33,969 nucleotides of DNA. It comes from a virus. Numbering within the stretch: position 1 is the first letter of the stretch; each line of letters starts with the position of its first letter. Positions 1 to 33,969 of the stretch are shown here, one piece after another. Under the pieces are notes generated by a model that saw nothing but the letters and a program-made list of their open reading frames with translations, was not told the DNA's origin and searched no databases. A program made the translations under genes and the position numbers. The stretch spans positions 1 through 33,969 of the IMG/VR virus record IMGVR_UViG_3300012001_000026. One strand, given 5' to 3'.

Positions 1-1
1 G

Positions 2-493
2 GGGGGGGGCCCCCCGTCCCTGGCCGCCCTGGGGGGGGGGGTCGTCGGCACGCTGCCGGGAAAGTGCATCGTCTGGTGCCGGTTCAAGGAGGACATACGC
101 CGCTGCGTCAAACGGCTGACCGACATGGGCCTGAGCGTCGTGCAGTACCACGGCGACGTCCCCGCCAGGGAGCGAGAGGTGTCCATCGACCGGTTCCAGA
201 ACGACCCGACCGTCGCGGTGTTCGTGGGCCAGCCGCAGGCGGGCGCCCGCGGGCTCGACCTGTCCGCGGCGGACTGCATCATCTGGTACTCGGTCACGCC
301 GGACGCCATCATCACGGAGCAGGGCAACGAGCGTGGCACCCAGGTCGGCGGCAAGGCGGTGTCCATCGTGACGCTGGCGACCGCCGGCACCGTACACGAT
401 CACATCGTCGAGATGAACGAGGGCAAGGTCACCCTCGCCGACCAGGTCAGCGGCCGCGGGCTGCGGGACTTCCTCCTGGCCAACAGGGTATGA
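2..493 (+). CDS. SF2 (SNF2-like) helicase, C-terminal part, partial at window edge
   Basis: The frame is open from the window edge, so the N-terminal ATPase lobe is missing. What remains looks like the second RecA-like lobe of a superfamily 2 / SNF2-type helicase: a motif IV-like strand (CIVWCRF), a long helix, YHGDVPAREREVSIDRFQ, motif V (QAGARGLDLSAADCIIWYS) and a motif VI-like stretch (EQGNERGT). In phages such proteins remodel DNA during replication or recombination. The first ~15 codons lie in G/C homopolymer runs and give low-complexity GGGPP/LGGGVV residues that are probably unreliable. The stop is TGA at 491-493. Helicase fold is fairly sure; the subfamily is not. Confidence 0.75.
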   Translation, partial: GGGPPSLAALGGGVVGTLPGKCIVWCRFKEDIRRCVKRLTDMGLSVVQYHGDVPAREREVSIDRFQNDPTVAVFVGQPQAGARGLDLSAADCIIWYSVTPDAIITEQGNERGTQVGGKAVSIVTLATAGTVHDHIVEMNEGKVTLADQVSGRGLRDFLLANRV

Positions 494-563
494 GGGTTCC
501 ACGCTAGGCGCCCTCCAGAGTACAAAGGGTGACATTCAAGGGTCGCAACCACGAGGACGAGTA

Positions 564-818
564 ATGACTGCGAAGAAGAAGGCTGCACCGAAGAAGTCCG
601 GCGACAAGAAGCCGGGCGTTGGCGACGTGGCGATCGAGGCGCTGCGCGCTGGCAAGGACAACGAGGAGGCCCTCGCGCTGGTCCAGAAGAAGTTCCCCGA
701 CGCGAGCGTGAGCATCAGCTCCATCGCATGGTACCGGAACAAGCTGCGCAGCGACGGCGAGAAGGTCCCGACGGCCCGCGAGATCAAGGCCAAGCGGAAG
801 AAGTCCGCCACAAAGTAA
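564..818 (+). CDS. Small basic protein with 'LRWY'-type C-terminal module (family member A)
   Basis: 84 residues, very Lys-rich at both ends. The core (EALALVQKKFPDASVSISS then IAWYRNKLRSDGEKVP) carries the module found in five other proteins of this window: a helix, an F-P-x-A turn, then S-x-x-(L/I)-x-W-Y-x-x-K-(L/M)-R-x-x-G-x-x-V-P. Function unknown. Basic flanks and the small helical core would fit nucleic-acid binding, which is inference. It starts 70 bases after the helicase stop and is followed by a hairpin terminator, so it closes the first transcription unit. No membrane segment or signal is visible. Confidence 0.8.
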   Translation: MTAKKKAAPKKSGDKKPGVGDVAIEALRAGKDNEEALALVQKKFPDASVSISSIAWYRNKLRSDGEKVPTAREIKAKRKKSATK

Positions 819-836
819 GATCTATCCCAATGCAGG

Positions 837-868
837 AGCCCAGCACTAACCATGCTGGGCTTCTCCAT
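837..868 (+). terminator. Hairpin terminator after the helicase unit
   Basis: A 9-bp perfect stem, AGCCCAGCA (837-845) with TGCTGGGCT (853-861), has a 7-base loop and is followed by a T/A-rich stretch (TCTCCATATTT). It sits 19 bases after the stop of the 564-818 gene and just before a promoter candidate. The T-run is imperfect. Confidence 0.6.
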
Positions 869-869
869 A

Positions 870-897
870 TTTACGAGCCCCTATAGCATGTTAGTAT
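870..897 (+). promoter_or_regulatory. Candidate sigma70-like promoter
   Basis: TTTACG (870-875) and TAGTAT (892-897), spaced 16 bases, each match 4 of 6 consensus positions. The site lies between the hairpin at 837-861 and the first gene of the next unit at 930, which is where a promoter is expected. The region is AT-rich relative to its surroundings. Confidence 0.4.
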
Positions 898-899
898 CC

Positions 900-914
900 C
901 CTGTTAGCAACAGG
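900..914 (+). promoter_or_regulatory. Small hairpin overlapping the ribosome binding region of the 930 gene
   Basis: CCTGTT (900-905), loop AGC, AACAGG (909-914) form a perfect 6-bp stem. Its 3' arm overlaps the AGGAGAG ribosome binding site at 912-918. If transcription starts near 904 only part of the stem would be in the RNA, so it could instead be an operator-like inverted repeat. Confidence 0.35.
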
Positions 915-929
915 AGAGAGGTTAGCACA

Positions 930-1136
930 ATGGCTAAGAATATGTTCGACCTGATCGACAAGGGCTATGCCGGGAAGTGGGGCGAGCCGGGGCTCGACGC
1001 CATCGGCCCGACCCAGTCCCAGGCGGAGCGCGACCGACTCCACCAGCGTGAGGAGCTCATCAAAGCCAGGCAGGGCCGCAAGACCCGGAAGTCCTACTAC
1101 GAGCGCCAGCTCGAGAAGTTCGGCTTCACCAAATGA
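930..1136 (+). CDS. Small hypothetical protein (68 aa)
   Basis: Starts at ATG 930 behind a good ribosome binding site (AGGAGAG); the same frame is open further upstream, but that part lies in the intergenic region. The product begins MAKNMFDLIDKGYAGKW and ends in a charged helix (KARQGRKTRKSYYERQLEK). No recognised family. It is the first gene of the large plus-strand operon. Its last codons lie inside a 29-bp tandem duplication, and its TGA overlaps an ATG in an ATGA junction that occurs twice. Soluble and basic. Confidence 0.75.
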   Translation: MAKNMFDLIDKGYAGKWGEPGLDAIGPTQSQAERDRLHQREELIKARQGRKTRKSYYERQLEKFGFTK

Positions 1137-1177
1137 AGATTAAGGAGTTCGGCTTCACCAAATGAAGATTAAGGAGT
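1117..1177 (+). repeat. 29-bp tandem duplication
   Basis: Positions 1117-1148 recur at 1146-1177, an offset of 29. The unit contains the end of the 930 gene, its stop and the ATGA start of the next gene. The first copy's ATG (1133) therefore opens an 11-codon mini-frame (MKIKEFGFTK, stop 1163-1165), whose stop overlaps the ATG (1162) of the full-length next gene. Confidence 0.9.
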
Positions 1178-1359
1178 ACGTCAGACAGCTTTGGGATAAC
1201 GGGTCGACCCTCGAGGTCGCGGTTGTCCTCACGCAGAAGAGGTTCCTGCATTCGTGCGCGAGCAGAACGTATGTCATGAGGATCTACCGAGGACTGATGA
1301 TGGATCGGGCCCGAGAGGATCGCAAGCAGGAGGAAGCAAAATGTCTGTCCAAGGACTAG
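1162..1359 (+). CDS. Small protein, divergent 'LRWY'-family member (B)
   Basis: 65 residues. The pattern WDNGSTLEVAVVLTQKRF followed by SRTYVMRIYRGL parallels member A (KDNEEALALVQKKF...ISSIAWYRNKL), but the W-Y pair has drifted to I-Y and the F-P turn is lost. It is either a diverged paralogue or a chance resemblance. The ATG at 1162 overlaps the mini-frame stop created by the 29-bp duplication, so it may be translationally coupled. It overlaps the next gene by 19 bases. Function unknown. Confidence 0.6.
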   Translation: MKIKEYVRQLWDNGSTLEVAVVLTQKRFLHSCASRTYVMRIYRGLMMDRAREDRKQEEAKCLSKD

Positions 1360-2423
1360 CCTACGTCAGGGCCTACTACTCCGGCGTCGTCAAACTCAGG
1401 CACGACACACCACTCCGATACGAGATTGGGCCGGACCGGTGTCCCAGCTTCGGCGAGGCCGGAGCCCTGATCCTCGATCCCAACGACGCGGGCAAGCTGA
1501 AGAAGACCAGCCGCCTCACGCTGTTCTGTCCCTTCACGCTGACCGCCAACCAGATCACCTCCGAGGCCGGCGAGATTTGCGTCGTAAAGAAGGTGCTCAA
1601 GAAGCGCAAGATAGAGGGCGTCAAGGAGGAGGACGCCATGTCGGACGAGGTCAAGCTCGTCGAGCGCGTCCCCGAGCAGGACCTCGACGACGAGCGGGTC
1701 GAGCGGCTGGCCCGGATCATCACCCACAACTGGAACTCGAGGTGCAACCTCGGGCTGCAGTCGGACCTCGACGTCGCGGCGGTCGTGCTCCAGCGTATGG
1801 GCAAGCCGGTCCCTGAGGCTCGGCTCATCGTCCGCAAGGACGCGACCGGCCAGGCGAAGAAGACGGGACGCGACGCCGCCGTGGCGCTGCTCAAGGCCGT
1901 CAACCCGTCGAGCAAGCCGGGCCGGGTGCTCGCCTTCTTCCTCCCGGGTGGCCGGTCGATCATCGAGGCCATGGCCGAGTTCGGCTCGACCAGGTCCTCG
2001 GTCCAGACCAGCTTCCGCAACCTCCAGGAAGATAATGGCATCGGCTACGAGCAGGCCGCGGATATGGTGACGATAATCCTGCCGCCCGACTGTCAGGACC
2101 CATTCGCCGAGCCCATCGTCAAGGGCGCAACCAAGCAGGAGGCACGCGTGGCAGAGAAGCCCAGAGGCAAACCGATGCAGGACGAGCTGCTCGTCTCGCC
2201 GCTACCCACCAAGGGCAAGCGCCGCGAGGTAGCGCTGGCGTGCATGAACAGGTTCGTCGGGATCGAGGAGATCGCAAAGGCCCTGGACTGCTCCGCCGGC
2301 TCCGTCCGGTCGCACCTGAACGACCTGCACCTCAAGCACGGCCTCGGGTACGAGATCACCGACGGCAAGTGCAGGGTGACCGCCCCGAAGGGCTACGTCG
2401 AGGAGAAGGATCCGCTGGCATGA
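1341..2423 (+). CDS. Tandem winged-helix-like protein (360 aa), possible transcription or replication regulator
   Basis: The start chosen is ATG 1341, 7 bases after an AGGAGG site; the frame is open upstream but that part is a shadow of the preceding gene. Residues 1-99 show no known domain. Residue 100 is an internal Met (1638) behind another strong site (AAGGAGGAGG), so a shorter 261-aa form is possible. Two similar C-terminal units (about 188-248 and 290-350) each have a helix-turn-helix look (IIEAMAEFGSTRSSVQTSF; IEEIAKALDCSAGSVRSHL) followed by a GLGYE/GIGYE beta-wing. A DNA-binding role is inferred. The stop overlaps the next start (ATGA). Confidence 0.75.
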   Translation: MSVQGLAYVRAYYSGVVKLRHDTPLRYEIGPDRCPSFGEAGALILDPNDAGKLKKTSRLTLFCPFTLTANQITSEAGEICVVKKVLKKRKIEGVKEEDAMSDEVKLVERVPEQDLDDERVERLARIITHNWNSRCNLGLQSDLDVAAVVLQRMGKPVPEARLIVRKDATGQAKKTGRDAAVALLKAVNPSSKPGRVLAFFLPGGRSIIEAMAEFGSTRSSVQTSFRNLQEDNGIGYEQAADMVTIILPPDCQDPFAEPIVKGATKQEARVAEKPRGKPMQDELLVSPLPTKGKRREVALACMNRFVGIEEIAKALDCSAGSVRSHLNDLHLKHGLGYEITDGKCRVTAPKGYVEEKDPLA

Positions 2424-2614
2424 ATGCCGATAGAGCCTGCATTGGAGAACTCATCGACCGCCTGACGTCGCTGTCCTGCGTCATCCGAACTGCTGGGGAC
2501 AGTTCGTGGTGCACGACGTGCGGCCATCGGTTCGACACAAATACGGAGGAAAATAACCAGCCTCCGGTATGCCAGCTGAGGCTCGATCCGATACGCGGAG
2601 GACTGCTGACATGA
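2420..2614 (+). CDS. Small Cys-containing protein (64 aa)
   Basis: Starts at the ATGA overlap (2420) with the winged-helix gene and ends at another ATGA overlap (2611). The product MNADRACIGELIDRL... contains SWCTTCGHRFD, a single C-x-x-C-x-H knuckle, and another Cys (VCQLR) that could complete a zinc site. No recognised family. The start is set by the coupling; the frame also extends upstream inside the previous gene. Role unknown. Confidence 0.65.
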   Translation: MNADRACIGELIDRLTSLSCVIRTAGDSSWCTTCGHRFDTNTEENNQPPVCQLRLDPIRGGLLT

Positions 2615-2808
2615 GATGGAAACCCAGGAACAGCGGCATCTGCTTCGCCTGGCTCCCGACCTGGACCCAGGACGAGGGCACCGTGTGGCTGGAGTGGCTG
2701 CACTGGGAGCGCAACGATGGCGGTGCCAACCAGCCGTTCGCCTACTGGGCCTGGGTCTCGGAGGAGGACTACGACGCGGGCAAAAGGGCAGGTCGCCGTG
2801 GCCAGTAA
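2611..2808 (+). CDS. Small Trp-rich hypothetical protein (65 aa)
   Basis: Begins at ATG 2611 overlapping the previous TGA. The sequence is rich in Trp and acidic residues (CFAWLPTWTQDEGTVWLEW, WAWVSEEDYDAG), suggesting a compact beta-rich fold. No family recognised. It overlaps the following GTG-started gene by 11 bases, continuing the tightly coupled operon. Confidence 0.65.
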   Translation: MRWKPRNSGICFAWLPTWTQDEGTVWLEWLHWERNDGGANQPFAYWAWVSEEDYDAGKRAGRRGQ

Positions 2809-3175
2809 AGCCAAGGAGCTGAAGGCCTACGTCGAGCAGGTGCTCGTGGACGAGGGCGTGGCGAGGCCGTACGAGTTCTCCCTGGCCGCGAACTCACACC
2901 AGCAGGTCGTCTTCTATGTCAAGGGCATCCGCGTCAAGTACCAGTTCCCGTTCTCCCCGTCGGACTACAGGTCCATGCTCAACTCGCGCTCGTCCATCCG
3001 GAAGGCCATCCGCACCGCCTCGGGGCACGCTCTTTCAGGAGCACCTGCGCGGCGATCCCTTCTGGATGATGGTTGCGTGCTGCCTCGTAAACCTCACCAC
3101 CTGGGAGCAGGCCGAGCCGGCGTTTCTAAACTTGCGCCGTCGGTTCGTCCACGCTGGCGGTCTTGCGGGGGCTAG
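2798..3175 (+). CDS. Small phage protein with PSDYRSxxNxRSxIRKAIR motif; 3' end uncertain
   Basis: GTG start at 2798 with an AGGGCAGG site. The first ~75 residues (KAKELKAYVEQVLVDEGV; HQQVVFYVKGIRVKYQFP; PSDYRSMLNSRSSIRKAIR) look like a complete small alpha/beta domain: a strand pair and a basic helix, reminiscent of dsRBD/HicA-like folds. From about 3022 the frame runs on to 3175 over the glycosylase in another frame, and this tail (Arg/Pro-rich) looks non-coding. Either the genes overlap or one base too many in GGGG (3021-3024) breaks a fusion to the glycosylase. Confidence 0.55.
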   Translation: MASKAKELKAYVEQVLVDEGVARPYEFSLAANSHQQVVFYVKGIRVKYQFPFSPSDYRSMLNSRSSIRKAIRTASGHALSGAPARRSLLDDGCVLPRKPHHLGAGRAGVSKLAPSVRPRWRSCGG

Positions 3176-3479
3176 ACCCGCTAGGCTCGTCCACGCCCTC
3201 CGGCCGCTCGGCCTATCCAACATCAGGTCAAAACGTTTGGTCGCGATGGCCAAGGCTTGGTGCACGCAAGTCCCCTCCTCTGCCTCGGATGTTCTAAGTC
3301 TACCTGGCTGTGGTTCCTATGCCGCGGACAGTTGGGCGATCTTTATCGAAGGCAGACTCCTTGACCGTGACACTGTCAGTGACCACAAACTCGGATGGTT
3401 CCTCGACGCTGTCGCGAGTGGAAAGAAGGAGACTCCAATGCCTTGCCTGCCACAAGGTTCATCGAGTACAGAGAACTGA
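2916..3479 (+). CDS. MBD4-like HhH-GPD DNA glycosylase (T/U:G mismatch type)
   Basis: The recognisable fold begins at 3027 (TLFQEHLRGDPFWMMVACCL). The first ATG in this frame is 2916, but 2916-3026 reads as shadow, so the true start is unclear. Domain order follows the MBD4 catalytic domain: N-terminal helices with NLTTW, LRPLGLSNIRSKRL, the helix-hairpin-helix LPGCGSYAADSWAIF (from 3300) and the catalytic SDHKLGWFLD, whose Asp (3381) is the GPD aspartate. There are no Cys residues for an EndoIII-type FeS cluster. Enzymes of this family remove T, U or hydroxymethyl-U opposite G. Adjacent nucleotide-modification genes suggest repair of deaminated modified cytosine (inference). The 3' end overlaps the HNH gene. 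Confidence 0.75.
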   Translation: MSRASASSTSSRSPRRTTGPCSTRARPSGRPSAPPRGTLFQEHLRGDPFWMMVACCLVNLTTWEQAEPAFLNLRRRFVHAGGLAGARPARLVHALRPLGLSNIRSKRLVAMAKAWCTQVPSSASDVLSLPGCGSYAADSWAIFIEGRLLDRDTVSDHKLGWFLDAVASGKKETPMPCLPQGSSSTEN

Positions 3480-3861
3480 GGCTGGACGCAAGTGGCGACT
3501 TGAGAACCTCGAACGGGTTCGAGCCTATCGTCGTCGCCATCAGAAGGTATTCCTCTCAGACCTTTCCAATCGACTTGCTCATAACCTGCGAGTTCGTCTG
3601 GGCAAAGTCATACGAGGGCGAAAGACGAGGTCGACGTTAGACCTCTTAGGGTGTTCACTTGAACGTCTTAAAGAGCATCTTGCAGGACAGTTTCAATCGG
3701 GAATGTCCTGGGAGAATTATGGGCAGTGGGAAGTTGACCACATCAAGTCCCTAGCATCCTTTGATCTGACCGATCCCATACAGCTCGCGGAGGCGTGCAA
3801 CTTTTCCAACTTGCAACCTCTCTGGGCCTTGGACAACAACCGGAAGGGAAACATATGTTAG
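3418..3861 (+). CDS. HNH homing-type endonuclease
   Basis: 147 residues if started at GTG 3418. It has an N-terminal C-x-x-C (CLACHK), an Arg/Lys-rich helical region, LDLLGCSLERLKEHLAGQF, then GMSWENYGQWEVDHIKSL with the catalytic D-H (107-108) and NLQPLWALDNNRKGN with the metal-binding Asn residues. This is the common free-standing phage HNH layout. The best ribosome site (AAGGAGA) precedes ATG 3438, which is in the glycosylase frame, not this one, so the start is uncertain. The gene is clearly less GC-rich than its neighbours, as expected for an invading element. Its stop overlaps the next start. Confidence 0.8.
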   Translation: MERRRLQCLACHKVHRVQRTEAGRKWRLENLERVRAYRRRHQKVFLSDLSNRLAHNLRVRLGKVIRGRKTRSTLDLLGCSLERLKEHLAGQFQSGMSWENYGQWEVDHIKSLASFDLTDPIQLAEACNFSNLQPLWALDNNRKGNIC

Positions 3862-4889
3862 AGATGCAGCTAAGCAACGTCCGCGACTTCCACATGCAGG
3901 TGACGGGGCAGCCGATGGCGGACGTCCCGACGATGCTCGTCGCGGACCGACGGGACTACGCGATCAAGTTCCTGGACGAGGAGCTGACCGAGTTCAAGGA
4001 CGCCTGCACGATCGCCGACCAGGCTGACGCACTGATCGACATGATCTACGTCGCCTACGGGCGGCTCCTCGAGATGGGCATCCAGCCCGGCCCGTCCTTC
4101 CAGCTCGTGCACGAGGCCAACCTCAAGAAGGTCCGCGGCCCGACGAAGCGTGGCGGCGTGTACGACGCCGCCAAGCCCGATGGCTGGCAGCCGCCGGACT
4201 GGGAGGACCACCTCAGTCTCGACAAGGGCCAGTACATTGGCCTCACACGTGAGGTCGATCAGTTTGGTGGACCGCGACCGCGGACAAACCCCTGGGACAA
4301 TAGCTGTCAGCCGTTCTTCAAGAGCACGGTCGAGCGCGAGGATTACGAGCGCGAGCACCGCAAGCCTAAGATCCTCCTGCTCGGCTACGGACGGCACGGC
4401 AAGGACACCGTCGCCGAGATCCTCGAGAGCAAGTATGGACTCACCTTCACCTCGAGCAGCATGGTCTGCGCGGAGAAGGTAATGATGCCGGTCTTCAATA
4501 GGCACGACGGTGTCCGCCAGACCGTCATATATGCCGACGTCAAGGAGTGCTTCAACGACCGACACAACCACCGCGTCACGTGGTTCAAGGCCATCGAGGA
4601 GTTCAACACCCCCGATAAGTCGGCGCTCGGTCGGATCATCTTTGAGGCCAACGACATATACGTCGGCCTCCGCAGCGCCCGCGAGTTCCACGCCGTGAGG
4701 AACGCCGGGCTGTACGACGTCTGCATCTGGGTCGACCGCTCGCAGCACGTGCCGCCCGAGGACAGGTCGTCCTGCACCGTCGAGCCGTGGATGGCCGACT
4801 ACGTGATCGACAACAACGGCACGCTCGACGAGCTGGCCTTCAACGTGGACGCCCTCATGTGGGGCCTGGAGAAAAAGCGCAATGCCTAA
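3855..4889 (+). CDS. MazG-like NTP pyrophosphatase fused to deoxynucleoside monophosphate kinase
   Basis: 344 residues, starting at ATG 3855 after GGAAGGGA and overlapping the HNH stop. Residues ~10-110 are an all-alpha NTP pyrophosphohydrolase: FLDEELTEFKDA (E42, E43, E46) and DALIDMIYVAYG (D58, D62) give the E-x-x-E / D-x-x-D metal site. Residues ~170-340 are a P-loop kinase with Walker A GYGRHGKDT (177-185), GLTFTSSS and the C-terminal DYVIDNNGTLDEL seen in phage dNMP kinases. The T4 analogues are gp56 (dCTPase/dUTPase) and gp1. The fusion would remove an unwanted dNTP and phosphorylate the modified dNMP made by the next gene. Substrate specificity is inferred. Confidence 0.8.
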   Translation: MLEMQLSNVRDFHMQVTGQPMADVPTMLVADRRDYAIKFLDEELTEFKDACTIADQADALIDMIYVAYGRLLEMGIQPGPSFQLVHEANLKKVRGPTKRGGVYDAAKPDGWQPPDWEDHLSLDKGQYIGLTREVDQFGGPRPRTNPWDNSCQPFFKSTVEREDYEREHRKPKILLLGYGRHGKDTVAEILESKYGLTFTSSSMVCAEKVMMPVFNRHDGVRQTVIYADVKECFNDRHNHRVTWFKAIEEFNTPDKSALGRIIFEANDIYVGLRSAREFHAVRNAGLYDVCIWVDRSQHVPPEDRSSCTVEPWMADYVIDNNGTLDELAFNVDALMWGLEKKRNA

Positions 4890-5745
4890 CGATCGGACCC
4901 TCTCGCACGTAGCCGGGACCTTCCCCTACATCTACGACGAGCTGCTCGAGGAGCTCGTCAACTCGCCGTTCACGGAGGTCAACCAGCGGACGGGCGCCGA
5001 GATCAAGATGCTCCTGGGCGGCTGCAGCTTCAAGCTGGACCTGACGGACCAGCGTGTGCCGGTCACCGGGTCCCGCAAGCTGTTCCCGCACGTGGCCGCG
5101 GCCGAGGTCGCCTGGTTCCTCCAGGGCAACCAGGACGTGACCTGGCTCAACTATCACGCCAAGATATGGGACAAGTTCAAGGAGCCGGGGACGGAGATCG
5201 TCAAGGCCGCCTACGGGTACCGCTGGAGGTTCCACTTCGACCGCGACCAGATCAAGCTGGCGATCGCGGCGCTCCAGATGAACCCGACCGACCGCCGCGT
5301 GTGGGTGCAGGCCTGGGACCCGAGCGAGGACGGCCTGGGCGCCCCGAACCAGAGGAACGTGCCGTGCCCCATCGGCTTCACCCTCTCGATCGTCGGCGGC
5401 CTGCTGCACAGCTCGCTGTTCATCCGCTCGTCGGACGTCTTCGTGGGCCTGCCGTACGACGTGATGGGCCACGCCATCCTGATGGCCAACGTCGCGGCGT
5501 CGATCGGCCTCATGGGCCTCGGCACCATGCAGGTGACGCTGGCCCACCCGCACCTCTATGCACAGCACTACGACATGGCCGCGCAGTGCCTCGTGAACGT
5601 CCACCACCCGAAGGGCCCCGAGCTCTATGCGTGGCGGGTCGACGACGTACTGGCGGACCCCGACGGCTTCGTCTTCACCTACCGCAAGTCGGCGCAGGCG
5701 GTTGAGTGGTCCGATTATGCGCCCAAGCCGGAGTTGGTACTTTGA
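4882..5745 (+). CDS. Thymidylate synthase-fold enzyme, predicted dCMP hydroxymethylase
   Basis: 287 residues, the length of the ThyA family. Conserved sites (E. coli TS numbers in brackets): R36 (R21), E75 in AEVAWFLQG (E58), Y111 (Y94), catalytic C162 in NVPCPIGF (C146), R182 and D185 in IRSSDVF (R166, D169), H224 and Y226 in HPHLYAQHY (H207, Y209). The base-reading Asn177 is replaced by Asp193 in GLPYDVMGHA; Asp at this position is the hallmark of dCMP hydroxymethylases such as T4 gp42. Hence it probably acts on dCMP with methylene-THF. Ordinary dUMP methylation cannot be excluded. It overlaps the kinase gene by 8 bases. Confidence 0.8.
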   Translation: MPNDRTLSHVAGTFPYIYDELLEELVNSPFTEVNQRTGAEIKMLLGGCSFKLDLTDQRVPVTGSRKLFPHVAAAEVAWFLQGNQDVTWLNYHAKIWDKFKEPGTEIVKAAYGYRWRFHFDRDQIKLAIAALQMNPTDRRVWVQAWDPSEDGLGAPNQRNVPCPIGFTLSIVGGLLHSSLFIRSSDVFVGLPYDVMGHAILMANVAASIGLMGLGTMQVTLAHPHLYAQHYDMAAQCLVNVHHPKGPELYAWRVDDVLADPDGFVFTYRKSAQAVEWSDYAPKPELVL

Positions 5746-6194
5746 AGATTGTGAGCAACACGAAGAAGGACGAGAACAGCGCCTCCGGGGAGGCGATCGA
5801 CCCCGGCACACCGCTGTCGCCGGCGGAGCAGCAGCGTATGCAGCTCGAGCAGTCACACCCATTCGTGAAGGGCATGGCCAACGCCGGCGCCATCCTGGGC
5901 CGGGACATAGGCGTCCTGGCGCTGCGCGCCGTCGAGGGTGTCCGCGACGGAGGCCTCAACGCCGTGCTGTACTGGACCGGCGACCGAGTCCCCGAGGCCA
6001 TCAGGGCGCAGATGACGGACCAGATGCGCGACAACCTCCACGGCGCGATGATCGTGCCGCAGGGCGCGCGGATGCCGCTGTTCACGTTCCACGAGACCCA
6101 GGTCCGCACCGCCTCCCGCGTCCTCGCCGATGGGTCGCAGCTCATCATCTTCGAGGAGGTCAAGGACGCGCAGCAGGACGCGGCCTCTGCCTAG
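5742..6194 (+). CDS. Hypothetical protein (~150 aa) in the nucleotide operon
   Basis: Probable start TTG 5742 (TTGA overlap with the previous stop, GGAG upstream) or GTG 5751. The product has a disordered charged N-terminus (NTKKDENSASGEAIDPG), a Gly/Ala region (GMANAGAILGRDIGVLALRAVEG) and a C-terminal part (MIVPQGARMPLFTF... LADGSQLIIFEEVKD) that looks like an alpha/beta domain. No recognised family and no clear membrane span. Its place between the TS-fold gene and DUF4326/DHFR hints at a nucleotide-related role, which is only contextual. Confidence 0.65.
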   Translation: MKIVSNTKKDENSASGEAIDPGTPLSPAEQQRMQLEQSHPFVKGMANAGAILGRDIGVLALRAVEGVRDGGLNAVLYWTGDRVPEAIRAQMTDQMRDNLHGAMIVPQGARMPLFTFHETQVRTASRVLADGSQLIIFEEVKDAQQDAASA

Positions 6195-6435
6195 GGTCCT
6201 CAACAAGCACCGCGACACCATCCCCCCGGGCGCAGTCTACTGCGGCCGGGGTTCTCCGTACGGCAACCCGTTCCCGATCGCCGGGACACTGACGCGCAAG
6301 AAGGCGATAGAGAAGTTCGTGCGCGAGGTCCTCCCCGGCCTCGACGTGTCGGCCCTCCGCGGGAAGGACCTCGTCTGCTTCTGCAAGCCGCGGGCGTGCC
6401 ACTGCGATCACATACTGGAAAAGGCGAACAGATGA
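6187..6435 (+). CDS. DUF4326 family protein
   Basis: The family signature is clear: PRVLNKHRDTIPPGAVYCG, RGSPYGNPFPI, LRGKDLVCFCKPRACHCD. Family members normally begin MPRVxNKH, which here corresponds to CTG 6187 (CTG CCT AGG), overlapping the previous stop and 7-9 bases after AGGA. The nearest in-frame ATG (6130) would add 19 unlikely residues. The C-x-C-x-x-x-x-C-H-C-D cluster suggests metal binding. Function is unknown; the family is common in phages. The stop overlaps the DHFR start (ATGA). Confidence 0.75.
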   Translation: MPRVLNKHRDTIPPGAVYCGRGSPYGNPFPIAGTLTRKKAIEKFVREVLPGLDVSALRGKDLVCFCKPRACHCDHILEKANR

Positions 6436-6932
6436 AGCTCATCATGGCGGTTTCGAAGGAAGGCTACGTGACCAGGTGCCTCGACGACGACATGAGTTGG
6501 ACCGGGCCGAGCGACAAGACGGCGTTCCGCCTGCTGACCTGCGTCGGCGGCCACATCGCGTGCGGGTCCCGGACCTGGGACAGGATGCCGCACCAGCTCC
6601 CCGGCCGCCACCTGGTCAAGCTGAGCACGTCCGCGCCGATCGGCCACGAGACCCCGACGCTCGACTGGTTCGAGAAGCACCACCCCGACGGCTGGCTGAT
6701 CGGGGGCCAGACGATCGCGCTCGAGGCGCTCAAGAAGGACCTGGTGGACCAGGCATTCATCGTGCACTCGTCGCGGCTCTGCTTCCCGACGGCGAGCGGC
6801 GACAGGTATACACTGGGTAGCCAGTACCACCTGCACGAGGACTACCAGCGGCACAACCCGCGGTGGCGGAAGTCGACGACCCTGGCCCTCGGCGACGTCG
6901 AGGTCGCCGTCTGGAACAGGCAGCGGCTGTGA
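6432..6932 (+). CDS. Dihydrofolate reductase-like protein
   Basis: 166 residues with the DHFR order of motifs: MKLIMAVSKEGYV at the N-terminus, MSWTGPSDKTAFRLLT with the catalytic acid (D28, equivalent to E. coli D27), CGSRTWDRMP and LPGR, then GWLIGGQTIALEAL, the GG NADPH loop. It reduces dihydrofolate to tetrahydrofolate, the carrier used by the TS-fold enzyme encoded ~0.7 kb upstream. A TS makes DHF, whereas a hydroxymethylase does not, so the pair does not decide the TS question; T4 carries both types plus a DHFR. It is coupled by ATGA at its start and GTGA at its end. Confidence 0.8.
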   Translation: MKLIMAVSKEGYVTRCLDDDMSWTGPSDKTAFRLLTCVGGHIACGSRTWDRMPHQLPGRHLVKLSTSAPIGHETPTLDWFEKHHPDGWLIGGQTIALEALKKDLVDQAFIVHSSRLCFPTASGDRYTLGSQYHLHEDYQRHNPRWRKSTTLALGDVEVAVWNRQRL

Positions 6933-7381
6933 GGGAGTCCTCCCTCTGGAAGTGGCTTCAGCAGGCCGAGGCCAAGCTCTACTTCACCCCGGACCTCCAC
7001 TGGCGGCGGATCGAGAACCTGGTCGCCGAGGGCGACCCGGACGTCGAGGGCTGCTACCGGGGCGTCTGCTTCAACATCGAGCTCAAGGTCGCGGACAGGC
7101 CCGCCAGGGAGACCACGCGCGTCCTCGGTCCCGCCGACATAAGGCCAAAGCAGATACCCTGGGCCAAGGCCAGGTGGACCGCGGGTGGATCGAGCTACTT
7201 CCTGATCCAGGTTGGATCCTCCGCCAAGGCGCACCGGTACCTAATCACCGGAGGACTCGCCGACAAGATCATCGGCGCTACGGAGCAGGAGCTCTACGAC
7301 AGGAGCATCATCGACCGGCACGCCGACCAGGTCGAGGTCCTCACGAACGCGTGCGCCTATCGTTCTCCTAGCCTTCCCTGA
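6929..7381 (+). CDS. PD-(D/E)XK nuclease-like protein
   Basis: 150 residues from GTG 6929, which overlaps the DHFR stop (GTGA). Core pattern: E29 in RRIENL, GDPDVEG (D36/D38), then CFNIELKVA with the E51-L-K53 catalytic pair, and IRPKQIPWAKARW followed by SSYFLIQVG. This order matches the PD-(D/E)XK fold of phage Holliday-junction-resolvase/VRR-NUC-like nucleases. It may process DNA junctions or ends in replication or recombination. The exact substrate is unknown. It is the last gene before a 61-base gap. Confidence 0.75.
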   Translation: MRESSLWKWLQQAEAKLYFTPDLHWRRIENLVAEGDPDVEGCYRGVCFNIELKVADRPARETTRVLGPADIRPKQIPWAKARWTAGGSSYFLIQVGSSAKAHRYLITGGLADKIIGATEQELYDRSIIDRHADQVEVLTNACAYRSPSLP

Positions 7382-7442
7382 ACGCGAGAATACGAAGGCC
7401 CGTCTCGCAATATACCCTCCGAACAATCATTGAGGGTCGAAC

Positions 7443-7859
7443 ATGGATTTGGAAGCGCTATGCGGGCTGACGATCGTCCAGCTGATAGAGGAGCACAACC
7501 GCCTCGTGGGCGATGATCAGGAGAAGAAGATCAAGACATGGAAGGACGACAAGACCGTCCTGGCGCAGAAGATCGTCGAGCTCCGGGACCTGGACAGGAA
7601 GCGCAGGTCGGCGAGGACCATCAAGTCGGCGGCATACGAGCTGCTCCTCCAGGTGGACTACCCGGACCACAACCAGAGGCCCGTCGGGCACTCCTATGAC
7701 GTCATCCTCGCGCGGCTGCGCGACGAGTTCCCGGACAGCAGCACGACGGACAAGTGCCTCAGGTGGTACGCCGTCCAGCTCAACCTCGACAACGCGCGGA
7801 TGCCGTGGCGCCCTCGCCGCGCGCCCAAGAAGAAGGTGAAGACAGATGTGGAAGCATAG
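7443..7859 (+). CDS. 'LRWY'-family protein C, paralogue of the 10301-10852 gene
   Basis: 138 residues; start ATG 7443 behind GAGGG. The N-terminal part (LTIVQLIEEHNRLVGDD... IKTWKDDKTVLAQKIVEL) matches the N-terminus of the minus-strand protein at 10301-10852 (LKTAELVAIYNGVSGKPAI...). The C-terminal module reads YDVILARLRDEFPDSSTTD then KCLRWYAVQLN. It ends in a Lys/Arg tail. Function unknown. A 61-base gap before it may hold a weak promoter, but none is convincing. It overlaps the next gene by 14 bases. Confidence 0.8.
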   Translation: MDLEALCGLTIVQLIEEHNRLVGDDQEKKIKTWKDDKTVLAQKIVELRDLDRKRRSARTIKSAAYELLLQVDYPDHNQRPVGHSYDVILARLRDEFPDSSTTDKCLRWYAVQLNLDNARMPWRPRRAPKKKVKTDVEA

Positions 7860-8019
7860 CGTAGACTGGTTCGTCGGCACGGAGCTCGAGATGTGCCGCA
7901 AGATGGACGACCACCAGCGGCACTACGAGATCCTCTCGGTCCAGCTCGTAGAGACGTTCGTGGACCTGGCCGACCTGAAGCACCGCTGGCTGTTCGTCAT
8001 GAGGAAGATGCCGTCGTGA
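7846..8019 (+). CDS. Small hypothetical protein (57 aa)
   Basis: ATG 7846 lies 8 bases after AAGGTG and the frame reads MWKHSVDWFVGTELEMC to TGA 8017-8019. The product is short, acidic-to-neutral and probably helical (QRHYEILSVQLVETFVDLADL). No family recognised. The stop overlaps the GTG of the next gene, continuing the coupled arrangement, which supports it being real. Confidence 0.6.
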   Translation: MWKHSVDWFVGTELEMCRKMDDHQRHYEILSVQLVETFVDLADLKHRWLFVMRKMPS

Positions 8020-8141
8020 GGTGCCTGGTCTGCTGGTTCACGGACCACATCTGGAAGAACATGGGCACAGCCCTCTCGCACCCGGGCCATCAGATGGAAC
8101 GCTGCGAGCGCTGCGGGGCGAGAAGGAGCATTCGTCGATGA
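8016..8141 (+). CDS. Zinc-ribbon-like small protein (41 aa)
   Basis: GTG 8016 overlaps the previous stop and the frame ends in an ATGA overlap at 8138. The product has two knuckles, CLVC near the N-terminus and CERC near the C-terminus, separated by 28 residues containing several His, as in a minimal zinc ribbon. Very short, so the call rests on the paired C-x-x-C motifs and the coupling on both sides. Partner unknown. Confidence 0.55.
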   Translation: MRCLVCWFTDHIWKNMGTALSHPGHQMERCERCGARRSIRR

Positions 8142-8440
8142 AGCAGGTCAGGACGAGGATCGCGGGCTTCAACCACCACGACGGCGCGCCGAAGGCGCTC
8201 ATGACCATGCGGCCTCAGACGCGGCTGCTGCTCGTGCCGGAGCCGAAGAACCCGCACGACAGGAACGCCATCAGGATCATCACGACGGCGGGACAGATGC
8301 TCGGCTACGTGCCGACCGTCGACGCCCCCGGCGTGCACGAGCGCCTCAGGGACAAGAACGTGCACGTGAGGTGCTTCAAGACGACGGACACGTTCAACTC
8401 GATCGCAATCCAGTATGAAGAAGGAGATCCCCTAGCATGA
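8138..8440 (+). CDS. Stand-alone HIRAN domain protein
   Basis: 100 residues. Almost the whole protein is a HIRAN domain: RIAGFNHHD, then LLLVPEPKNPHDRNAIRI (the diagnostic E-P-x-N-x-x-D-x-N-A-I), GQMLGYVPTVDAPGVHERL and a C-terminal strand pair. HIRAN domains bind 3' ssDNA ends and are usually fused to SNF2 helicases (HLTF/Rad5). Here the domain is separate, but a SNF2-like helicase fragment lies at the start of the window. It may target DNA ends or forks. Joined by ATGA at both ends. Confidence 0.8.
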   Translation: MKQVRTRIAGFNHHDGAPKALMTMRPQTRLLLVPEPKNPHDRNAIRIITTAGQMLGYVPTVDAPGVHERLRDKNVHVRCFKTTDTFNSIAIQYEEGDPLA

Positions 8441-9015
8441 AGAAGCCAAAGACGTACCGAGTGCAGTCCTTCATCGGCCTAGAGCTCAAGGGCCTCTCGG
8501 AGGGGGCCATGCGCCGGGTGGAGCTGTCCCCCGAGATCGTTGCCGCCCTCGCGGAGACGTACCGCCTCGAGCTCGCCAAGCTCGACATATTTGCCTACCC
8601 CCGGGTCATGAGGGCGGAGGAGGTCAGGGCGGCCTACCTGGACGGACCCATCAACCACATCCCCATGAACGAGCAGGTGCTCGTCACCGGCGCTCGACCC
8701 TGGGAGCCAGGTCGCCCGCTGCGCCAGTTCGTGCGGGGCTTCCTCCGCGACCACCTGGGCACGAGCAAGATCGTCGCCCACCTGCTGGCGGACCTGTTCA
8801 TGAAGCGCTGGGATACGGCGAAGACCGACGGTACGGCCAGGCGGTACGCCGAGGAGATGGACGACAAGCACACGCTGGCGGCCACGTTCGACCGCGAGGC
8901 GGCGGAGGCGACCGACAAGATGCTGGGGATGACCGACCGGGCTAAGGCCGACATGGTGTTCCCGGACCGTCCGTTCTTCGACCCGAGCAGCCGGCTGTTC
9001 AGCGCAGGACGCTGA
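8437..9015 (+). CDS. Hypothetical protein (192 aa), last gene of the plus operon
   Basis: Starts at ATG 8437 overlapping the HIRAN stop, with AAGGAGA upstream. The product is alpha-helical and charged (LSPEIVAALAETYRLELAKL; ARRYAEEMDDKHTLAATFD; EATDKMLGMTDRAKADM) with a PxRPFFDPSSRLFSAG tail. No family recognised and no membrane segment. It is followed directly by a strong terminator, so it ends the early operon. Confidence 0.75.
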   Translation: MKKPKTYRVQSFIGLELKGLSEGAMRRVELSPEIVAALAETYRLELAKLDIFAYPRVMRAEEVRAAYLDGPINHIPMNEQVLVTGARPWEPGRPLRQFVRGFLRDHLGTSKIVAHLLADLFMKRWDTAKTDGTARRYAEEMDDKHTLAATFDREAAEATDKMLGMTDRAKADMVFPDRPFFDPSSRLFSAGR

Positions 9016-9042
9016 ACGGTTCTACAGAACCAAGGCCTAAAC

Positions 9043-9090
9043 GGCCCCGGAGGATAGGCTCGACCACCTGTCCTCCGGGGCCTCGTTTTT
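9043..9090 (+). terminator. Strong intrinsic terminator at the meeting point of plus and minus operons
   Basis: GGCCCCGGAGGA (9043-9054) pairs with TCCTCCGGGGCC (9071-9082), and the stem can extend inward (TAGG/CCTG with a wobble). It is followed by TCG and TTTTT (9086-9090). It ends the plus operon. The minus operon stops at 9102 and may use the same stem, though its downstream side is only weakly T-rich. A smaller hairpin GGTTCT/AGAACC lies at 9018-9031. Confidence 0.85.
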
Positions 9091-9101
9091 ACCTGGGACT
9101 C

Positions 9102-9344
9102 CTAGCTTAACCCAGCAAACCAGCGTCCACCAGCTTTCCCCAGACGCGCTCCTGCACGGCCTCGAGCGACGGGCCAGACGACGACGCCCTTCGACGCGTC
9201 GTCGGTCGTGTGGTAGGTCCGCCACTCCCAGACGATGCTGTCCGGGCGGTACTTCTCGATGGTGGCGAGGACGATGCCCGACTGGTCCCTCAGGACCCAG
9301 GCCTCGATGGGTCCGGTCAGCTTGCTCCATTCGGTGTTCTTCAT
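9102..9344 (-). CDS. Hypothetical protein (80 aa)
   Basis: ATG at 9344-9342 overlaps the stop of the upstream gene (ATGA). The product MKNTEWSKLTGPIEAWVL... is Trp-rich with short strands (SGIVLATIEKYRPDSIVWEW, TYHTTDDASKGVVVW), a likely small beta fold. A longer frame exists upstream but only as a shadow of the 9341-9829 gene. No family recognised. Last gene of the minus operon before the shared terminator. Confidence 0.7.
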   Translation of the reverse strand: MKNTEWSKLTGPIEAWVLRDQSGIVLATIEKYRPDSIVWEWRTYHTTDDASKGVVVWPVARGRAGARLGKAGGRWFAGLS

Positions 9345-9829
9345 CCGAACATCCCCGGGAACTCCACCGAGAACTCGGTGTGCTCCATCAGCTCCTCGTT
9401 CAGGTCCTCCGCCTTCTGCTCGCGCTCGTCGGCCTCGGCCTGCTTGCCGTCCAGGGCCCCCGCGGCCTTCGTCTCGGCCGCGGCGGTGCGGTAGGCGTCG
9501 ATCGCCTCGACCGCGGCCTGGAGCAGGGTCTGGGCGTTGGAGAACCGCACGTCGCGGGAGGGACCCTTCCGCTTGTCCTTGTTCACCATCTCCACGCACT
9601 CGACGGCGAGGTCCTTGACGTGATCGGGGACCTCGGGCGGCTCGTCGTGCTGCTCGAGCTCGTCCGCCGCCTCGGTGGCCACCTCGCACTTGGGCATGTG
9701 GCCCATGTTGGCGCTCTCCATGTTGTCGGCGGTCTCGCGCATCTCCTCCGCCAGCTCCTCGAACACCGCGAAGGCGTCGTTGATCGCCCCCTCGACGGTC
9801 GTCTTGATCGGCTTAGGCTTGTAGGCCAT
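9341..9829 (-). CDS. Hypothetical helical protein (162 aa)
   Basis: Strongly acidic and helical: AINDAFAVFEELAEEMRETA, EATEAADELEQ-type stretches, and a C-terminal coiled-coil-like segment (KQAEADEREQKAEDLNEELM). No recognised domain. A GDK-type basic loop (VNKDKRKGPSRDVRF) lies mid-protein. It overlaps the upstream gene by 17 bases and the downstream gene by 4, so it is co-translated with them. Function unknown; a dimerising scaffold or binding protein would fit the composition. Confidence 0.75.
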   Translation of the reverse strand: MAYKPKPIKTTVEGAINDAFAVFEELAEEMRETADNMESANMGHMPKCEVATEAADELEQHDEPPEVPDHVKDLAVECVEMVNKDKRKGPSRDVRFSNAQTLLQAAVEAIDAYRTAAAETKAAGALDGKQAEADEREQKAEDLNEELMEHTEFSVEFPGMFG

Positions 9830-10007
9830 CTTGGTCTCCCTTCTCTGGTTTCACGAACGACTTATGGAACGCCGAGCGGGACGACGGCTTGTTGCCATCG
9901 AACCGCACTATCCAGCAGCTCTTGTCGCGGGACTCGCCGATGACGATCCCGTGACGGTTGCCCCGATGGTCAACCCCGACGAGTCGGAACTTGTCGCCCT
10001 TCTTCAT
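9813..10007 (-). CDS. Small SH3/KOW-like basic protein (64 aa)
   Basis: Starts at ATG 10007, overlapping the stop of the membrane protein gene upstream. MKKGDKFRLVGVDHRG... IVIGESRDKSCWIVRFDG reads as a five-strand SH3-like barrel with a basic tail (HKSFVKPEKGDQ). The frame is open upstream, but that part overlaps the neighbouring gene. It may bind nucleic acid or protein; no family call is safe. Confidence 0.65.
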   Translation of the reverse strand: MKKGDKFRLVGVDHRGNRHGIVIGESRDKSCWIVRFDGNKPSSRSAFHKSFVKPEKGDQDGLQA

Positions 10008-10228
10008 AGCCCGAGGCACCGTCGGGCGCGGTTCGTGTGGCGTGGATAGTTCTCCCACAGCCAGTCGTCCTGGTTCCCCATCGGGGAACCGGCCGCCTTA
10101 TAGTTGGCGGCGACGCGGCTGCAGAAGTCCCCGCCGTGACGGGCGTAGCTGAACGTCAAAACCAAAGCCAACGCAGAGACCGCCAGCGCGGTAACGGCGA
10201 GGGTCGGGACGCATGAGGAAAGTCGCAA
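10004..10228 (-). CDS. Small membrane or exported protein (74 aa)
   Basis: TTG start at 10228, 6 bases after a strong AAGGAGA site; no ATG is available. Residues ~9-28 form a hydrophobic helix (TLAVTALAVSALALVLTF) after a short N-terminus, followed by a polar domain with two Cys (DFCSRVAAN and RRCLGL) that could form a disulfide. A signal anchor is most likely; there is no clear lipobox. Coupled to the next gene by ATGA. Role unknown. Confidence 0.65.
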   Translation of the reverse strand: MRLSSCVPTLAVTALAVSALALVLTFSYARHGGDFCSRVAANYKAAGSPMGNQDDWLWENYPRHTNRARRCLGL

Positions 10229-10300
10229 GGGAAGTCTCCTTGGCTGCGCAGCTGTCGATCGGCTGCTGGGATCCGGTCGGGCACTCGTCCTTGGTCGTCC

Positions 10301-10852
10301 TCACGCCGCGACGGCCGTCTTCGGGCGGATCGGCATCACGACGCGCTCCTTGCCGGTCTGCTTGTTCAGCTTCGTCGCGTACCAGCGGAGGCAGTTGAGC
10401 GACGTCTCGGCCTCGGGGAACTTCTCCTGGACCTTGGCGAGGATCTTGCCGTAGGGAAGGCCGAGCGGTCGCTTCGACTTCTCGTCGGTGCCGCGGACCT
10501 CGAGCAGCAGCTTCTCGCACAGCTCGCGGATGGCGCCGCGCTTGACGCCGTCGGCCTTCGCCTTCTTCTTGGCTGCGGCCTTCTTGGCGGGCTTCTCCTT
10601 GGTCGGCGGCTCGGCGTGGTCCACCGGACGTCCGACCTGCTTACCGAGCTCGTCGGCGGGCGCCTCGAAGTCCGTCATCCGCTCGGACGGTCCGGCGGAC
10701 TCGTAGAAGTAGTCCTCCGGGGCGGTCTTGAGGATGGAGGCGATGAGGTCGGCGACCTTCCGCTTCCACTTCGCGATGGCGGGTTTCCCCGACACTCCGT
10801 TATAGATTGCGACCAGTTCAGCAGTCTTGAGTCCGTTGAGTGCTGTCGACAT
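10301..10852 (-). CDS. 'LRWY'-family protein D (183 aa)
   Basis: ATG 10852 follows AAGGAG. The N-terminus LNGLKTAELVAIYNGVSGK parallels protein C on the plus strand (7443-7859). The middle is a Lys/Ala-rich linker (KEKPAKKAAAKKKAKADG). The C-terminus has AIRELCEKLLLEV, YGKILAKVQEKFPEAETS and LNCLRWYATKLNKQTG. The basic linker and repeated module suggest nucleic-acid contact, without proof. A 66-base gap separates it from the upstream gene. Confidence 0.8.
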   Translation of the reverse strand: MSTALNGLKTAELVAIYNGVSGKPAIAKWKRKVADLIASILKTAPEDYFYESAGPSERMTDFEAPADELGKQVGRPVDHAEPPTKEKPAKKAAAKKKAKADGVKRGAIRELCEKLLLEVRGTDEKSKRPLGLPYGKILAKVQEKFPEAETSLNCLRWYATKLNKQTGKERVVMPIRPKTAVAA

Positions 10853-10918
10853 TGGGTAACTCCTTGGTGTGTATCCCTTAATGGTATATCAAGGGGTTGG
10901 TGAAGGGAATGGACTAAC

Positions 10919-11407
10919 TCACTTTGCCGGGCGGTTGGTGGGGACCTTCCGACCCTGCTTCCTCATCTCGGTCTCGTACCAGCGTAGGGACGCGACCGTC
11001 GTCTTCGAGTTCGGGTACCGCATCGCGATGGCCAAGATGACCCAATGGTAGGAGTACGGTCCGACGCCGACGAGGTCGCGGAGGAGGAGCTGTCTGGCGT
11101 AGTTGCCCAACGTTCCCGGCGCTCCGGTAGTCGAGGCGGCGTAGGCCTTCGAGGCGGCGTAGGCCTTCTTCGTCCGGGCGATCTGGTCCGCGAAAAGATC
11201 CCGAGTCTGCGGGCTAGGCGCGGCGACCCGGTTTCCGTCGAAGCCCCAGCCCTTCGGCCACACGGAGGCGACGGCACTCACTGGTATCTCGTACTTCGCC
11301 ATGAGCTTGACCGCCGTCTCGACGGCGGAGGCCTCCTCGCCAACCGTCGCTCCGCGAGCGACGGTCTTGGCGAGGACAGCCTTGATTAGGTTCAGCTTGC
11401 TGCTCAT
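10919..11407 (-). CDS. DUF2786-like domain fused to 'LRWY' module (family member E, 162 aa)
   Basis: Start ATG 11407 in an ATGA overlap. Residues 1-50 (KAVLAKTVARGATVGEEAS, AVKLMAKYEIPVSAV) resemble the N-terminal helix pair of DUF2786 proteins. A linker contains an in-frame KAYAAS duplication. The C-terminal module is YARQLLLRDLVGV, YHWVILAIAMRYPNSKTTV, ASLRWYETEMRKQGRKVP, nearest in sequence to member A. DUF2786 function is unknown. The gene shows that the same module is attached to different N-terminal parts. Confidence 0.8.
   Translation of the reverse strand: MSSKLNLIKAVLAKTVARGATVGEEASAVETAVKLMAKYEIPVSAVASVWPKGWGFDGNRVAAPSPQTRDLFADQIARTKKAYAASKAYAASTTGAPGTLGNYARQLLLRDLVGVGPYSYHWVILAIAMRYPNSKTTVASLRWYETEMRKQGRKVPTNRPAK
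11133..11168. repeat. 18-bp in-frame tandem repeat
   Basis: GAGGCGGCGTAGGCCTTC occurs twice back to back (11133-11150, 11151-11168). On the minus strand it encodes a duplicated KAYAAS hexapeptide in the linker of the DUF2786-like/LRWY protein. Confidence 0.9.
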
Positions 11408-11661
11408 TGGACCACGGTCTCCGTCACGAGATAGCACTCGTCGATGGCACTCAAGGGTCGGCAAAAGGCCCTCGAGAAGTCATCGTTCCAGTCGAGGCCG
11501 GGAAATACCTGACGGTCGCTGCTGTTGGGATCCACCATCGCCTCGAACAGTTCCGAGGCGTGTCCCTCCACCGCCCGAACGGCGGAGGTCTTCGTTCGGA
11601 ACGAGGTGACGAAGGGCGTCACCTCGTTCTCGCAGATGTGGGTGATTGTCCAGACCTTCAT
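11404..11661 (-). CDS. Hypothetical protein (85 aa)
   Basis: ATG 11661 lies ~10 bases after AAGGAGA. MKVWTITHICENEVTPFVTS begins like a small alpha/beta protein; the rest is acidic (FEAMVDPNSSDRQVFPGLDW, NDDFSRAFCRPLSAIDE). No recognised family. It overlaps the downstream gene (ATGA) and lies 4 bases after the upstream gene. Confidence 0.7.
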   Translation of the reverse strand: MKVWTITHICENEVTPFVTSFRTKTSAVRAVEGHASELFEAMVDPNSSDRQVFPGLDWNDDFSRAFCRPLSAIDECYLVTETVVQ

Positions 11662-11665
11662 GGGG

Positions 11666-11887
11666 TCAAATCTCCTTGACTTCGACGCTCACGATGCGGA
11701 CGATCTTTTTCGTGTCGCGGTTGATGAGGTCACGCCCAATGTTGCGGCGATCGAGGATCGCGTGGTTGTTGGCGGTCACGAGGCTCCGCGTCTCGAAGCG
11801 ACGGACCTTGCCGTCGGCGTAGGTCGTCACGACCTCGTGGGTCTTCGGCATCGCTTGGATGTAGGCGATAAGGTCTTCGGTCTTCAT
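11666..11887 (-). CDS. Hypothetical protein (73 aa), first gene of the minus operon
   Basis: Start ATG 11887 with GGAGA upstream. MKTEDLIAYIQAMPKTHEVV then YADGKVRRFETRSLVTANN and KKIVRIVSVEVKEI suggest a helix followed by a small beta sheet. No family recognised. It lies directly behind the left-facing promoter-like block at 11905-11944, giving a predicted leader of only about 20 bases. Confidence 0.7.
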   Translation of the reverse strand: MKTEDLIAYIQAMPKTHEVVTTYADGKVRRFETRSLVTANNHAILDRRNIGRDLINRDTKKIVRIVSVEVKEI

Positions 11888-11904
11888 AACCAGTCTCCGT
11901 CGTT

Positions 11905-11944
11905 TCGATCTTCAAAGGATAGTCCCCCTCCCAGCGTTTGTACA
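11905..11944 (-). promoter_or_regulatory. Left-facing promoter-like block of the divergent control region
   Basis: Read on the minus strand, this 40-bp block matches the right-facing block (12109-12148) at 35 of 40 positions. It offers a -35-like TGTACA, 17 bases, and a -10-like TATCCT, with a conserved GGGGGACTATCCTTT core and a conserved AGATCGA where transcription would begin. It points at the 11887-9102 operon. Confidence 0.6.
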
Positions 11945-11970
11945 TGGGGAACTTCGGAGACGATGGGATA

Positions 11971-11990
11971 TGGCTAACGCCTGGCTAACG
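11971..11990. repeat. Direct repeat TGGCTAACG x2, 11-bp period
   Basis: TGGCTAACG at 11971-11979 and again at 11982-11990 puts both copies on the same face of the helix, as for a repressor or initiator pair. They sit between the two divergent promoter-like blocks. Confidence 0.5.
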
Positions 11991-12108
11991 GGAACCAACA
12001 CTGGGACAGTTCTCCTCCACTCTCTATATACGCCCGTATGGGACCTTTGGACCAACATCCCCTATTAGGCCCATATCAGCCATAAAGGAATGGGGATGAA
12101 CAAGGGGG

Positions 12109-12148
12109 TGTACAAATACTGGGAAGGGGACTATCCTTTATAGATCGA
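12109..12148 (+). promoter_or_regulatory. Right-facing promoter-like block of the divergent control region
   Basis: Mirror copy of 11905-11944: TGTACA (12109-12114), 17-bp spacer containing CTGGGAAGGGGAC, TATCCT (12132-12137) and AGATCGA (12142-12148). It points at the plus operon starting at 12187, leaving a leader of about 40 bases. Between the two blocks (11945-12108) there is no gene; the stretch is AT-richer than the surroundings and also holds GGACCTTTGGACC and the 11-bp-period repeats. Confidence 0.6.
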
Positions 12149-12186
12149 TGGCAGGGCATAATGTCCCTTGGCAATAGGATTTGAAA

Positions 12187-12501
12187 ATGACGATCAAGGT
12201 TCAACTAGGCGCCGCACGCACCATCAAGAAGCATTTCGTCGAGGTCAGAAGCCTCCTCGAGGCCTCGGAGGTTGTCTCCAAATTCATTGGCAATAACGAC
12301 TGCACCGCGGGTTGCGGTTCGGACTGGAACGTCTTCAACGGCGGCGACATATTCATCGACGACGAGAAGGCCGCGCACGTCTCCTACAACGGACGCGTTT
12401 GGGACCTCGATCAGAGGGAAGTCGTTCTCGGTTTCGAGAAGGCGTACCGTAAGGCAGAGGCGATAAACAACCTCAAGTGCCTGCAGGCCGACGGCAGGTG
12501 A
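12187..12501 (+). CDS. Hypothetical protein (104 aa), first gene of the small plus operon
   Basis: ATG 12187 follows ATAGGA; an in-frame TTG at 12181 would add two residues. MTIKVQLGAARTIKKHFVEV starts as an alpha/beta fold; the centre has CTAGCGSDWNVFNGGDIFID with two Cys, then VSYNGRVWDLDQREVVLGF. No family recognised. It is transcribed away from the minus operon out of the shared control region. Confidence 0.7.
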   Translation: MTIKVQLGAARTIKKHFVEVRSLLEASEVVSKFIGNNDCTAGCGSDWNVFNGGDIFIDDEKAAHVSYNGRVWDLDQREVVLGFEKAYRKAEAINNLKCLQADGR

Positions 12502-12504
12502 GTG

Positions 12505-12660
12505 ATGAAGTTCGTTCTTCAGTCTTTCAATGGGCACACTTGGTGCACCATCTCGAAGCCCCGCGACGAGGAGAAGCAACGCGAGCGATACGCTGCCCTC
12601 CTCAGGGCAGTCCCAGAGGCCAAGGACCGTCTCCGCATCGCGTTGGTGGAGGGTCAGTGA
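12505..12660 (+). CDS. Very small protein (51 aa)
   Basis: ATG 12505 behind AGGTGAG, reading MKFVLQSFNGHTWCTISKP and a charged helix (KQRERYAALLRAVPEAKDR) to TGA 12658-12660. Three bases separate it from the upstream stop, and one base separates its stop from the next ATG. Short, but position and ribosome site support it. Function unknown. Confidence 0.55.
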   Translation: MKFVLQSFNGHTWCTISKPRDEEKQRERYAALLRAVPEAKDRLRIALVEGQ

Positions 12661-12661
12661 C

Positions 12662-12811
12662 ATGGAGCGCCTAACGATCACTATGCCGCCGGAGGTAAGG
12701 CGCGAGATGGAGCGCCTCCGGGTTGCACTCGAGAAGGAGACTGGGCTGACAATCTCGTTGTCCAGCATCATCGTCGCGGCATGCCGCAAGTATGTAGGGA
12801 GTGGAAAATGA
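12662..12811 (+). CDS. Ribbon-helix-helix (CopG/Arc-type) DNA-binding protein (49 aa)
   Basis: MERLTITMPPEVRREMERLR is the classical RHH beginning: a short strand with alternating residues, MPPE, then helix A. ETGLTISLSSIIVAACRKY is helix B with the S-x-S-x-I-V/I turn. RHH proteins dimerise and bind operators through the strand pair, so this is a likely repressor of phage promoters. Candidate targets are the inverted and direct repeats of the divergent control region, which is inference. It overlaps the next gene by ATGA. Confidence 0.8.
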   Translation: MERLTITMPPEVRREMERLRVALEKETGLTISLSSIIVAACRKYVGSGK

Positions 12812-13179
12812 CTACTGGTCAGAAGATCTATGGTAACCGCGGGGCCTTCCGTGGCTACCTGTGCGTGGACTTTGCCGGCGATATCGAGGAGGCGATGGAG
12901 TTCGCCGCGGCGAACGACCTCCGCTCGCGCCACTACGCTCGAGAGCCGGCGAAGTACAATCCCCACAATGGCTGCGTCATCCTCAACGTCGGGTGGACGA
13001 GCGTCGCCAACAAGAGGGAGCTGATGAGGAAGCTGGACTCCCTCGGCTGGGACAAGGGCTCCGTCATGGACGTCAAGACCCTCACCCAGGTCTACGGCCG
13101 CGGCGAGTGGTCCCTGCGATGGGGGAAGGGCTGGCAGCACCGCGGCAAGCAGCTGACGCAGGATCCTCCCAATGACTGA
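12808..13179 (+). CDS. Hypothetical protein (123 aa)
   Basis: ATG 12808 overlaps the RHH gene stop. The product has GNRGAFRGYLCVDFAGDIEE, AMEFAAANDLRSRHYARE, a mid-region CVILNVGWTSVANKRELMRK and an aromatic, basic tail (WSLRWGKGWQHRGKQ). Alternating hydrophobic strands and helices suggest a soluble alpha/beta protein. No family recognised. Last clear gene of this operon; the frameshifted membrane-protein remnant at 13172 begins inside its 3' end. Confidence 0.7.
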   Translation: MTTGQKIYGNRGAFRGYLCVDFAGDIEEAMEFAAANDLRSRHYAREPAKYNPHNGCVILNVGWTSVANKRELMRKLDSLGWDKGSVMDVKTLTQVYGRGEWSLRWGKGWQHRGKQLTQDPPND

Positions 13180-13271
13180 CCGGACCCGGGACTGGACGAT
13201 CGTCGCCTCCGCGGCGATCACGGCCCTGTGGATCCGGCCTCGTCGCGCTCGCCGTCGCCCTCCTGAGATGA
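13172..13271 (+). pseudogene. Possible small membrane protein with a frame break
   Basis: ATG 13172 opens MTDRTRDWTIVASAAITALW, and from about 13232 a neighbouring frame continues GLVALAVALLR to TGA 13269-13271. Joined by dropping one base near 13230, the two give a ~32-residue protein with one membrane span, a sensible small holin-like or inhibitor protein. As sequenced, the first frame instead runs through the terminator. It may be a sequence error or a decayed gene. Confidence 0.3.
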
Positions 13272-13278
13272 TGAAGAA

Positions 13279-13302
13279 GGCCGCCGGATCGCTCCGGCGG
13301 CC
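13279..13302. terminator. Bidirectional terminator between convergent units
   Basis: A 10-bp perfect stem, GGCCGCCGGA (13279-13288) with TCCGGCGGCC (13293-13302), has a 4-base loop. The minus-strand RNA loop is GCGA, a GNRA tetraloop, followed by TTCTTC; the plus-strand side is followed by TCGCTCTCTTTC. It separates the 12187-13179 operon from the 13584-13348 gene. Confidence 0.65.
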
Positions 13303-13347
13303 TCGCTCTCTTTCTCCCAAAACCTTTTTGTTTGGCTGCTGCGCGGT

Positions 13348-13584
13348 TTAGGAGAACGCAGCCTCTCGAGTGACAGGGCGCTCACGCACCGTTCTACCCT
13401 CGCCGCGCATCTTCGAGGCATAGTGACGGACGGAGGCAGGACTCGTCTGGGACGAGAAGGTGCGGCGAGCATCCCGGGCGATCTCCGCGTACGGCCTCTT
13501 CGTCCGGGCCAGGAGGGCCTCGACGAACACGTGGATAGTCTTGGCGCCGTTCCCGATGGGGCGGTTCTTCTTGTGGTTGGACAT
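13348..13584 (-). CDS. 'LRWY'-family protein F (78 aa), single-gene unit
   Basis: ATG 13584 follows AAGGAG; an upstream in-frame ATG (13626) lies in the leader. The N-terminus is basic (SNHKKNRPIGNGAKTI). The module reads IHVFVEALLARTKRPYAEIA, RRTFSSQTSP, ASVRHYASKMRGEGRTVRER, with W-Y replaced by H-Y. The gene is alone between its own promoter/operator candidate and a terminator, so this copy is separately controlled. Function unknown. Confidence 0.75.
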   Translation of the reverse strand: MSNHKKNRPIGNGAKTIHVFVEALLARTKRPYAEIARDARRTFSSQTSPASVRHYASKMRGEGRTVRERPVTREAAFS

Positions 13585-13655
13585 GGTAGACTCCTTTGCT
13601 CTGGTTTGCGACAGTTCAGATGGCACGTCCGATTGTCACGAGGGTTAATGCTCAG

Positions 13656-13690
13656 AACTGATCACAGTTCCCCCTCATTCACCGTCTCAA
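13656..13690 (-). promoter_or_regulatory. Candidate promoter with overlapping operator-like palindrome
   Basis: On the minus strand TTGAGA (13690-13685), 18 bases, TGTGAT (13666-13661). The spacer contains GAGGGGGAACT, resembling the GGAGGGGGACT core of the divergent promoter blocks. AACTG-ATCA-CAGTT (13656-13669) forms an inverted repeat overlapping the -10 site. It lies between the late terminator and the 13584 gene. Confidence 0.45.
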
Positions 13691-13698
13691 TATAGCAC

Positions 13699-13730
13699 GA
13701 GGGGGACGCCATTTACATGGCGTCCCCCTC
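13699..13730 (-). terminator. Terminator-like hairpin ending the late operon
   Basis: A 14-bp perfect stem (13699-13712 with 13717-13730; GAGGGGGACGCCAT / ATGGCGTCCCCCTC) with a 4-base loop, read GTAA (GNRA) on the minus strand. No good T-run follows, but it sits 40 bases after the stop of the last late gene and before the next promoter. Confidence 0.6.
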
Positions 13731-13769
13731 TAAATGCTTGGGTACGGTTAGCGAAGTTTACGCGGCGGA

Positions 13770-15248
13770 TCAGCCACGCCAGCGGCCATTCCACTTGGTG
13801 ATGATGCTCCGCATGCCGTTCGGATAGGTCACTATGTCCGAGTGGGACCACGTGCTCGGCCCCTTGTTGTACTTCATGTCCAGCTTGCCGGAGACGCCGG
13901 ACTGGTAGGCGCCGTTGAAGATCCCGGCCTGGTGCTTGTCCGCGGTGTTCGACCGGCGTCCCATCTTGGAGAAGCCGCGGAGGTTGCCCTTCGAGCCGTT
14001 GACGCCGAGGTGGCCGTGCATGCCGCCCTCGATGCCGCCGTGTTCGTCCGGGCAGAGGATGAAGGACTCGTCGTCGTGCAGGAACTGGACGCTCTTGGGG
14101 CAGCCGCCGTGCTGCTTGAGGAGCCACTCGATGGACAGGAACTGCTTGTCCTGCTTCTCGGCGTGCGTCAGCCAGGCCAGGTTGCCCTGGTGCCAGAGCA
14201 CGAGGTTCGCGGTGTCGCGGTCGCGGACGCAGTCCATCGACTGCAGCCAGCGCTCGAAGGCGTCGTCGTGGTTGCTCTTGACGGCGATCGACCGGCACCA
14301 GTCGCGGCTCGAGTAGGCCAGGAACTCGCCGGTGGTCCGCGCCTCCTGCTCGATGCTGTCCATGTTCTCGACGCGGCGCTCGAACATCCGGTGCGGGTTC
14401 ATCCGCTCGTGGTGGTTGCGGACGTACATGTCGAAGACGTCGTGGAAGAACTGGTACTTCGGCTGGAGCGTGTCGAGCATGCCGCCCGAGCCCCAGCTGA
14501 TCCGCTCGATCTCGGGGTCCATCTTGGCGGCGTGGATGTCGCCCCAGGTGATCGCCTCGACCGGGTTGTTCGTGGTCACCGCGCCGGCCGCGACGCGCAC
14601 GTCCAGGTCGTGGATGACGCCCTGCTCGTCCGCCTGCACCTGCCGGACGAAGAACGCGCCGTCCTCGCTGACCTCCACGAGCAGGCCGCCGTAGCAGTGG
14701 TGTGGCTCGGCCGTCTGCCCGGCCTTCTTCTGGAGGTAGTTGCGCTTGGTCACGGTGCCCGTCGTGTACATGAGCTTCGTGCCCTCGTTCTTGCCGGAGG
14801 CGACGGACACGAGCTGCATCTTGGCGTGCGGGTAGATGGCCGAGGAGCGCCCGGTGTGGAGCTCGAGGCCCGTGAGCGGGTTGACCGCGGTCGGCAGGAT
14901 GTTCGTCCCGGCGCAGAACACCAGGGCCTTGCCGAGCTTGATCTGGTCGACGACCAGGTACTCGCGCACCTCCTCGGGCCACCAGGTCTTCTCGAAGTCC
15001 GACTTCTGGACGGATCCGGGGGTCACCTCGCCCGACAGGGACCAGAGGTGCTTGTGGTATGTGAAGGGCGCGACGATCAGGCGGGCGTCGTAGTGGACGC
15101 ACAGGGCCTGGATGTTGTCCCACGCCGCCTTGAAGACGGAGGTGTTGTTCTGGGCTGACGTGAGGAAGAACCGCTTCACGCCGGGCGAGGGCCCTGTGAT
15201 CTGACGGGGCTTGGGGGTGCGTACTCGTCCGACTTGCTGCTTGGTCAT
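13770..15248 (-). CDS. T5 A1-like metallophosphoesterase (492 aa)
   Basis: ATG 15248 follows AGAGGA. The N-terminus has FFLTSAQNNTSVFKAAWDNI, as in T5 A1-type proteins, then the calcineurin-type metal motifs in order: WGDIHAAKMD (D237, H239), FFHDVFDM (H269, D270, D273), VKSNHDDAFERWL (N326, H327, D328), LLKQHGG, and GMHGHLGVNG near 440. In T5 the pre-early A1 protein is needed for host DNA breakdown and shut-off. Here the gene is the last of the late/lysis unit, 2 bases after the preceding stop, so timing may differ. The fold is well supported; the role is inferred. Confidence 0.7.
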   Translation of the reverse strand: MTKQQVGRVRTPKPRQITGPSPGVKRFFLTSAQNNTSVFKAAWDNIQALCVHYDARLIVAPFTYHKHLWSLSGEVTPGSVQKSDFEKTWWPEEVREYLVVDQIKLGKALVFCAGTNILPTAVNPLTGLELHTGRSSAIYPHAKMQLVSVASGKNEGTKLMYTTGTVTKRNYLQKKAGQTAEPHHCYGGLLVEVSEDGAFFVRQVQADEQGVIHDLDVRVAAGAVTTNNPVEAITWGDIHAAKMDPEIERISWGSGGMLDTLQPKYQFFHDVFDMYVRNHHERMNPHRMFERRVENMDSIEQEARTTGEFLAYSSRDWCRSIAVKSNHDDAFERWLQSMDCVRDRDTANLVLWHQGNLAWLTHAEKQDKQFLSIEWLLKQHGGCPKSVQFLHDDESFILCPDEHGGIEGGMHGHLGVNGSKGNLRGFSKMGRRSNTADKHQAGIFNGAYQSGVSGKLDMKYNKGPSTWSHSDIVTYPNGMRSIITKWNGRWRG

Positions 15249-15250
15249 TG

Positions 15251-15664
15251 CTATCCTCTGAAGTGTGTGATCCACCAGTCCTTCGTTAGCAGGACGATGA
15301 GCCCTAGGGAGCCCACCACGGCCCACCTTATGAGCGACCGCAGCCCGGTGTCCGTGATCTTCTCGCTGTTCAGGCGCCAGCGACGCATGAAGGCCAGGTC
15401 GGCGATGAAGTCGCCATCGTCCATGAGCCTCCGCAGGGTGCGCAGCCGGGCGAAGTCCTGCTGGGCCGAGAGCGGGTTGGCGGTGTCGATGCCGAGGCCC
15501 TTGAGCGTCGCGTCGACCGCGCGCTGGGCCACGCCGGCCATCATGGCCTCGACCGCGTCGTGGCTGGGGTGCTCCGTCCGGTCGCCCAGGCTCAGCCTGG
15601 CGCCGGACTGGGCGATCTGCTCGGCCTGGCGCTCGCGGCCATCGTCACCCGTCGGGTGCTTCAC
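15251..15664 (-). CDS. C-terminally membrane-anchored lysis-cassette protein (137 aa)
   Basis: GTG 15664 overlaps the stop of the holin-like gene (GTGA). The cytosolic part is helical (EAMMAGVAQRAVDATLKGLG, FARLRTLRRLMDDGDFIADL) and a single C-terminal span (AVVGSLGLIVLLTKDWWI) ends six residues before the stop. Tail-anchored topology and position suggest an accessory to holin or a spanin-like role, but no lipobox or coiled-coil spanin pattern is visible. Confidence 0.65.
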   Translation of the reverse strand: MKHPTGDDGRERQAEQIAQSGARLSLGDRTEHPSHDAVEAMMAGVAQRAVDATLKGLGIDTANPLSAQQDFARLRTLRRLMDDGDFIADLAFMRRWRLNSEKITDTGLRSLIRWAVVGSLGLIVLLTKDWWITHFRG

Positions 15665-16053
15665 GACCGGATGCCCCTGATGATCTGGGCCACGTTCTCG
15701 GCGCCGCGCTTCATGAAGTAGAAGGACACGATGATGTTGCACCAGACGTCGACGTTGCCCTTGATGGGACCGGTCGACCCGAGGCCGAGGACGGTGTCCC
15801 ACACGACGCACTTGGCGAAGTAGGCCAGCCACACGTAGAAGGCCAGCTTCTCCGGTTCCCAGGGGTGGCCGATCTGCGCGATCTTGAGCCGCGCCATGGA
15901 CTGGATCTCGACGGTCTGCGCGGCGATCTCCTTGCCGGCCAGGTCGGCCGCGGTCTGCTTGTCCGTGGTGGTGGCGGTCAGGTGGAGCTGGTACGCCTGG
16001 ACGAGGCCCTTGATGACCGGGCCGCCGATGAAACTGATGATCGAAAGCCACAT
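15661..16053 (-). CDS. Holin-like membrane protein (130 aa)
   Basis: Hydrophobic segments at residues ~1-17 (MWLSIISFIGGPVIKGL), ~72-91 (FYVWLAYFAKCVVWDTVLGL) and ~105-115 (WCNIIVSFYFMKRG), separated by a polar helix. The arrangement and the YFMKRGAENVAQII end resemble three-span phage holins. It would permeabilise the inner membrane to release or activate the endolysin encoded three genes earlier. Starts at ATG 16053; ends in a GTGA overlap. Confidence 0.65.
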   Translation of the reverse strand: MWLSIISFIGGPVIKGLVQAYQLHLTATTTDKQTAADLAGKEIAAQTVEIQSMARLKIAQIGHPWEPEKLAFYVWLAYFAKCVVWDTVLGLGSTGPIKGNVDVWCNIIVSFYFMKRGAENVAQIIRGIRS

Positions 16054-16056
16054 GGC

Positions 16057-16350
16057 TCAGTGCTCCGTCGGCTGGTTGCATTCGTCCACGGGGTCGTCGC
16101 CGTCCTTGTGGCGCATGAAGCGGGGGCGTCCGGTCGTCACGAAGCGCAGGGTCGCGAAGACGATTGGCATGAACACCATGATCTTCGAGGCCTTGTCGTC
16201 GCCGAGGATGTAGTCGAGCGCGGGCTTGACGTTCACGACGTCGAGGTAGTCGGCCACGCCGAGCAGGAGGAATATCGCGGAGACGCCGAGGGTCTTGAGC
16301 CCGTCGACGGCGTTCGTCACATCATTCCAGAGCTGGCGCAGCCGATCCAT
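16057..16350 (-). CDS. Small two-span membrane protein (97 aa)
   Basis: ATG 16350 behind AAAGGTG. An N-terminal amphipathic part (MDRLRQLWNDVTNAVDG) is followed by spans at ~20-39 (LGVSAIFLLLGVADYLDVV) and ~57-71 (IMVFMPIVFATLRFV), then a charged, His-containing tail. Located between endolysin and holin-like genes; a second holin or antiholin is possible. No family recognised. Confidence 0.65.
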   Translation of the reverse strand: MDRLRQLWNDVTNAVDGLKTLGVSAIFLLLGVADYLDVVNVKPALDYILGDDKASKIMVFMPIVFATLRFVTTGRPRFMRHKDGDDPVDECNQPTEH

Positions 16351-16352
16351 CT

Positions 16353-16508
16353 TTACACCTTTGCCTTGACGTCGGCCGCCACCTTGGCGGCCTCGGTCTT
16401 CGCGGCGGTCTCGGCCTTCGAGAAGAGGGCGGAGAAGCCTGCCTTGACCTTGTTTGAGAACCCGACGCCGAGGCCGAATGCCACGATGCCTATAGTGAGC
16501 GTTACCAT
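16353..16508 (-). CDS. Small Ala/Lys-rich protein with N-terminal hydrophobic segment (51 aa)
   Basis: ATG 16508 lies 6 bases after a near-perfect AAGGAGG site, one of the strongest in the window. The product MVTLTIGIVAFGLGVGFSNK starts with a short hydrophobic Gly-rich helix and continues as an Ala/Lys helix (ETAAKTEAAKVAADVKAKV). It lies 9 bases after the endolysin stop. A lysis accessory is likely; function unknown. Confidence 0.65.
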   Translation of the reverse strand: MVTLTIGIVAFGLGVGFSNKVKAGFSALFSKAETAAKTEAAKVAADVKAKV

Positions 16509-16517
16509 GAGACCTCC

Positions 16518-17486
16518 TTAGGGGACCTGACGACCGATGAGCCGGTTGACGCGGGCCATGATCTCGTCCCGGTAGCGATAGAGCAGGTATACGCCGAGAC
16601 CCAGCACTGCGACACCCGTGAGGCCGACGATCCCGAAGGCCAACTTTGCCCCAACGGTCTTCCAGGCGACGGCGGCGGAAACGCCAGCAGAAGCAACGCC
16701 CTTGGCCCCGGTGGCGGTGTTCTTACGGGCGGCCAGGTCCCTGCGGATCGCGCTGCTGGTCGCCGGCCCGATCACGCCGTCGACGTTCAGCTGGTTGTGG
16801 GACTTCTGGAAGGCCACGACCGCGGCCTCGTCGTCGGCGCCGAAGGTTCCCGGGGTGGAACCGCACTTGAAGCCGAGCTTCTTGAGCCACCCCTGCGCCT
16901 CCGTGACCTCGGGGCCGGTGTCGTGCAGGCCGATCATCCCGGGACCGGGCCGCGTGACGGGGGTTCCGACCAACGGGCCCGATCCGTCCTCGTTGCGGGT
17001 GATGACGGTCGGCGTGTGATCGTTGCCCTCGACGCCGTAGTCGCCGCTCTCGATCATGGACCACTCGCGCTTGCGGCGGCGGGTCAGGCCCGCGAGCACG
17101 CTGCCGCCGGCCTTGTTCCACGACATGATGCTGAGCCTGGCCCCCGCCATGTCCTTCGCGTTGACGAGGCGCGGCCAGGTGGCCCGCCCGATCGCCCCGG
17201 TGTTGAAGTGGAAGCTGTCCCCCGCGTCGAACTGGGGCTGCGTGCAGTCGGGCAGGGCCCTCCGCACGGCGGGCTCGTAGTTGTCGGCGAGCGACTTGTC
17301 GAGCTCGGTGTCCGCCTCCGCCTGGGTGATGGTCAGGCCCGCCTGGACCTTCCAGGGGATGTTCTTGTCCATGTTGGTGATGCCGAAGCCGATCGTCCAG
17401 ACGCCGACGCTGTCCCTGTAGGCCCGGAGGGAGCATCCCTCGAAGGCCTTGATGACGTTCCTTCCCTTGCCGCTGATCGTTAGCAT
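16518..17486 (-). CDS. Endolysin: GH24 lysozyme + peptidoglycan-binding domain + C-terminal membrane span
   Basis: 322 residues from ATG 17486 (AAGGAA upstream). The catalytic triad E16-D25-T31 in KAFEGCSLRAYRDSVGVWTI has exactly the T4 lysozyme spacing (9 and 6). Residues ~195-255 are a PG_binding_1 repeat (VTEAQGWLKKLGF, AVVAFQKSHNQLNVDGVIGP). Residues ~282-304 (LAFGIVGLTGVAVLGLGVYL) form a membrane helix followed by a basic tail. There is no N-terminal signal. The lysozyme cleaves MurNAc-GlcNAc bonds. A C-terminal anchor behind a cell-wall-binding domain is unusual. Confidence 0.85.
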   Translation of the reverse strand: MLTISGKGRNVIKAFEGCSLRAYRDSVGVWTIGFGITNMDKNIPWKVQAGLTITQAEADTELDKSLADNYEPAVRRALPDCTQPQFDAGDSFHFNTGAIGRATWPRLVNAKDMAGARLSIMSWNKAGGSVLAGLTRRRKREWSMIESGDYGVEGNDHTPTVITRNEDGSGPLVGTPVTRPGPGMIGLHDTGPEVTEAQGWLKKLGFKCGSTPGTFGADDEAAVVAFQKSHNQLNVDGVIGPATSSAIRRDLAARKNTATGAKGVASAGVSAAVAWKTVGAKLAFGIVGLTGVAVLGLGVYLLYRYRDEIMARVNRLIGRQVP

Positions 17487-17502
17487 GGTCCGTTCCTTTG
17501 TC

Positions 17503-18240
17503 CTACTGGATTATGATGATGACCGGCTGCTTGCTCGAGCCGCCGCCTCCGCCGCCGCCCGCCGCCACGATCGCGTCCACGATCATGCCCCAGTCGGCCC
17601 TCGCCACGGTGAAGGTCTCTGCTACACTGGACTGGGCAGACGCCACTACCTCGTACGCCGCCTCCATCCATGACCAGTCGGTGCCACCGCTGTTCTGCGG
17701 GAACTCAATCTCCGTGAACCCGGTTGGCGGCCCGGCCGTTGCAGTGCCCGCATTGGAGTTGCTCCACACGGCGAGTAGCATGGTGTTCGTGGCGGTGGTG
17801 GATACGCCGGAGGCCGAGGGCGTTGTGTTGGTGCCCGTCACGTCGCTGTTCGTCTTCGGCAGTGACGCGTTCGCGTCCCACGGCGTGGAGGTGTTCGCCC
17901 CGTTCACACCGAAGGCGAGGATCGAGCCGTTGTCCACGGCCGCGCTGAGCGTGGCCGTGATCGTCACCGCGCTCAGTGCCGTTGGCGCATGGGCCCACCA
18001 TATCTCCAGGAACTGCGGGTTGGTGTGCCTGCCGCCGGTGATCTGTAGCCGCTGGCGGAGCGCCCAGGTCAGGCCGCTGCCGTCGGCCACGGAGGAGACC
18101 TGGAAGGCCCCCGCGGTGGTCTTCTCCCCGGCCACCATCAGGACGACGACGTCGTCCGTCAGCGAGGTCGTCAGCGCGACGGTGCCCGAGCTGACGCCGC
18201 TGTAGGTGTTCTTGTTGTGTCCGTCGAGGGCGAGCGTCAT
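17503..18240 (-). CDS. Distal tail / fibre-associated structural protein (245 aa)
   Basis: ATG 18240 behind AGGTAGG. Ser/Thr/Gly/Ala-rich, almost all beta: ALTTSLTDDVVVLMVAG, EIWWAHAPTALSAVTITATL, NTMLLAVWSNSNAGTA. The composition and alternating strands suggest a jelly-roll-like virion domain. It ends in a poly-Gly run and KQPVIIIIQ. Last structural gene before the lysis cassette, where receptor-binding or distal tail proteins are usual. No family assigned. Confidence 0.65.
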   Translation of the reverse strand: MTLALDGHNKNTYSGVSSGTVALTTSLTDDVVVLMVAGEKTTAGAFQVSSVADGSGLTWALRQRLQITGGRHTNPQFLEIWWAHAPTALSAVTITATLSAAVDNGSILAFGVNGANTSTPWDANASLPKTNSDVTGTNTTPSASGVSTTATNTMLLAVWSNSNAGTATAGPPTGFTEIEFPQNSGGTDWSWMEAAYEVVASAQSSVAETFTVARADWGMIVDAIVAAGGGGGGGSSKQPVIIIIQ

Positions 18241-18241
18241 C

Positions 18242-18949
18242 CTACCTGTGTCCCAGGAAGCTGATGGAGACGTCGGCGAGGGTGGCGTCCGCCGCGGCCG
18301 GCGCCACGATCGTGATGACGTCGTTGACCGCGAAGGTCACGGCGGCCGCGAACGTGAAGGTCGCGGTCGCGGAGGCCGTGAACACGATCGTCCCGATGGA
18401 CACGCCGTTCCGATTGATCGTGAGGGTGGCAGTACCCGTCGAGGCCACGCCCGCGGTGGCCACCGAACCGGTCAGGCTGATCGGGAGGGTGAAGGCGCGC
18501 ACGACGTTGAACCTGAGACACAGCTGGCTCGCCGTGAGGACGCCGGGTGCGAAGACCGCGAGGTCGTTGGCCGGGTTGGCCACGGCCGAGAGCTGGAAGG
18601 ACAGCAGTCCGTTCGCGGTCCCGTCGGTGTAGATCATGGTCGCCGCAGCAGCGGCGAGCGCCACCGTGGTTGTCCCCACCGTCACGCTGATCGAGTTGGT
18701 ACCGTCGTTGGTCAGGAACACGAGGCGCTTGATGGCCGGGAGCGTGAGCGTCATGCCGACGCCGGTCGGCGTCACGCTGAAGCGTATCGCCGAGCGGTAC
18801 TGCGCGGCGGTCAGCGCGACGCTGGCGGTCAGGTTGACCACCAGGATCTCGGTGATGGCCGCGTCCATCGCGCCCACCGCGTCGTTGACCGTGGTCTCCG
18901 GGGTGGCCTGCCCGCCCACGAGGGCGGGTGCGTTGAGGTTAGCTGACAT
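18242..18949 (-). CDS. Distal tail / fibre-like structural protein (235 aa)
   Basis: ATG 18949, overlapping the tail tip gene by 11 bases. MSANLNAPALVGGQATPETT then DAAITEILVVNLTASVALTA: the N-terminus resembles phage tail/fibre proteins with an adaptor-like helix. The rest is Thr/Ala/Val-rich beta sandwich (SISVTVGTTTVALAAAA; FTASATATFTFAAAVTFAV). No catalytic motif. Likely virion-exposed. Confidence 0.65.
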   Translation of the reverse strand: MSANLNAPALVGGQATPETTVNDAVGAMDAAITEILVVNLTASVALTAAQYRSAIRFSVTPTGVGMTLTLPAIKRLVFLTNDGTNSISVTVGTTTVALAAAAATMIYTDGTANGLLSFQLSAVANPANDLAVFAPGVLTASQLCLRFNVVRAFTLPISLTGSVATAGVASTGTATLTINRNGVSIGTIVFTASATATFTFAAAVTFAVNDVITIVAPAAADATLADVSISFLGHR

Positions 18950-21900
18950 TCACAGACTCCAGTCGCGGGAAGCCCCGCCCAAGTTCACCATTCTGATACA
19001 CGCGGAACTTCAGGCTCGCCAGGGGAGGTGCGAAGCCGTCGGTCGTCTGGTTCGCCGAGGTGTAGACGTACGTCGGCGAGGTCAGGCCGTTCACGGTGCG
19101 GATCACCGTGGGTCCGGACATGATCTCCAGGTCGTAGGTCTCGCTCGTCTCCGAGAGCACCTGCGCATTCGTCACGAACTCGCCGCCGAGCCTGTCCCTG
19201 CGTACCCATGCTAGGTCCAAATCGTTGCCGGCAGCCAGCGTCGCCTTGAGCCGACAGGGGCTGAACGGGAAGAGTCCGAGGCCCTGGATCGTCACGTCGG
19301 CGGCCCCGGCCGGTCGCGAGGACGGGAGCCCATTGACCGTGTAGCGATACACGCTTCCTACCTCGCTGGCAACCAGCGACTGGGTGTTGAGCGCGCCGGC
19401 CTTGAAGCCGGTCGCGACCGAGGCGACCAGGTAGGCGACGTCCGTGGCCACGTGCCCGCCGACGGCTGCGTCCGTGCCGCGCTGCCCGCGGATGATGCCC
19501 GTCAGCCGGACCGTGTTCGCGTTGACGACAACCACGTCCCGGAAGAAGATGTACTCCCAGTTTCCGGGCTGGCCGTACGCGAGGCAGTTCTTGCCGGCCA
19601 CGAAGTCGTAGTACGACGCGGAGGCGAGGTCCGTCAGCGGCGCGATGGTCTTGCAGCTGAGCGTGATCGTCTCCTCGATCGTGCGGTAGAGCGGCTCGAC
19701 CGCGGCCGGCAGGCTGGCGATCGTGCCCCACCTGAGGTCCGTGCTCGTGGTGAACAGCTGCGCGGGCGTCGCGACGCCGCTGACGACCTTGCCGGAGGCG
19801 AAGGCCGCCAGGCCGAAGCCCGTGGAGTAGGCGCGGACGGCGTCGGAGAGGTCGACGACGCCGGGGACCGTGCCGAACAGCCTGTCCCTGACCGGCGCGT
19901 CGATGACGACGGGGAGGCCGTCGCTCGGGCCCGCGATGGTCTGCGGCAGCCTGCCGGTCGCGTCCGTGTTGCCGATCGGGACGTCGTTCCTCGAGGCGAA
20001 GTTGGTGGCCGAGAAGCTCGTCGAGAAGTCGCCGTTGAACGTCGCCTCGTTGATGCGCACGGTGTACGCGAAGGGCGCGATCGTGACGGTGACGACGTCG
20101 CTCGGCTCGAGCGTCAGGTAGGACTGCGGGAGCCTGAACTGCTGCGTGATGACGTTCTCGCCCTGGCCGATGGCGGTCTTCGCCACGCGCGCGTAGGCCT
20201 CGCTCGTGCTCATGACGAACGGGAGGTCGTAGGTGACGGTCGTCGCGCCGGTGACGGCGAGCGCGCCGCCCTGGTTGTCCGGGATGAAGGTCTGCTGCGA
20301 GTAGAGGTAGTCCATCTCCAGGGCGTAGTAGTCGAGCGCGGCGGCCGACTGGCCGGCGCTCGGCGGCGCGATGGTGGTGATGATAGCGTCGTTCGCGGTG
20401 ATGTTGTTCTCGCTCGCGTAGGCCAGGTTGGTCAGGTCGATCGCCACGGTCGCGGCCGGCGGCAGCGCGCCGTTCGTCAGCGTCGCGTGGTCGAAGTGCA
20501 CGTTGGTGGACGTCGCCGTGGTGGCAATCGAGTTGCCGGCCGTGCCCGCGACTACCGCGGTCAGCGAGATGCTCGTGAAGCCGTAGGCGTCGGTGGTGGA
20601 CGCCGTGGCCTGCGCGTCGACCAGATTATTCTTGACCGTGCCGGCGAAGAAGCCAGGGTTCAGCGACGGGTTCTGGCTGTCCAGCGCCGCGTATGTGAGG
20701 TCCGCCTTCAGCGCGGCGAGGAAGTTGTTGGCCGTCTTCTCCATGTGGTTCGTGGCGGTCGTGCTGTCGTCCAGGCTGATCTTGACGTCGAACGGCGCGC
20801 TCGGTGTGTTCTTGAACCTGTAGACGAACGAGCCAACGGTGGCGGTGTCGCCGTCCGCGACGGCGCCCGTGATGTTCCAGCCCCCGGTCGCCTTGATGGG
20901 GTTGTTGGATGAGCTGGCGAACTTCAGCTTGCCGCCCGAGTTGAAGTACGAGAAGTTGTAGATCGAGCCGATGCTGTTGAAGAGGTTCGTCAGGTCGTAC
21001 GGCTTGAGGATCAGGACGCCGGGGACTTGGTCGCTGAGCGAGGCCGATATGTCGAGGGCGCCGTCGAGGTACCCCGCGAGGTGGGCCATGGACCTGATGT
21101 AGCCGCCGACCGTGCCCATGGTGCCGTCGACGCCGGAGAAGACCTGCGCGTACCGAAGTCCAACACCGGTGAACACCTGGCCGGCGCCTACGGTCCCGCT
21201 GAGGAACCTGATCTGCCTGACGCTGTCCCCAGGCCGTGTTGTCGCTGTCGGGGAAGGTCGGCAGGGTCGTGTAGGTCAGCGTGTTGAGGTCGAGCAGCTG
21301 CGTGCTCTCGGGACTGAAGTTGCCCGTGCTGACGTCGCTGAAGATCGTCGTGTTGAAGTTCCATGAGATTGTGAAGGGCATGGAGGTGACCGCGACCTGT
21401 GCACCAACGTTCGGGAATGACCCGCGCCAGCCGGGCGCGACGGTGTAGTCCGGCGGTCCGTCCATGTCCACCGCGAACTTGTACAGCGCCTGGGTCCCAG
21501 CGCCGGGGTTTGTGACCTGCACGACTATGTTGCTGTCCTGGTCCAGCATTGCCCGCGGGGTCTCTCCGGCGACGGTGGACATGACCTGGTGCCTGCCGAG
21601 CAGTATGCCCTCGTTGATGCCGCCGGCGACGTTGACCTCCGCCGATACGTAGTAGACCCAGACGCCGGCCTCGGTGCCGCCGTCCACCACGACGAGGAAG
21701 GCCGCGTCCTGGTATGTGTAGTGCGTCTGCTCGAGGGCCTTCTTCGACAACGGGAAGGCCTGACAGCCGTCGATGTTGCCGGTCGTGGTGTGGAACGCCC
21801 TCGGCCTGAGTGTCGGCGGGATCATGCCCGAGGTGGAGGGAGTGAAGACACCGAATGTGCCGAAGCCCTGGCAGAGGACCGGGAGCAGCTGACCGCCCGC

Positions 21901-23127
21901 GATGACGTACTCGACCTGGCCCACGCGGCCGGTCTGGAAGTCGATGCAGGGCTTCGCGTCCGTTATGGTGGTGCCGTCGATGTTGCGGGGCCCAAGGTTG
22001 GAGTTGGGACCGAACTGGGCGTCCACCATGCGGCCAGTCATGTCGTACGACGACAGGGTCAGGCTGCCGTCGTTCGTGCCGTAGATGATGCCGTTGATCG
22101 TGTCCCAGGCGTGGAGTGAGTCCACGCCGATGATGGTGGCGCCGCCGAGGATGTTGGTCACCGGGTTGCAGGCGGTCTGCGTCATCGTGTCCATGTCGAA
22201 CAGGGACAGCTCGCCACCGCTCGTGGCCGGGTCGTACGAGAGGACAGCGATCTGGCGGTTGACGAAGTCGGTCATGACGACGACCTCGCCGCCGACGCCG
22301 GTGAACGGCGTGGCCGCGTCTAGCATGTGGAAGTCGTGGGTCAGGCTCGTGACCGTGCTCCCGTCGACCAGCTCAACAGTGATCTTGGGGAAGCCCGTCG
22401 GCACGGTGTGGACGCCGCCGACGCTGAACCCGCCGTCGTTCTGTAGGGAGCCGGTGCCGACGACGAGGCCGTCGATGACCATGTACATCTGACCGCGGTA
22501 GGCGGGCGCCAGGTTGCCGAGGGCCGCCACGATGGCGGGGTCCGGCAGCTGCGTCTCGCTGCCGTCGTAGAAGCGGAACGTCAGGTTGCTGAGGATCGGC
22601 TGGAGGACGGCGCCCGTCGGCGGACTGGTGTTGCCGGGGATGATCGGTCCGCCGTTGGACTCAACCGAGCTGCTAGTGTTCGTGAACACGCCGCCCACGT
22701 ATGACCCGGTCGGGACGTAACCGAGCGCGCCGTTGTCGAAGGCCAGTGGCACGCCGACGCCGTCCGCCCAGACGAGCGAGCCATCCGCCCACACCCTCCT
22801 GACCTGCGGCGTCTCGCCGGGATCCAGCTTCATGCCGAGCGACACCGCGAAGGTCTGTCGGTAGGTCCACGTCGTCGTCGTCGTCCCCGAGACACCCGGG
22901 AACGGCGACGGGGTCGACGTGGTCTTGACGTCGGACTTCACGGCGTCGCCGGCCCAGAGTACCGCGCCCGCCACCTTGCGGTAGCCCGCGCTGATGGGTA
23001 TGGTGGAGCCCCAGACGGAGCCGGAGTAGTTGACGCCCTGGGTCTGCGCGAAGTTCGAGCCCACCTTCTCGCCCGGGTAGAGGAGCGCGCCCACGAAGTC
23101 GGTGATGGAGCCGCCTATGACTGACAT
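18939..23127 (-). CDS. Tail tip / host-specificity (TipJ-like) protein, with a one-base frame break
   Basis: Two abutting frames form one protein of about 1395 residues. The N-terminal frame (from ATG 23127; SITDFVGALLYPGEKVG, IPISAGYRKVAGAVLWAGD, RRVWADGSLVWADG) ends in PDSDNTAW. The second frame resumes DSVRQIRFLSGTVGAGQVF and has the phage-tail_3-like GYIRSMAHLAGYLDGALDI, VPGVLILKPYDLTNLF. The break lies at CCCC 21227-21230; removing one base joins them smoothly. Residues ~750-886 are the beta domain shared with other virion proteins. This hub protein sits at the tail end and leads cell attachment. The order after DUF2460 and BR0599 genes matches gene transfer agents. Confidence 0.75.
21227..21230 (-). 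other. Apparent one-base frame break in the tail tip gene
   Basis: CCCC on the plus strand (GGGG in the mRNA). Upstream codons read ...NTAW; skipping one G gives DSVRQIRFLSG in the continuing frame. No slippery heptamer of the -1 type is present. A homopolymer sequencing error is the simplest reading; a real mutation is possible. Confidence 0.7.
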
Positions 23128-23136
23128 GCTGTCCCT

Positions 23137-24024
23137 CTAGCCGCCGCCAGATATGGCGGTGAAGTTGGTGTAGACGTCCGACCCGTCCGGCACGTCCGGC
23201 TCGAACCGGCCGTTGACGACGTTGTTGAACTTGTTCAGGCAGGTCTGGCGGAGCTTGTCGCAGCCAGGGTATATCTCGCCAGTGTCGCCCGCGGCGATCG
23301 GGAAGAACGGCGGCGAGAGCAGGAAGACGCTCGTCGTCCCGCTGTCGTTCGACTGCACGGAGGACTGCCTGCCCGCATTCACGCCGGTCAGCCACTTGAC
23401 GAAGCCGAGCGCCCAGTGGGCGTTCTCCTGGCCGATGGCCGCCGCCACGAACGACCCGCCGCTCGCGGATATCACGGTGAACGCGACCTTGAGTGGCGTC
23501 AGGTTGACCTTGCAGCGCGCGTCGCCGAGGCTGGCGCGGCAGGTCTGCGAGTACTTCTCGGTCCCGATGGCCGCGCCGGAGACGGTGCTCTGGCTCGGCG
23601 TGACCGAGACCGTGGCCACGTGCTGGTCGGAGAGCGTGACGACCCCGAAGATCCCGTCGTACATGGCGACGACGCCGAAGGACGGGTTCTCGTAGTCGAC
23701 CACGAACACCTCCGCGGCCGCGCTGTCGTAGAGCCTGGCGCGCAGGTTCTTCTCGGAGATGCCCGCGTCGTCCGTGATGAAGGTGACGGTGACGCTCTGT
23801 AGGTTCGCCGCCGACGACGAGGTGAAGATGGCCGAGGACGTGAACGAGATGTCGGCCCGGTAGACCTGCGGCGTGACGTCAGGCGCGATCGTGATGGTGA
23901 TCGGGCGCACGGCGTCGGTGAACCGCACGACCGTGCCGTCCGTCCTCGTGACCCGCCAGAGCCTGGCGAGGGTCGTGGACTCGCTGGCAATGGACGCCTG
24001 GAGCGATACGGACGCCGGCCTCAT
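23137..24024 (-). CDS. DUF2163 / phage_BR0599-type tail protein (295 aa)
   Basis: Start ATG 24024 in an ATGA overlap; the longer upstream frame is a shadow. The N-terminus RPASVSLQASIASESTTLAR, LWRVTRTDGTVVRFTDAVRP fits DUF2163; the C-terminal part (TCRASLGDARCKVNL; YPGCDKLRQTCLNKFNN) carries the Cys pattern of the BR0599 domain, likely an Fe-S or metal-binding site as in gpL-type tail assembly proteins. Part of the GTA-like tail baseplate hub. Followed by the tail tip gene 9 bases on. Confidence 0.8.
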   Translation of the reverse strand: MRPASVSLQASIASESTTLARLWRVTRTDGTVVRFTDAVRPITITIAPDVTPQVYRADISFTSSAIFTSSSAANLQSVTVTFITDDAGISEKNLRARLYDSAAAEVFVVDYENPSFGVVAMYDGIFGVVTLSDQHVATVSVTPSQSTVSGAAIGTEKYSQTCRASLGDARCKVNLTPLKVAFTVISASGGSFVAAAIGQENAHWALGFVKWLTGVNAGRQSSVQSNDSGTTSVFLLSPPFFPIAAGDTGEIYPGCDKLRQTCLNKFNNVVNGRFEPDVPDGSDVYTNFTAISGGG

Positions 24025-24614
24025 TCGCGCACCTCTATGACGGGCAGCGAGCCGATCGAGCCGGCGTCGGACAACTGGAGCTGGAGGGCGAACACGTCGA
24101 CGTTGAAGCGCACGGGGATGTCGAACTCGCACGTGGCCGTGACCACGGCGCCTACCGCGGGGACGACTGCCAGGACGTAGACGCCGAGCGGGTTCTGTGT
24201 GAAGCCGACTGCCACGCCGTTGATGAACCAGAAGACCGTGCCCGCCACCGGGCGGGTGATGCGCCTGATGTACGGGGCGGGTCCGGTGGCCTCGTAGGTC
24301 TTGATGAGCTGGAACGTGGCGTTGGCGCCGTCGCCCACGCCCTGGACCTCGTCCGTGACGGTGAAGTCGGACCAGTCCTTGAAGCGGAAGCTGTTGCCCT
24401 GGCCGCGCCGCGCGAAGAAGAACGCCCGGGTGACGTTGAAGTCGTCGGCGGTCTGGATCCCCCAGGCAAGGTCCCAGGAGTGTCGGACCTCGGCCCAGTC
24501 GATGTTGCGCTGCTCGGCGCCGCTCGACAGCGGGATGAGCGTGGTCTGGAATGTCGGGCCGCCGGTCGCGCCCTGCTCGACGTCGTCCGGCAGCCTCACG
24601 TCATGAAATGCCAT
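24021..24614 (-). CDS. DUF2460-type tail protein (197 aa)
   Basis: MAFHDVRLPDDVEQGATGGP, FQTTLIPLSSGAEQRNIDWA, HSWDLAWGIQT and FFFARRGQGNSFRFKDWSDF are the family hallmarks (sometimes annotated TIGR02217, a distal tail protein). It forms the ring between tube and tail tip. Length matches the family (~200). The start ATG overlaps the tape measure stop (TAATG), and its stop overlaps the BR0599 start. Confidence 0.85.
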   Translation of the reverse strand: MAFHDVRLPDDVEQGATGGPTFQTTLIPLSSGAEQRNIDWAEVRHSWDLAWGIQTADDFNVTRAFFFARRGQGNSFRFKDWSDFTVTDEVQGVGDGANATFQLIKTYEATGPAPYIRRITRPVAGTVFWFINGVAVGFTQNPLGVYVLAVVPAVGAVVTATCEFDIPVRFNVDVFALQLQLSDAGSIGSLPVIEVRE

Positions 24615-27124
24615 TATACCATTCCGCTTGTTGCGCCGTTGAGCTTGCCGCGCAGGCTGAGGAGCGTCTGTGCCTGGCTCCGGCGGAAGCTGTTGGCGTC
24701 GGGCGTCGTGACGTTCATGTTCACGACGATGGGCCTGCCGCCGCCGGACATGTTGTTCTGCTGGGAAGGCGTCTTGACCTGGACCTGCTCGCCGGGGGTG
24801 GCGTAGAACTGGACGAGCTGGCTGTCAGTGCCGCCGACGCCGCCGACCGTGAAGTCGCCGCCCGTCGCGAAGCCCGGCGCGCCCGCGGCGTGGGCGTCGG
24901 CCTTGAGCGTGGCGACGACCTCCTTGCCGGTGTACCCCTGGATGCTCTCTGCCTGGGTGATGAGCTCCTGCCAGTTCGACCCGGGCTGGAGCATGCCGGT
25001 CTGCAGCACCAGGTCCAGGGACTCGCCGAACTGCCCGAGGATGGCGCCGGAGCTCTTCTGTCCGCCGCCACCTCCGCCGCCGCCGCCGCCTCCGCCGTTC
25101 GAGCTGTTGTTGACCGAGTTGGTGGCGCTAGACACGGTCGACGCCATGCTGTTGGCCGCGTTCGCGACCGTGTTGAAGTCAGCGCCCGTCCTGCGGGCCC
25201 ACTCGTCTGCGGCCTTCACCATGTCGCCGAAGGCGTTCTCGGTCATCAGGGCGTTCTGCTCGATCTCCTTCGTGTTCTGGGCGATCAGCGCGGTGTATTC
25301 CTTCTCCTGCGCGGCGGCCCTCTTGGCGGCCTCCACCAGCCTGTCGTGGGCGGCGACCAGGTTCGTGAAGGCCGGGATGGCCTCGGCGTTCACCCTGCCG
25401 TTCTGGGTCATGGTGTCGTTGAGGGCCTTCATCGCCTTTGTGGCGCTGGTGGCCCCGCCGGCGACCGACTCCTGGGTCCCGTCGCCGAGCGCGGCGCCGA
25501 GCTTGACCGCGCTCTCCTTGGTCTGGCCCATCTCGGTCGTGGCGGACTCCATGGCGTCCACCATGATGTTCTTGAAGGTCGTGAGCGGGTTGGTCAGGGC
25601 GTTCAGCGCGTTCGAGATGGGGGCCAGGGTGGGGATGAACGAGGAGAGTATGGCCAGCGCGCCGCGGATCACGGTCATGAACAGCTCGAAGGGCGCGATC
25701 AGTATCTGGCCGAACACCTTGAGGTACGGGCCGAACGTGCCGGCGAAGAAGGTGTAGACCTCGCTGACGACGGCCTTGAGGACGTTCCAGATGCCCACGA
25801 CTGCGCCCATCACGGTGATGCTGCCGCTAGCGTTGAGCTTGATCGAGTTGCCGAACTCGTAGACGAGGGCGATGACCGTAACCAGCGCGACGGCGAGGAA
25901 GCCGAGGGGGTTGGCCGCGATGGCCAGGTTCATTGCCCTGATCGAGGTCGTGATGAGGTTGAACACGCCGGGGATGACCACGAGGGTCGCGTAGTAGCTA
26001 GCCCAGACGGTGATCGCGACCTCGATGACGGAGGCCACGGTGGAGAAGTTGCGGCCCACGCCGGCGATCGTGTTCGACAGCAGCTGCGTGACGCCGTTCG
26101 CGCTCTCGGTCTTGCCGACGTACTCCAGGATGGCGTTGCCCAGGGTCGCGAGCGCGCCGCCGAGCGTCAGCTCGATCTCCTTGCCGGCCACGTTGGCCGC
26201 CTGCGAGGCCTTGTTGAACGAGTCCACGAAGTCCTTCGAGGTCGTGGCCGACTTCTGGGACATGCTGACGAGGGCGGACGTCGTGGTGCCGAGGCCCGTG
26301 GCCACGAGCTGGCCGAGCTGAGGGAACTCGTACATGATGGTCCGGAACTGCCGGCCCTGGACCGTGCCGGTCGCGATGGCCCGCCCGAACAGGTCGACCG
26401 CCTGCGCGGCCTGGACGGCGGTGCCGCCACCCTCCTGCACGACGGCGTTGACGTTGCGGATGACGTCCAGCAGGTCCTTCTGGCCGAGGCCGAGGTTGGA
26501 GGTCTCGGTGCCGAGCTTCTGGAACGAGTTGACGTTGGCGGCGAACGACGAGCCGGTCAGCTGGCTGATGTCGTACAGCGCCTTGGTGTTCTCCTCGAGG
26601 TCCTTCGACGTCGCGGAGACGCTGCGCATCTGGATCTCGGTCTTCTGGAACTGCTCGGTGATCTCGATGATCTTGTCCGCGGTGAACACCAGGCCGAGCG
26701 CGCCGAGCGCCTGCGTCAGGATGCTCGTCGCCTCGCCCAGGCCCCTCTGGGCCTCGGCCGACTTGACCGCCGCGTCGGTGTGCTTCTCCGTCTGCTCGGT
26801 CACCTGCTCCGTGGCCTGCGTGGCCTGCTGGGTGCCGTTGATGAAGTCCTGGGTCTTCTGGTTGTACTCGGCGAGCGTCTGCCCGCTCCGGTCGGCCGCC
26901 CCCTGCGCGGCCCGGAGCACGCCCTCCTGGGCCGCGAGGGCGCTGTTCATCTGCTCCACAGGGGGCACGGTGGCGGCGACGGAGTCCTTCATGAAGTTGA
27001 TGGACGCGTTCGCGCTGTCGACGCCGGTCGCGGCCTTGTCGCCCGCGTCGCCGATGGCGCTGATCGATGCCGCGGCCTCGTCTGCCCCGGACTTGGTGAC
27101 TACGATGTCGATGCCTTCAGTCAT
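24614..27124 (-). CDS. Tape measure protein (836 aa)
   Basis: Long helical N-terminus (MTEGIDIVVTKSGADEAAAS, coiled Gln/Thr-rich region), then the conserved tape-measure domain (RSVSATSKDLEENTKALYDI, LTGSSFAANVNSFQKLG, GRQFRTIMYEFPQLGQLVAT). Hydrophobic helices lie at ~380-470 (WASYYATLVVIPGVFNLIT; NPLGFLAVALVTVIALVY), typical of the membrane-inserting part. A poly-Gly linker at ~676-688 precedes a C-terminal domain. Length would set a tail of very roughly 120-130 nm (inference). Largest intact gene of the tail module. Confidence 0.9.
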   Translation of the reverse strand: MTEGIDIVVTKSGADEAAASISAIGDAGDKAATGVDSANASINFMKDSVAATVPPVEQMNSALAAQEGVLRAAQGAADRSGQTLAEYNQKTQDFINGTQQATQATEQVTEQTEKHTDAAVKSAEAQRGLGEATSILTQALGALGLVFTADKIIEITEQFQKTEIQMRSVSATSKDLEENTKALYDISQLTGSSFAANVNSFQKLGTETSNLGLGQKDLLDVIRNVNAVVQEGGGTAVQAAQAVDLFGRAIATGTVQGRQFRTIMYEFPQLGQLVATGLGTTTSALVSMSQKSATTSKDFVDSFNKASQAANVAGKEIELTLGGALATLGNAILEYVGKTESANGVTQLLSNTIAGVGRNFSTVASVIEVAITVWASYYATLVVIPGVFNLITTSIRAMNLAIAANPLGFLAVALVTVIALVYEFGNSIKLNASGSITVMGAVVGIWNVLKAVVSEVYTFFAGTFGPYLKVFGQILIAPFELFMTVIRGALAILSSFIPTLAPISNALNALTNPLTTFKNIMVDAMESATTEMGQTKESAVKLGAALGDGTQESVAGGATSATKAMKALNDTMTQNGRVNAEAIPAFTNLVAAHDRLVEAAKRAAAQEKEYTALIAQNTKEIEQNALMTENAFGDMVKAADEWARRTGADFNTVANAANSMASTVSSATNSVNNSSNGGGGGGGGGGGGQKSSGAILGQFGESLDLVLQTGMLQPGSNWQELITQAESIQGYTGKEVVATLKADAHAAGAPGFATGGDFTVGGVGGTDSQLVQFYATPGEQVQVKTPSQQNNMSGGGRPIVVNMNVTTPDANSFRRSQAQTLLSLRGKLNGATSGMV

Positions 27125-27552
27125 CAGCCGAGTGCCCTTATGCTCTTGACGGTGTCCTGGCCTGCCTGGATCGCCAGCTCCACGAAGCCAGCGGGCGCCT
27201 GCGCGGAGGAGCCGTCGTTCAGGGCCTGAATGTACGGCAGGTTGTTGGAGATGTACATCGTGTCGGCGTCCGGGGAGCCGGCCACGACCTCCTGACCCTG
27301 GTCGATGGCGGCCTGGGTGTTCGTCCCGGCGGTGCTACCCTGCTTGCCCTTCTGATAGGCGTCGTAGACGTCGGACTGCTTCTCGGTAGACACCCGCCAG
27401 TTGGCGCGGGCGCGACCGGTGTCCACCGGGGTGGCCGTGACTACCGCGGCGTCGACCGCCAGGACGGTGGCGCGGAAGCCTGCGTCGACGTTTACGACGA
27501 TCGTCTTCGCGAGTCTCCTCATGCTGTCAGCGAACTCTGCCGGCGATGCCAT
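27124..27552 (-). CDS. HK97 gp10-like tail completion/neck protein (142 aa)
   Basis: MASPAEFADSMRRLAKTIVV then TATPVDTGRARANWRVS, the V-D-T-G-R-A-R-x-N-W motif typical of the HK97 gp10 / tail-component superfamily, and NNLPYIQALNDGSSAQAPAG (normally Y-x-x-x-L-E-x-G). Proteins of this family sit at the head-tail joint or tail completion site. Here the gene lies between the chaperone and tape measure genes rather than before the tail tube, which is unusual. TGATG overlap with the tape measure gene. Confidence 0.75.
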   Translation of the reverse strand: MASPAEFADSMRRLAKTIVVNVDAGFRATVLAVDAAVVTATPVDTGRARANWRVSTEKQSDVYDAYQKGKQGSTAGTNTQAAIDQGQEVVAGSPDADTMYISNNLPYIQALNDGSSAQAPAGFVELAIQAGQDTVKSIRALG

Positions 27553-27916
27553 TCCTGCTCTCCTCGAGCGCCCGCTTGTCTGCGCTCATCTTCTTGCCCT
27601 TGTCCTTGGCCCAGGACATGTAGGCCAGGTCCATCCTGCCGAGCAGGAAGTGGGCGTCCTTGGCGTCGTCGCCGAGCTGTCCGTTCGCCTCGCACCAGTC
27701 CTGGATCGTCGACCAGGGGATCTTGCCTCCCTGCTGCCGGTCCGACGCGAGCTCGAAGAACCCCCTCATGTAAATGCCCAGGCCCTGCTGAACCTCTGGG
27801 GGAGGTTCGAGCAGCCTGGGCGGGACCGCCCTGCCGGACCTGACCGCCTGCATGACGATCTTGTCCCTTATGGGCGCCTTGTCGAGGGCGTCGACAAGAC
27901 ACTGGATCAGTTTCCC
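27527..27916 (-). CDS. Tail assembly chaperone, T extension expressed by -1 slippage
   Basis: From the slippery site the -1 frame continues LIQCLVDALDKAPIRDKIVM, VPPRLLEPPPEVQQGLGIY, DWCEANGQLGDDAKDAHFLL to a stop at 27527. There is no start of its own with a ribosome site. Like lambda gpGT, the fused G-T product (about 266 residues) would bind tape measure and tail tube subunits during assembly and is absent from the virion. Confidence 0.85.
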   Translation of the reverse strand, partial: GKLIQCLVDALDKAPIRDKIVMQAVRSGRAVPPRLLEPPPEVQQGLGIYMRGFFELASDRQQGGKIPWSTIQDWCEANGQLGDDAKDAHFLLGRMDLAYMSWAKDKGKKMSADKRALEESRNGIAGRVR

Positions 27917-28326
27917 GAGGCGGCCTCGAGGTTCGCCTTGCGGAAGTTCGCGACCTTCTGGGCCTCGGCCTGGAGCGCGGCGAACAGGTTGGGGAGGTCG
28001 GTCAGCAGGCCCTTCGCCGCCTCGACCGTGAAGAGGATCTCCTCGCCCTTGCGGTCGAAGACGTCCTTCCAGTCCTTGAGCACGGTCTCGCAGAACACCG
28101 CGATGACGATCTCGGTCGCCAGGGCCTTCGGCATGGCGTCCGCGGCGATCGCGGCCTGGAACGGCTTGAAGCGCTTGGTGACCGCCTTGACGAAGGCTTC
28201 GTTCTCGCCGCCCGCGCGGGCGATCTTGAACTGCATGGTGCCGATTGGCACCCAGACGCCCCCGGCCTCGAGCGTGTTGTCGCTCTCGAACTGATCGTAC
28301 GCGCTGATGGTCTTGCTGTCTGACAT
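27907..28326 (-). CDS. Tail assembly chaperone, G-like (139 aa)
   Basis: MSDSKTISAYDQFESDNTLE, VWVPIGTMQFKIARAGGEN, then a helical C-terminal part (LTDLPNLFAALQAEAQKVA). Size and position between tail tube and tape measure genes match lambda gpG. The last sense codons are GGA AAC followed by TGA, inside a G-GGA-AAC slippery heptamer, so a fraction of ribosomes should continue into the T frame. Preceded by a hairpin at 28346-28373. Confidence 0.85.
   Translation of the reverse strand: MSDSKTISAYDQFESDNTLEAGGVWVPIGTMQFKIARAGGENEAFVKAVTKRFKPFQAAIAADAMPKALATEIVIAVFCETVLKDWKDVFDRKGEEILFTVEAAKGLLTDLPNLFAALQAEAQKVANFRKANLEAASGN
27910..27916 (-). promoter_or_regulatory. -1 ribosomal frameshift slippery sequence GGGAAAC
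   Basis: On the minus strand the zero-frame codons TCG GGA AAC TGA contain X-XXY-YYZ = G-GGA-AAC immediately before the G stop. In the -1 frame this reads GGG AAA CTG and joins the T extension. Position and overlap are as in lambda G/T. Confidence 0.9.
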
Positions 28327-28345
28327 GTCGTCCTCGTGAGGGGTT

Positions 28346-28373
28346 GGGCGGATCGTCTATCGACGACCCGCCC
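28346..28373 (-). terminator. Hairpin between tail tube and chaperone genes
   Basis: A 12-base stem (28346-28357 with 28362-28373) around a 4-base loop. On the minus strand all pairs form with one G-U; on the plus strand there is a mismatch, so it probably acts in the minus RNA. No T-run follows. It may attenuate transcription or protect the tail tube message. Confidence 0.5.
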
Positions 28374-28401
28374 AGGTATTCCCGACCCTCGCAGTGGTCT
28401 C

Positions 28402-30294
28402 TTAGGCGGCCAGTGTGGGGAGGTAGTCCCAGAACTGGAACAGGATGGTGTGGTTGAGGTTCACGTCCAGCTTGGCGCCGGTCGCGGCCGCGTTCGTGAT
28501 GGGCATCATGATCGCCGTGTCCTGCTTGACGTCGGCGAGAGCGTCGCCCACCGTCACCAGGGGCATGTCGATGGTGATGCCCTTGTTGTTGTTGCCGAGC
28601 GTCAGGTCGAGTGTGACGTCCTCGTTGTTGCGCACGGCGTCCATCGCGGCGACGTCCGCGAAGTAGGCGGTCGCGGCGGCGTCCACGGTCAGCGTGCCGG
28701 CCGAGTTGTCGAACGCGCCGAGGAACTTGACCGCCTTGTTCGGCTTGACGCCGTTCTTGACGGTCAGCTTCAGGTCCGTCAGGAAGGCGAACAGGTCGAC
28801 CGGGTTGGCGCTGACCGGGTTGATGCCGGCCAGCGACAGTCGCACGACGTGCGACGTGGCGTTGAAGGCGTCCGCGTCCTGGAGGACGGGGCGGGTGCCG
28901 GGCTTCACACCGGTGACCGCCGACCGCGTCTCGTGGTCGCGCGACATGAAGTCGAGCTTCATCATCACCTTGTCGGCCTGCTTGACGTCGAGCTCCAGGG
29001 TGTTGGGGATCGAACCGGTCAGGTACTCCGACTGCACGGCCGATGAGGCGTCGTCGGGCGCGCCGAGGGTGCGCTCGAGCTGGTAGCTGCGGCGGACCAG
29101 GAGGGACCCGACCTCGTTCTTGCAGACGCGACCGAAGAACACGCGGATGTCCTTGGCCGCGCCCGCGTCGGTCACCATGGCCAGGGTCGACTTGTCGAAG
29201 GTCAGGTCGTCGTTGGCGATGACCCGGATCCGCTTGAGGCCATTGTTCGCCGAGGTGGCGAACCTGTTGAGGGTCGCGTCGTCGCCGACGCACACCCACG
29301 AGCCGACCGTCAGGCCGAGGCTGATCCACGACCGCCCGACGCCGCCGGTCAGGGTGGCGGACGCCCAGGCGGCGTTCAACACGACCTCGGTCGCGGTGAT
29401 AGCGTTGCCCACGGTGCCACTGACCTTCGCGGTCACGGTCAGGGTGGTGGCCGTGTCAGCCGCGGTAACGTCCGCGTTCTGGGTCGTGGAGAGGGCGTAG
29501 TCAGTGCCCGGGACGCCGAGGCCGTTCAGGTTGATGGCGTTCTTGAGGTTCGTGAGAGTGGTCGCCAGGTCGACGCCGATCTTGACGTGGCCGTCGACGT
29601 TGGTCAGCACCGACTGGAGGGTGTAGACCTTGCCGTTGATCGTGACCGTCTCCGCGTCGGCGAAGACGCCGGTCGCGGTCAGGACGTCGCTCGCCGCGAC
29701 GTTGCCCGTGATGTGCAGCTTGGGCAGCGCGCCGGAGGCGTCGATCGTCACGACGCCCGCGCCAAACTCGTGGCCGACCCGCGAGATGATGAGGGCCGAA
29801 CCGCTCTCGTCGACCAGAGTAGTGTCGGTCACCGCGACGTTTATCGCCGTCGGGGTGCCGGTCACGACCTTGAGGCCGTCGTTCGTCGGGTCGGCGGAGC
29901 CCTTGGCGAACAGGAGGTCGCCGGCCACGTAGCCAGCCCCGCCCGCCGCGGGCTCGTAGGCGTTGCCAGTCCCGTCGACGGTGGGCGCGGCGATCTCGTC
30001 GTGCGTGCGCAGGGTGGAGAACAGGAAGCCCTGGGTGAGGGACTGCATGTTGTCCTGCGTGAGGTCGATGCCGAACCCGGCCTGCGCGTCGAGGTCGACG
30101 ACGACCCCCTTCTTGCGCTGGCGGGCGGCGTTGATGGGGTTGCGCGCGACCGTCTTGATCTTGGCGCCGAACGTGGAGTAGTCGTTCGGGTCAAGCTGGG
30201 TCCACACGGGAGTGGCGGGGAGCACACCGACCGAAACCTCCTCGGCGATGCGCAGCTCCGTCTGGTTGCTGTCGATCTTGTTGACTGCGGTCAT
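28402..30294 (-). CDS. Major tail tube protein with inserted beta domain (630 aa)
   Basis: ATG 30294. The N-terminal part (NKIDSNQTELRIAEEVSVGV, LPATPVWTQLDPNDYSTFGA, KKGVVVDLDAQAGFGIDLTQ) and C-terminal part (FDNSAGTLTVDAAATAYFA, VTLDLTLGNNNKGITIDMPL) form a phage tube fold of the Phage_tube_2 type. Residues ~212-320 are an inserted Thr/Ala/Val-rich domain (ETVTINGKVYTLQSVLTNV ... ATLTGG) also found in the connector, tail tip and upstream partial proteins. It makes the protein roughly twice the usual length, so the tube may be decorated. Located between tail terminator and chaperone. Confidence 0.8.
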   Translation of the reverse strand: MTAVNKIDSNQTELRIAEEVSVGVLPATPVWTQLDPNDYSTFGAKIKTVARNPINAARQRKKGVVVDLDAQAGFGIDLTQDNMQSLTQGFLFSTLRTHDEIAAPTVDGTGNAYEPAAGGAGYVAGDLLFAKGSADPTNDGLKVVTGTPTAINVAVTDTTLVDESGSALIISRVGHEFGAGVVTIDASGALPKLHITGNVAASDVLTATGVFADAETVTINGKVYTLQSVLTNVDGHVKIGVDLATTLTNLKNAINLNGLGVPGTDYALSTTQNADVTAADTATTLTVTAKVSGTVGNAITATEVVLNAAWASATLTGGVGRSWISLGLTVGSWVCVGDDATLNRFATSANNGLKRIRVIANDDLTFDKSTLAMVTDAGAAKDIRVFFGRVCKNEVGSLLVRRSYQLERTLGAPDDASSAVQSEYLTGSIPNTLELDVKQADKVMMKLDFMSRDHETRSAVTGVKPGTRPVLQDADAFNATSHVVRLSLAGINPVSANPVDLFAFLTDLKLTVKNGVKPNKAVKFLGAFDNSAGTLTVDAAATAYFADVAAMDAVRNNEDVTLDLTLGNNNKGITIDMPLVTVGDALADVKQDTAIMMPITNAAATGAKLDVNLNHTILFQFWDYLPTLAA

Positions 30295-30306
30295 TGGATG
30301 GTTCCT

Positions 30307-30741
30307 CTATCTCAGTTCGGTGTACTCGAAGTTCGCGACTACGTTGGTCTGGTAGAAGCCGCCGGTCTTGCCGACTTCCTTCACCGTCGCCTTGCGGAAC
30401 CAGACCCCGTTCGGGGTCGAGACCCCCTCGTAGGCATTCCTGGCGACTGTAGCCAGCGCGTCCGCCAGCGTAAACCCATCTCCGAAGGGCGTCATGACCT
30501 GGACGATCAGGATCCCGGACCGGTCGAACACCCGACCGCCAGTGGGACCCAGCGTCTGATCGTCGCCCAGGTTGTGCTTGACGTAGGGCCCGCGCAGCTG
30601 CGCGACCTTCGCGTCCTGAGGGGGCTCCTCGACGTCCTCGGAGTATATCTTGATGCTCGTGGTGTTGGCGGTGTTGTACGCGTCCACGGCCGCCTTGAGG
30701 CGCCCGTTGATGTCGTCCCTTGCCTGCGAGAGCGTCGTCAT
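30307..30741 (-). CDS. Tail terminator-like protein (DUF4128 type, 144 aa)
   Basis: Start ATG 30741 in an ATGA overlap. MTTLSQARDDINGRLKAAVD is an N-terminal helix; QLRGPYVKHNLGDDQTLGPT, GGRVFDRSGILIVQVMTPFG and DALATVARNAYEG match the gpU/DUF4128 tail terminator fold. It caps the tube and joins it to the head. Position directly before the tail tube gene fits. 12 bases separate the two genes. Confidence 0.75.
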   Translation of the reverse strand: MTTLSQARDDINGRLKAAVDAYNTANTTSIKIYSEDVEEPPQDAKVAQLRGPYVKHNLGDDQTLGPTGGRVFDRSGILIVQVMTPFGDGFTLADALATVARNAYEGVSTPNGVWFRKATVKEVGKTGGFYQTNVVANFEYTELR

Positions 30742-31124
30742 CCCTGCCTCAGCCTCAGTACGTAGAGCAGCGTGGTGTCGCCGGGCCTGACCGGCACGAG
30801 GTTGTCCGCGCCGTAGTTGACGCCGTCGACCTGGGCAAACTTGACCAGGTCCATGCTGATGGCCGCGATCGTCGCGTCCTGCCCGGCGATGAGCAGCTTC
30901 ATGTCGGTGACGCGGATGCTGTCGCCGTTGATCTCGTTCTTCGTGAACGACGTCACCAGTCCCTTGGGCGTGACGTGCGTCGGCGTCGTCAGGTCCGGCC
31001 CGCGCCACGGCTTGGCCCCGTCCAGCGGGGCGGGCGAGGCGTCGAGCTCGAGCTGGACCGCCTTGCCGTACTTTGCGATGAGCGCGACGGCCTTGGAGGC
31101 TAGCGGCCCGTAGTTGTAGGTCAC
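30738..31124 (-). CDS. Head-tail connector/stopper-like protein (128 aa)
   Basis: GTG 31124 overlaps the stop of the connector gene (GTGA). YGPLASKAVALIAKYGKAVQ starts as helix; the rest is beta-rich with VTSFTKNEINGDSIRVTDMK, KLLIAGQDATIAAISMDL and LLYVLRLRQG. Size, position between adaptor and tail terminator, and the strand pattern match phage stopper (gpFII/gp16-like) proteins. Confidence 0.7.
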   Translation of the reverse strand: MTYNYGPLASKAVALIAKYGKAVQLELDASPAPLDGAKPWRGPDLTTPTHVTPKGLVTSFTKNEINGDSIRVTDMKLLIAGQDATIAAISMDLVKFAQVDGVNYGADNLVPVRPGDTTLLYVLRLRQG

Positions 31125-32113
31125 CGCGACGCCCTCCGCTGCTGGCTGGTCTGATCGAGCAGCGGCTCGATGAGCATGTCGGCCTGTGGCATGGTGACGA
31201 ACATGATGCCGTCGACCAGGATCGTCCCCGTGCCGTAGCCGCCCAGGCCGGTCTCGAAGGACTTGGCGTCCGTGATGGCGCCGCCGATCGACACCGACGT
31301 GGACCTAACCTCGCCGGTGGGCTGGCGCTCGCCGTTGACGATCGCCTGCGGTCCATCCAGGACCAGCGGTCCGACCGTGGCCCGCAGCGCGTACTCGGCG
31401 CAGGCCTTCTTCAGCTGGACGGGCAGGCCGAGGATCGGCGTGCGGGCGTCGTCGTTGTAGATGTTGCGGCGCGGCCACAGCGTTGACTGGTAGGGGATGA
31501 TCGGCGGGTCGACCGTGAAGTCGGGTTCGAGGAGCGGCCACTGGCCGGCGAAGCGGATCCTCCATCTGGTGTCGATGTAGTCGGTCGCCTGGACGATAGC
31601 GATCTGCACCTGCGCGTCGGTGAGCGCCGTCGTGTCGCGGCCGCGGTCCGTGTGGTACTGCCGGAAGAAGGCCACTGGGATGTAGGCGTTCGCGTCGTTG
31701 GTGCCGCCCAGGAGGGTGGCGGCGGACCAGGCGGCGCCAGCCACCGTCGAGGTCGTCGCCACCGCGTTCCCGGCCACGCCGGTGTTGACCGCGGTAGCCG
31801 TGACCGCGCCGAGGGCGGAGTTGACCGCCGCGACGTCGGTGTTAAGGGTCGTGGCCGCGGCGAAGTCCACGCCGGGGAGGCCGAAGCCGGGGACGGTGTT
31901 GATGGCGTTGGCGAGGTTCGCAGCCGCCACCACCGGGCTCGAGCCGATGGCCACGTTGCCGTCGACGTTCGTCAGGACGGCCTGGAAGGTGTAGACCTTG
32001 GCGCCTATCGTCACGGTGGACCCGTCTGCGGGCGTCGGACCCAGGGTCAGCGTGCCGACCGCGGGGGTACCGACGGTGCCGAGGCTGTTCTGAACCGAGA
32101 AGGTCGCGGTCAT
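31121..32113 (-). CDS. Head-tail adaptor (DnaT-like/gp6-like) with N-terminal beta domain (330 aa)
   Basis: Residues ~20-138 are the shared beta domain (STVTIGAKVYTFQAVLTNVD ... WSAATLLGG). From ~145 the adaptor fold follows: YIPVAFFRQYHTDRGRDTT, DAQVQIAIVQATDYIDTRWR, LWPRRNIYNDD, LPVQLKKACAEYALRATVG, typical of the DnaT-like/head-tail connector proteins that bind the portal. A decorated adaptor is unusual. Start ATG 32113 overlaps the upstream stop (TAATG). Confidence 0.75.
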   Translation of the reverse strand: MTATFSVQNSLGTVGTPAVGTLTLGPTPADGSTVTIGAKVYTFQAVLTNVDGNVAIGSSPVVAAANLANAINTVPGFGLPGVDFAAATTLNTDVAAVNSALGAVTATAVNTGVAGNAVATTSTVAGAAWSAATLLGGTNDANAYIPVAFFRQYHTDRGRDTTALTDAQVQIAIVQATDYIDTRWRIRFAGQWPLLEPDFTVDPPIIPYQSTLWPRRNIYNDDARTPILGLPVQLKKACAEYALRATVGPLVLDGPQAIVNGERQPTGEVRSTSVSIGGAITDAKSFETGLGGYGTGTILVDGIMFVTMPQADMLIEPLLDQTSQQRRASR

Positions 32114-32463
32114 TAGGTCACATCCAGTATGAAGCCGGCGCTCGCGGCGCCATTGAGGGTGTTCGTCGCGGTGACCGTGACGTGGAGCGGGGTGCCGCCG
32201 ACGAGGACGGTCCCGGCCTTGAGGAGGAGCGCGCGGCCGGACAGCGAGAAGCTGGCCGCGTCCGCGCCGGACAGCGCGAGCGTCGTGGCGCCGACGCCGT
32301 GGTCCATGATGTTGTCCACCTGCGCGATCGGCACGTCGGCCGCAACGCTGATGGTGTGGGCTACGGACAGTCCCCTGGGGGCCATGGACACGGCCATCGG
32401 CCTTGAGTCCCTGTTCCTCCGGCGGGAGTAGAAGTATGCCGCGGACTGCCCGTTAGTCAGCAT
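32113..32463 (-). CDS. Small cadherin/Ig-like domain protein (116 aa)
   Basis: ATG 32463 behind AAGGAA. After a basic N-terminus (SAAYFYSRRRNRDSRPMA) comes one beta sandwich: TLALSGADAASFSLSGRALL, LKAGTVLVGGTPLHVTVTAT, NTLNGAASAGFILDV, with the cadherin-like L-S-G-A-D-A-x-x-F pattern. Probably a virion decoration protein located near the capsid genes. Confidence 0.65.
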   Translation of the reverse strand: MLTNGQSAAYFYSRRRNRDSRPMAVSMAPRGLSVAHTISVAADVPIAQVDNIMDHGVGATTLALSGADAASFSLSGRALLLKAGTVLVGGTPLHVTVTATNTLNGAASAGFILDVT

Positions 32464-32473
32464 GTCGGTTCCT

Positions 32474-33112
32474 TCAGGCGTGGGTGGCTACCGGGGGGAC
32501 GCTCGGTCGCCGGTTGCCGTAGCCGGTCGGGCGGCGGAACCGCTGGTCGATGTCGGCCGGCCGGCCGCCGCGCTCCATCCGCTTCCGCGCCTCGCTCGCC
32601 AACCACTGCTGGACGATGTCGGCGTGGCGCAGCGGCGGGAACTCGGCCTCGAGGGCCTTCTTGGCCTCGTCGACCCTGGCAACCATCGCGTCGCGCATCT
32701 GGCGCTGCTTGGACAGGGCGACGTCGAACTCGCCCAGGTCCTCCACCGCGGCGTTCACCGCCGCCTGGAGAGCGACGCGGCGCTCATCATCAGTCTGGTC
32801 CTCGCCCGGAGCAGCAGACAGCGCAGACACGGACTCCGCAGCCGCCGCAGCAGCCTCGCCCAGGGGCTTCGCGCCGTCGAGCTTCGTCTGGTCATCGGCG
32901 GTCACCTCGTCGCGTGCTAGGAGTGCGCTGGCGGCGACCTCGCGATCGAAGCCGTTGGCGTTCAGGGTGATGTCCTCTCGGGTGATCGTGTCGTCCAGCG
33001 CCAGGTCGCGGACGCGGTCGACCGAGGGCAGGCCCTCCGCCGTCCAGTCTGCCTCGGTGTGCGGTCCGAGCTTGGCGATGGTCTCGAGCAGTTCTGCCTT
33101 GGTGATCTTCAC
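32474..33112 (-). CDS. Head-region accessory protein with HI1506-like N-terminus (~212 aa)
   Basis: GTG 33112 has GGAGA 5 bases upstream; an ATG at 33136 lacks a ribosome site and lies between a hairpin and the gene. The N-terminus KITKAELLETIAKLGPHTEA, DWTAEGLPSVDRVRDLALDD, TITREDITLNANGFDR resembles Mu-type HI1506 N-terminal domains. The C-terminal half is a long charged helix (ALSKQRQMRDAMVARVDEAK) and an Arg/Pro tail. Possibly a scaffold or head accessory; function uncertain. Confidence 0.6.
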   Translation of the reverse strand: MKITKAELLETIAKLGPHTEADWTAEGLPSVDRVRDLALDDTITREDITLNANGFDREVAASALLARDEVTADDQTKLDGAKPLGEAAAAAAESVSALSAAPGEDQTDDERRVALQAAVNAAVEDLGEFDVALSKQRQMRDAMVARVDEAKKALEAEFPPLRHADIVQQWLASEARKRMERGGRPADIDQRFRRPTGYGNRRPSVPPVATHA

Positions 33113-33148
33113 GTTAGTCTCCGGGTTCAGGCCCACATGGGCTGACCA

Positions 33149-33172
33149 CAGGGCTGGATCGCTCCAGCCCTG
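33149..33172 (-). terminator. Terminator-like hairpin after the 33748-33188 gene
   Basis: A 10-bp perfect stem, CAGGGCTGGA (33149-33158) with TCCAGCCCTG (33163-33172); the loop is GCGA (GNRA) on the minus strand. It stands 15 bases after the stop of a capsid-region gene. No strong T-run. It may limit read-through after a highly expressed gene. Confidence 0.55.
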
Positions 33173-33187
33173 GACGTCAGCTCAGGC

Positions 33188-33748
33188 TTACGCGCCGAGG
33201 ACGGTGTAGAACATCGTGATCGTGCCGTTGAGCTTCACGGTGACGGCGGTGCCGTCCTCGTTCGCCGCGGCCACGAGGATGTTCAGGAAGCCGGACACGC
33301 CGGCGGTCGCGTCGAAGGGGACGGCGGTCGGGTTCTGGACCTGCTTGACGGTCGCGACGCCGGCCGCGGCCGGTCCGATCGCCTGCTGGGCGTAGATGTC
33401 CTGCTCGGTCGTCGCGAGTGCCGGGCCGATGCCGGTCGTGGAGCCGATGCCGATGTCGCCGGCGAACGCGTCGGCGAGGCCGCCCACGGTGCCGGAGGCA
33501 CGGGCGATCGTCAGGTTGACGCGCATGGCCTCGAACTCGATCAGCTCGGCCGGCAGGTCGAACAGCTTGTTGCAGATCTGACCGCCGTTGCCGGGGTTGT
33601 TCACCATCGGCACGACGCAGTCCTTGAACTCGAACACCACCTTCCGACGGGAGCCGTAGCCGGTCTCCTTGACCTTGACGCTGTCCACCTGCTTGGTGAT
33701 CGCGTCGACCGGGAACGTGTTCAGGGCCGAGAGAACAATTGCACTCAT
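33188..33748 (-). CDS. Capsid-region structural protein (186 aa)
   Basis: ATG 33748 behind AGAGGAGT. MSAIVLSALNTFPVDAITKQ, SRRKVVFEFKDCVVPMVNNP, then a Gly/Ala-rich stretch and VTVKLNGTITMFYTVLGA. Beta-rich, no catalytic motif. Its own hairpin and strong ribosome site suggest high expression, as for a capsid or decoration protein. Too short for a HK97-fold major capsid; identity unresolved. Confidence 0.6.
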   Translation of the reverse strand: MSAIVLSALNTFPVDAITKQVDSVKVKETGYGSRRKVVFEFKDCVVPMVNNPGNGGQICNKLFDLPAELIEFEAMRVNLTIARASGTVGGLADAFAGDIGIGSTTGIGPALATTEQDIYAQQAIGPAAAGVATVKQVQNPTAVPFDATAGVSGFLNILVAAANEDGTAVTVKLNGTITMFYTVLGA

Positions 33749-33809
33749 TCGAGTTACTCCTCTAGATGCTGATGTGCACCAGTGTTCCCGGGTCCGCCGG
33801 GTCGGTCGT

Positions 33810-33969
33810 TTACTTGAGGGCCGTCGCCAGGGTGGCCGCCCGGATCTCGTCTGCCGAGTTCTTTGTCAGGCTCTTGAGTGCGTCGAAGGGGGCCGCCGTC
33901 ACGCCGTCGACACCCCCCGTGAGGGTCGCCGCCGACCAGGTGCCGAGGGCGACGGTCGAGGTCGTGGCC
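33810..33969 (-). CDS. Partial structural protein ending with the shared beta domain
   Basis: Enters from the right edge and ends at TAA 33810-33812. The visible residues begin ATTSTVALGTWSAATLTGGV, matching the end of the beta domain of the adaptor and tail tube, followed by DGVTAAPFDALKSLTKNSAD, EIRAATLATALK. The main part lies outside the window, so its role cannot be told. Confidence 0.6.
   Translation of the reverse strand, partial: ATTSTVALGTWSAATLTGGVDGVTAAPFDALKSLTKNSADEIRAATLATALK

Follow-up and report, generated by a model that had tools for sequence, protein, structure and literature searches.

Do several small proteins encoded in a stretch of viral DNA carry the same module and, if they do, what might it be used for? 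The stretch, hereafter the window, is 33,969 nucleotides long and was analysed over its full length. A first-pass annotation had described six small window proteins, here labelled A to F, as having a common module. A profile of 33 positions, derived from 240 domain matches outside the window, was searched against the 526 window ORFs of at least 30 aa in all six frames. It recovered A (i-E 3.9e-15), D (4.8e-15), C (1.6e-14), E (2.6e-10) and F (4.2e-10), and the best non-member had an i-E of 2.9. The five proteins and two neighbouring genes are listed here:

125..493, + strand: helicase gene, C-terminal part (phrog_62 'DNA helicase', E 6.1e-21)
564..818, + strand: protein A, 84 aa; Lys/Ala/Pro-rich N-terminus and module (core about 660-758)
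7443..7859, + strand: protein C, 138 aa; SAP/Rho-N-like helix pair (about 7458-7583) and module (core about 7695-7784)
8021..8440, + strand: HIRAN-domain gene, downstream of C (PF08797, 45.4 bits, cut-off 24.7)
10301..10852, - strand: protein D, 183 aa; SAP/Rho-N-like domain (about 10715-10840) and module (core about 10361-10453)
10919..11407, - strand: protein E, 162 aa; weakly DUF2786-like N-terminus (about 11285-11386) and module (core about 10952-11050)
13348..13584, - strand: protein F, 78 aa; module and little else (core about 13396-13491)

Shuffled and reversed sequences served as controls for the profile; after residue shuffling of the window ORFs (100 copies), no match fell below an i-E of 1e-3, the lowest being 0.0094. 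Pairwise phmmer comparison of the six sequences also connects A, C, D, E and F (C-D 6e-15, A-E 1.7e-8, E-F 1.9e-6), with F-C (0.17-0.35) and F-D (0.004-0.0055) weak when taken alone. Judged by sequence comparison, these five copies are homologous. The sixth proposed copy, B (1162-1359), is rejected: it gave no profile match even with all filters off, its best phmmer score was about 4-5 bits (against A), and no counterpart was found in the nearest relative, although the flanking genes are conserved there. The profile-HMM homology check thus recovers five of the six annotated copies and not B. No module match was detected in a large ORF of the window, which is a fragment. The copies sit in separate gene clusters and, as first described, on both strands, with A and C on the + strand and D, E and F on the - strand.

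With pI values of 9.1-11.6, the five are all basic proteins, and their N-termini differ. The Lys-rich N-terminus of the earlier description belongs to A, which matches phrog_17205 (E 5.9e-30) and has an orthologue of about 80% identity in related record L001 (dN 0.14, dS 0.50). The 'NxxxGK'-type N-terminus of C and D is a genuine second domain shared by the two, SAP/Rho-N-like in character; it was found in 79 of 36,595 ORFs, every one of which also has the module. Both proteins match phrog_16873 (C, E 1.3e-18; D, E 2e-19). C carries a basic RPRRAPKKK tail after the module and has an orthologue of 73% identity in L001. In D, the linker between the two domains is Lys/Ala-rich and modelled with low confidence, and comparison with its nearest orthologue indicates weak constraint (dN 0.36, dS 0.46); the orthologue in related record L058 is 60% identical. 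The DUF2786 resemblance of the N-terminus of E was reproduced at 20.3 bits, under the curated Pfam cut-off of 23.9, which leaves E outside PF10979; E also matches phrog_421 (E 9.3e-5), and it has no full-length relative among the 39 phage records matching it, none of which covers 80% of its length. The orthologue of F in related record L108 is 78% identical over 64 aa and 66% over 77.

The annotation had taken the copies as an amplification in one phage. This is wrong, because they are old paralogues found across a phage lineage: orthologues of A, C, D and F occur in the nearest relative, and these, together with a tree, reject recent amplification in the window phage. In the comparison that gave the orthologues, hits of one wrong-frame, low-complexity translation provisionally labelled HIRAN were disregarded. 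The tree shows class structure among the module copies, although its long branches, over 77 rows and 87 columns, leave the deep forks unresolved and E without a supported position. Related records hold one to six copies, with at least two in 45 of 50, or about three genes per phage; all 50 were chosen for holding the module, and W02 and G030 count one terminal-repeat copy twice. The module is old, is spread through a siphovirus lineage (Bradleyvirinae/Pamexvirus-type phages, Roseobacter RDJL phages, Steinhofvirus and RcSimone-Hastad, with hosts in Pseudomonas, Stenotrophomonas, Xanthomonas, Achromobacter, Roseobacter and Rhodobacter) and is fused to varied partners. As a separate observation, gp58 of RcSimone-Hastad resembles GemA (PF06252) at 19.5 bits, below the cut-off of 27.

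An A-type query found no match in plasmids, and one-protein scans with D and E returned no viral contigs. A contig scan of bacterial genomes gave one locus, and the single positive among 151 genomes in a phylum search is the same genome; both of its contigs look phage-like, with terminase and portal labels assigned by eye. It encodes an ADP-ribosyltransferase protein whose module part had no match in named phages. We found no description of the module in the open-licence PMC papers searched.

We examined AF2 models of two window copies, A and D, and matching helices were obtained in both. In A, helices 19-28, 33-43 and 51-63 form a three-helix core with pLDDT of about 90 or above and a short turn before the third helix, as in a helix-turn-helix (HTH). 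The model of D has helices at 10-21, 33-43, 102-117, 134-144 and 152-164; the last two repeat the spacing of the second and third helices of A, and its N-terminus is modelled as two helices with pLDDT above 90. The module is therefore predicted to have a three-helix HTH core, in which the segment T-S-x-x-S-[IL]-x-W-Y-R-x-K-L-R would be the third (recognition) helix. Across 154 unique cores, D/E is absent from positions 52, 53, 55, 56, 59 and 62 and reaches 1% at position 58, leaving almost no acidic residues on the solvent face of this helix, and K/R is frequent (84% at 62, 59% at 60, 53% at 58). The same cores have an acidic second helix (D/E 63% at 34, 54% at 35). An aromatic pair is conserved at W56-Y57 (W 75%, Y 88%); the first of these positions is W in most classes, S in the MuF and AAA types and H in F, which suggests that the paralogues differ in target or affinity.

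HTH proteins make up most of the structural neighbours of A (Nur/Fur/PerR, phage G20C small terminase, Mos1 transposase, PadR, MYB, TrpR); in the structure comparison (VIA), 3 of 309 chains had Z of at least 5, the maximum being 5.5, and none reached 8. None of the individual structural matches was significant, whether for A (best Foldseek E 0.37) or for D, whose C-terminal part aligns with TnsB, winged helices of Fur/Zur and the C-terminus of MCM. Pfam gave no HTH match for A, C, D, E or F, and a PDB sequence search found no homologue of solved structure, a hit to RNase A (E 0.018) being judged due to chance.

Gene context points to DNA metabolism. A lies directly downstream of the helicase gene, and of 51 contigs carrying an A-type module (isolate copies L004-L008 and L107 and the window being left out of the count), 43 have an ORF for a SNF2-type helicase in the same orientation and no further than about 1 kb away; of the other eight, one is cut there and most of the rest belong to a second phage lineage. 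In L041, a single ORF of 626 aa joins SNF2/Helicase_C and the module. Among 50 distinct D-type ORFs, only 17 adjoin a HIRAN gene under the cut applied. Upstream of F, the gene for which a terminase had been considered belongs to a 'DNA transfer protein' family (phrog_1745, E 3.1e-163). In relatives, the module also forms the N-terminus of an AAA-like protein, and tblastn relatives of this N-terminus came from five records only, all Roseobacter phages; a CobS-type porphyrin-biosynthesis family was considered for the AAA-like protein and dismissed as weak (phrog_249, E 0.0076).

A further fusion is found in the minor head protein of relatives, where the module copies lie between MuF and ADP-ribosyltransferase regions (AXL1, DLP4, Mallos); in the AXL1 ORF they occupy residues 410-440 and 661-692. 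The DLP4 ORF (L008:46556-49999), which is cut at the locus end, matches Phage_Mu_F at 57.1 bits (cut-off 29.6) and ADPrib_exo_Tox at 21.4 bits, under the cut-off of 23.4. The polyvalent arrangement, with MuF and an effector domain in one virion protein, thus occurs in relatives. AXL1 gp16 was detected in purified virions and reported to have a VIP2 domain; the section on gp16 in that paper makes no mention of the module (PMC9206674).

We infer that the module is a lineage-specific trihelical, probably winged, HTH DNA-binding domain which has been reused as a DNA anchor, and give this reading a probability of roughly 0.6. The third helix and the basic tails would hold the protein on double-stranded phage DNA; if they grip it in this way, the module would therefore be a reusable anchor. 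A may serve the adjoining SNF2-type helicase, and C and D may be two-point DNA binders, through the SAP/Rho-N-like domain and the module; in relatives the module would tether the virion-packaged MuF/ADP-ribosyltransferase protein and the AAA-like ATPase to DNA. The annotation's idea of a small recognition domain, here a reused one with probable nucleic-acid binding, has indirect support from the predicted HTH core, the acid-poor third helix, the high pI and the association with helicase, AAA-like and HIRAN genes.

Three-helix bundles can also mediate protein-protein contacts, and the module might instead dock varied phage proteins onto one partner, such as a helicase or a capsid component. The functional disparity of its associates (helicase, AAA-like protein, MuF/ADP-ribosyltransferase minor head protein, small basic proteins) and the conserved W56-Y57 pair would suit docking; however, the basic, nearly acid-free face of the third helix in proteins that are basic as a whole, the pairing with a SAP/Rho-N-like domain and the predominance of DNA-binding HTH proteins among the top structural neighbours make it rather unlikely. 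If each paralogue were a sequence-specific regulator of phage operon transcription with an operator of its own, then the HTH-like predicted fold, the distinct classes differing at the W56 position and the spread of copies over gene clusters on both strands would be accounted for; operon regulators, however, are not usually fused to helicase, AAA-like or virion proteins, and we regard this explanation as improbable.

The annotation's alternative roles, RNA binding or a counter-defence decoy, could draw on the presence of the module in a virion-packaged and probably injected protein of relatives (PMC9206674), but neither sequence nor context points to RNA or a defence target and the main contexts are those of DNA metabolism, so that such roles are very unlikely. 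A resemblance arising by convergence or composition is scarcely credible: the core has only 33 residues and several of the proteins have low-complexity arms, but the non-window profile with its controls, the syntenic orthologues and the class structure of the tree all contradict it.

A single small domain connects no fewer than nine families of phage proteins, of which eight are function-less, and so provides a testable DNA-binding prediction for roughly three genes in each phage of the records searched. The middle of the virion-packaged MuF/ADP-ribosyltransferase protein, hitherto unexplained, gains a likely component as well; by implication, this effector would be bound to DNA. Should the same anchor serve injection, replication and other stages, one recognition domain would be reused across the phage life cycle. 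A more speculative extension, which we consider very unlikely, would make the module a 'genome address tag': adapted to read the lineage's own DNA, perhaps its modified bases, it would bring the injected MuF/ADP-ribosyltransferase protein, SNF2 helicase, AAA-like ATPase and SAP-module proteins to phage DNA at all stages from injection to packaging. If true, these unlike machines would have a targeting code in common within one phage, with paralogue-specific readouts at W56.

Among known DNA-binding proteins, the best structural neighbour of A is the winged-HTH protein Nur (Z 5.5 over 67 residues at 4.8 A), and A also aligns with the N-terminal HTH of the phage G20C small terminase (Z 5.1 over 50 residues at 2.5 A). 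No sequence relation of the module to Fur/Nur/PerR, PadR or the G20C small terminase was detected, Z is below 8 in each case, and the short module proteins leave no room for the metal or effector domains found in Fur/Nur/PerR and PadR. Residues 2-49 of D align with the Rho N-terminus (Z 3.1, 2.9 A, 44 residues), although 33 D-type proteins had no Pfam SAP or Rho_N match among the families listed (25 of 29). Linker histone H1 has a globular winged helix with Lys/Ala-rich tails, and a similar layout is seen in A and its relatives, in which Lys/Ala/Pro-rich arms surround the trihelical domain; H1.0 is among the Foldseek matches listed for A, without significance (E 3.6, TM 0.45), and the resemblance is one of layout only. 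In PHROGs, the module is divided among function-less families (17205, 38698, 34102, 16873, 37268, 21513, 35736 and 17767) and PHROG 21789 (virion structural protein), segments of which match it; these stand there as separate families with no statement of a common module, and they cross-match through it. AXL1 gp16 and its DLP4 and Mallos counterparts carry the module twice, and thus have it in common with the small proteins of the window.

A profile of the module was made from 240 domain matches, with the window sequences kept out to avoid circularity, and was run on all 526 window ORFs. The first-pass annotation had described six small proteins with a common module:

564-818, + strand, protein A
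1162-1359, protein B
7443-7859, + strand, protein C
10301-10852, - strand, protein D
10919-11407, - strand, protein E
13348-13584, - strand, protein F

The profile recovered A (i-E 3.9e-15), D (4.8e-15), C (1.6e-14), E (2.6e-10) and F (4.2e-10), and no other ORF among the 526 gave an i-E below 1. None of 100 shuffled ORF sets attained 1e-3, and the lowest value in a reversed-ORF control on a larger ORF set was 0.48; a likeness between the copies due to chance is hardly credible. Five of the six proteins are thus homologous, whereas B was rejected as a member. The five have in common the 33-residue core [YN]-E-x-[IV]-L-x-x-V-K-x-x-F-P-x-A-x-T-S-x-x-S-[IVL]-x-W-Y-R-x-K-L-R-x-x-G.

The module had also been read as an amplification in one phage, a view that the relatives contradict. 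The window, a virus record of 33,969 bases, is a fragment, its relatives being phages mostly near 60 kb. Four of the module proteins, A, C, D and F, are matched by syntenic orthologues (roughly 60-80% identity) in the nearest relative, the IMG/VR contig of loci L001, L058 and L108, in which E and B have none. Substitution rates against these orthologues (A, dN 0.14, dS 0.50; C, 0.23 and 0.79; D, 0.36 and 0.46; F, 0.33 and 0.74) show that A, C and F are constrained and D weakly so. By tblastn, D-type modules have places in 63 named-phage records and A-type modules in 65, the latter in phages of Achromobacter, Pseudomonas, Xanthomonas, Stenotrophomonas, Roseobacter, Variovorax, Janthinobacterium, Rhodobacter and Ruegeria. 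When 108 sequences were searched iteratively, 241 domain matches emerged, 173 of them distinct by protein and position. All 50 records searched had a match, having been chosen as module holders; one copy was found in 5, two in 11, three in 16, four in 10, five in 4 and six in 4, numbers that are not unbiased rates, as the records were selected for the module and many are fragmentary. In a tree of 77 modules the classes group together: the 7 labels need 8 changes, against a shuffled mean of 36.8. A lies inside a supported 32-row A clade, and C and D lie inside a supported D-type clade of 7 rows, where each is next to its orthologue from the nearest relative. Given this grouping, and the orthologues and spread in relatives, the copies are old paralogues rather than a recent burst.

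The module is joined to different partners. A-type proteins, which consist of Lys/Ala-rich arms and the module, adjoin a SNF2-type helicase in 43 of 51 contigs, and at related locus L041 a single 626-aa ORF holds both (SNF2-rel_dom 29.6 bits, Helicase_C 33.8 bits, both over cut-off). D-type proteins (C and D) have an N-terminal 'YN..GK..W' domain, the module and an RPR-rich tail, and all 79 ORFs bearing that domain also carry the module. Of 50 distinct D-type ORFs, 17 are followed by a HIRAN gene under the cut that the script applied, and in three further cases the two overlap by 450-580 bases when frames are taken from stop to stop; this adjacency weakly hints at a DNA-repair or replication setting. 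The N-terminus of E is weakly DUF2786-like. F is the module almost alone, and adjoins the gene listed here, kept beside it in the nearest relative at 75% identity, whose product we take to be T5 A1-like:

13770-15326, - strand, 'DNA transfer protein' family protein, 518 aa (phrog_1745, E 3.1e-163)

A second lineage of proteins of ~280-310 aa (loci L026, L046, L051, L056, L040 and L107) has an N-terminal domain of no assigned type, a Lys/Ala-rich linker, a SAP-like segment in most, and the module near the C-terminus. Elsewhere in the window, an HNH-like ORF sits between a glycosylase-like ORF and a MazG-like/kinase-like gene:

2916-3476, + strand, HhH-GPD DNA glycosylase-like ORF (25.8 bits, just below the Pfam cut-off of 26.2; gene start tentative)
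3310-3861, + strand, HNH endonuclease-like ORF (by eye; no Pfam match)
3795-4889, + strand, MazG-like/dNMP-kinase-like fusion
4882-5745, + strand, thymidylate synthase
6429-6932, + strand, DHFR-like ORF (by eye and synteny)

In relatives, the module occurs at the N-terminus of an AAA-like protein (phrog_1250), and two other classes match phrog_17767 and phrog_35736. The ~1190-aa minor head protein of DLP4, Mallos and AXL1 carries two copies between its MuF and ADP-ribosyltransferase regions. AXL1 gp16 gave 48 peptides in CsCl-purified virions (PMC9206674); the paper names its MuF and VIP2 domains, and the repeated module goes unmentioned in the section with these peptides. The link with ADP-ribosyltransferase exists in a second, different setting, as module and enzyme domain (PF03496, 77.8 bits, cut-off 23.4) are likewise fused in one protein of L109, a contig from an Armatimonadota MAG:

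L109:3343-5028, - strand, protein of 562 aa with the module and a clear ADP-ribosyltransferase

By eye, its flanking genes look like terminase and portal; L109 is probably a phage contig binned into that MAG.

Structure prediction, proposed in the first-pass annotation as a check, was obtained for A and D, and points to an HTH-like fold. The AlphaFold2 model of A, from a 77-row alignment, has helices at 19-28, 33-43 and 51-63 (pLDDT about 90 or above) and a fourth thereafter; that of D has the same spacing of second and third helices, places a hairpin between helices one and two, and has a further helix pair, set apart, at the N-terminus. Structural search with A gave no significant match, the best being mostly HTH proteins; D aligned with winged helices in its C-terminal part and with Rho at its N-terminus, no match being significant, and no homologue turned up in the PDB by sequence. 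Across 154 unique cores, positions 54, 57 and 61 of helix three (numbering of A) are hydrophobic in 99-100%, the opposite face almost lacks acidic residues (0% at 52, 53, 55, 56, 59 and 62), and 58, 60 and 62 are basic. With exposed residues assigned by helix periodicity, without coordinates, this acid-poor, basic face indirectly suggests a DNA-recognition helix.

The most likely reading, at a probability of about 0.6, is that the module is a reusable HTH DNA anchor. It would then bind DNA and differ in role among paralogues: A may be a helicase cofactor, C and D may bind at two points, and in the virion protein the module may serve as a tether. A docking domain is a possible but doubtful account; that the proteins regulate operons seems unlikely, and roles in RNA binding or as decoys are quite improbable. 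As a DNA anchor, the module would belong to a known kind of domain, since HTH domains are well established. The presence of such domains in polyvalent proteins is likewise a known theme, as a survey of these proteins reports, in its general account, Rho-N/SAP and other HTH domains in them (PMC5512222). PHROGs splits the carriers of the module into at least nine families, of which one is 'virion structural' and eight have no assigned function; what we consider new is that they unite in one module family, that the module is used repeatedly, and that it sits in a packaged MuF/ADP-ribosyltransferase protein.

Follow-up and report, generated by a model that had tools for sequence, protein, structure and literature searches.

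A predicted MBD4-type DNA glycosylase in a putative cytosine-modification operon of a tailed phage

Gene content and order of the locus

The window, meaning the whole stretch of DNA analysed here, is a 33,969-base IMG/VR record of a tailed phage in which a tape measure protein, a minor tail protein, a GTA-like Rcc01698 tail domain and a lysozyme are present. On its plus strand, a small ORF (2798-3175, with a proposed GTG start) extends out of frame into a gene whose conserved part (3027-3479) encodes a predicted MBD4-type HhH-GPD DNA glycosylase. The frame of this gene is open from 2823, contains ATG only at 2916 and ends in a stop codon at 3477-3479, and within it lie the codon of Gln4 (3036-3038), the helix-hairpin-helix (HhH) LPGCGSYAADSW (3300-3335) and the catalytic loop SDHKL (3378-3392), which includes the codon of Asp119 (3381-3383). 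An inserted HNH (endonuclease VII-like) gene (3361-3861) overlaps the 3' end of the glycosylase gene; its start is uncertain, a TTG at 3361 being proposed in an ORF that is open from a GTG at 3310. Further downstream, all on the plus strand, are a MazG-like pyrophosphohydrolase fused to a deoxynucleoside monophosphate kinase-like domain (3855-4889), an Asp-type thymidylate-synthase-fold (TS-fold) enzyme predicted to be a dCMP methylase (4882-5745; Cys162 codon at 5365-5367 and Asp193 codon at 5458-5460), a DUF4326 protein (6130-6435), a dihydrofolate reductase (DHFR; 6432-6932) and a small phrog_2165 protein (6863-7381). The last of these carries the PHROGs label 'DNA helicase', is annotated as 'putative nuclease' in one relative and lies 3' of DHFR in nearly all relatives.

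The gene order shared with the relatives runs from the small ORF through the glycosylase, MazG (with or without the kinase domain), the TS-fold enzyme, usually a dCMP deaminase, and DHFR to the phrog_2165 protein, and this order is common to Donnerlittchen, AXL1, YB23 and most of the IMG/VR relatives. The stretch holding DUF4326 is the position of the dCMP deaminase in most relatives; no dCMP deaminase was found in the window record or in its nearest relative (L016), where DUF4326 is also encoded in that stretch (8596-8880). Besides, the fusion of MazG and kinase domains would fit a one-protein switch from the removal of dCTP to the phosphorylation of the modified dCMP.

The glycosylase, its active site and the HNH insertion

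The Pfam HhH-GPD match of the window glycosylase was slightly above the cut-off. Searching the PDB by phmmer with the window sequence alone returned MBD4 with an E-value of 3e-7, endonuclease III with 0.011 and MIG with 0.16, while a profile of six phage sequences searched against solved structures gave 3.5e-19 for MBD4, 1e-7 for endonuclease III and 1.5e-6 for MIG. An AlphaFold model of the glycosylase was built from 15 homologues (mean pLDDT 89), and its best Foldseek matches were all MBD4 (TM 0.75-0.77, normalised to the model). In the VIA fold comparison about 130 residues were aligned with MBD4 (Z 18-19), against Z values of about 15 for MIG and endonuclease III. Among the fold matches listed, MBD4 was followed by MIG, endonuclease III and MutY, and no aGPT-type structure occurred among them. 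By profile and modelled fold, the segment at 3027-3479 is predicted to be a HhH-GPD glycosylase with MBD4 as its closest solved relative. The earlier note had recognised an MBD4-like class from the HhH and the SDHKL motif, and this assignment was borne out by phmmer, by the phage profile, by the fold matches of the AlphaFold model and by the invariance of Asp119.

In the alignment of 15 phage homologues, Gln4, Tyr98, Asp101-Ser102, Asp119 and Leu122 are invariant, and the MBD4 counterpart of Asp119, Asp560, is the candidate nucleophile of that enzyme (PMC5406665). The catalytic Lys is absent from the HhH and Tyr98 is found there instead, which is the pattern of a monofunctional glycosylase. 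Tyr98 occupies the site of the Lys in bifunctional enzymes, endonuclease III included, and Gln4 was aligned with Gln449 of MBD4 (model residue 1 corresponding to MBD4 residue 446). Like the catalytic domain of MBD4, the phage enzyme is a HhH-GPD protein that spans about 130-140 residues and lacks an FeS cluster, with the catalytic Asp in DHKL, a Tyr in the HhH and a Gln in LxQE. The Cys loop that holds the FeS cluster in endonuclease III and MIG is missing, since the translation ends about 30 residues past the catalytic Asp and has one Cys there. Unlike MBD4, with which it shares 26-28% identity, the phage enzyme is located in a phage nucleotide-modification operon, has mostly Leu at the position of the intercalating Arg468 (15-sequence alignment) and is without the methyl-CpG-binding domain, for which the window protein has no room and gave no Pfam match; membership of the MBD4 class is claimed for the catalytic-domain family only.

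A direct homologue at the same operon position is the ENDO3c protein of phages AXL1 (gp65) and, reportedly, Xp12, with about 49% identity to the window protein, DGKL for DHKL and a 28-residue N-terminal extension. In AXL1, whose gene order is that of the relatives considered here, gp65 has been described as no more than an endonuclease III-like domain of uncertain active site, otherwise reported only in Xp12 (PMC9206674).

Relatives of the glycosylase start about 10-12 or 28-30 codons ahead of the LFQ motif, and no ATG, GTG or TTG was found at either distance in the window or in L016; the window frame offers a single usual start, the ATG at 2916, which overlaps the upstream ORF. The glycosylase may be translated from this ATG, from an unusual start or through a frameshift from the upstream ORF, the frameshift being unsupported. 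The upstream ORF itself passes through the glycosylase N-terminus in the -1 frame in both phages (2916-3030 in the window and 5800-6001 in L016). Comparison of the two glycosylase genes gave a dN of 0.19 and a dS of 1.10 (dN/dS about 0.17), values by which the frame is judged to be under purifying selection.

The DNA of L016 closely matches the window up to about 3357, where the similarity ends, and the low-GC HNH gene comes next and extends to 3861, mazG starting at 3855; the glycosylase gene therefore overlaps inserted DNA at its 3' end. The interval 3027-3479, as first proposed for the gene, does hold a real protein, but no start codon lies at 3027, and some 20 residues at the C-terminal end run into the HNH gene. 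The catalytic loop is nevertheless judged genuine, because VSDHKLGWFL scored higher than every one of 20,000 shuffles made from the codons of the overlapping HNH frame, because scores equal to it among 773,690 test windows came only from true homologues, and because a second locus (L059) combines the loop SVSDGKLLWFL with an HNH gene at the same place (about 3560-4040). The approach to the loop is two residues longer in the window. A chance read-through of the HNH gene as the origin of SDHKL was ruled out by the codon shuffling and by L059. An HNH (endonuclease VII-like) gene thus overlaps and adjoins the catalytic loop in two distinct phages, and its presence at a conserved site of the glycosylase is likely to reflect a homing-type insertion; a pattern scan of IMG/VR found no close relatives of the HNH protein.

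The neighbouring TS-fold enzyme and the distribution of the glycosylase

An Asp at E. coli TS position 177 was found in all TS-fold neighbours aligned, and Asp at that position marks the dCMP-specific form (PMC8670742). The T4 dCMP hydroxymethylase has no C-terminal tail, relies on Asp145 and liberates THF; methylation of the TS type, by contrast, yields DHF and requires DHFR (PMC6400193). Like T4 gp42, the window enzyme has the TS fold, a Cys nucleophile and the Asp at position 177; unlike gp42, the window-type enzymes keep a conserved C-terminal tail ending in PKPELVL and have Asn (position 143) in place of Asp145 and Phe (83) in place of Val85. In addition, a DHFR gene lies near the TS-fold gene in most cases. 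In Xp12, a phage of the genus of AXL1, 5mC replaces all cytosines in the DNA. A dCMP methylase has been described for Xp12 (PMC5175136), and AXL1 DNA is resistant to most restriction enzymes tested (PMC9206674). Two common families of carbamoyl- and glycosyltransferases gave no match in 18 records, and neither did the generic methyltransferase family PF13649 in six records.

Altogether, the adjacent Asp-type enzyme looks like a dCMP methylase and not a hydroxymethylase. The methylase-like features of the TS-fold protein, the nearby DHFR and the 5mC of Xp12 favour 5mC over hmC, with T:G as the probable lesion, and we infer that the DNA of the window phage contains 5mC. In two distantly related phages (L031 and L032), the residue three places ahead of the catalytic Cys of the TS protein is the T4-type Asp, so that these phages may make hmC, and the idea of an hmU:G lesion may hold for them.

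Among 50,697 phage records, relatives of the glycosylase occurred in 8 and, as a yardstick, TS relatives of any type in 1,797, and a scan limited to two peptide patterns found no glycosylase relatives in bacterial genomes, in agreement with the earlier description of the class as rare in phages. Scanning IMG/VR for the glycosylase returned 17 contigs, 16 of which carry a TS-fold gene that is of the Asp type wherever it could be read (the copy of L017 is cut off); the sole contig without it is a 25.5-kb fragment. Since most of these contigs are interrelated, more independent lineages weigh more, and in each of L031, L032 and cyanophage S-TIM54 a distant relative of the glycosylase accompanies an Asp-type TS as well as a match to the C5-methyltransferase family PF00145. 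In L031 (5974-8000), a C5-methyltransferase-like gene with PC and QxRxR motifs lies directly 3' of the glycosylase gene. Cyanophage S-TIM54 (L007, 4277-4663; L042) encodes ThyX in addition to an Asp-type TS and a C5-methyltransferase-like gene, and its small MBD4-like glycosylase bears the annotation 'hypothetical'.

In the reverse direction, a glycosylase gene was found within about 5 kb at 14 of 52 Asp-type TS loci and was lacking at the other 38. Phages DLP4 and DoCa10 are cleanly without it, with no recognisable glycosylase remnant at their junctions, and the TS tree needs at least seven gains or losses of the gene. As most Asp-type TS loci do without the glycosylase, it is not required, and its presence at this fraction of loci, its clean absence from DLP4 and DoCa10 and the repeated changes indicate an accessory gene. 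The expected co-occurrence with Asp-type TS genes therefore holds when starting from the glycosylase but fails when starting from the TS gene. Besides, higher GC3 would be expected where the gene is present, because the enzyme would counter C-to-T loss; mean GC3 of the TS genes (loci L043-L094) was 0.875 with the glycosylase vs. 0.60 without it (Mann-Whitney p 0.0004, a comparison confounded by kinship), and over independent pairs on the TS tree the difference was not significant.

Proposed role in the repair of modified phage DNA

The explanation that we consider best draws on homology, on the conservation of residues in the active site, on the predicted fold, on purifying selection and on both synteny and co-occurrence: the protein is probably a monofunctional MBD4-type T:G (and U:G) glycosylase, whose gene is an accessory member of an operon by which the phage puts 5mC in place of cytosine. 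Its substrate and its part in repair are what we infer, and the pathway would run as follows. The MazG/kinase fusion, the dCMP methylase and DHFR would supply 5-methyl-dCTP, and 5mC in the phage DNA would deaminate to leave T opposite G; the glycosylase would flip out and remove this T via the catalytic Asp119, in a base pocket lined by Gln4 and Tyr98, and an AP endonuclease (presumably that of the host), a polymerase and a ligase would then restore the pair.

The earlier note had placed the glycosylase next to a cytosine-modification module, which profile, fold, synteny and co-occurrence with Asp-type TS uphold, but it had favoured hmC, made by a dCMP hydroxymethylase, with hmU opposite G as the base removed. 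This version draws on the Asp177 common to methylases and hydroxymethylases, on the action of MBD4 on hmU as well and on the T4-type Asp in the TS proteins of L031 and L032, and it sits poorly with the retained tail, the Asn and Phe replacements and the nearby DHFR of the window-type enzymes and with the 5mC of a genus-mate of AXL1, so that we hold it to be quite improbable. It is also unlikely, if less so, that the window copy is a non-functional remnant of an ancestral glycosylase inactivated by the HNH insertion and by loss of the start codon. The absence of a usual start codon near the conserved N-terminus, the shortness of that N-terminus and the replacement of the 3' end by inserted DNA would agree with inactivation; however, L016 has the same start problem and short N-terminus, the frame is under apparent purifying selection, the catalytic loop survives and L059 tolerates a similar insertion. 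Moreover, such inactivation would concern the window copy and not the glycosylase family.

Two further alternatives raised in the earlier note found no support. An attack on host or competitor DNA, instead of repair of phage DNA, would suit an accessory phage gene with repeated gain or loss, but the gene is coupled consistently to cytosine-modification genes and not to host takeover genes, and the mismatches on which an MBD4-type enzyme acts are few in host DNA; we consider this reading very unlikely. Even less probable is that the protein is not a glycosylase at all but an HhH-fold enzyme of thymidine hypermodification of the aGPT type, which presumably belongs to the same general fold class, as the best fold matches listed for the window protein are all MBD4, followed by MIG, endonuclease III and MutY, and the adjoining TS-fold enzyme is of the dCMP type.

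A T:G glycosylase working on 5mC-containing phage DNA would have parallels elsewhere, since T:G glycosylases are paired with 5mC in vertebrates (MBD4, TDG) and in some methyltransferase settings. The T:G repair genes of Mig.Mth and Vsr are linked to cytosine methyltransferases and follow the same logic as that proposed here, T:G repair being tied to cytosine methylation, and the fold of MIG is shared. However, MIG contains an FeS cluster, Vsr belongs to the endonucleases, and both guard site-specific methylation and not a fully modified genome. A phage genome wholly in 5mC is a far denser target for deamination. The literature searched, which included few subscription journals, nowhere assigns the phage glycosylase family to MBD4 or to 5mC repair and is silent on how fully 5mC phages deal with deamination. 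A paper on the pathway has been announced by the group that sequenced Xp12, and this, together with the limited journal coverage, makes priority uncertain.

Our results suggest that the annotation 'thymidylate synthase' is misleading in these operons. More broadly, and more tentatively than for the window enzyme itself, phages with C5-modified cytosine might recruit an MBD4-type glycosylase that fits the deamination product of their own base (T:G for 5mC, possibly hmU:G for hmC), in a virus-encoded, modification-matched form of base-excision repair whose gene would have been gained and lost on many occasions and would influence how fast such genomes mutate and how GC-rich they are; we rate this generalisation at slightly below even chances. 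The proposal is directly testable with the Xp12 protein or AXL1 gp65, and it would give a poorly annotated phage family an assayable activity and MBD4 a set of compact phage relatives.

Follow-up and report, generated by a model that had tools for sequence, protein, structure and literature searches.

A phage gene cassette predicted to supply 5-methylcytosine for DNA, with an MBD4-like glycosylase gene alongside

The sequence analyzed here is the 33,969-nt IMG/VR virus record IMGVR_UViG_3300012001_000026; the window denotes this full stretch, positions 1 to 33,969. It contains a cassette of genes that all lie on the plus strand, in the following order:

2916..3479, +, MBD4-like HhH-GPD mismatch DNA glycosylase (phmmer, profile, AlphaFold, Foldseek)
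3855..4889, +, fusion of a MazG-like (d)NTP pyrophosphatase (residues about 1-130) and a dNMP-kinase-like P-loop domain (about 158-343) (Pfam, PHROG, AlphaFold, Foldseek)
4882..5745, +, thymidylate synthase (TS)-fold enzyme, predicted dCMP methyltransferase, with Asn159, Cys162, Pro163 and Asp193 (Pfam 2.5e-38, alignment, tree)
5706..6194 (start may be 5742), +, small protein in the place of the dCMP deaminase of relatives (sister contig L022 has its sole homologue, a weak one)
6130..6435 (start uncertain, 6130-6205), +, DUF4326 protein (PF14216 2.6e-16, phrog_464 1.4e-29)
6432..6932, +, dihydrofolate reductase (DHFR), predicted recycler of dihydrofolate from dCMP methylation (PF00186 2.8e-6, phrog_13578 1e-38)

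A preliminary description of this DNA had recognized a MazG-like pyrophosphatase and a P-loop dNMP kinase in one chain, and both domains are matched in the 344-aa protein. Residues 19-89 match PRA-PH/MazG in Pfam (E 1.5e-11). For the kinase half, Pfam gives a weak DNMK hit of 15.6 bits, under the cut-off, but the dNMP kinase family phrog_139 matches at 2e-14; the whole chain matches phrog_38514 (1.5e-94, residues 11-338) across both domains. The AlphaFold model shows two domains with a disordered linker at 133-153, and Foldseek matches include MazG-like DR2231, dephospho-CoA kinase and the T4 dNMP kinase 1dek. Because DR2231, the nearest structure, was solved with dUTP-analogue/dUMP ligands, dCTP specificity of the MazG domain is a guess. 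The fusion is not new: it is catalogued as phrog_38514 and corresponds to RDJL1 gp18 and RcRudolph gp46. Full-length relatives occur on 23 other contigs and in phages RDJL1/2/3/6, RcRudolph, RcSimone-Hastad and Tedan.

The TS-fold gene overlaps the fusion gene, as previously described; the overlap is 8 bases long. Alignment with E. coli ThyA agrees that the catalytic Cys, Arg, His and Tyr are kept and that Asp stands at ThyA N177 (Glu75, Tyr111, Cys162, Arg182, His224, Tyr226 and Asp193, the last at N177), and it adds a replacement absent from the earlier account, that of ThyA H147, beside the catalytic Cys, by Pro163. In a TS background, Asp at N177 leads to dCMP methylation (Liu & Santi 1992 and Hardy & Nalivaika 1992, as cited in PMC8670742); a ThyA-type TS becomes a dCMP methylase by N177D/N229D alone, and Asp177 tracks with contigs of modified cytosine (PMC8670742). 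The preliminary proposal that the genes form a route to some modified form of cytosine nucleotide is backed, with a fused pyrophosphatase and dNMP kinase and an Asp that reads cytosine.

Relatives of the TS-fold enzyme were gathered with an alignment scan, a single-sequence scan having given no match. In the resulting tree, the window enzyme belongs to a clade with an Asn/Pro/Asp signature that includes Bradleyvirinae phages, among them DLP4 (Bosavirus, the genus of Xp12), PaMx28 and Donnerlittchen; support within this clade is modest, with several forks under 90. The T4 enzymes form a separate long branch away from it, and those of M6 and SPO1 another. The residue three positions before the catalytic Cys (Cys-3) is Asn in 49 of 51 clade contigs and Asp at all 80 T4-type hydroxymethylase loci, while position 177 is Asp, never Asn, in every clade sequence scored there.

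These residues bear directly on the modification that the preliminary description had favored, 5-hydroxymethylcytosine (possibly further decorated), for which the TS-fold enzyme would act as a dCMP hydroxymethylase. Asp193 is what a T4-type enzyme requires at the base-reading position (Asp179 in T4 gp42). However, hydroxymethylases are also marked by Asp/Glu at Cys-3 and by Ser/Thr two residues before the catalytic Tyr, which activate and hold the substrate water, and the T4 D145N enzyme is inactive (PMC6400193). The window enzyme has Asn159 at the place of T4 Asp145, and Ala109, before Tyr111, at that of Ser94. The T4, SPO1 and M6 hydroxymethylases alike have Asp at Cys-3, against Asn159 here. 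The C-terminal region is full-length, in contrast to T4's shortened one, and the divergent Asn/Pro/Asp relatives L070-L072 retain a ThyA-like end (PVAI/FVAI) that the T4 enzyme lacks. Two features of the window enzyme count against a dCMP methyltransferase: Asn at Cys-3, where ordinary TS has Leu, and a C-terminal tail of PKPELVL where the canonical end is PVAI.

Recycling of dihydrofolate by DHFR is needed after methylation, not after hydroxymethylation. A DHFR had been noted downstream of the TS gene, and it holds up at 27.6 bits for PF00186 against a 25-bit cut-off, with two genes in between and its start at 6432 rather than 6396. We compared 51 clade loci with the 80 T4-type loci and found DHFR adjoining the TS-fold enzyme at 37 of the former and none of the latter (Fisher 2e-21, uncorrected for shared descent); at the other 14 clade loci no adjacent DHFR was seen. 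Of 50 hydroxymethylase records, 8 have a Pfam DHFR; each of the 8 is a complete T4-like genome, and the DHFR lies at least about 44 kb away. The idea that DHFR accompanies modified-cytosine phages generally was ruled out by the 80 T4-type loci. An adjacent DHFR points to a dihydrofolate-producing, that is methylating, reaction. Other neighbors are shared with hydroxymethylases, MazG being present at 57 and dCMP deaminase at 53 of the 80 T4-type loci and MazG and kinase genes at the two non-T4 hydroxymethylase loci L139 and L146. No glycosyl- or carbamoyltransferase for 5-hydroxymethylcytosine appeared among the window proteins scanned or in the scanned part of the sister genome. With its residues, its DHFR and its closest studied relatives, which group with Xp12, all set against it, 5-hydroxymethylation is unlikely.

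A DHFR beside a TS is also the usual arrangement for dTMP supply, and the cassette could in principle hold an ordinary dUMP thymidylate synthase, a folate-recycling DHFR and a MazG dUTPase in a phage with unmodified DNA. The likeness of the MazG domain to dUTP-processing DR2231 fits this, and the authors of the AXL1 study read the genes so (PMC9206674). Against it stand the Asp177 of every clade sequence scored, the DNAs of the related phages AXL1, DLP4 and PaMx, which are resistant to restriction enzymes, and the DNA of Xp12, which contains 100% 5-methylcytosine (PMC7653180, PMC11946847). The window lineage moreover lacks a dCMP deaminase that could supply dUMP; that one is encoded elsewhere was rejected for the window and sister contig G001, where none was found. 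We consider plain dTMP supply very unlikely. Scarcely credible is a dUMP hydroxymethylase leading to 5-hydroxymethyluracil or hypermodified thymine, as which the Bradleyvirinae homologues have been annotated (PMC11946847). M6, a thymine hypermodifier, does belong to the same family, Mesyanzhinovviridae, but the M6 and SPO1 enzymes combine Asn177 with Asp at Cys-3, the opposite of the pair in the window clade, and lie on their own long branch. No 5hmdU DNA kinase occurs among the window proteins scanned.

Among the closest known systems is the dCMP methyltransferase pathway of Xp12 and its Bosavirus relatives AXL1 and DLP4. DLP4 has a TS of the same clade and signature, 47.5% identical to that of the window; AXL1 and DLP4 share the order MazG-TS-DHFR, and AXL1 also has an MBD4-like gene and a homologous DHFR (39.8% identity) that confers trimethoprim resistance (PMC9206674). 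Unlike the window, the Bosavirus MazG has another C-terminal part in place of the kinase, and DUF4326 and an additional gene of no known family occupy the place of dCMP deaminase in the window. A dCMP methylase has been characterized from Xp12 (Feng 1978, as cited in PMC5175136), and by analogy with its congeners this enzyme would bear the Asn/Pro/Asp signature; a published Xp12 PCR primer had no match in viral_contigs. Roseobacter phages RDJL1/2 (Xiamenvirus) and Rhodobacter phages RcRudolph and RcSimone-Hastad carry the phrog_38514 fusion (40-47% identical), a TS of the window's clade and DHFR. They differ in that a dCMP deaminase gene lies between those for TS and DHFR, and the stretches read contained no MBD4-like gene. 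For RDJL or RcSimone phages, a literature search on DNA modification returned nothing relevant. Genes of these phages are annotated as Cof hydrolase or ThyX-like TS. T4, with gp42, the gp56 dCTPase and the gp1 dNMP kinase, shares the TS fold, the cytosine-reading Asp and the dCTPase/dNMP kinase logic, but differs in Asp145 and Ser94, in its separate genes, in the lack of an adjacent DHFR, in its 5-hydroxymethylcytosine product and in its remote position on the tree.

The phage thus probably carries enzymes for placing 5-methylcytosine in DNA instead of cytosine, as in Xp12 and not as in T4. From sequence and gene context, the explanation that we favor with good confidence combines a dCMP methyltransferase, a fusion acting as dCTP(/dUTP) pyrophosphatase and 5-methyl-dCMP kinase, and a DHFR that recycles folate. 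The MazG domain would cleave dCTP, and probably also dUTP, to the monophosphate, a step that both clears ordinary dCTP and provides dCMP. The TS-fold enzyme, reading cytosine through Asp193, would place at C5 of dCMP the one-carbon unit from methylene-tetrahydrofolate and reduce it to methyl, yielding 5-methyl-dCMP and dihydrofolate, from which the neighboring DHFR would regenerate tetrahydrofolate. The fused kinase would phosphorylate 5-methyl-dCMP on the way to 5-methyl-dCTP, which the phage polymerase would use. The folds, residues, clade and conserved neighborhood are observed in the sequence, while substrates, product, degree of cytosine replacement and the repair role described below are as we infer them; the DNA would be replicated with 5-methylcytosine in place of cytosine.

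MBD4 is an animal enzyme that repairs damaged 5-methylcytosine. An MBD4-like gene, absent from the preliminary description, lies just upstream of the fusion; its homologous part spans 3018-3476, and its start codon is uncertain (ATG 2916 is possible and would overlap the preceding gene). The best match is the MBD4 glycosylase domain over the whole length, with Tyr101 and Asp122 (numbered from 3018) aligning with the catalytic Tyr540/Asp560. In PDB phmmer, MBD4 scored 2e-7 versus 0.011 for EndoIII, and profile matches were 7.6e-22 for MBD4, 8.8e-11 for EndoIII and 2.8e-9 for MIG. The AlphaFold model (pLDDT 91.8) has only MBD4 among its top 16 Foldseek matches (TM 0.75-0.79). Unlike human and mouse MBD4, the phage protein has no methyl-CpG-binding domain, its gene sits beside nucleotide-modification enzymes, and its activity is predicted. 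Such a gene lies within 6 kb at 15 of 51 clade loci versus none of 80 hydroxymethylase loci. Among 50,697 phage records it was seen in only 7, which are Bradleyvirinae, AXL1 included, or their close relative YB23. A common bacterial repair gene was rejected as its identity, with 0 relatives in 84,980 species in a narrow test of two conserved peptides. A literature search on phage MBD4 gave nothing relevant. These data suggest repair of deaminated 5-methylcytosine from within the cassette, by predicted excision of thymine from the resulting T:G pairs; because MBD4 also acts on 5hmU:G, the glycosylase alone cannot separate 5-methylcytosine from 5-hydroxymethylcytosine.

Xp12 is the classic example of a phage whose cytosine is fully methylated; its sequencing paper deferred the pathway to later work (PMC7653180), and the genetic mechanism in its relatives was called unknown by the AXL1 authors (PMC9206674). 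We give about even odds to a broader proposal, that phages with wholesale 5-methylcytosine carry an in-cassette MBD4-type thymine-DNA glycosylase against its deamination, a phage counterpart, independent of DNA methyltransferases in its making, of the animal pairing of 5-methylcytosine and MBD4, and that Asn-x-Pro-Cys-Pro with Asp marks dCMP methylases now annotated as thymidylate synthases or dUMP hydroxymethylases. Signature and neighborhood offer a testable means of separating two enzyme types, dCMP methylases and hydroxymethylases, in about 50 phage contigs, would correct the published dUMP-hydroxymethylase annotation, and would predict which phages have 5-methylcytosine genomes; such genomes matter for escape from restriction, for modification-dependent restriction and for sequencing artefacts. 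An MBD4-like glycosylase in phages would allow a natural test of the handling of deamination when a genome is fully methylated. Between the TS and DHFR genes, the protein encoded at 5706-6194 had no family match in Pfam or PHROG, and the DUF4326 gene holds the same place in sister contig L022.

The window, 33,969 bases at about 65% G+C, derives from a tailed phage. A MazG-kinase fusion, a thymidylate synthase (TS)-fold gene and a dihydrofolate reductase (DHFR) gene are all present in it, as stated in the preliminary description, and the layout is as follows:

Plus strand: early genes (helicase end, cassette, nuclease/helicase-family gene)
About 3018-3479: HhH-GPD protein, MBD4-like, upstream of the fusion
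3855-4889: MazG domain fused to a dNMP-kinase-like domain (kinase part: phrog_139, 2e-14)
Minus strand: structural and lysis genes (tape measure, tail proteins, endolysin, DNA transfer protein)

A modified-cytosine pathway is well supported, with enzyme activities and a level of cytosine replacement that we infer. From the TS residues, the clade and the DHFR, the product is quite probably 5-methylcytosine (5mC) and not the 5-hydroxymethylcytosine initially proposed. Alignment with E. coli ThyA places Asp193 of the TS-fold enzyme at N177 and shows that the active-site Glu, Tyr, Cys, Arg, His and Tyr are retained; these residues include the previously described Asp and catalytic Cys, Arg, His and Tyr. 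According to Liu & Santi and Hardy & Nalivaika, as cited in PMC8670742, this Asp alone, in a TS background, yields a dCMP methylase and not a hydroxymethylase. Hallmarks of hydroxymethylases are an acid three residues before the catalytic Cys (Cys-3) and Ser/Thr two before the Tyr, and the T4 mutant D145N is dead (PMC6400193); the window's enzyme has Asn159 and Ala109 at these positions, which speaks against 5-hydroxymethylation.

The Cys-3, Cys, following-residue and N177 columns were scored across all relatives found. Asn-Cys-Pro-Asp occurs in 49/51 contigs of the window's clade (Bradleyvirinae and RDJL phages), the exceptions having Ser and, in a broken frame, Ala at Cys-3; the partial sequences L071 and L067/L068 agree where readable. 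Asp occupies Cys-3 in T4 gp42, SPO1 gp29 and M6, and a separate scan found Asp-Cys-Thr-Asp in 80/80 T4-type loci. In the divergent clade-like enzymes L070-L072, Asn-Cys-Pro-Asp goes together with an end (PVAI/FVAI) that resembles that of ThyA. TS homologues of the family have been labelled dUMP hydroxymethylases (PMC11946847); for this clade, the residues argue against that label. A second, canonical-looking TS lineage (loci L108, 4543-6957, and L117, 4464-6422), with Leu at Cys-3, His147, a PVAI-like tail and Asp at N177, is divergently oriented beside its own MazG-kinase fusion and is possibly an independent dCMP methylase.

In a quick-search TS tree, in which some branches are long, the window's enzyme and its nearest partner (contig L022, 68-69% identical) fall within the Bradleyvirinae/RDJL clade, separate from T4 enzymes and M6/SPO1. 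DLP4 and AXL1 belong to Bosavirus, as does Xp12 (PMC11946847), whose DNA contains 100% 5mC by LC-MS (PMC7653180). Resistance to many restriction enzymes is described for the DNAs of AXL1, DLP4 and PaMx in PMC9206674, which calls its mechanism unknown.

TS-type methylation produces dihydrofolate, and hydroxymethylation tetrahydrofolate (PMC6400193). Clade-type DHFR is found in the locus in 37/51 clade contigs versus 0/80 hydroxymethylase loci, counts that treat related contigs as independent and include many short hydroxymethylase loci. Because this profile was trained on the clade, hydroxymethylase records were searched again with Pfam DHFR, which matched 8/50, all complete T4-like genomes with DHFR at least ~44 kb from gp42 (from locus coordinates, genomes treated as circularly permuted); on the clade this profile is weak (14/50 records). 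Function has been shown for the AXL1 homologue of the clade DHFR (PMC9206674).

A dCMP deaminase lies beside TS in 47/51 clade loci. No PF00383 deaminase was found in the window or its sister contig G001 (64,465 bases); an unknown gene plus DUF4326 take the usual deaminase place in the window (5706-6435) and L022 (6879-7477). The thymidylate route of Xp12 is reportedly deamination of 5-methyl-dCMP; if so, the relatives' deaminase would belong to it. A new thymidylate route in Xp12 is announced in the title of Kuo 1982 (cited in PMC11946847).

AlphaFold predicts two confident domains in the fusion, separated by a disordered linker; by Foldseek, the first resembles DR2231 and the second dephospho-CoA kinase, T4 dNMP kinase and cytidylate kinases. 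In N4-like roseophages ThyX carries the same kinase domain as fusion partner, which fits a nucleotide-kinase role. Such a protein in Roseobacter phage RD-1410W1-01 (L017, 4995-6521; ThyX PF02511, 1.3e-48) is annotated as thymidylate synthase only. The MazG-kinase fusion is already catalogued as phrog_38514, occurring full-length in RDJL1/2/3/6, RcRudolph, RcSimone-Hastad, Tedan and 23 other contigs. MazG proteins of Bosavirus and Donnerlittchen (L015 2198-2971, L007 5180-5983) have another C-terminal part, phrog_18404, without a kinase match.

The nearest solved-structure sequences to the HhH-GPD protein are all MBD4 (2e-7 versus 0.011 for EndoIII), and a search with a family profile gives a like ranking (MBD4 7.6e-22, EndoIII 8.8e-11, MIG 2.8e-9). 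The top 16 structure matches of its predicted model (pLDDT 91.8) are MBD4 over the full length. Tyr101 and Asp122, invariant among 16 relatives, align with the catalytic residues of MBD4. Of 15 clade loci with the gene, 14 carry it upstream of TS and on the strand of TS, and L026 has it downstream; it is found in 0/80 hydroxymethylase loci and occurs in 7/50,697 phage records, all Bradleyvirinae or the close relative YB23. Since deamination in a fully 5mC genome should give T:G mismatches, the gene would fit such a genome in a putative repair role; 5hmU:G is also an MBD4 substrate.

An Endonuclease VII/HNH-like ORF (3310-3861, plus strand; phrog_1035, 5e-8) overlaps the MBD4-like gene and lies between it and MazG. 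G+C is only 56% over 3018-3861, compared with 65% in the window as a whole, so some of this stretch may have been acquired recently. A small conserved, phrog_2053-like gene (2801-3175, plus strand) has a frame that continues past the point where the MBD4-like gene begins, reflecting either overlapping genes or an old frameshift.
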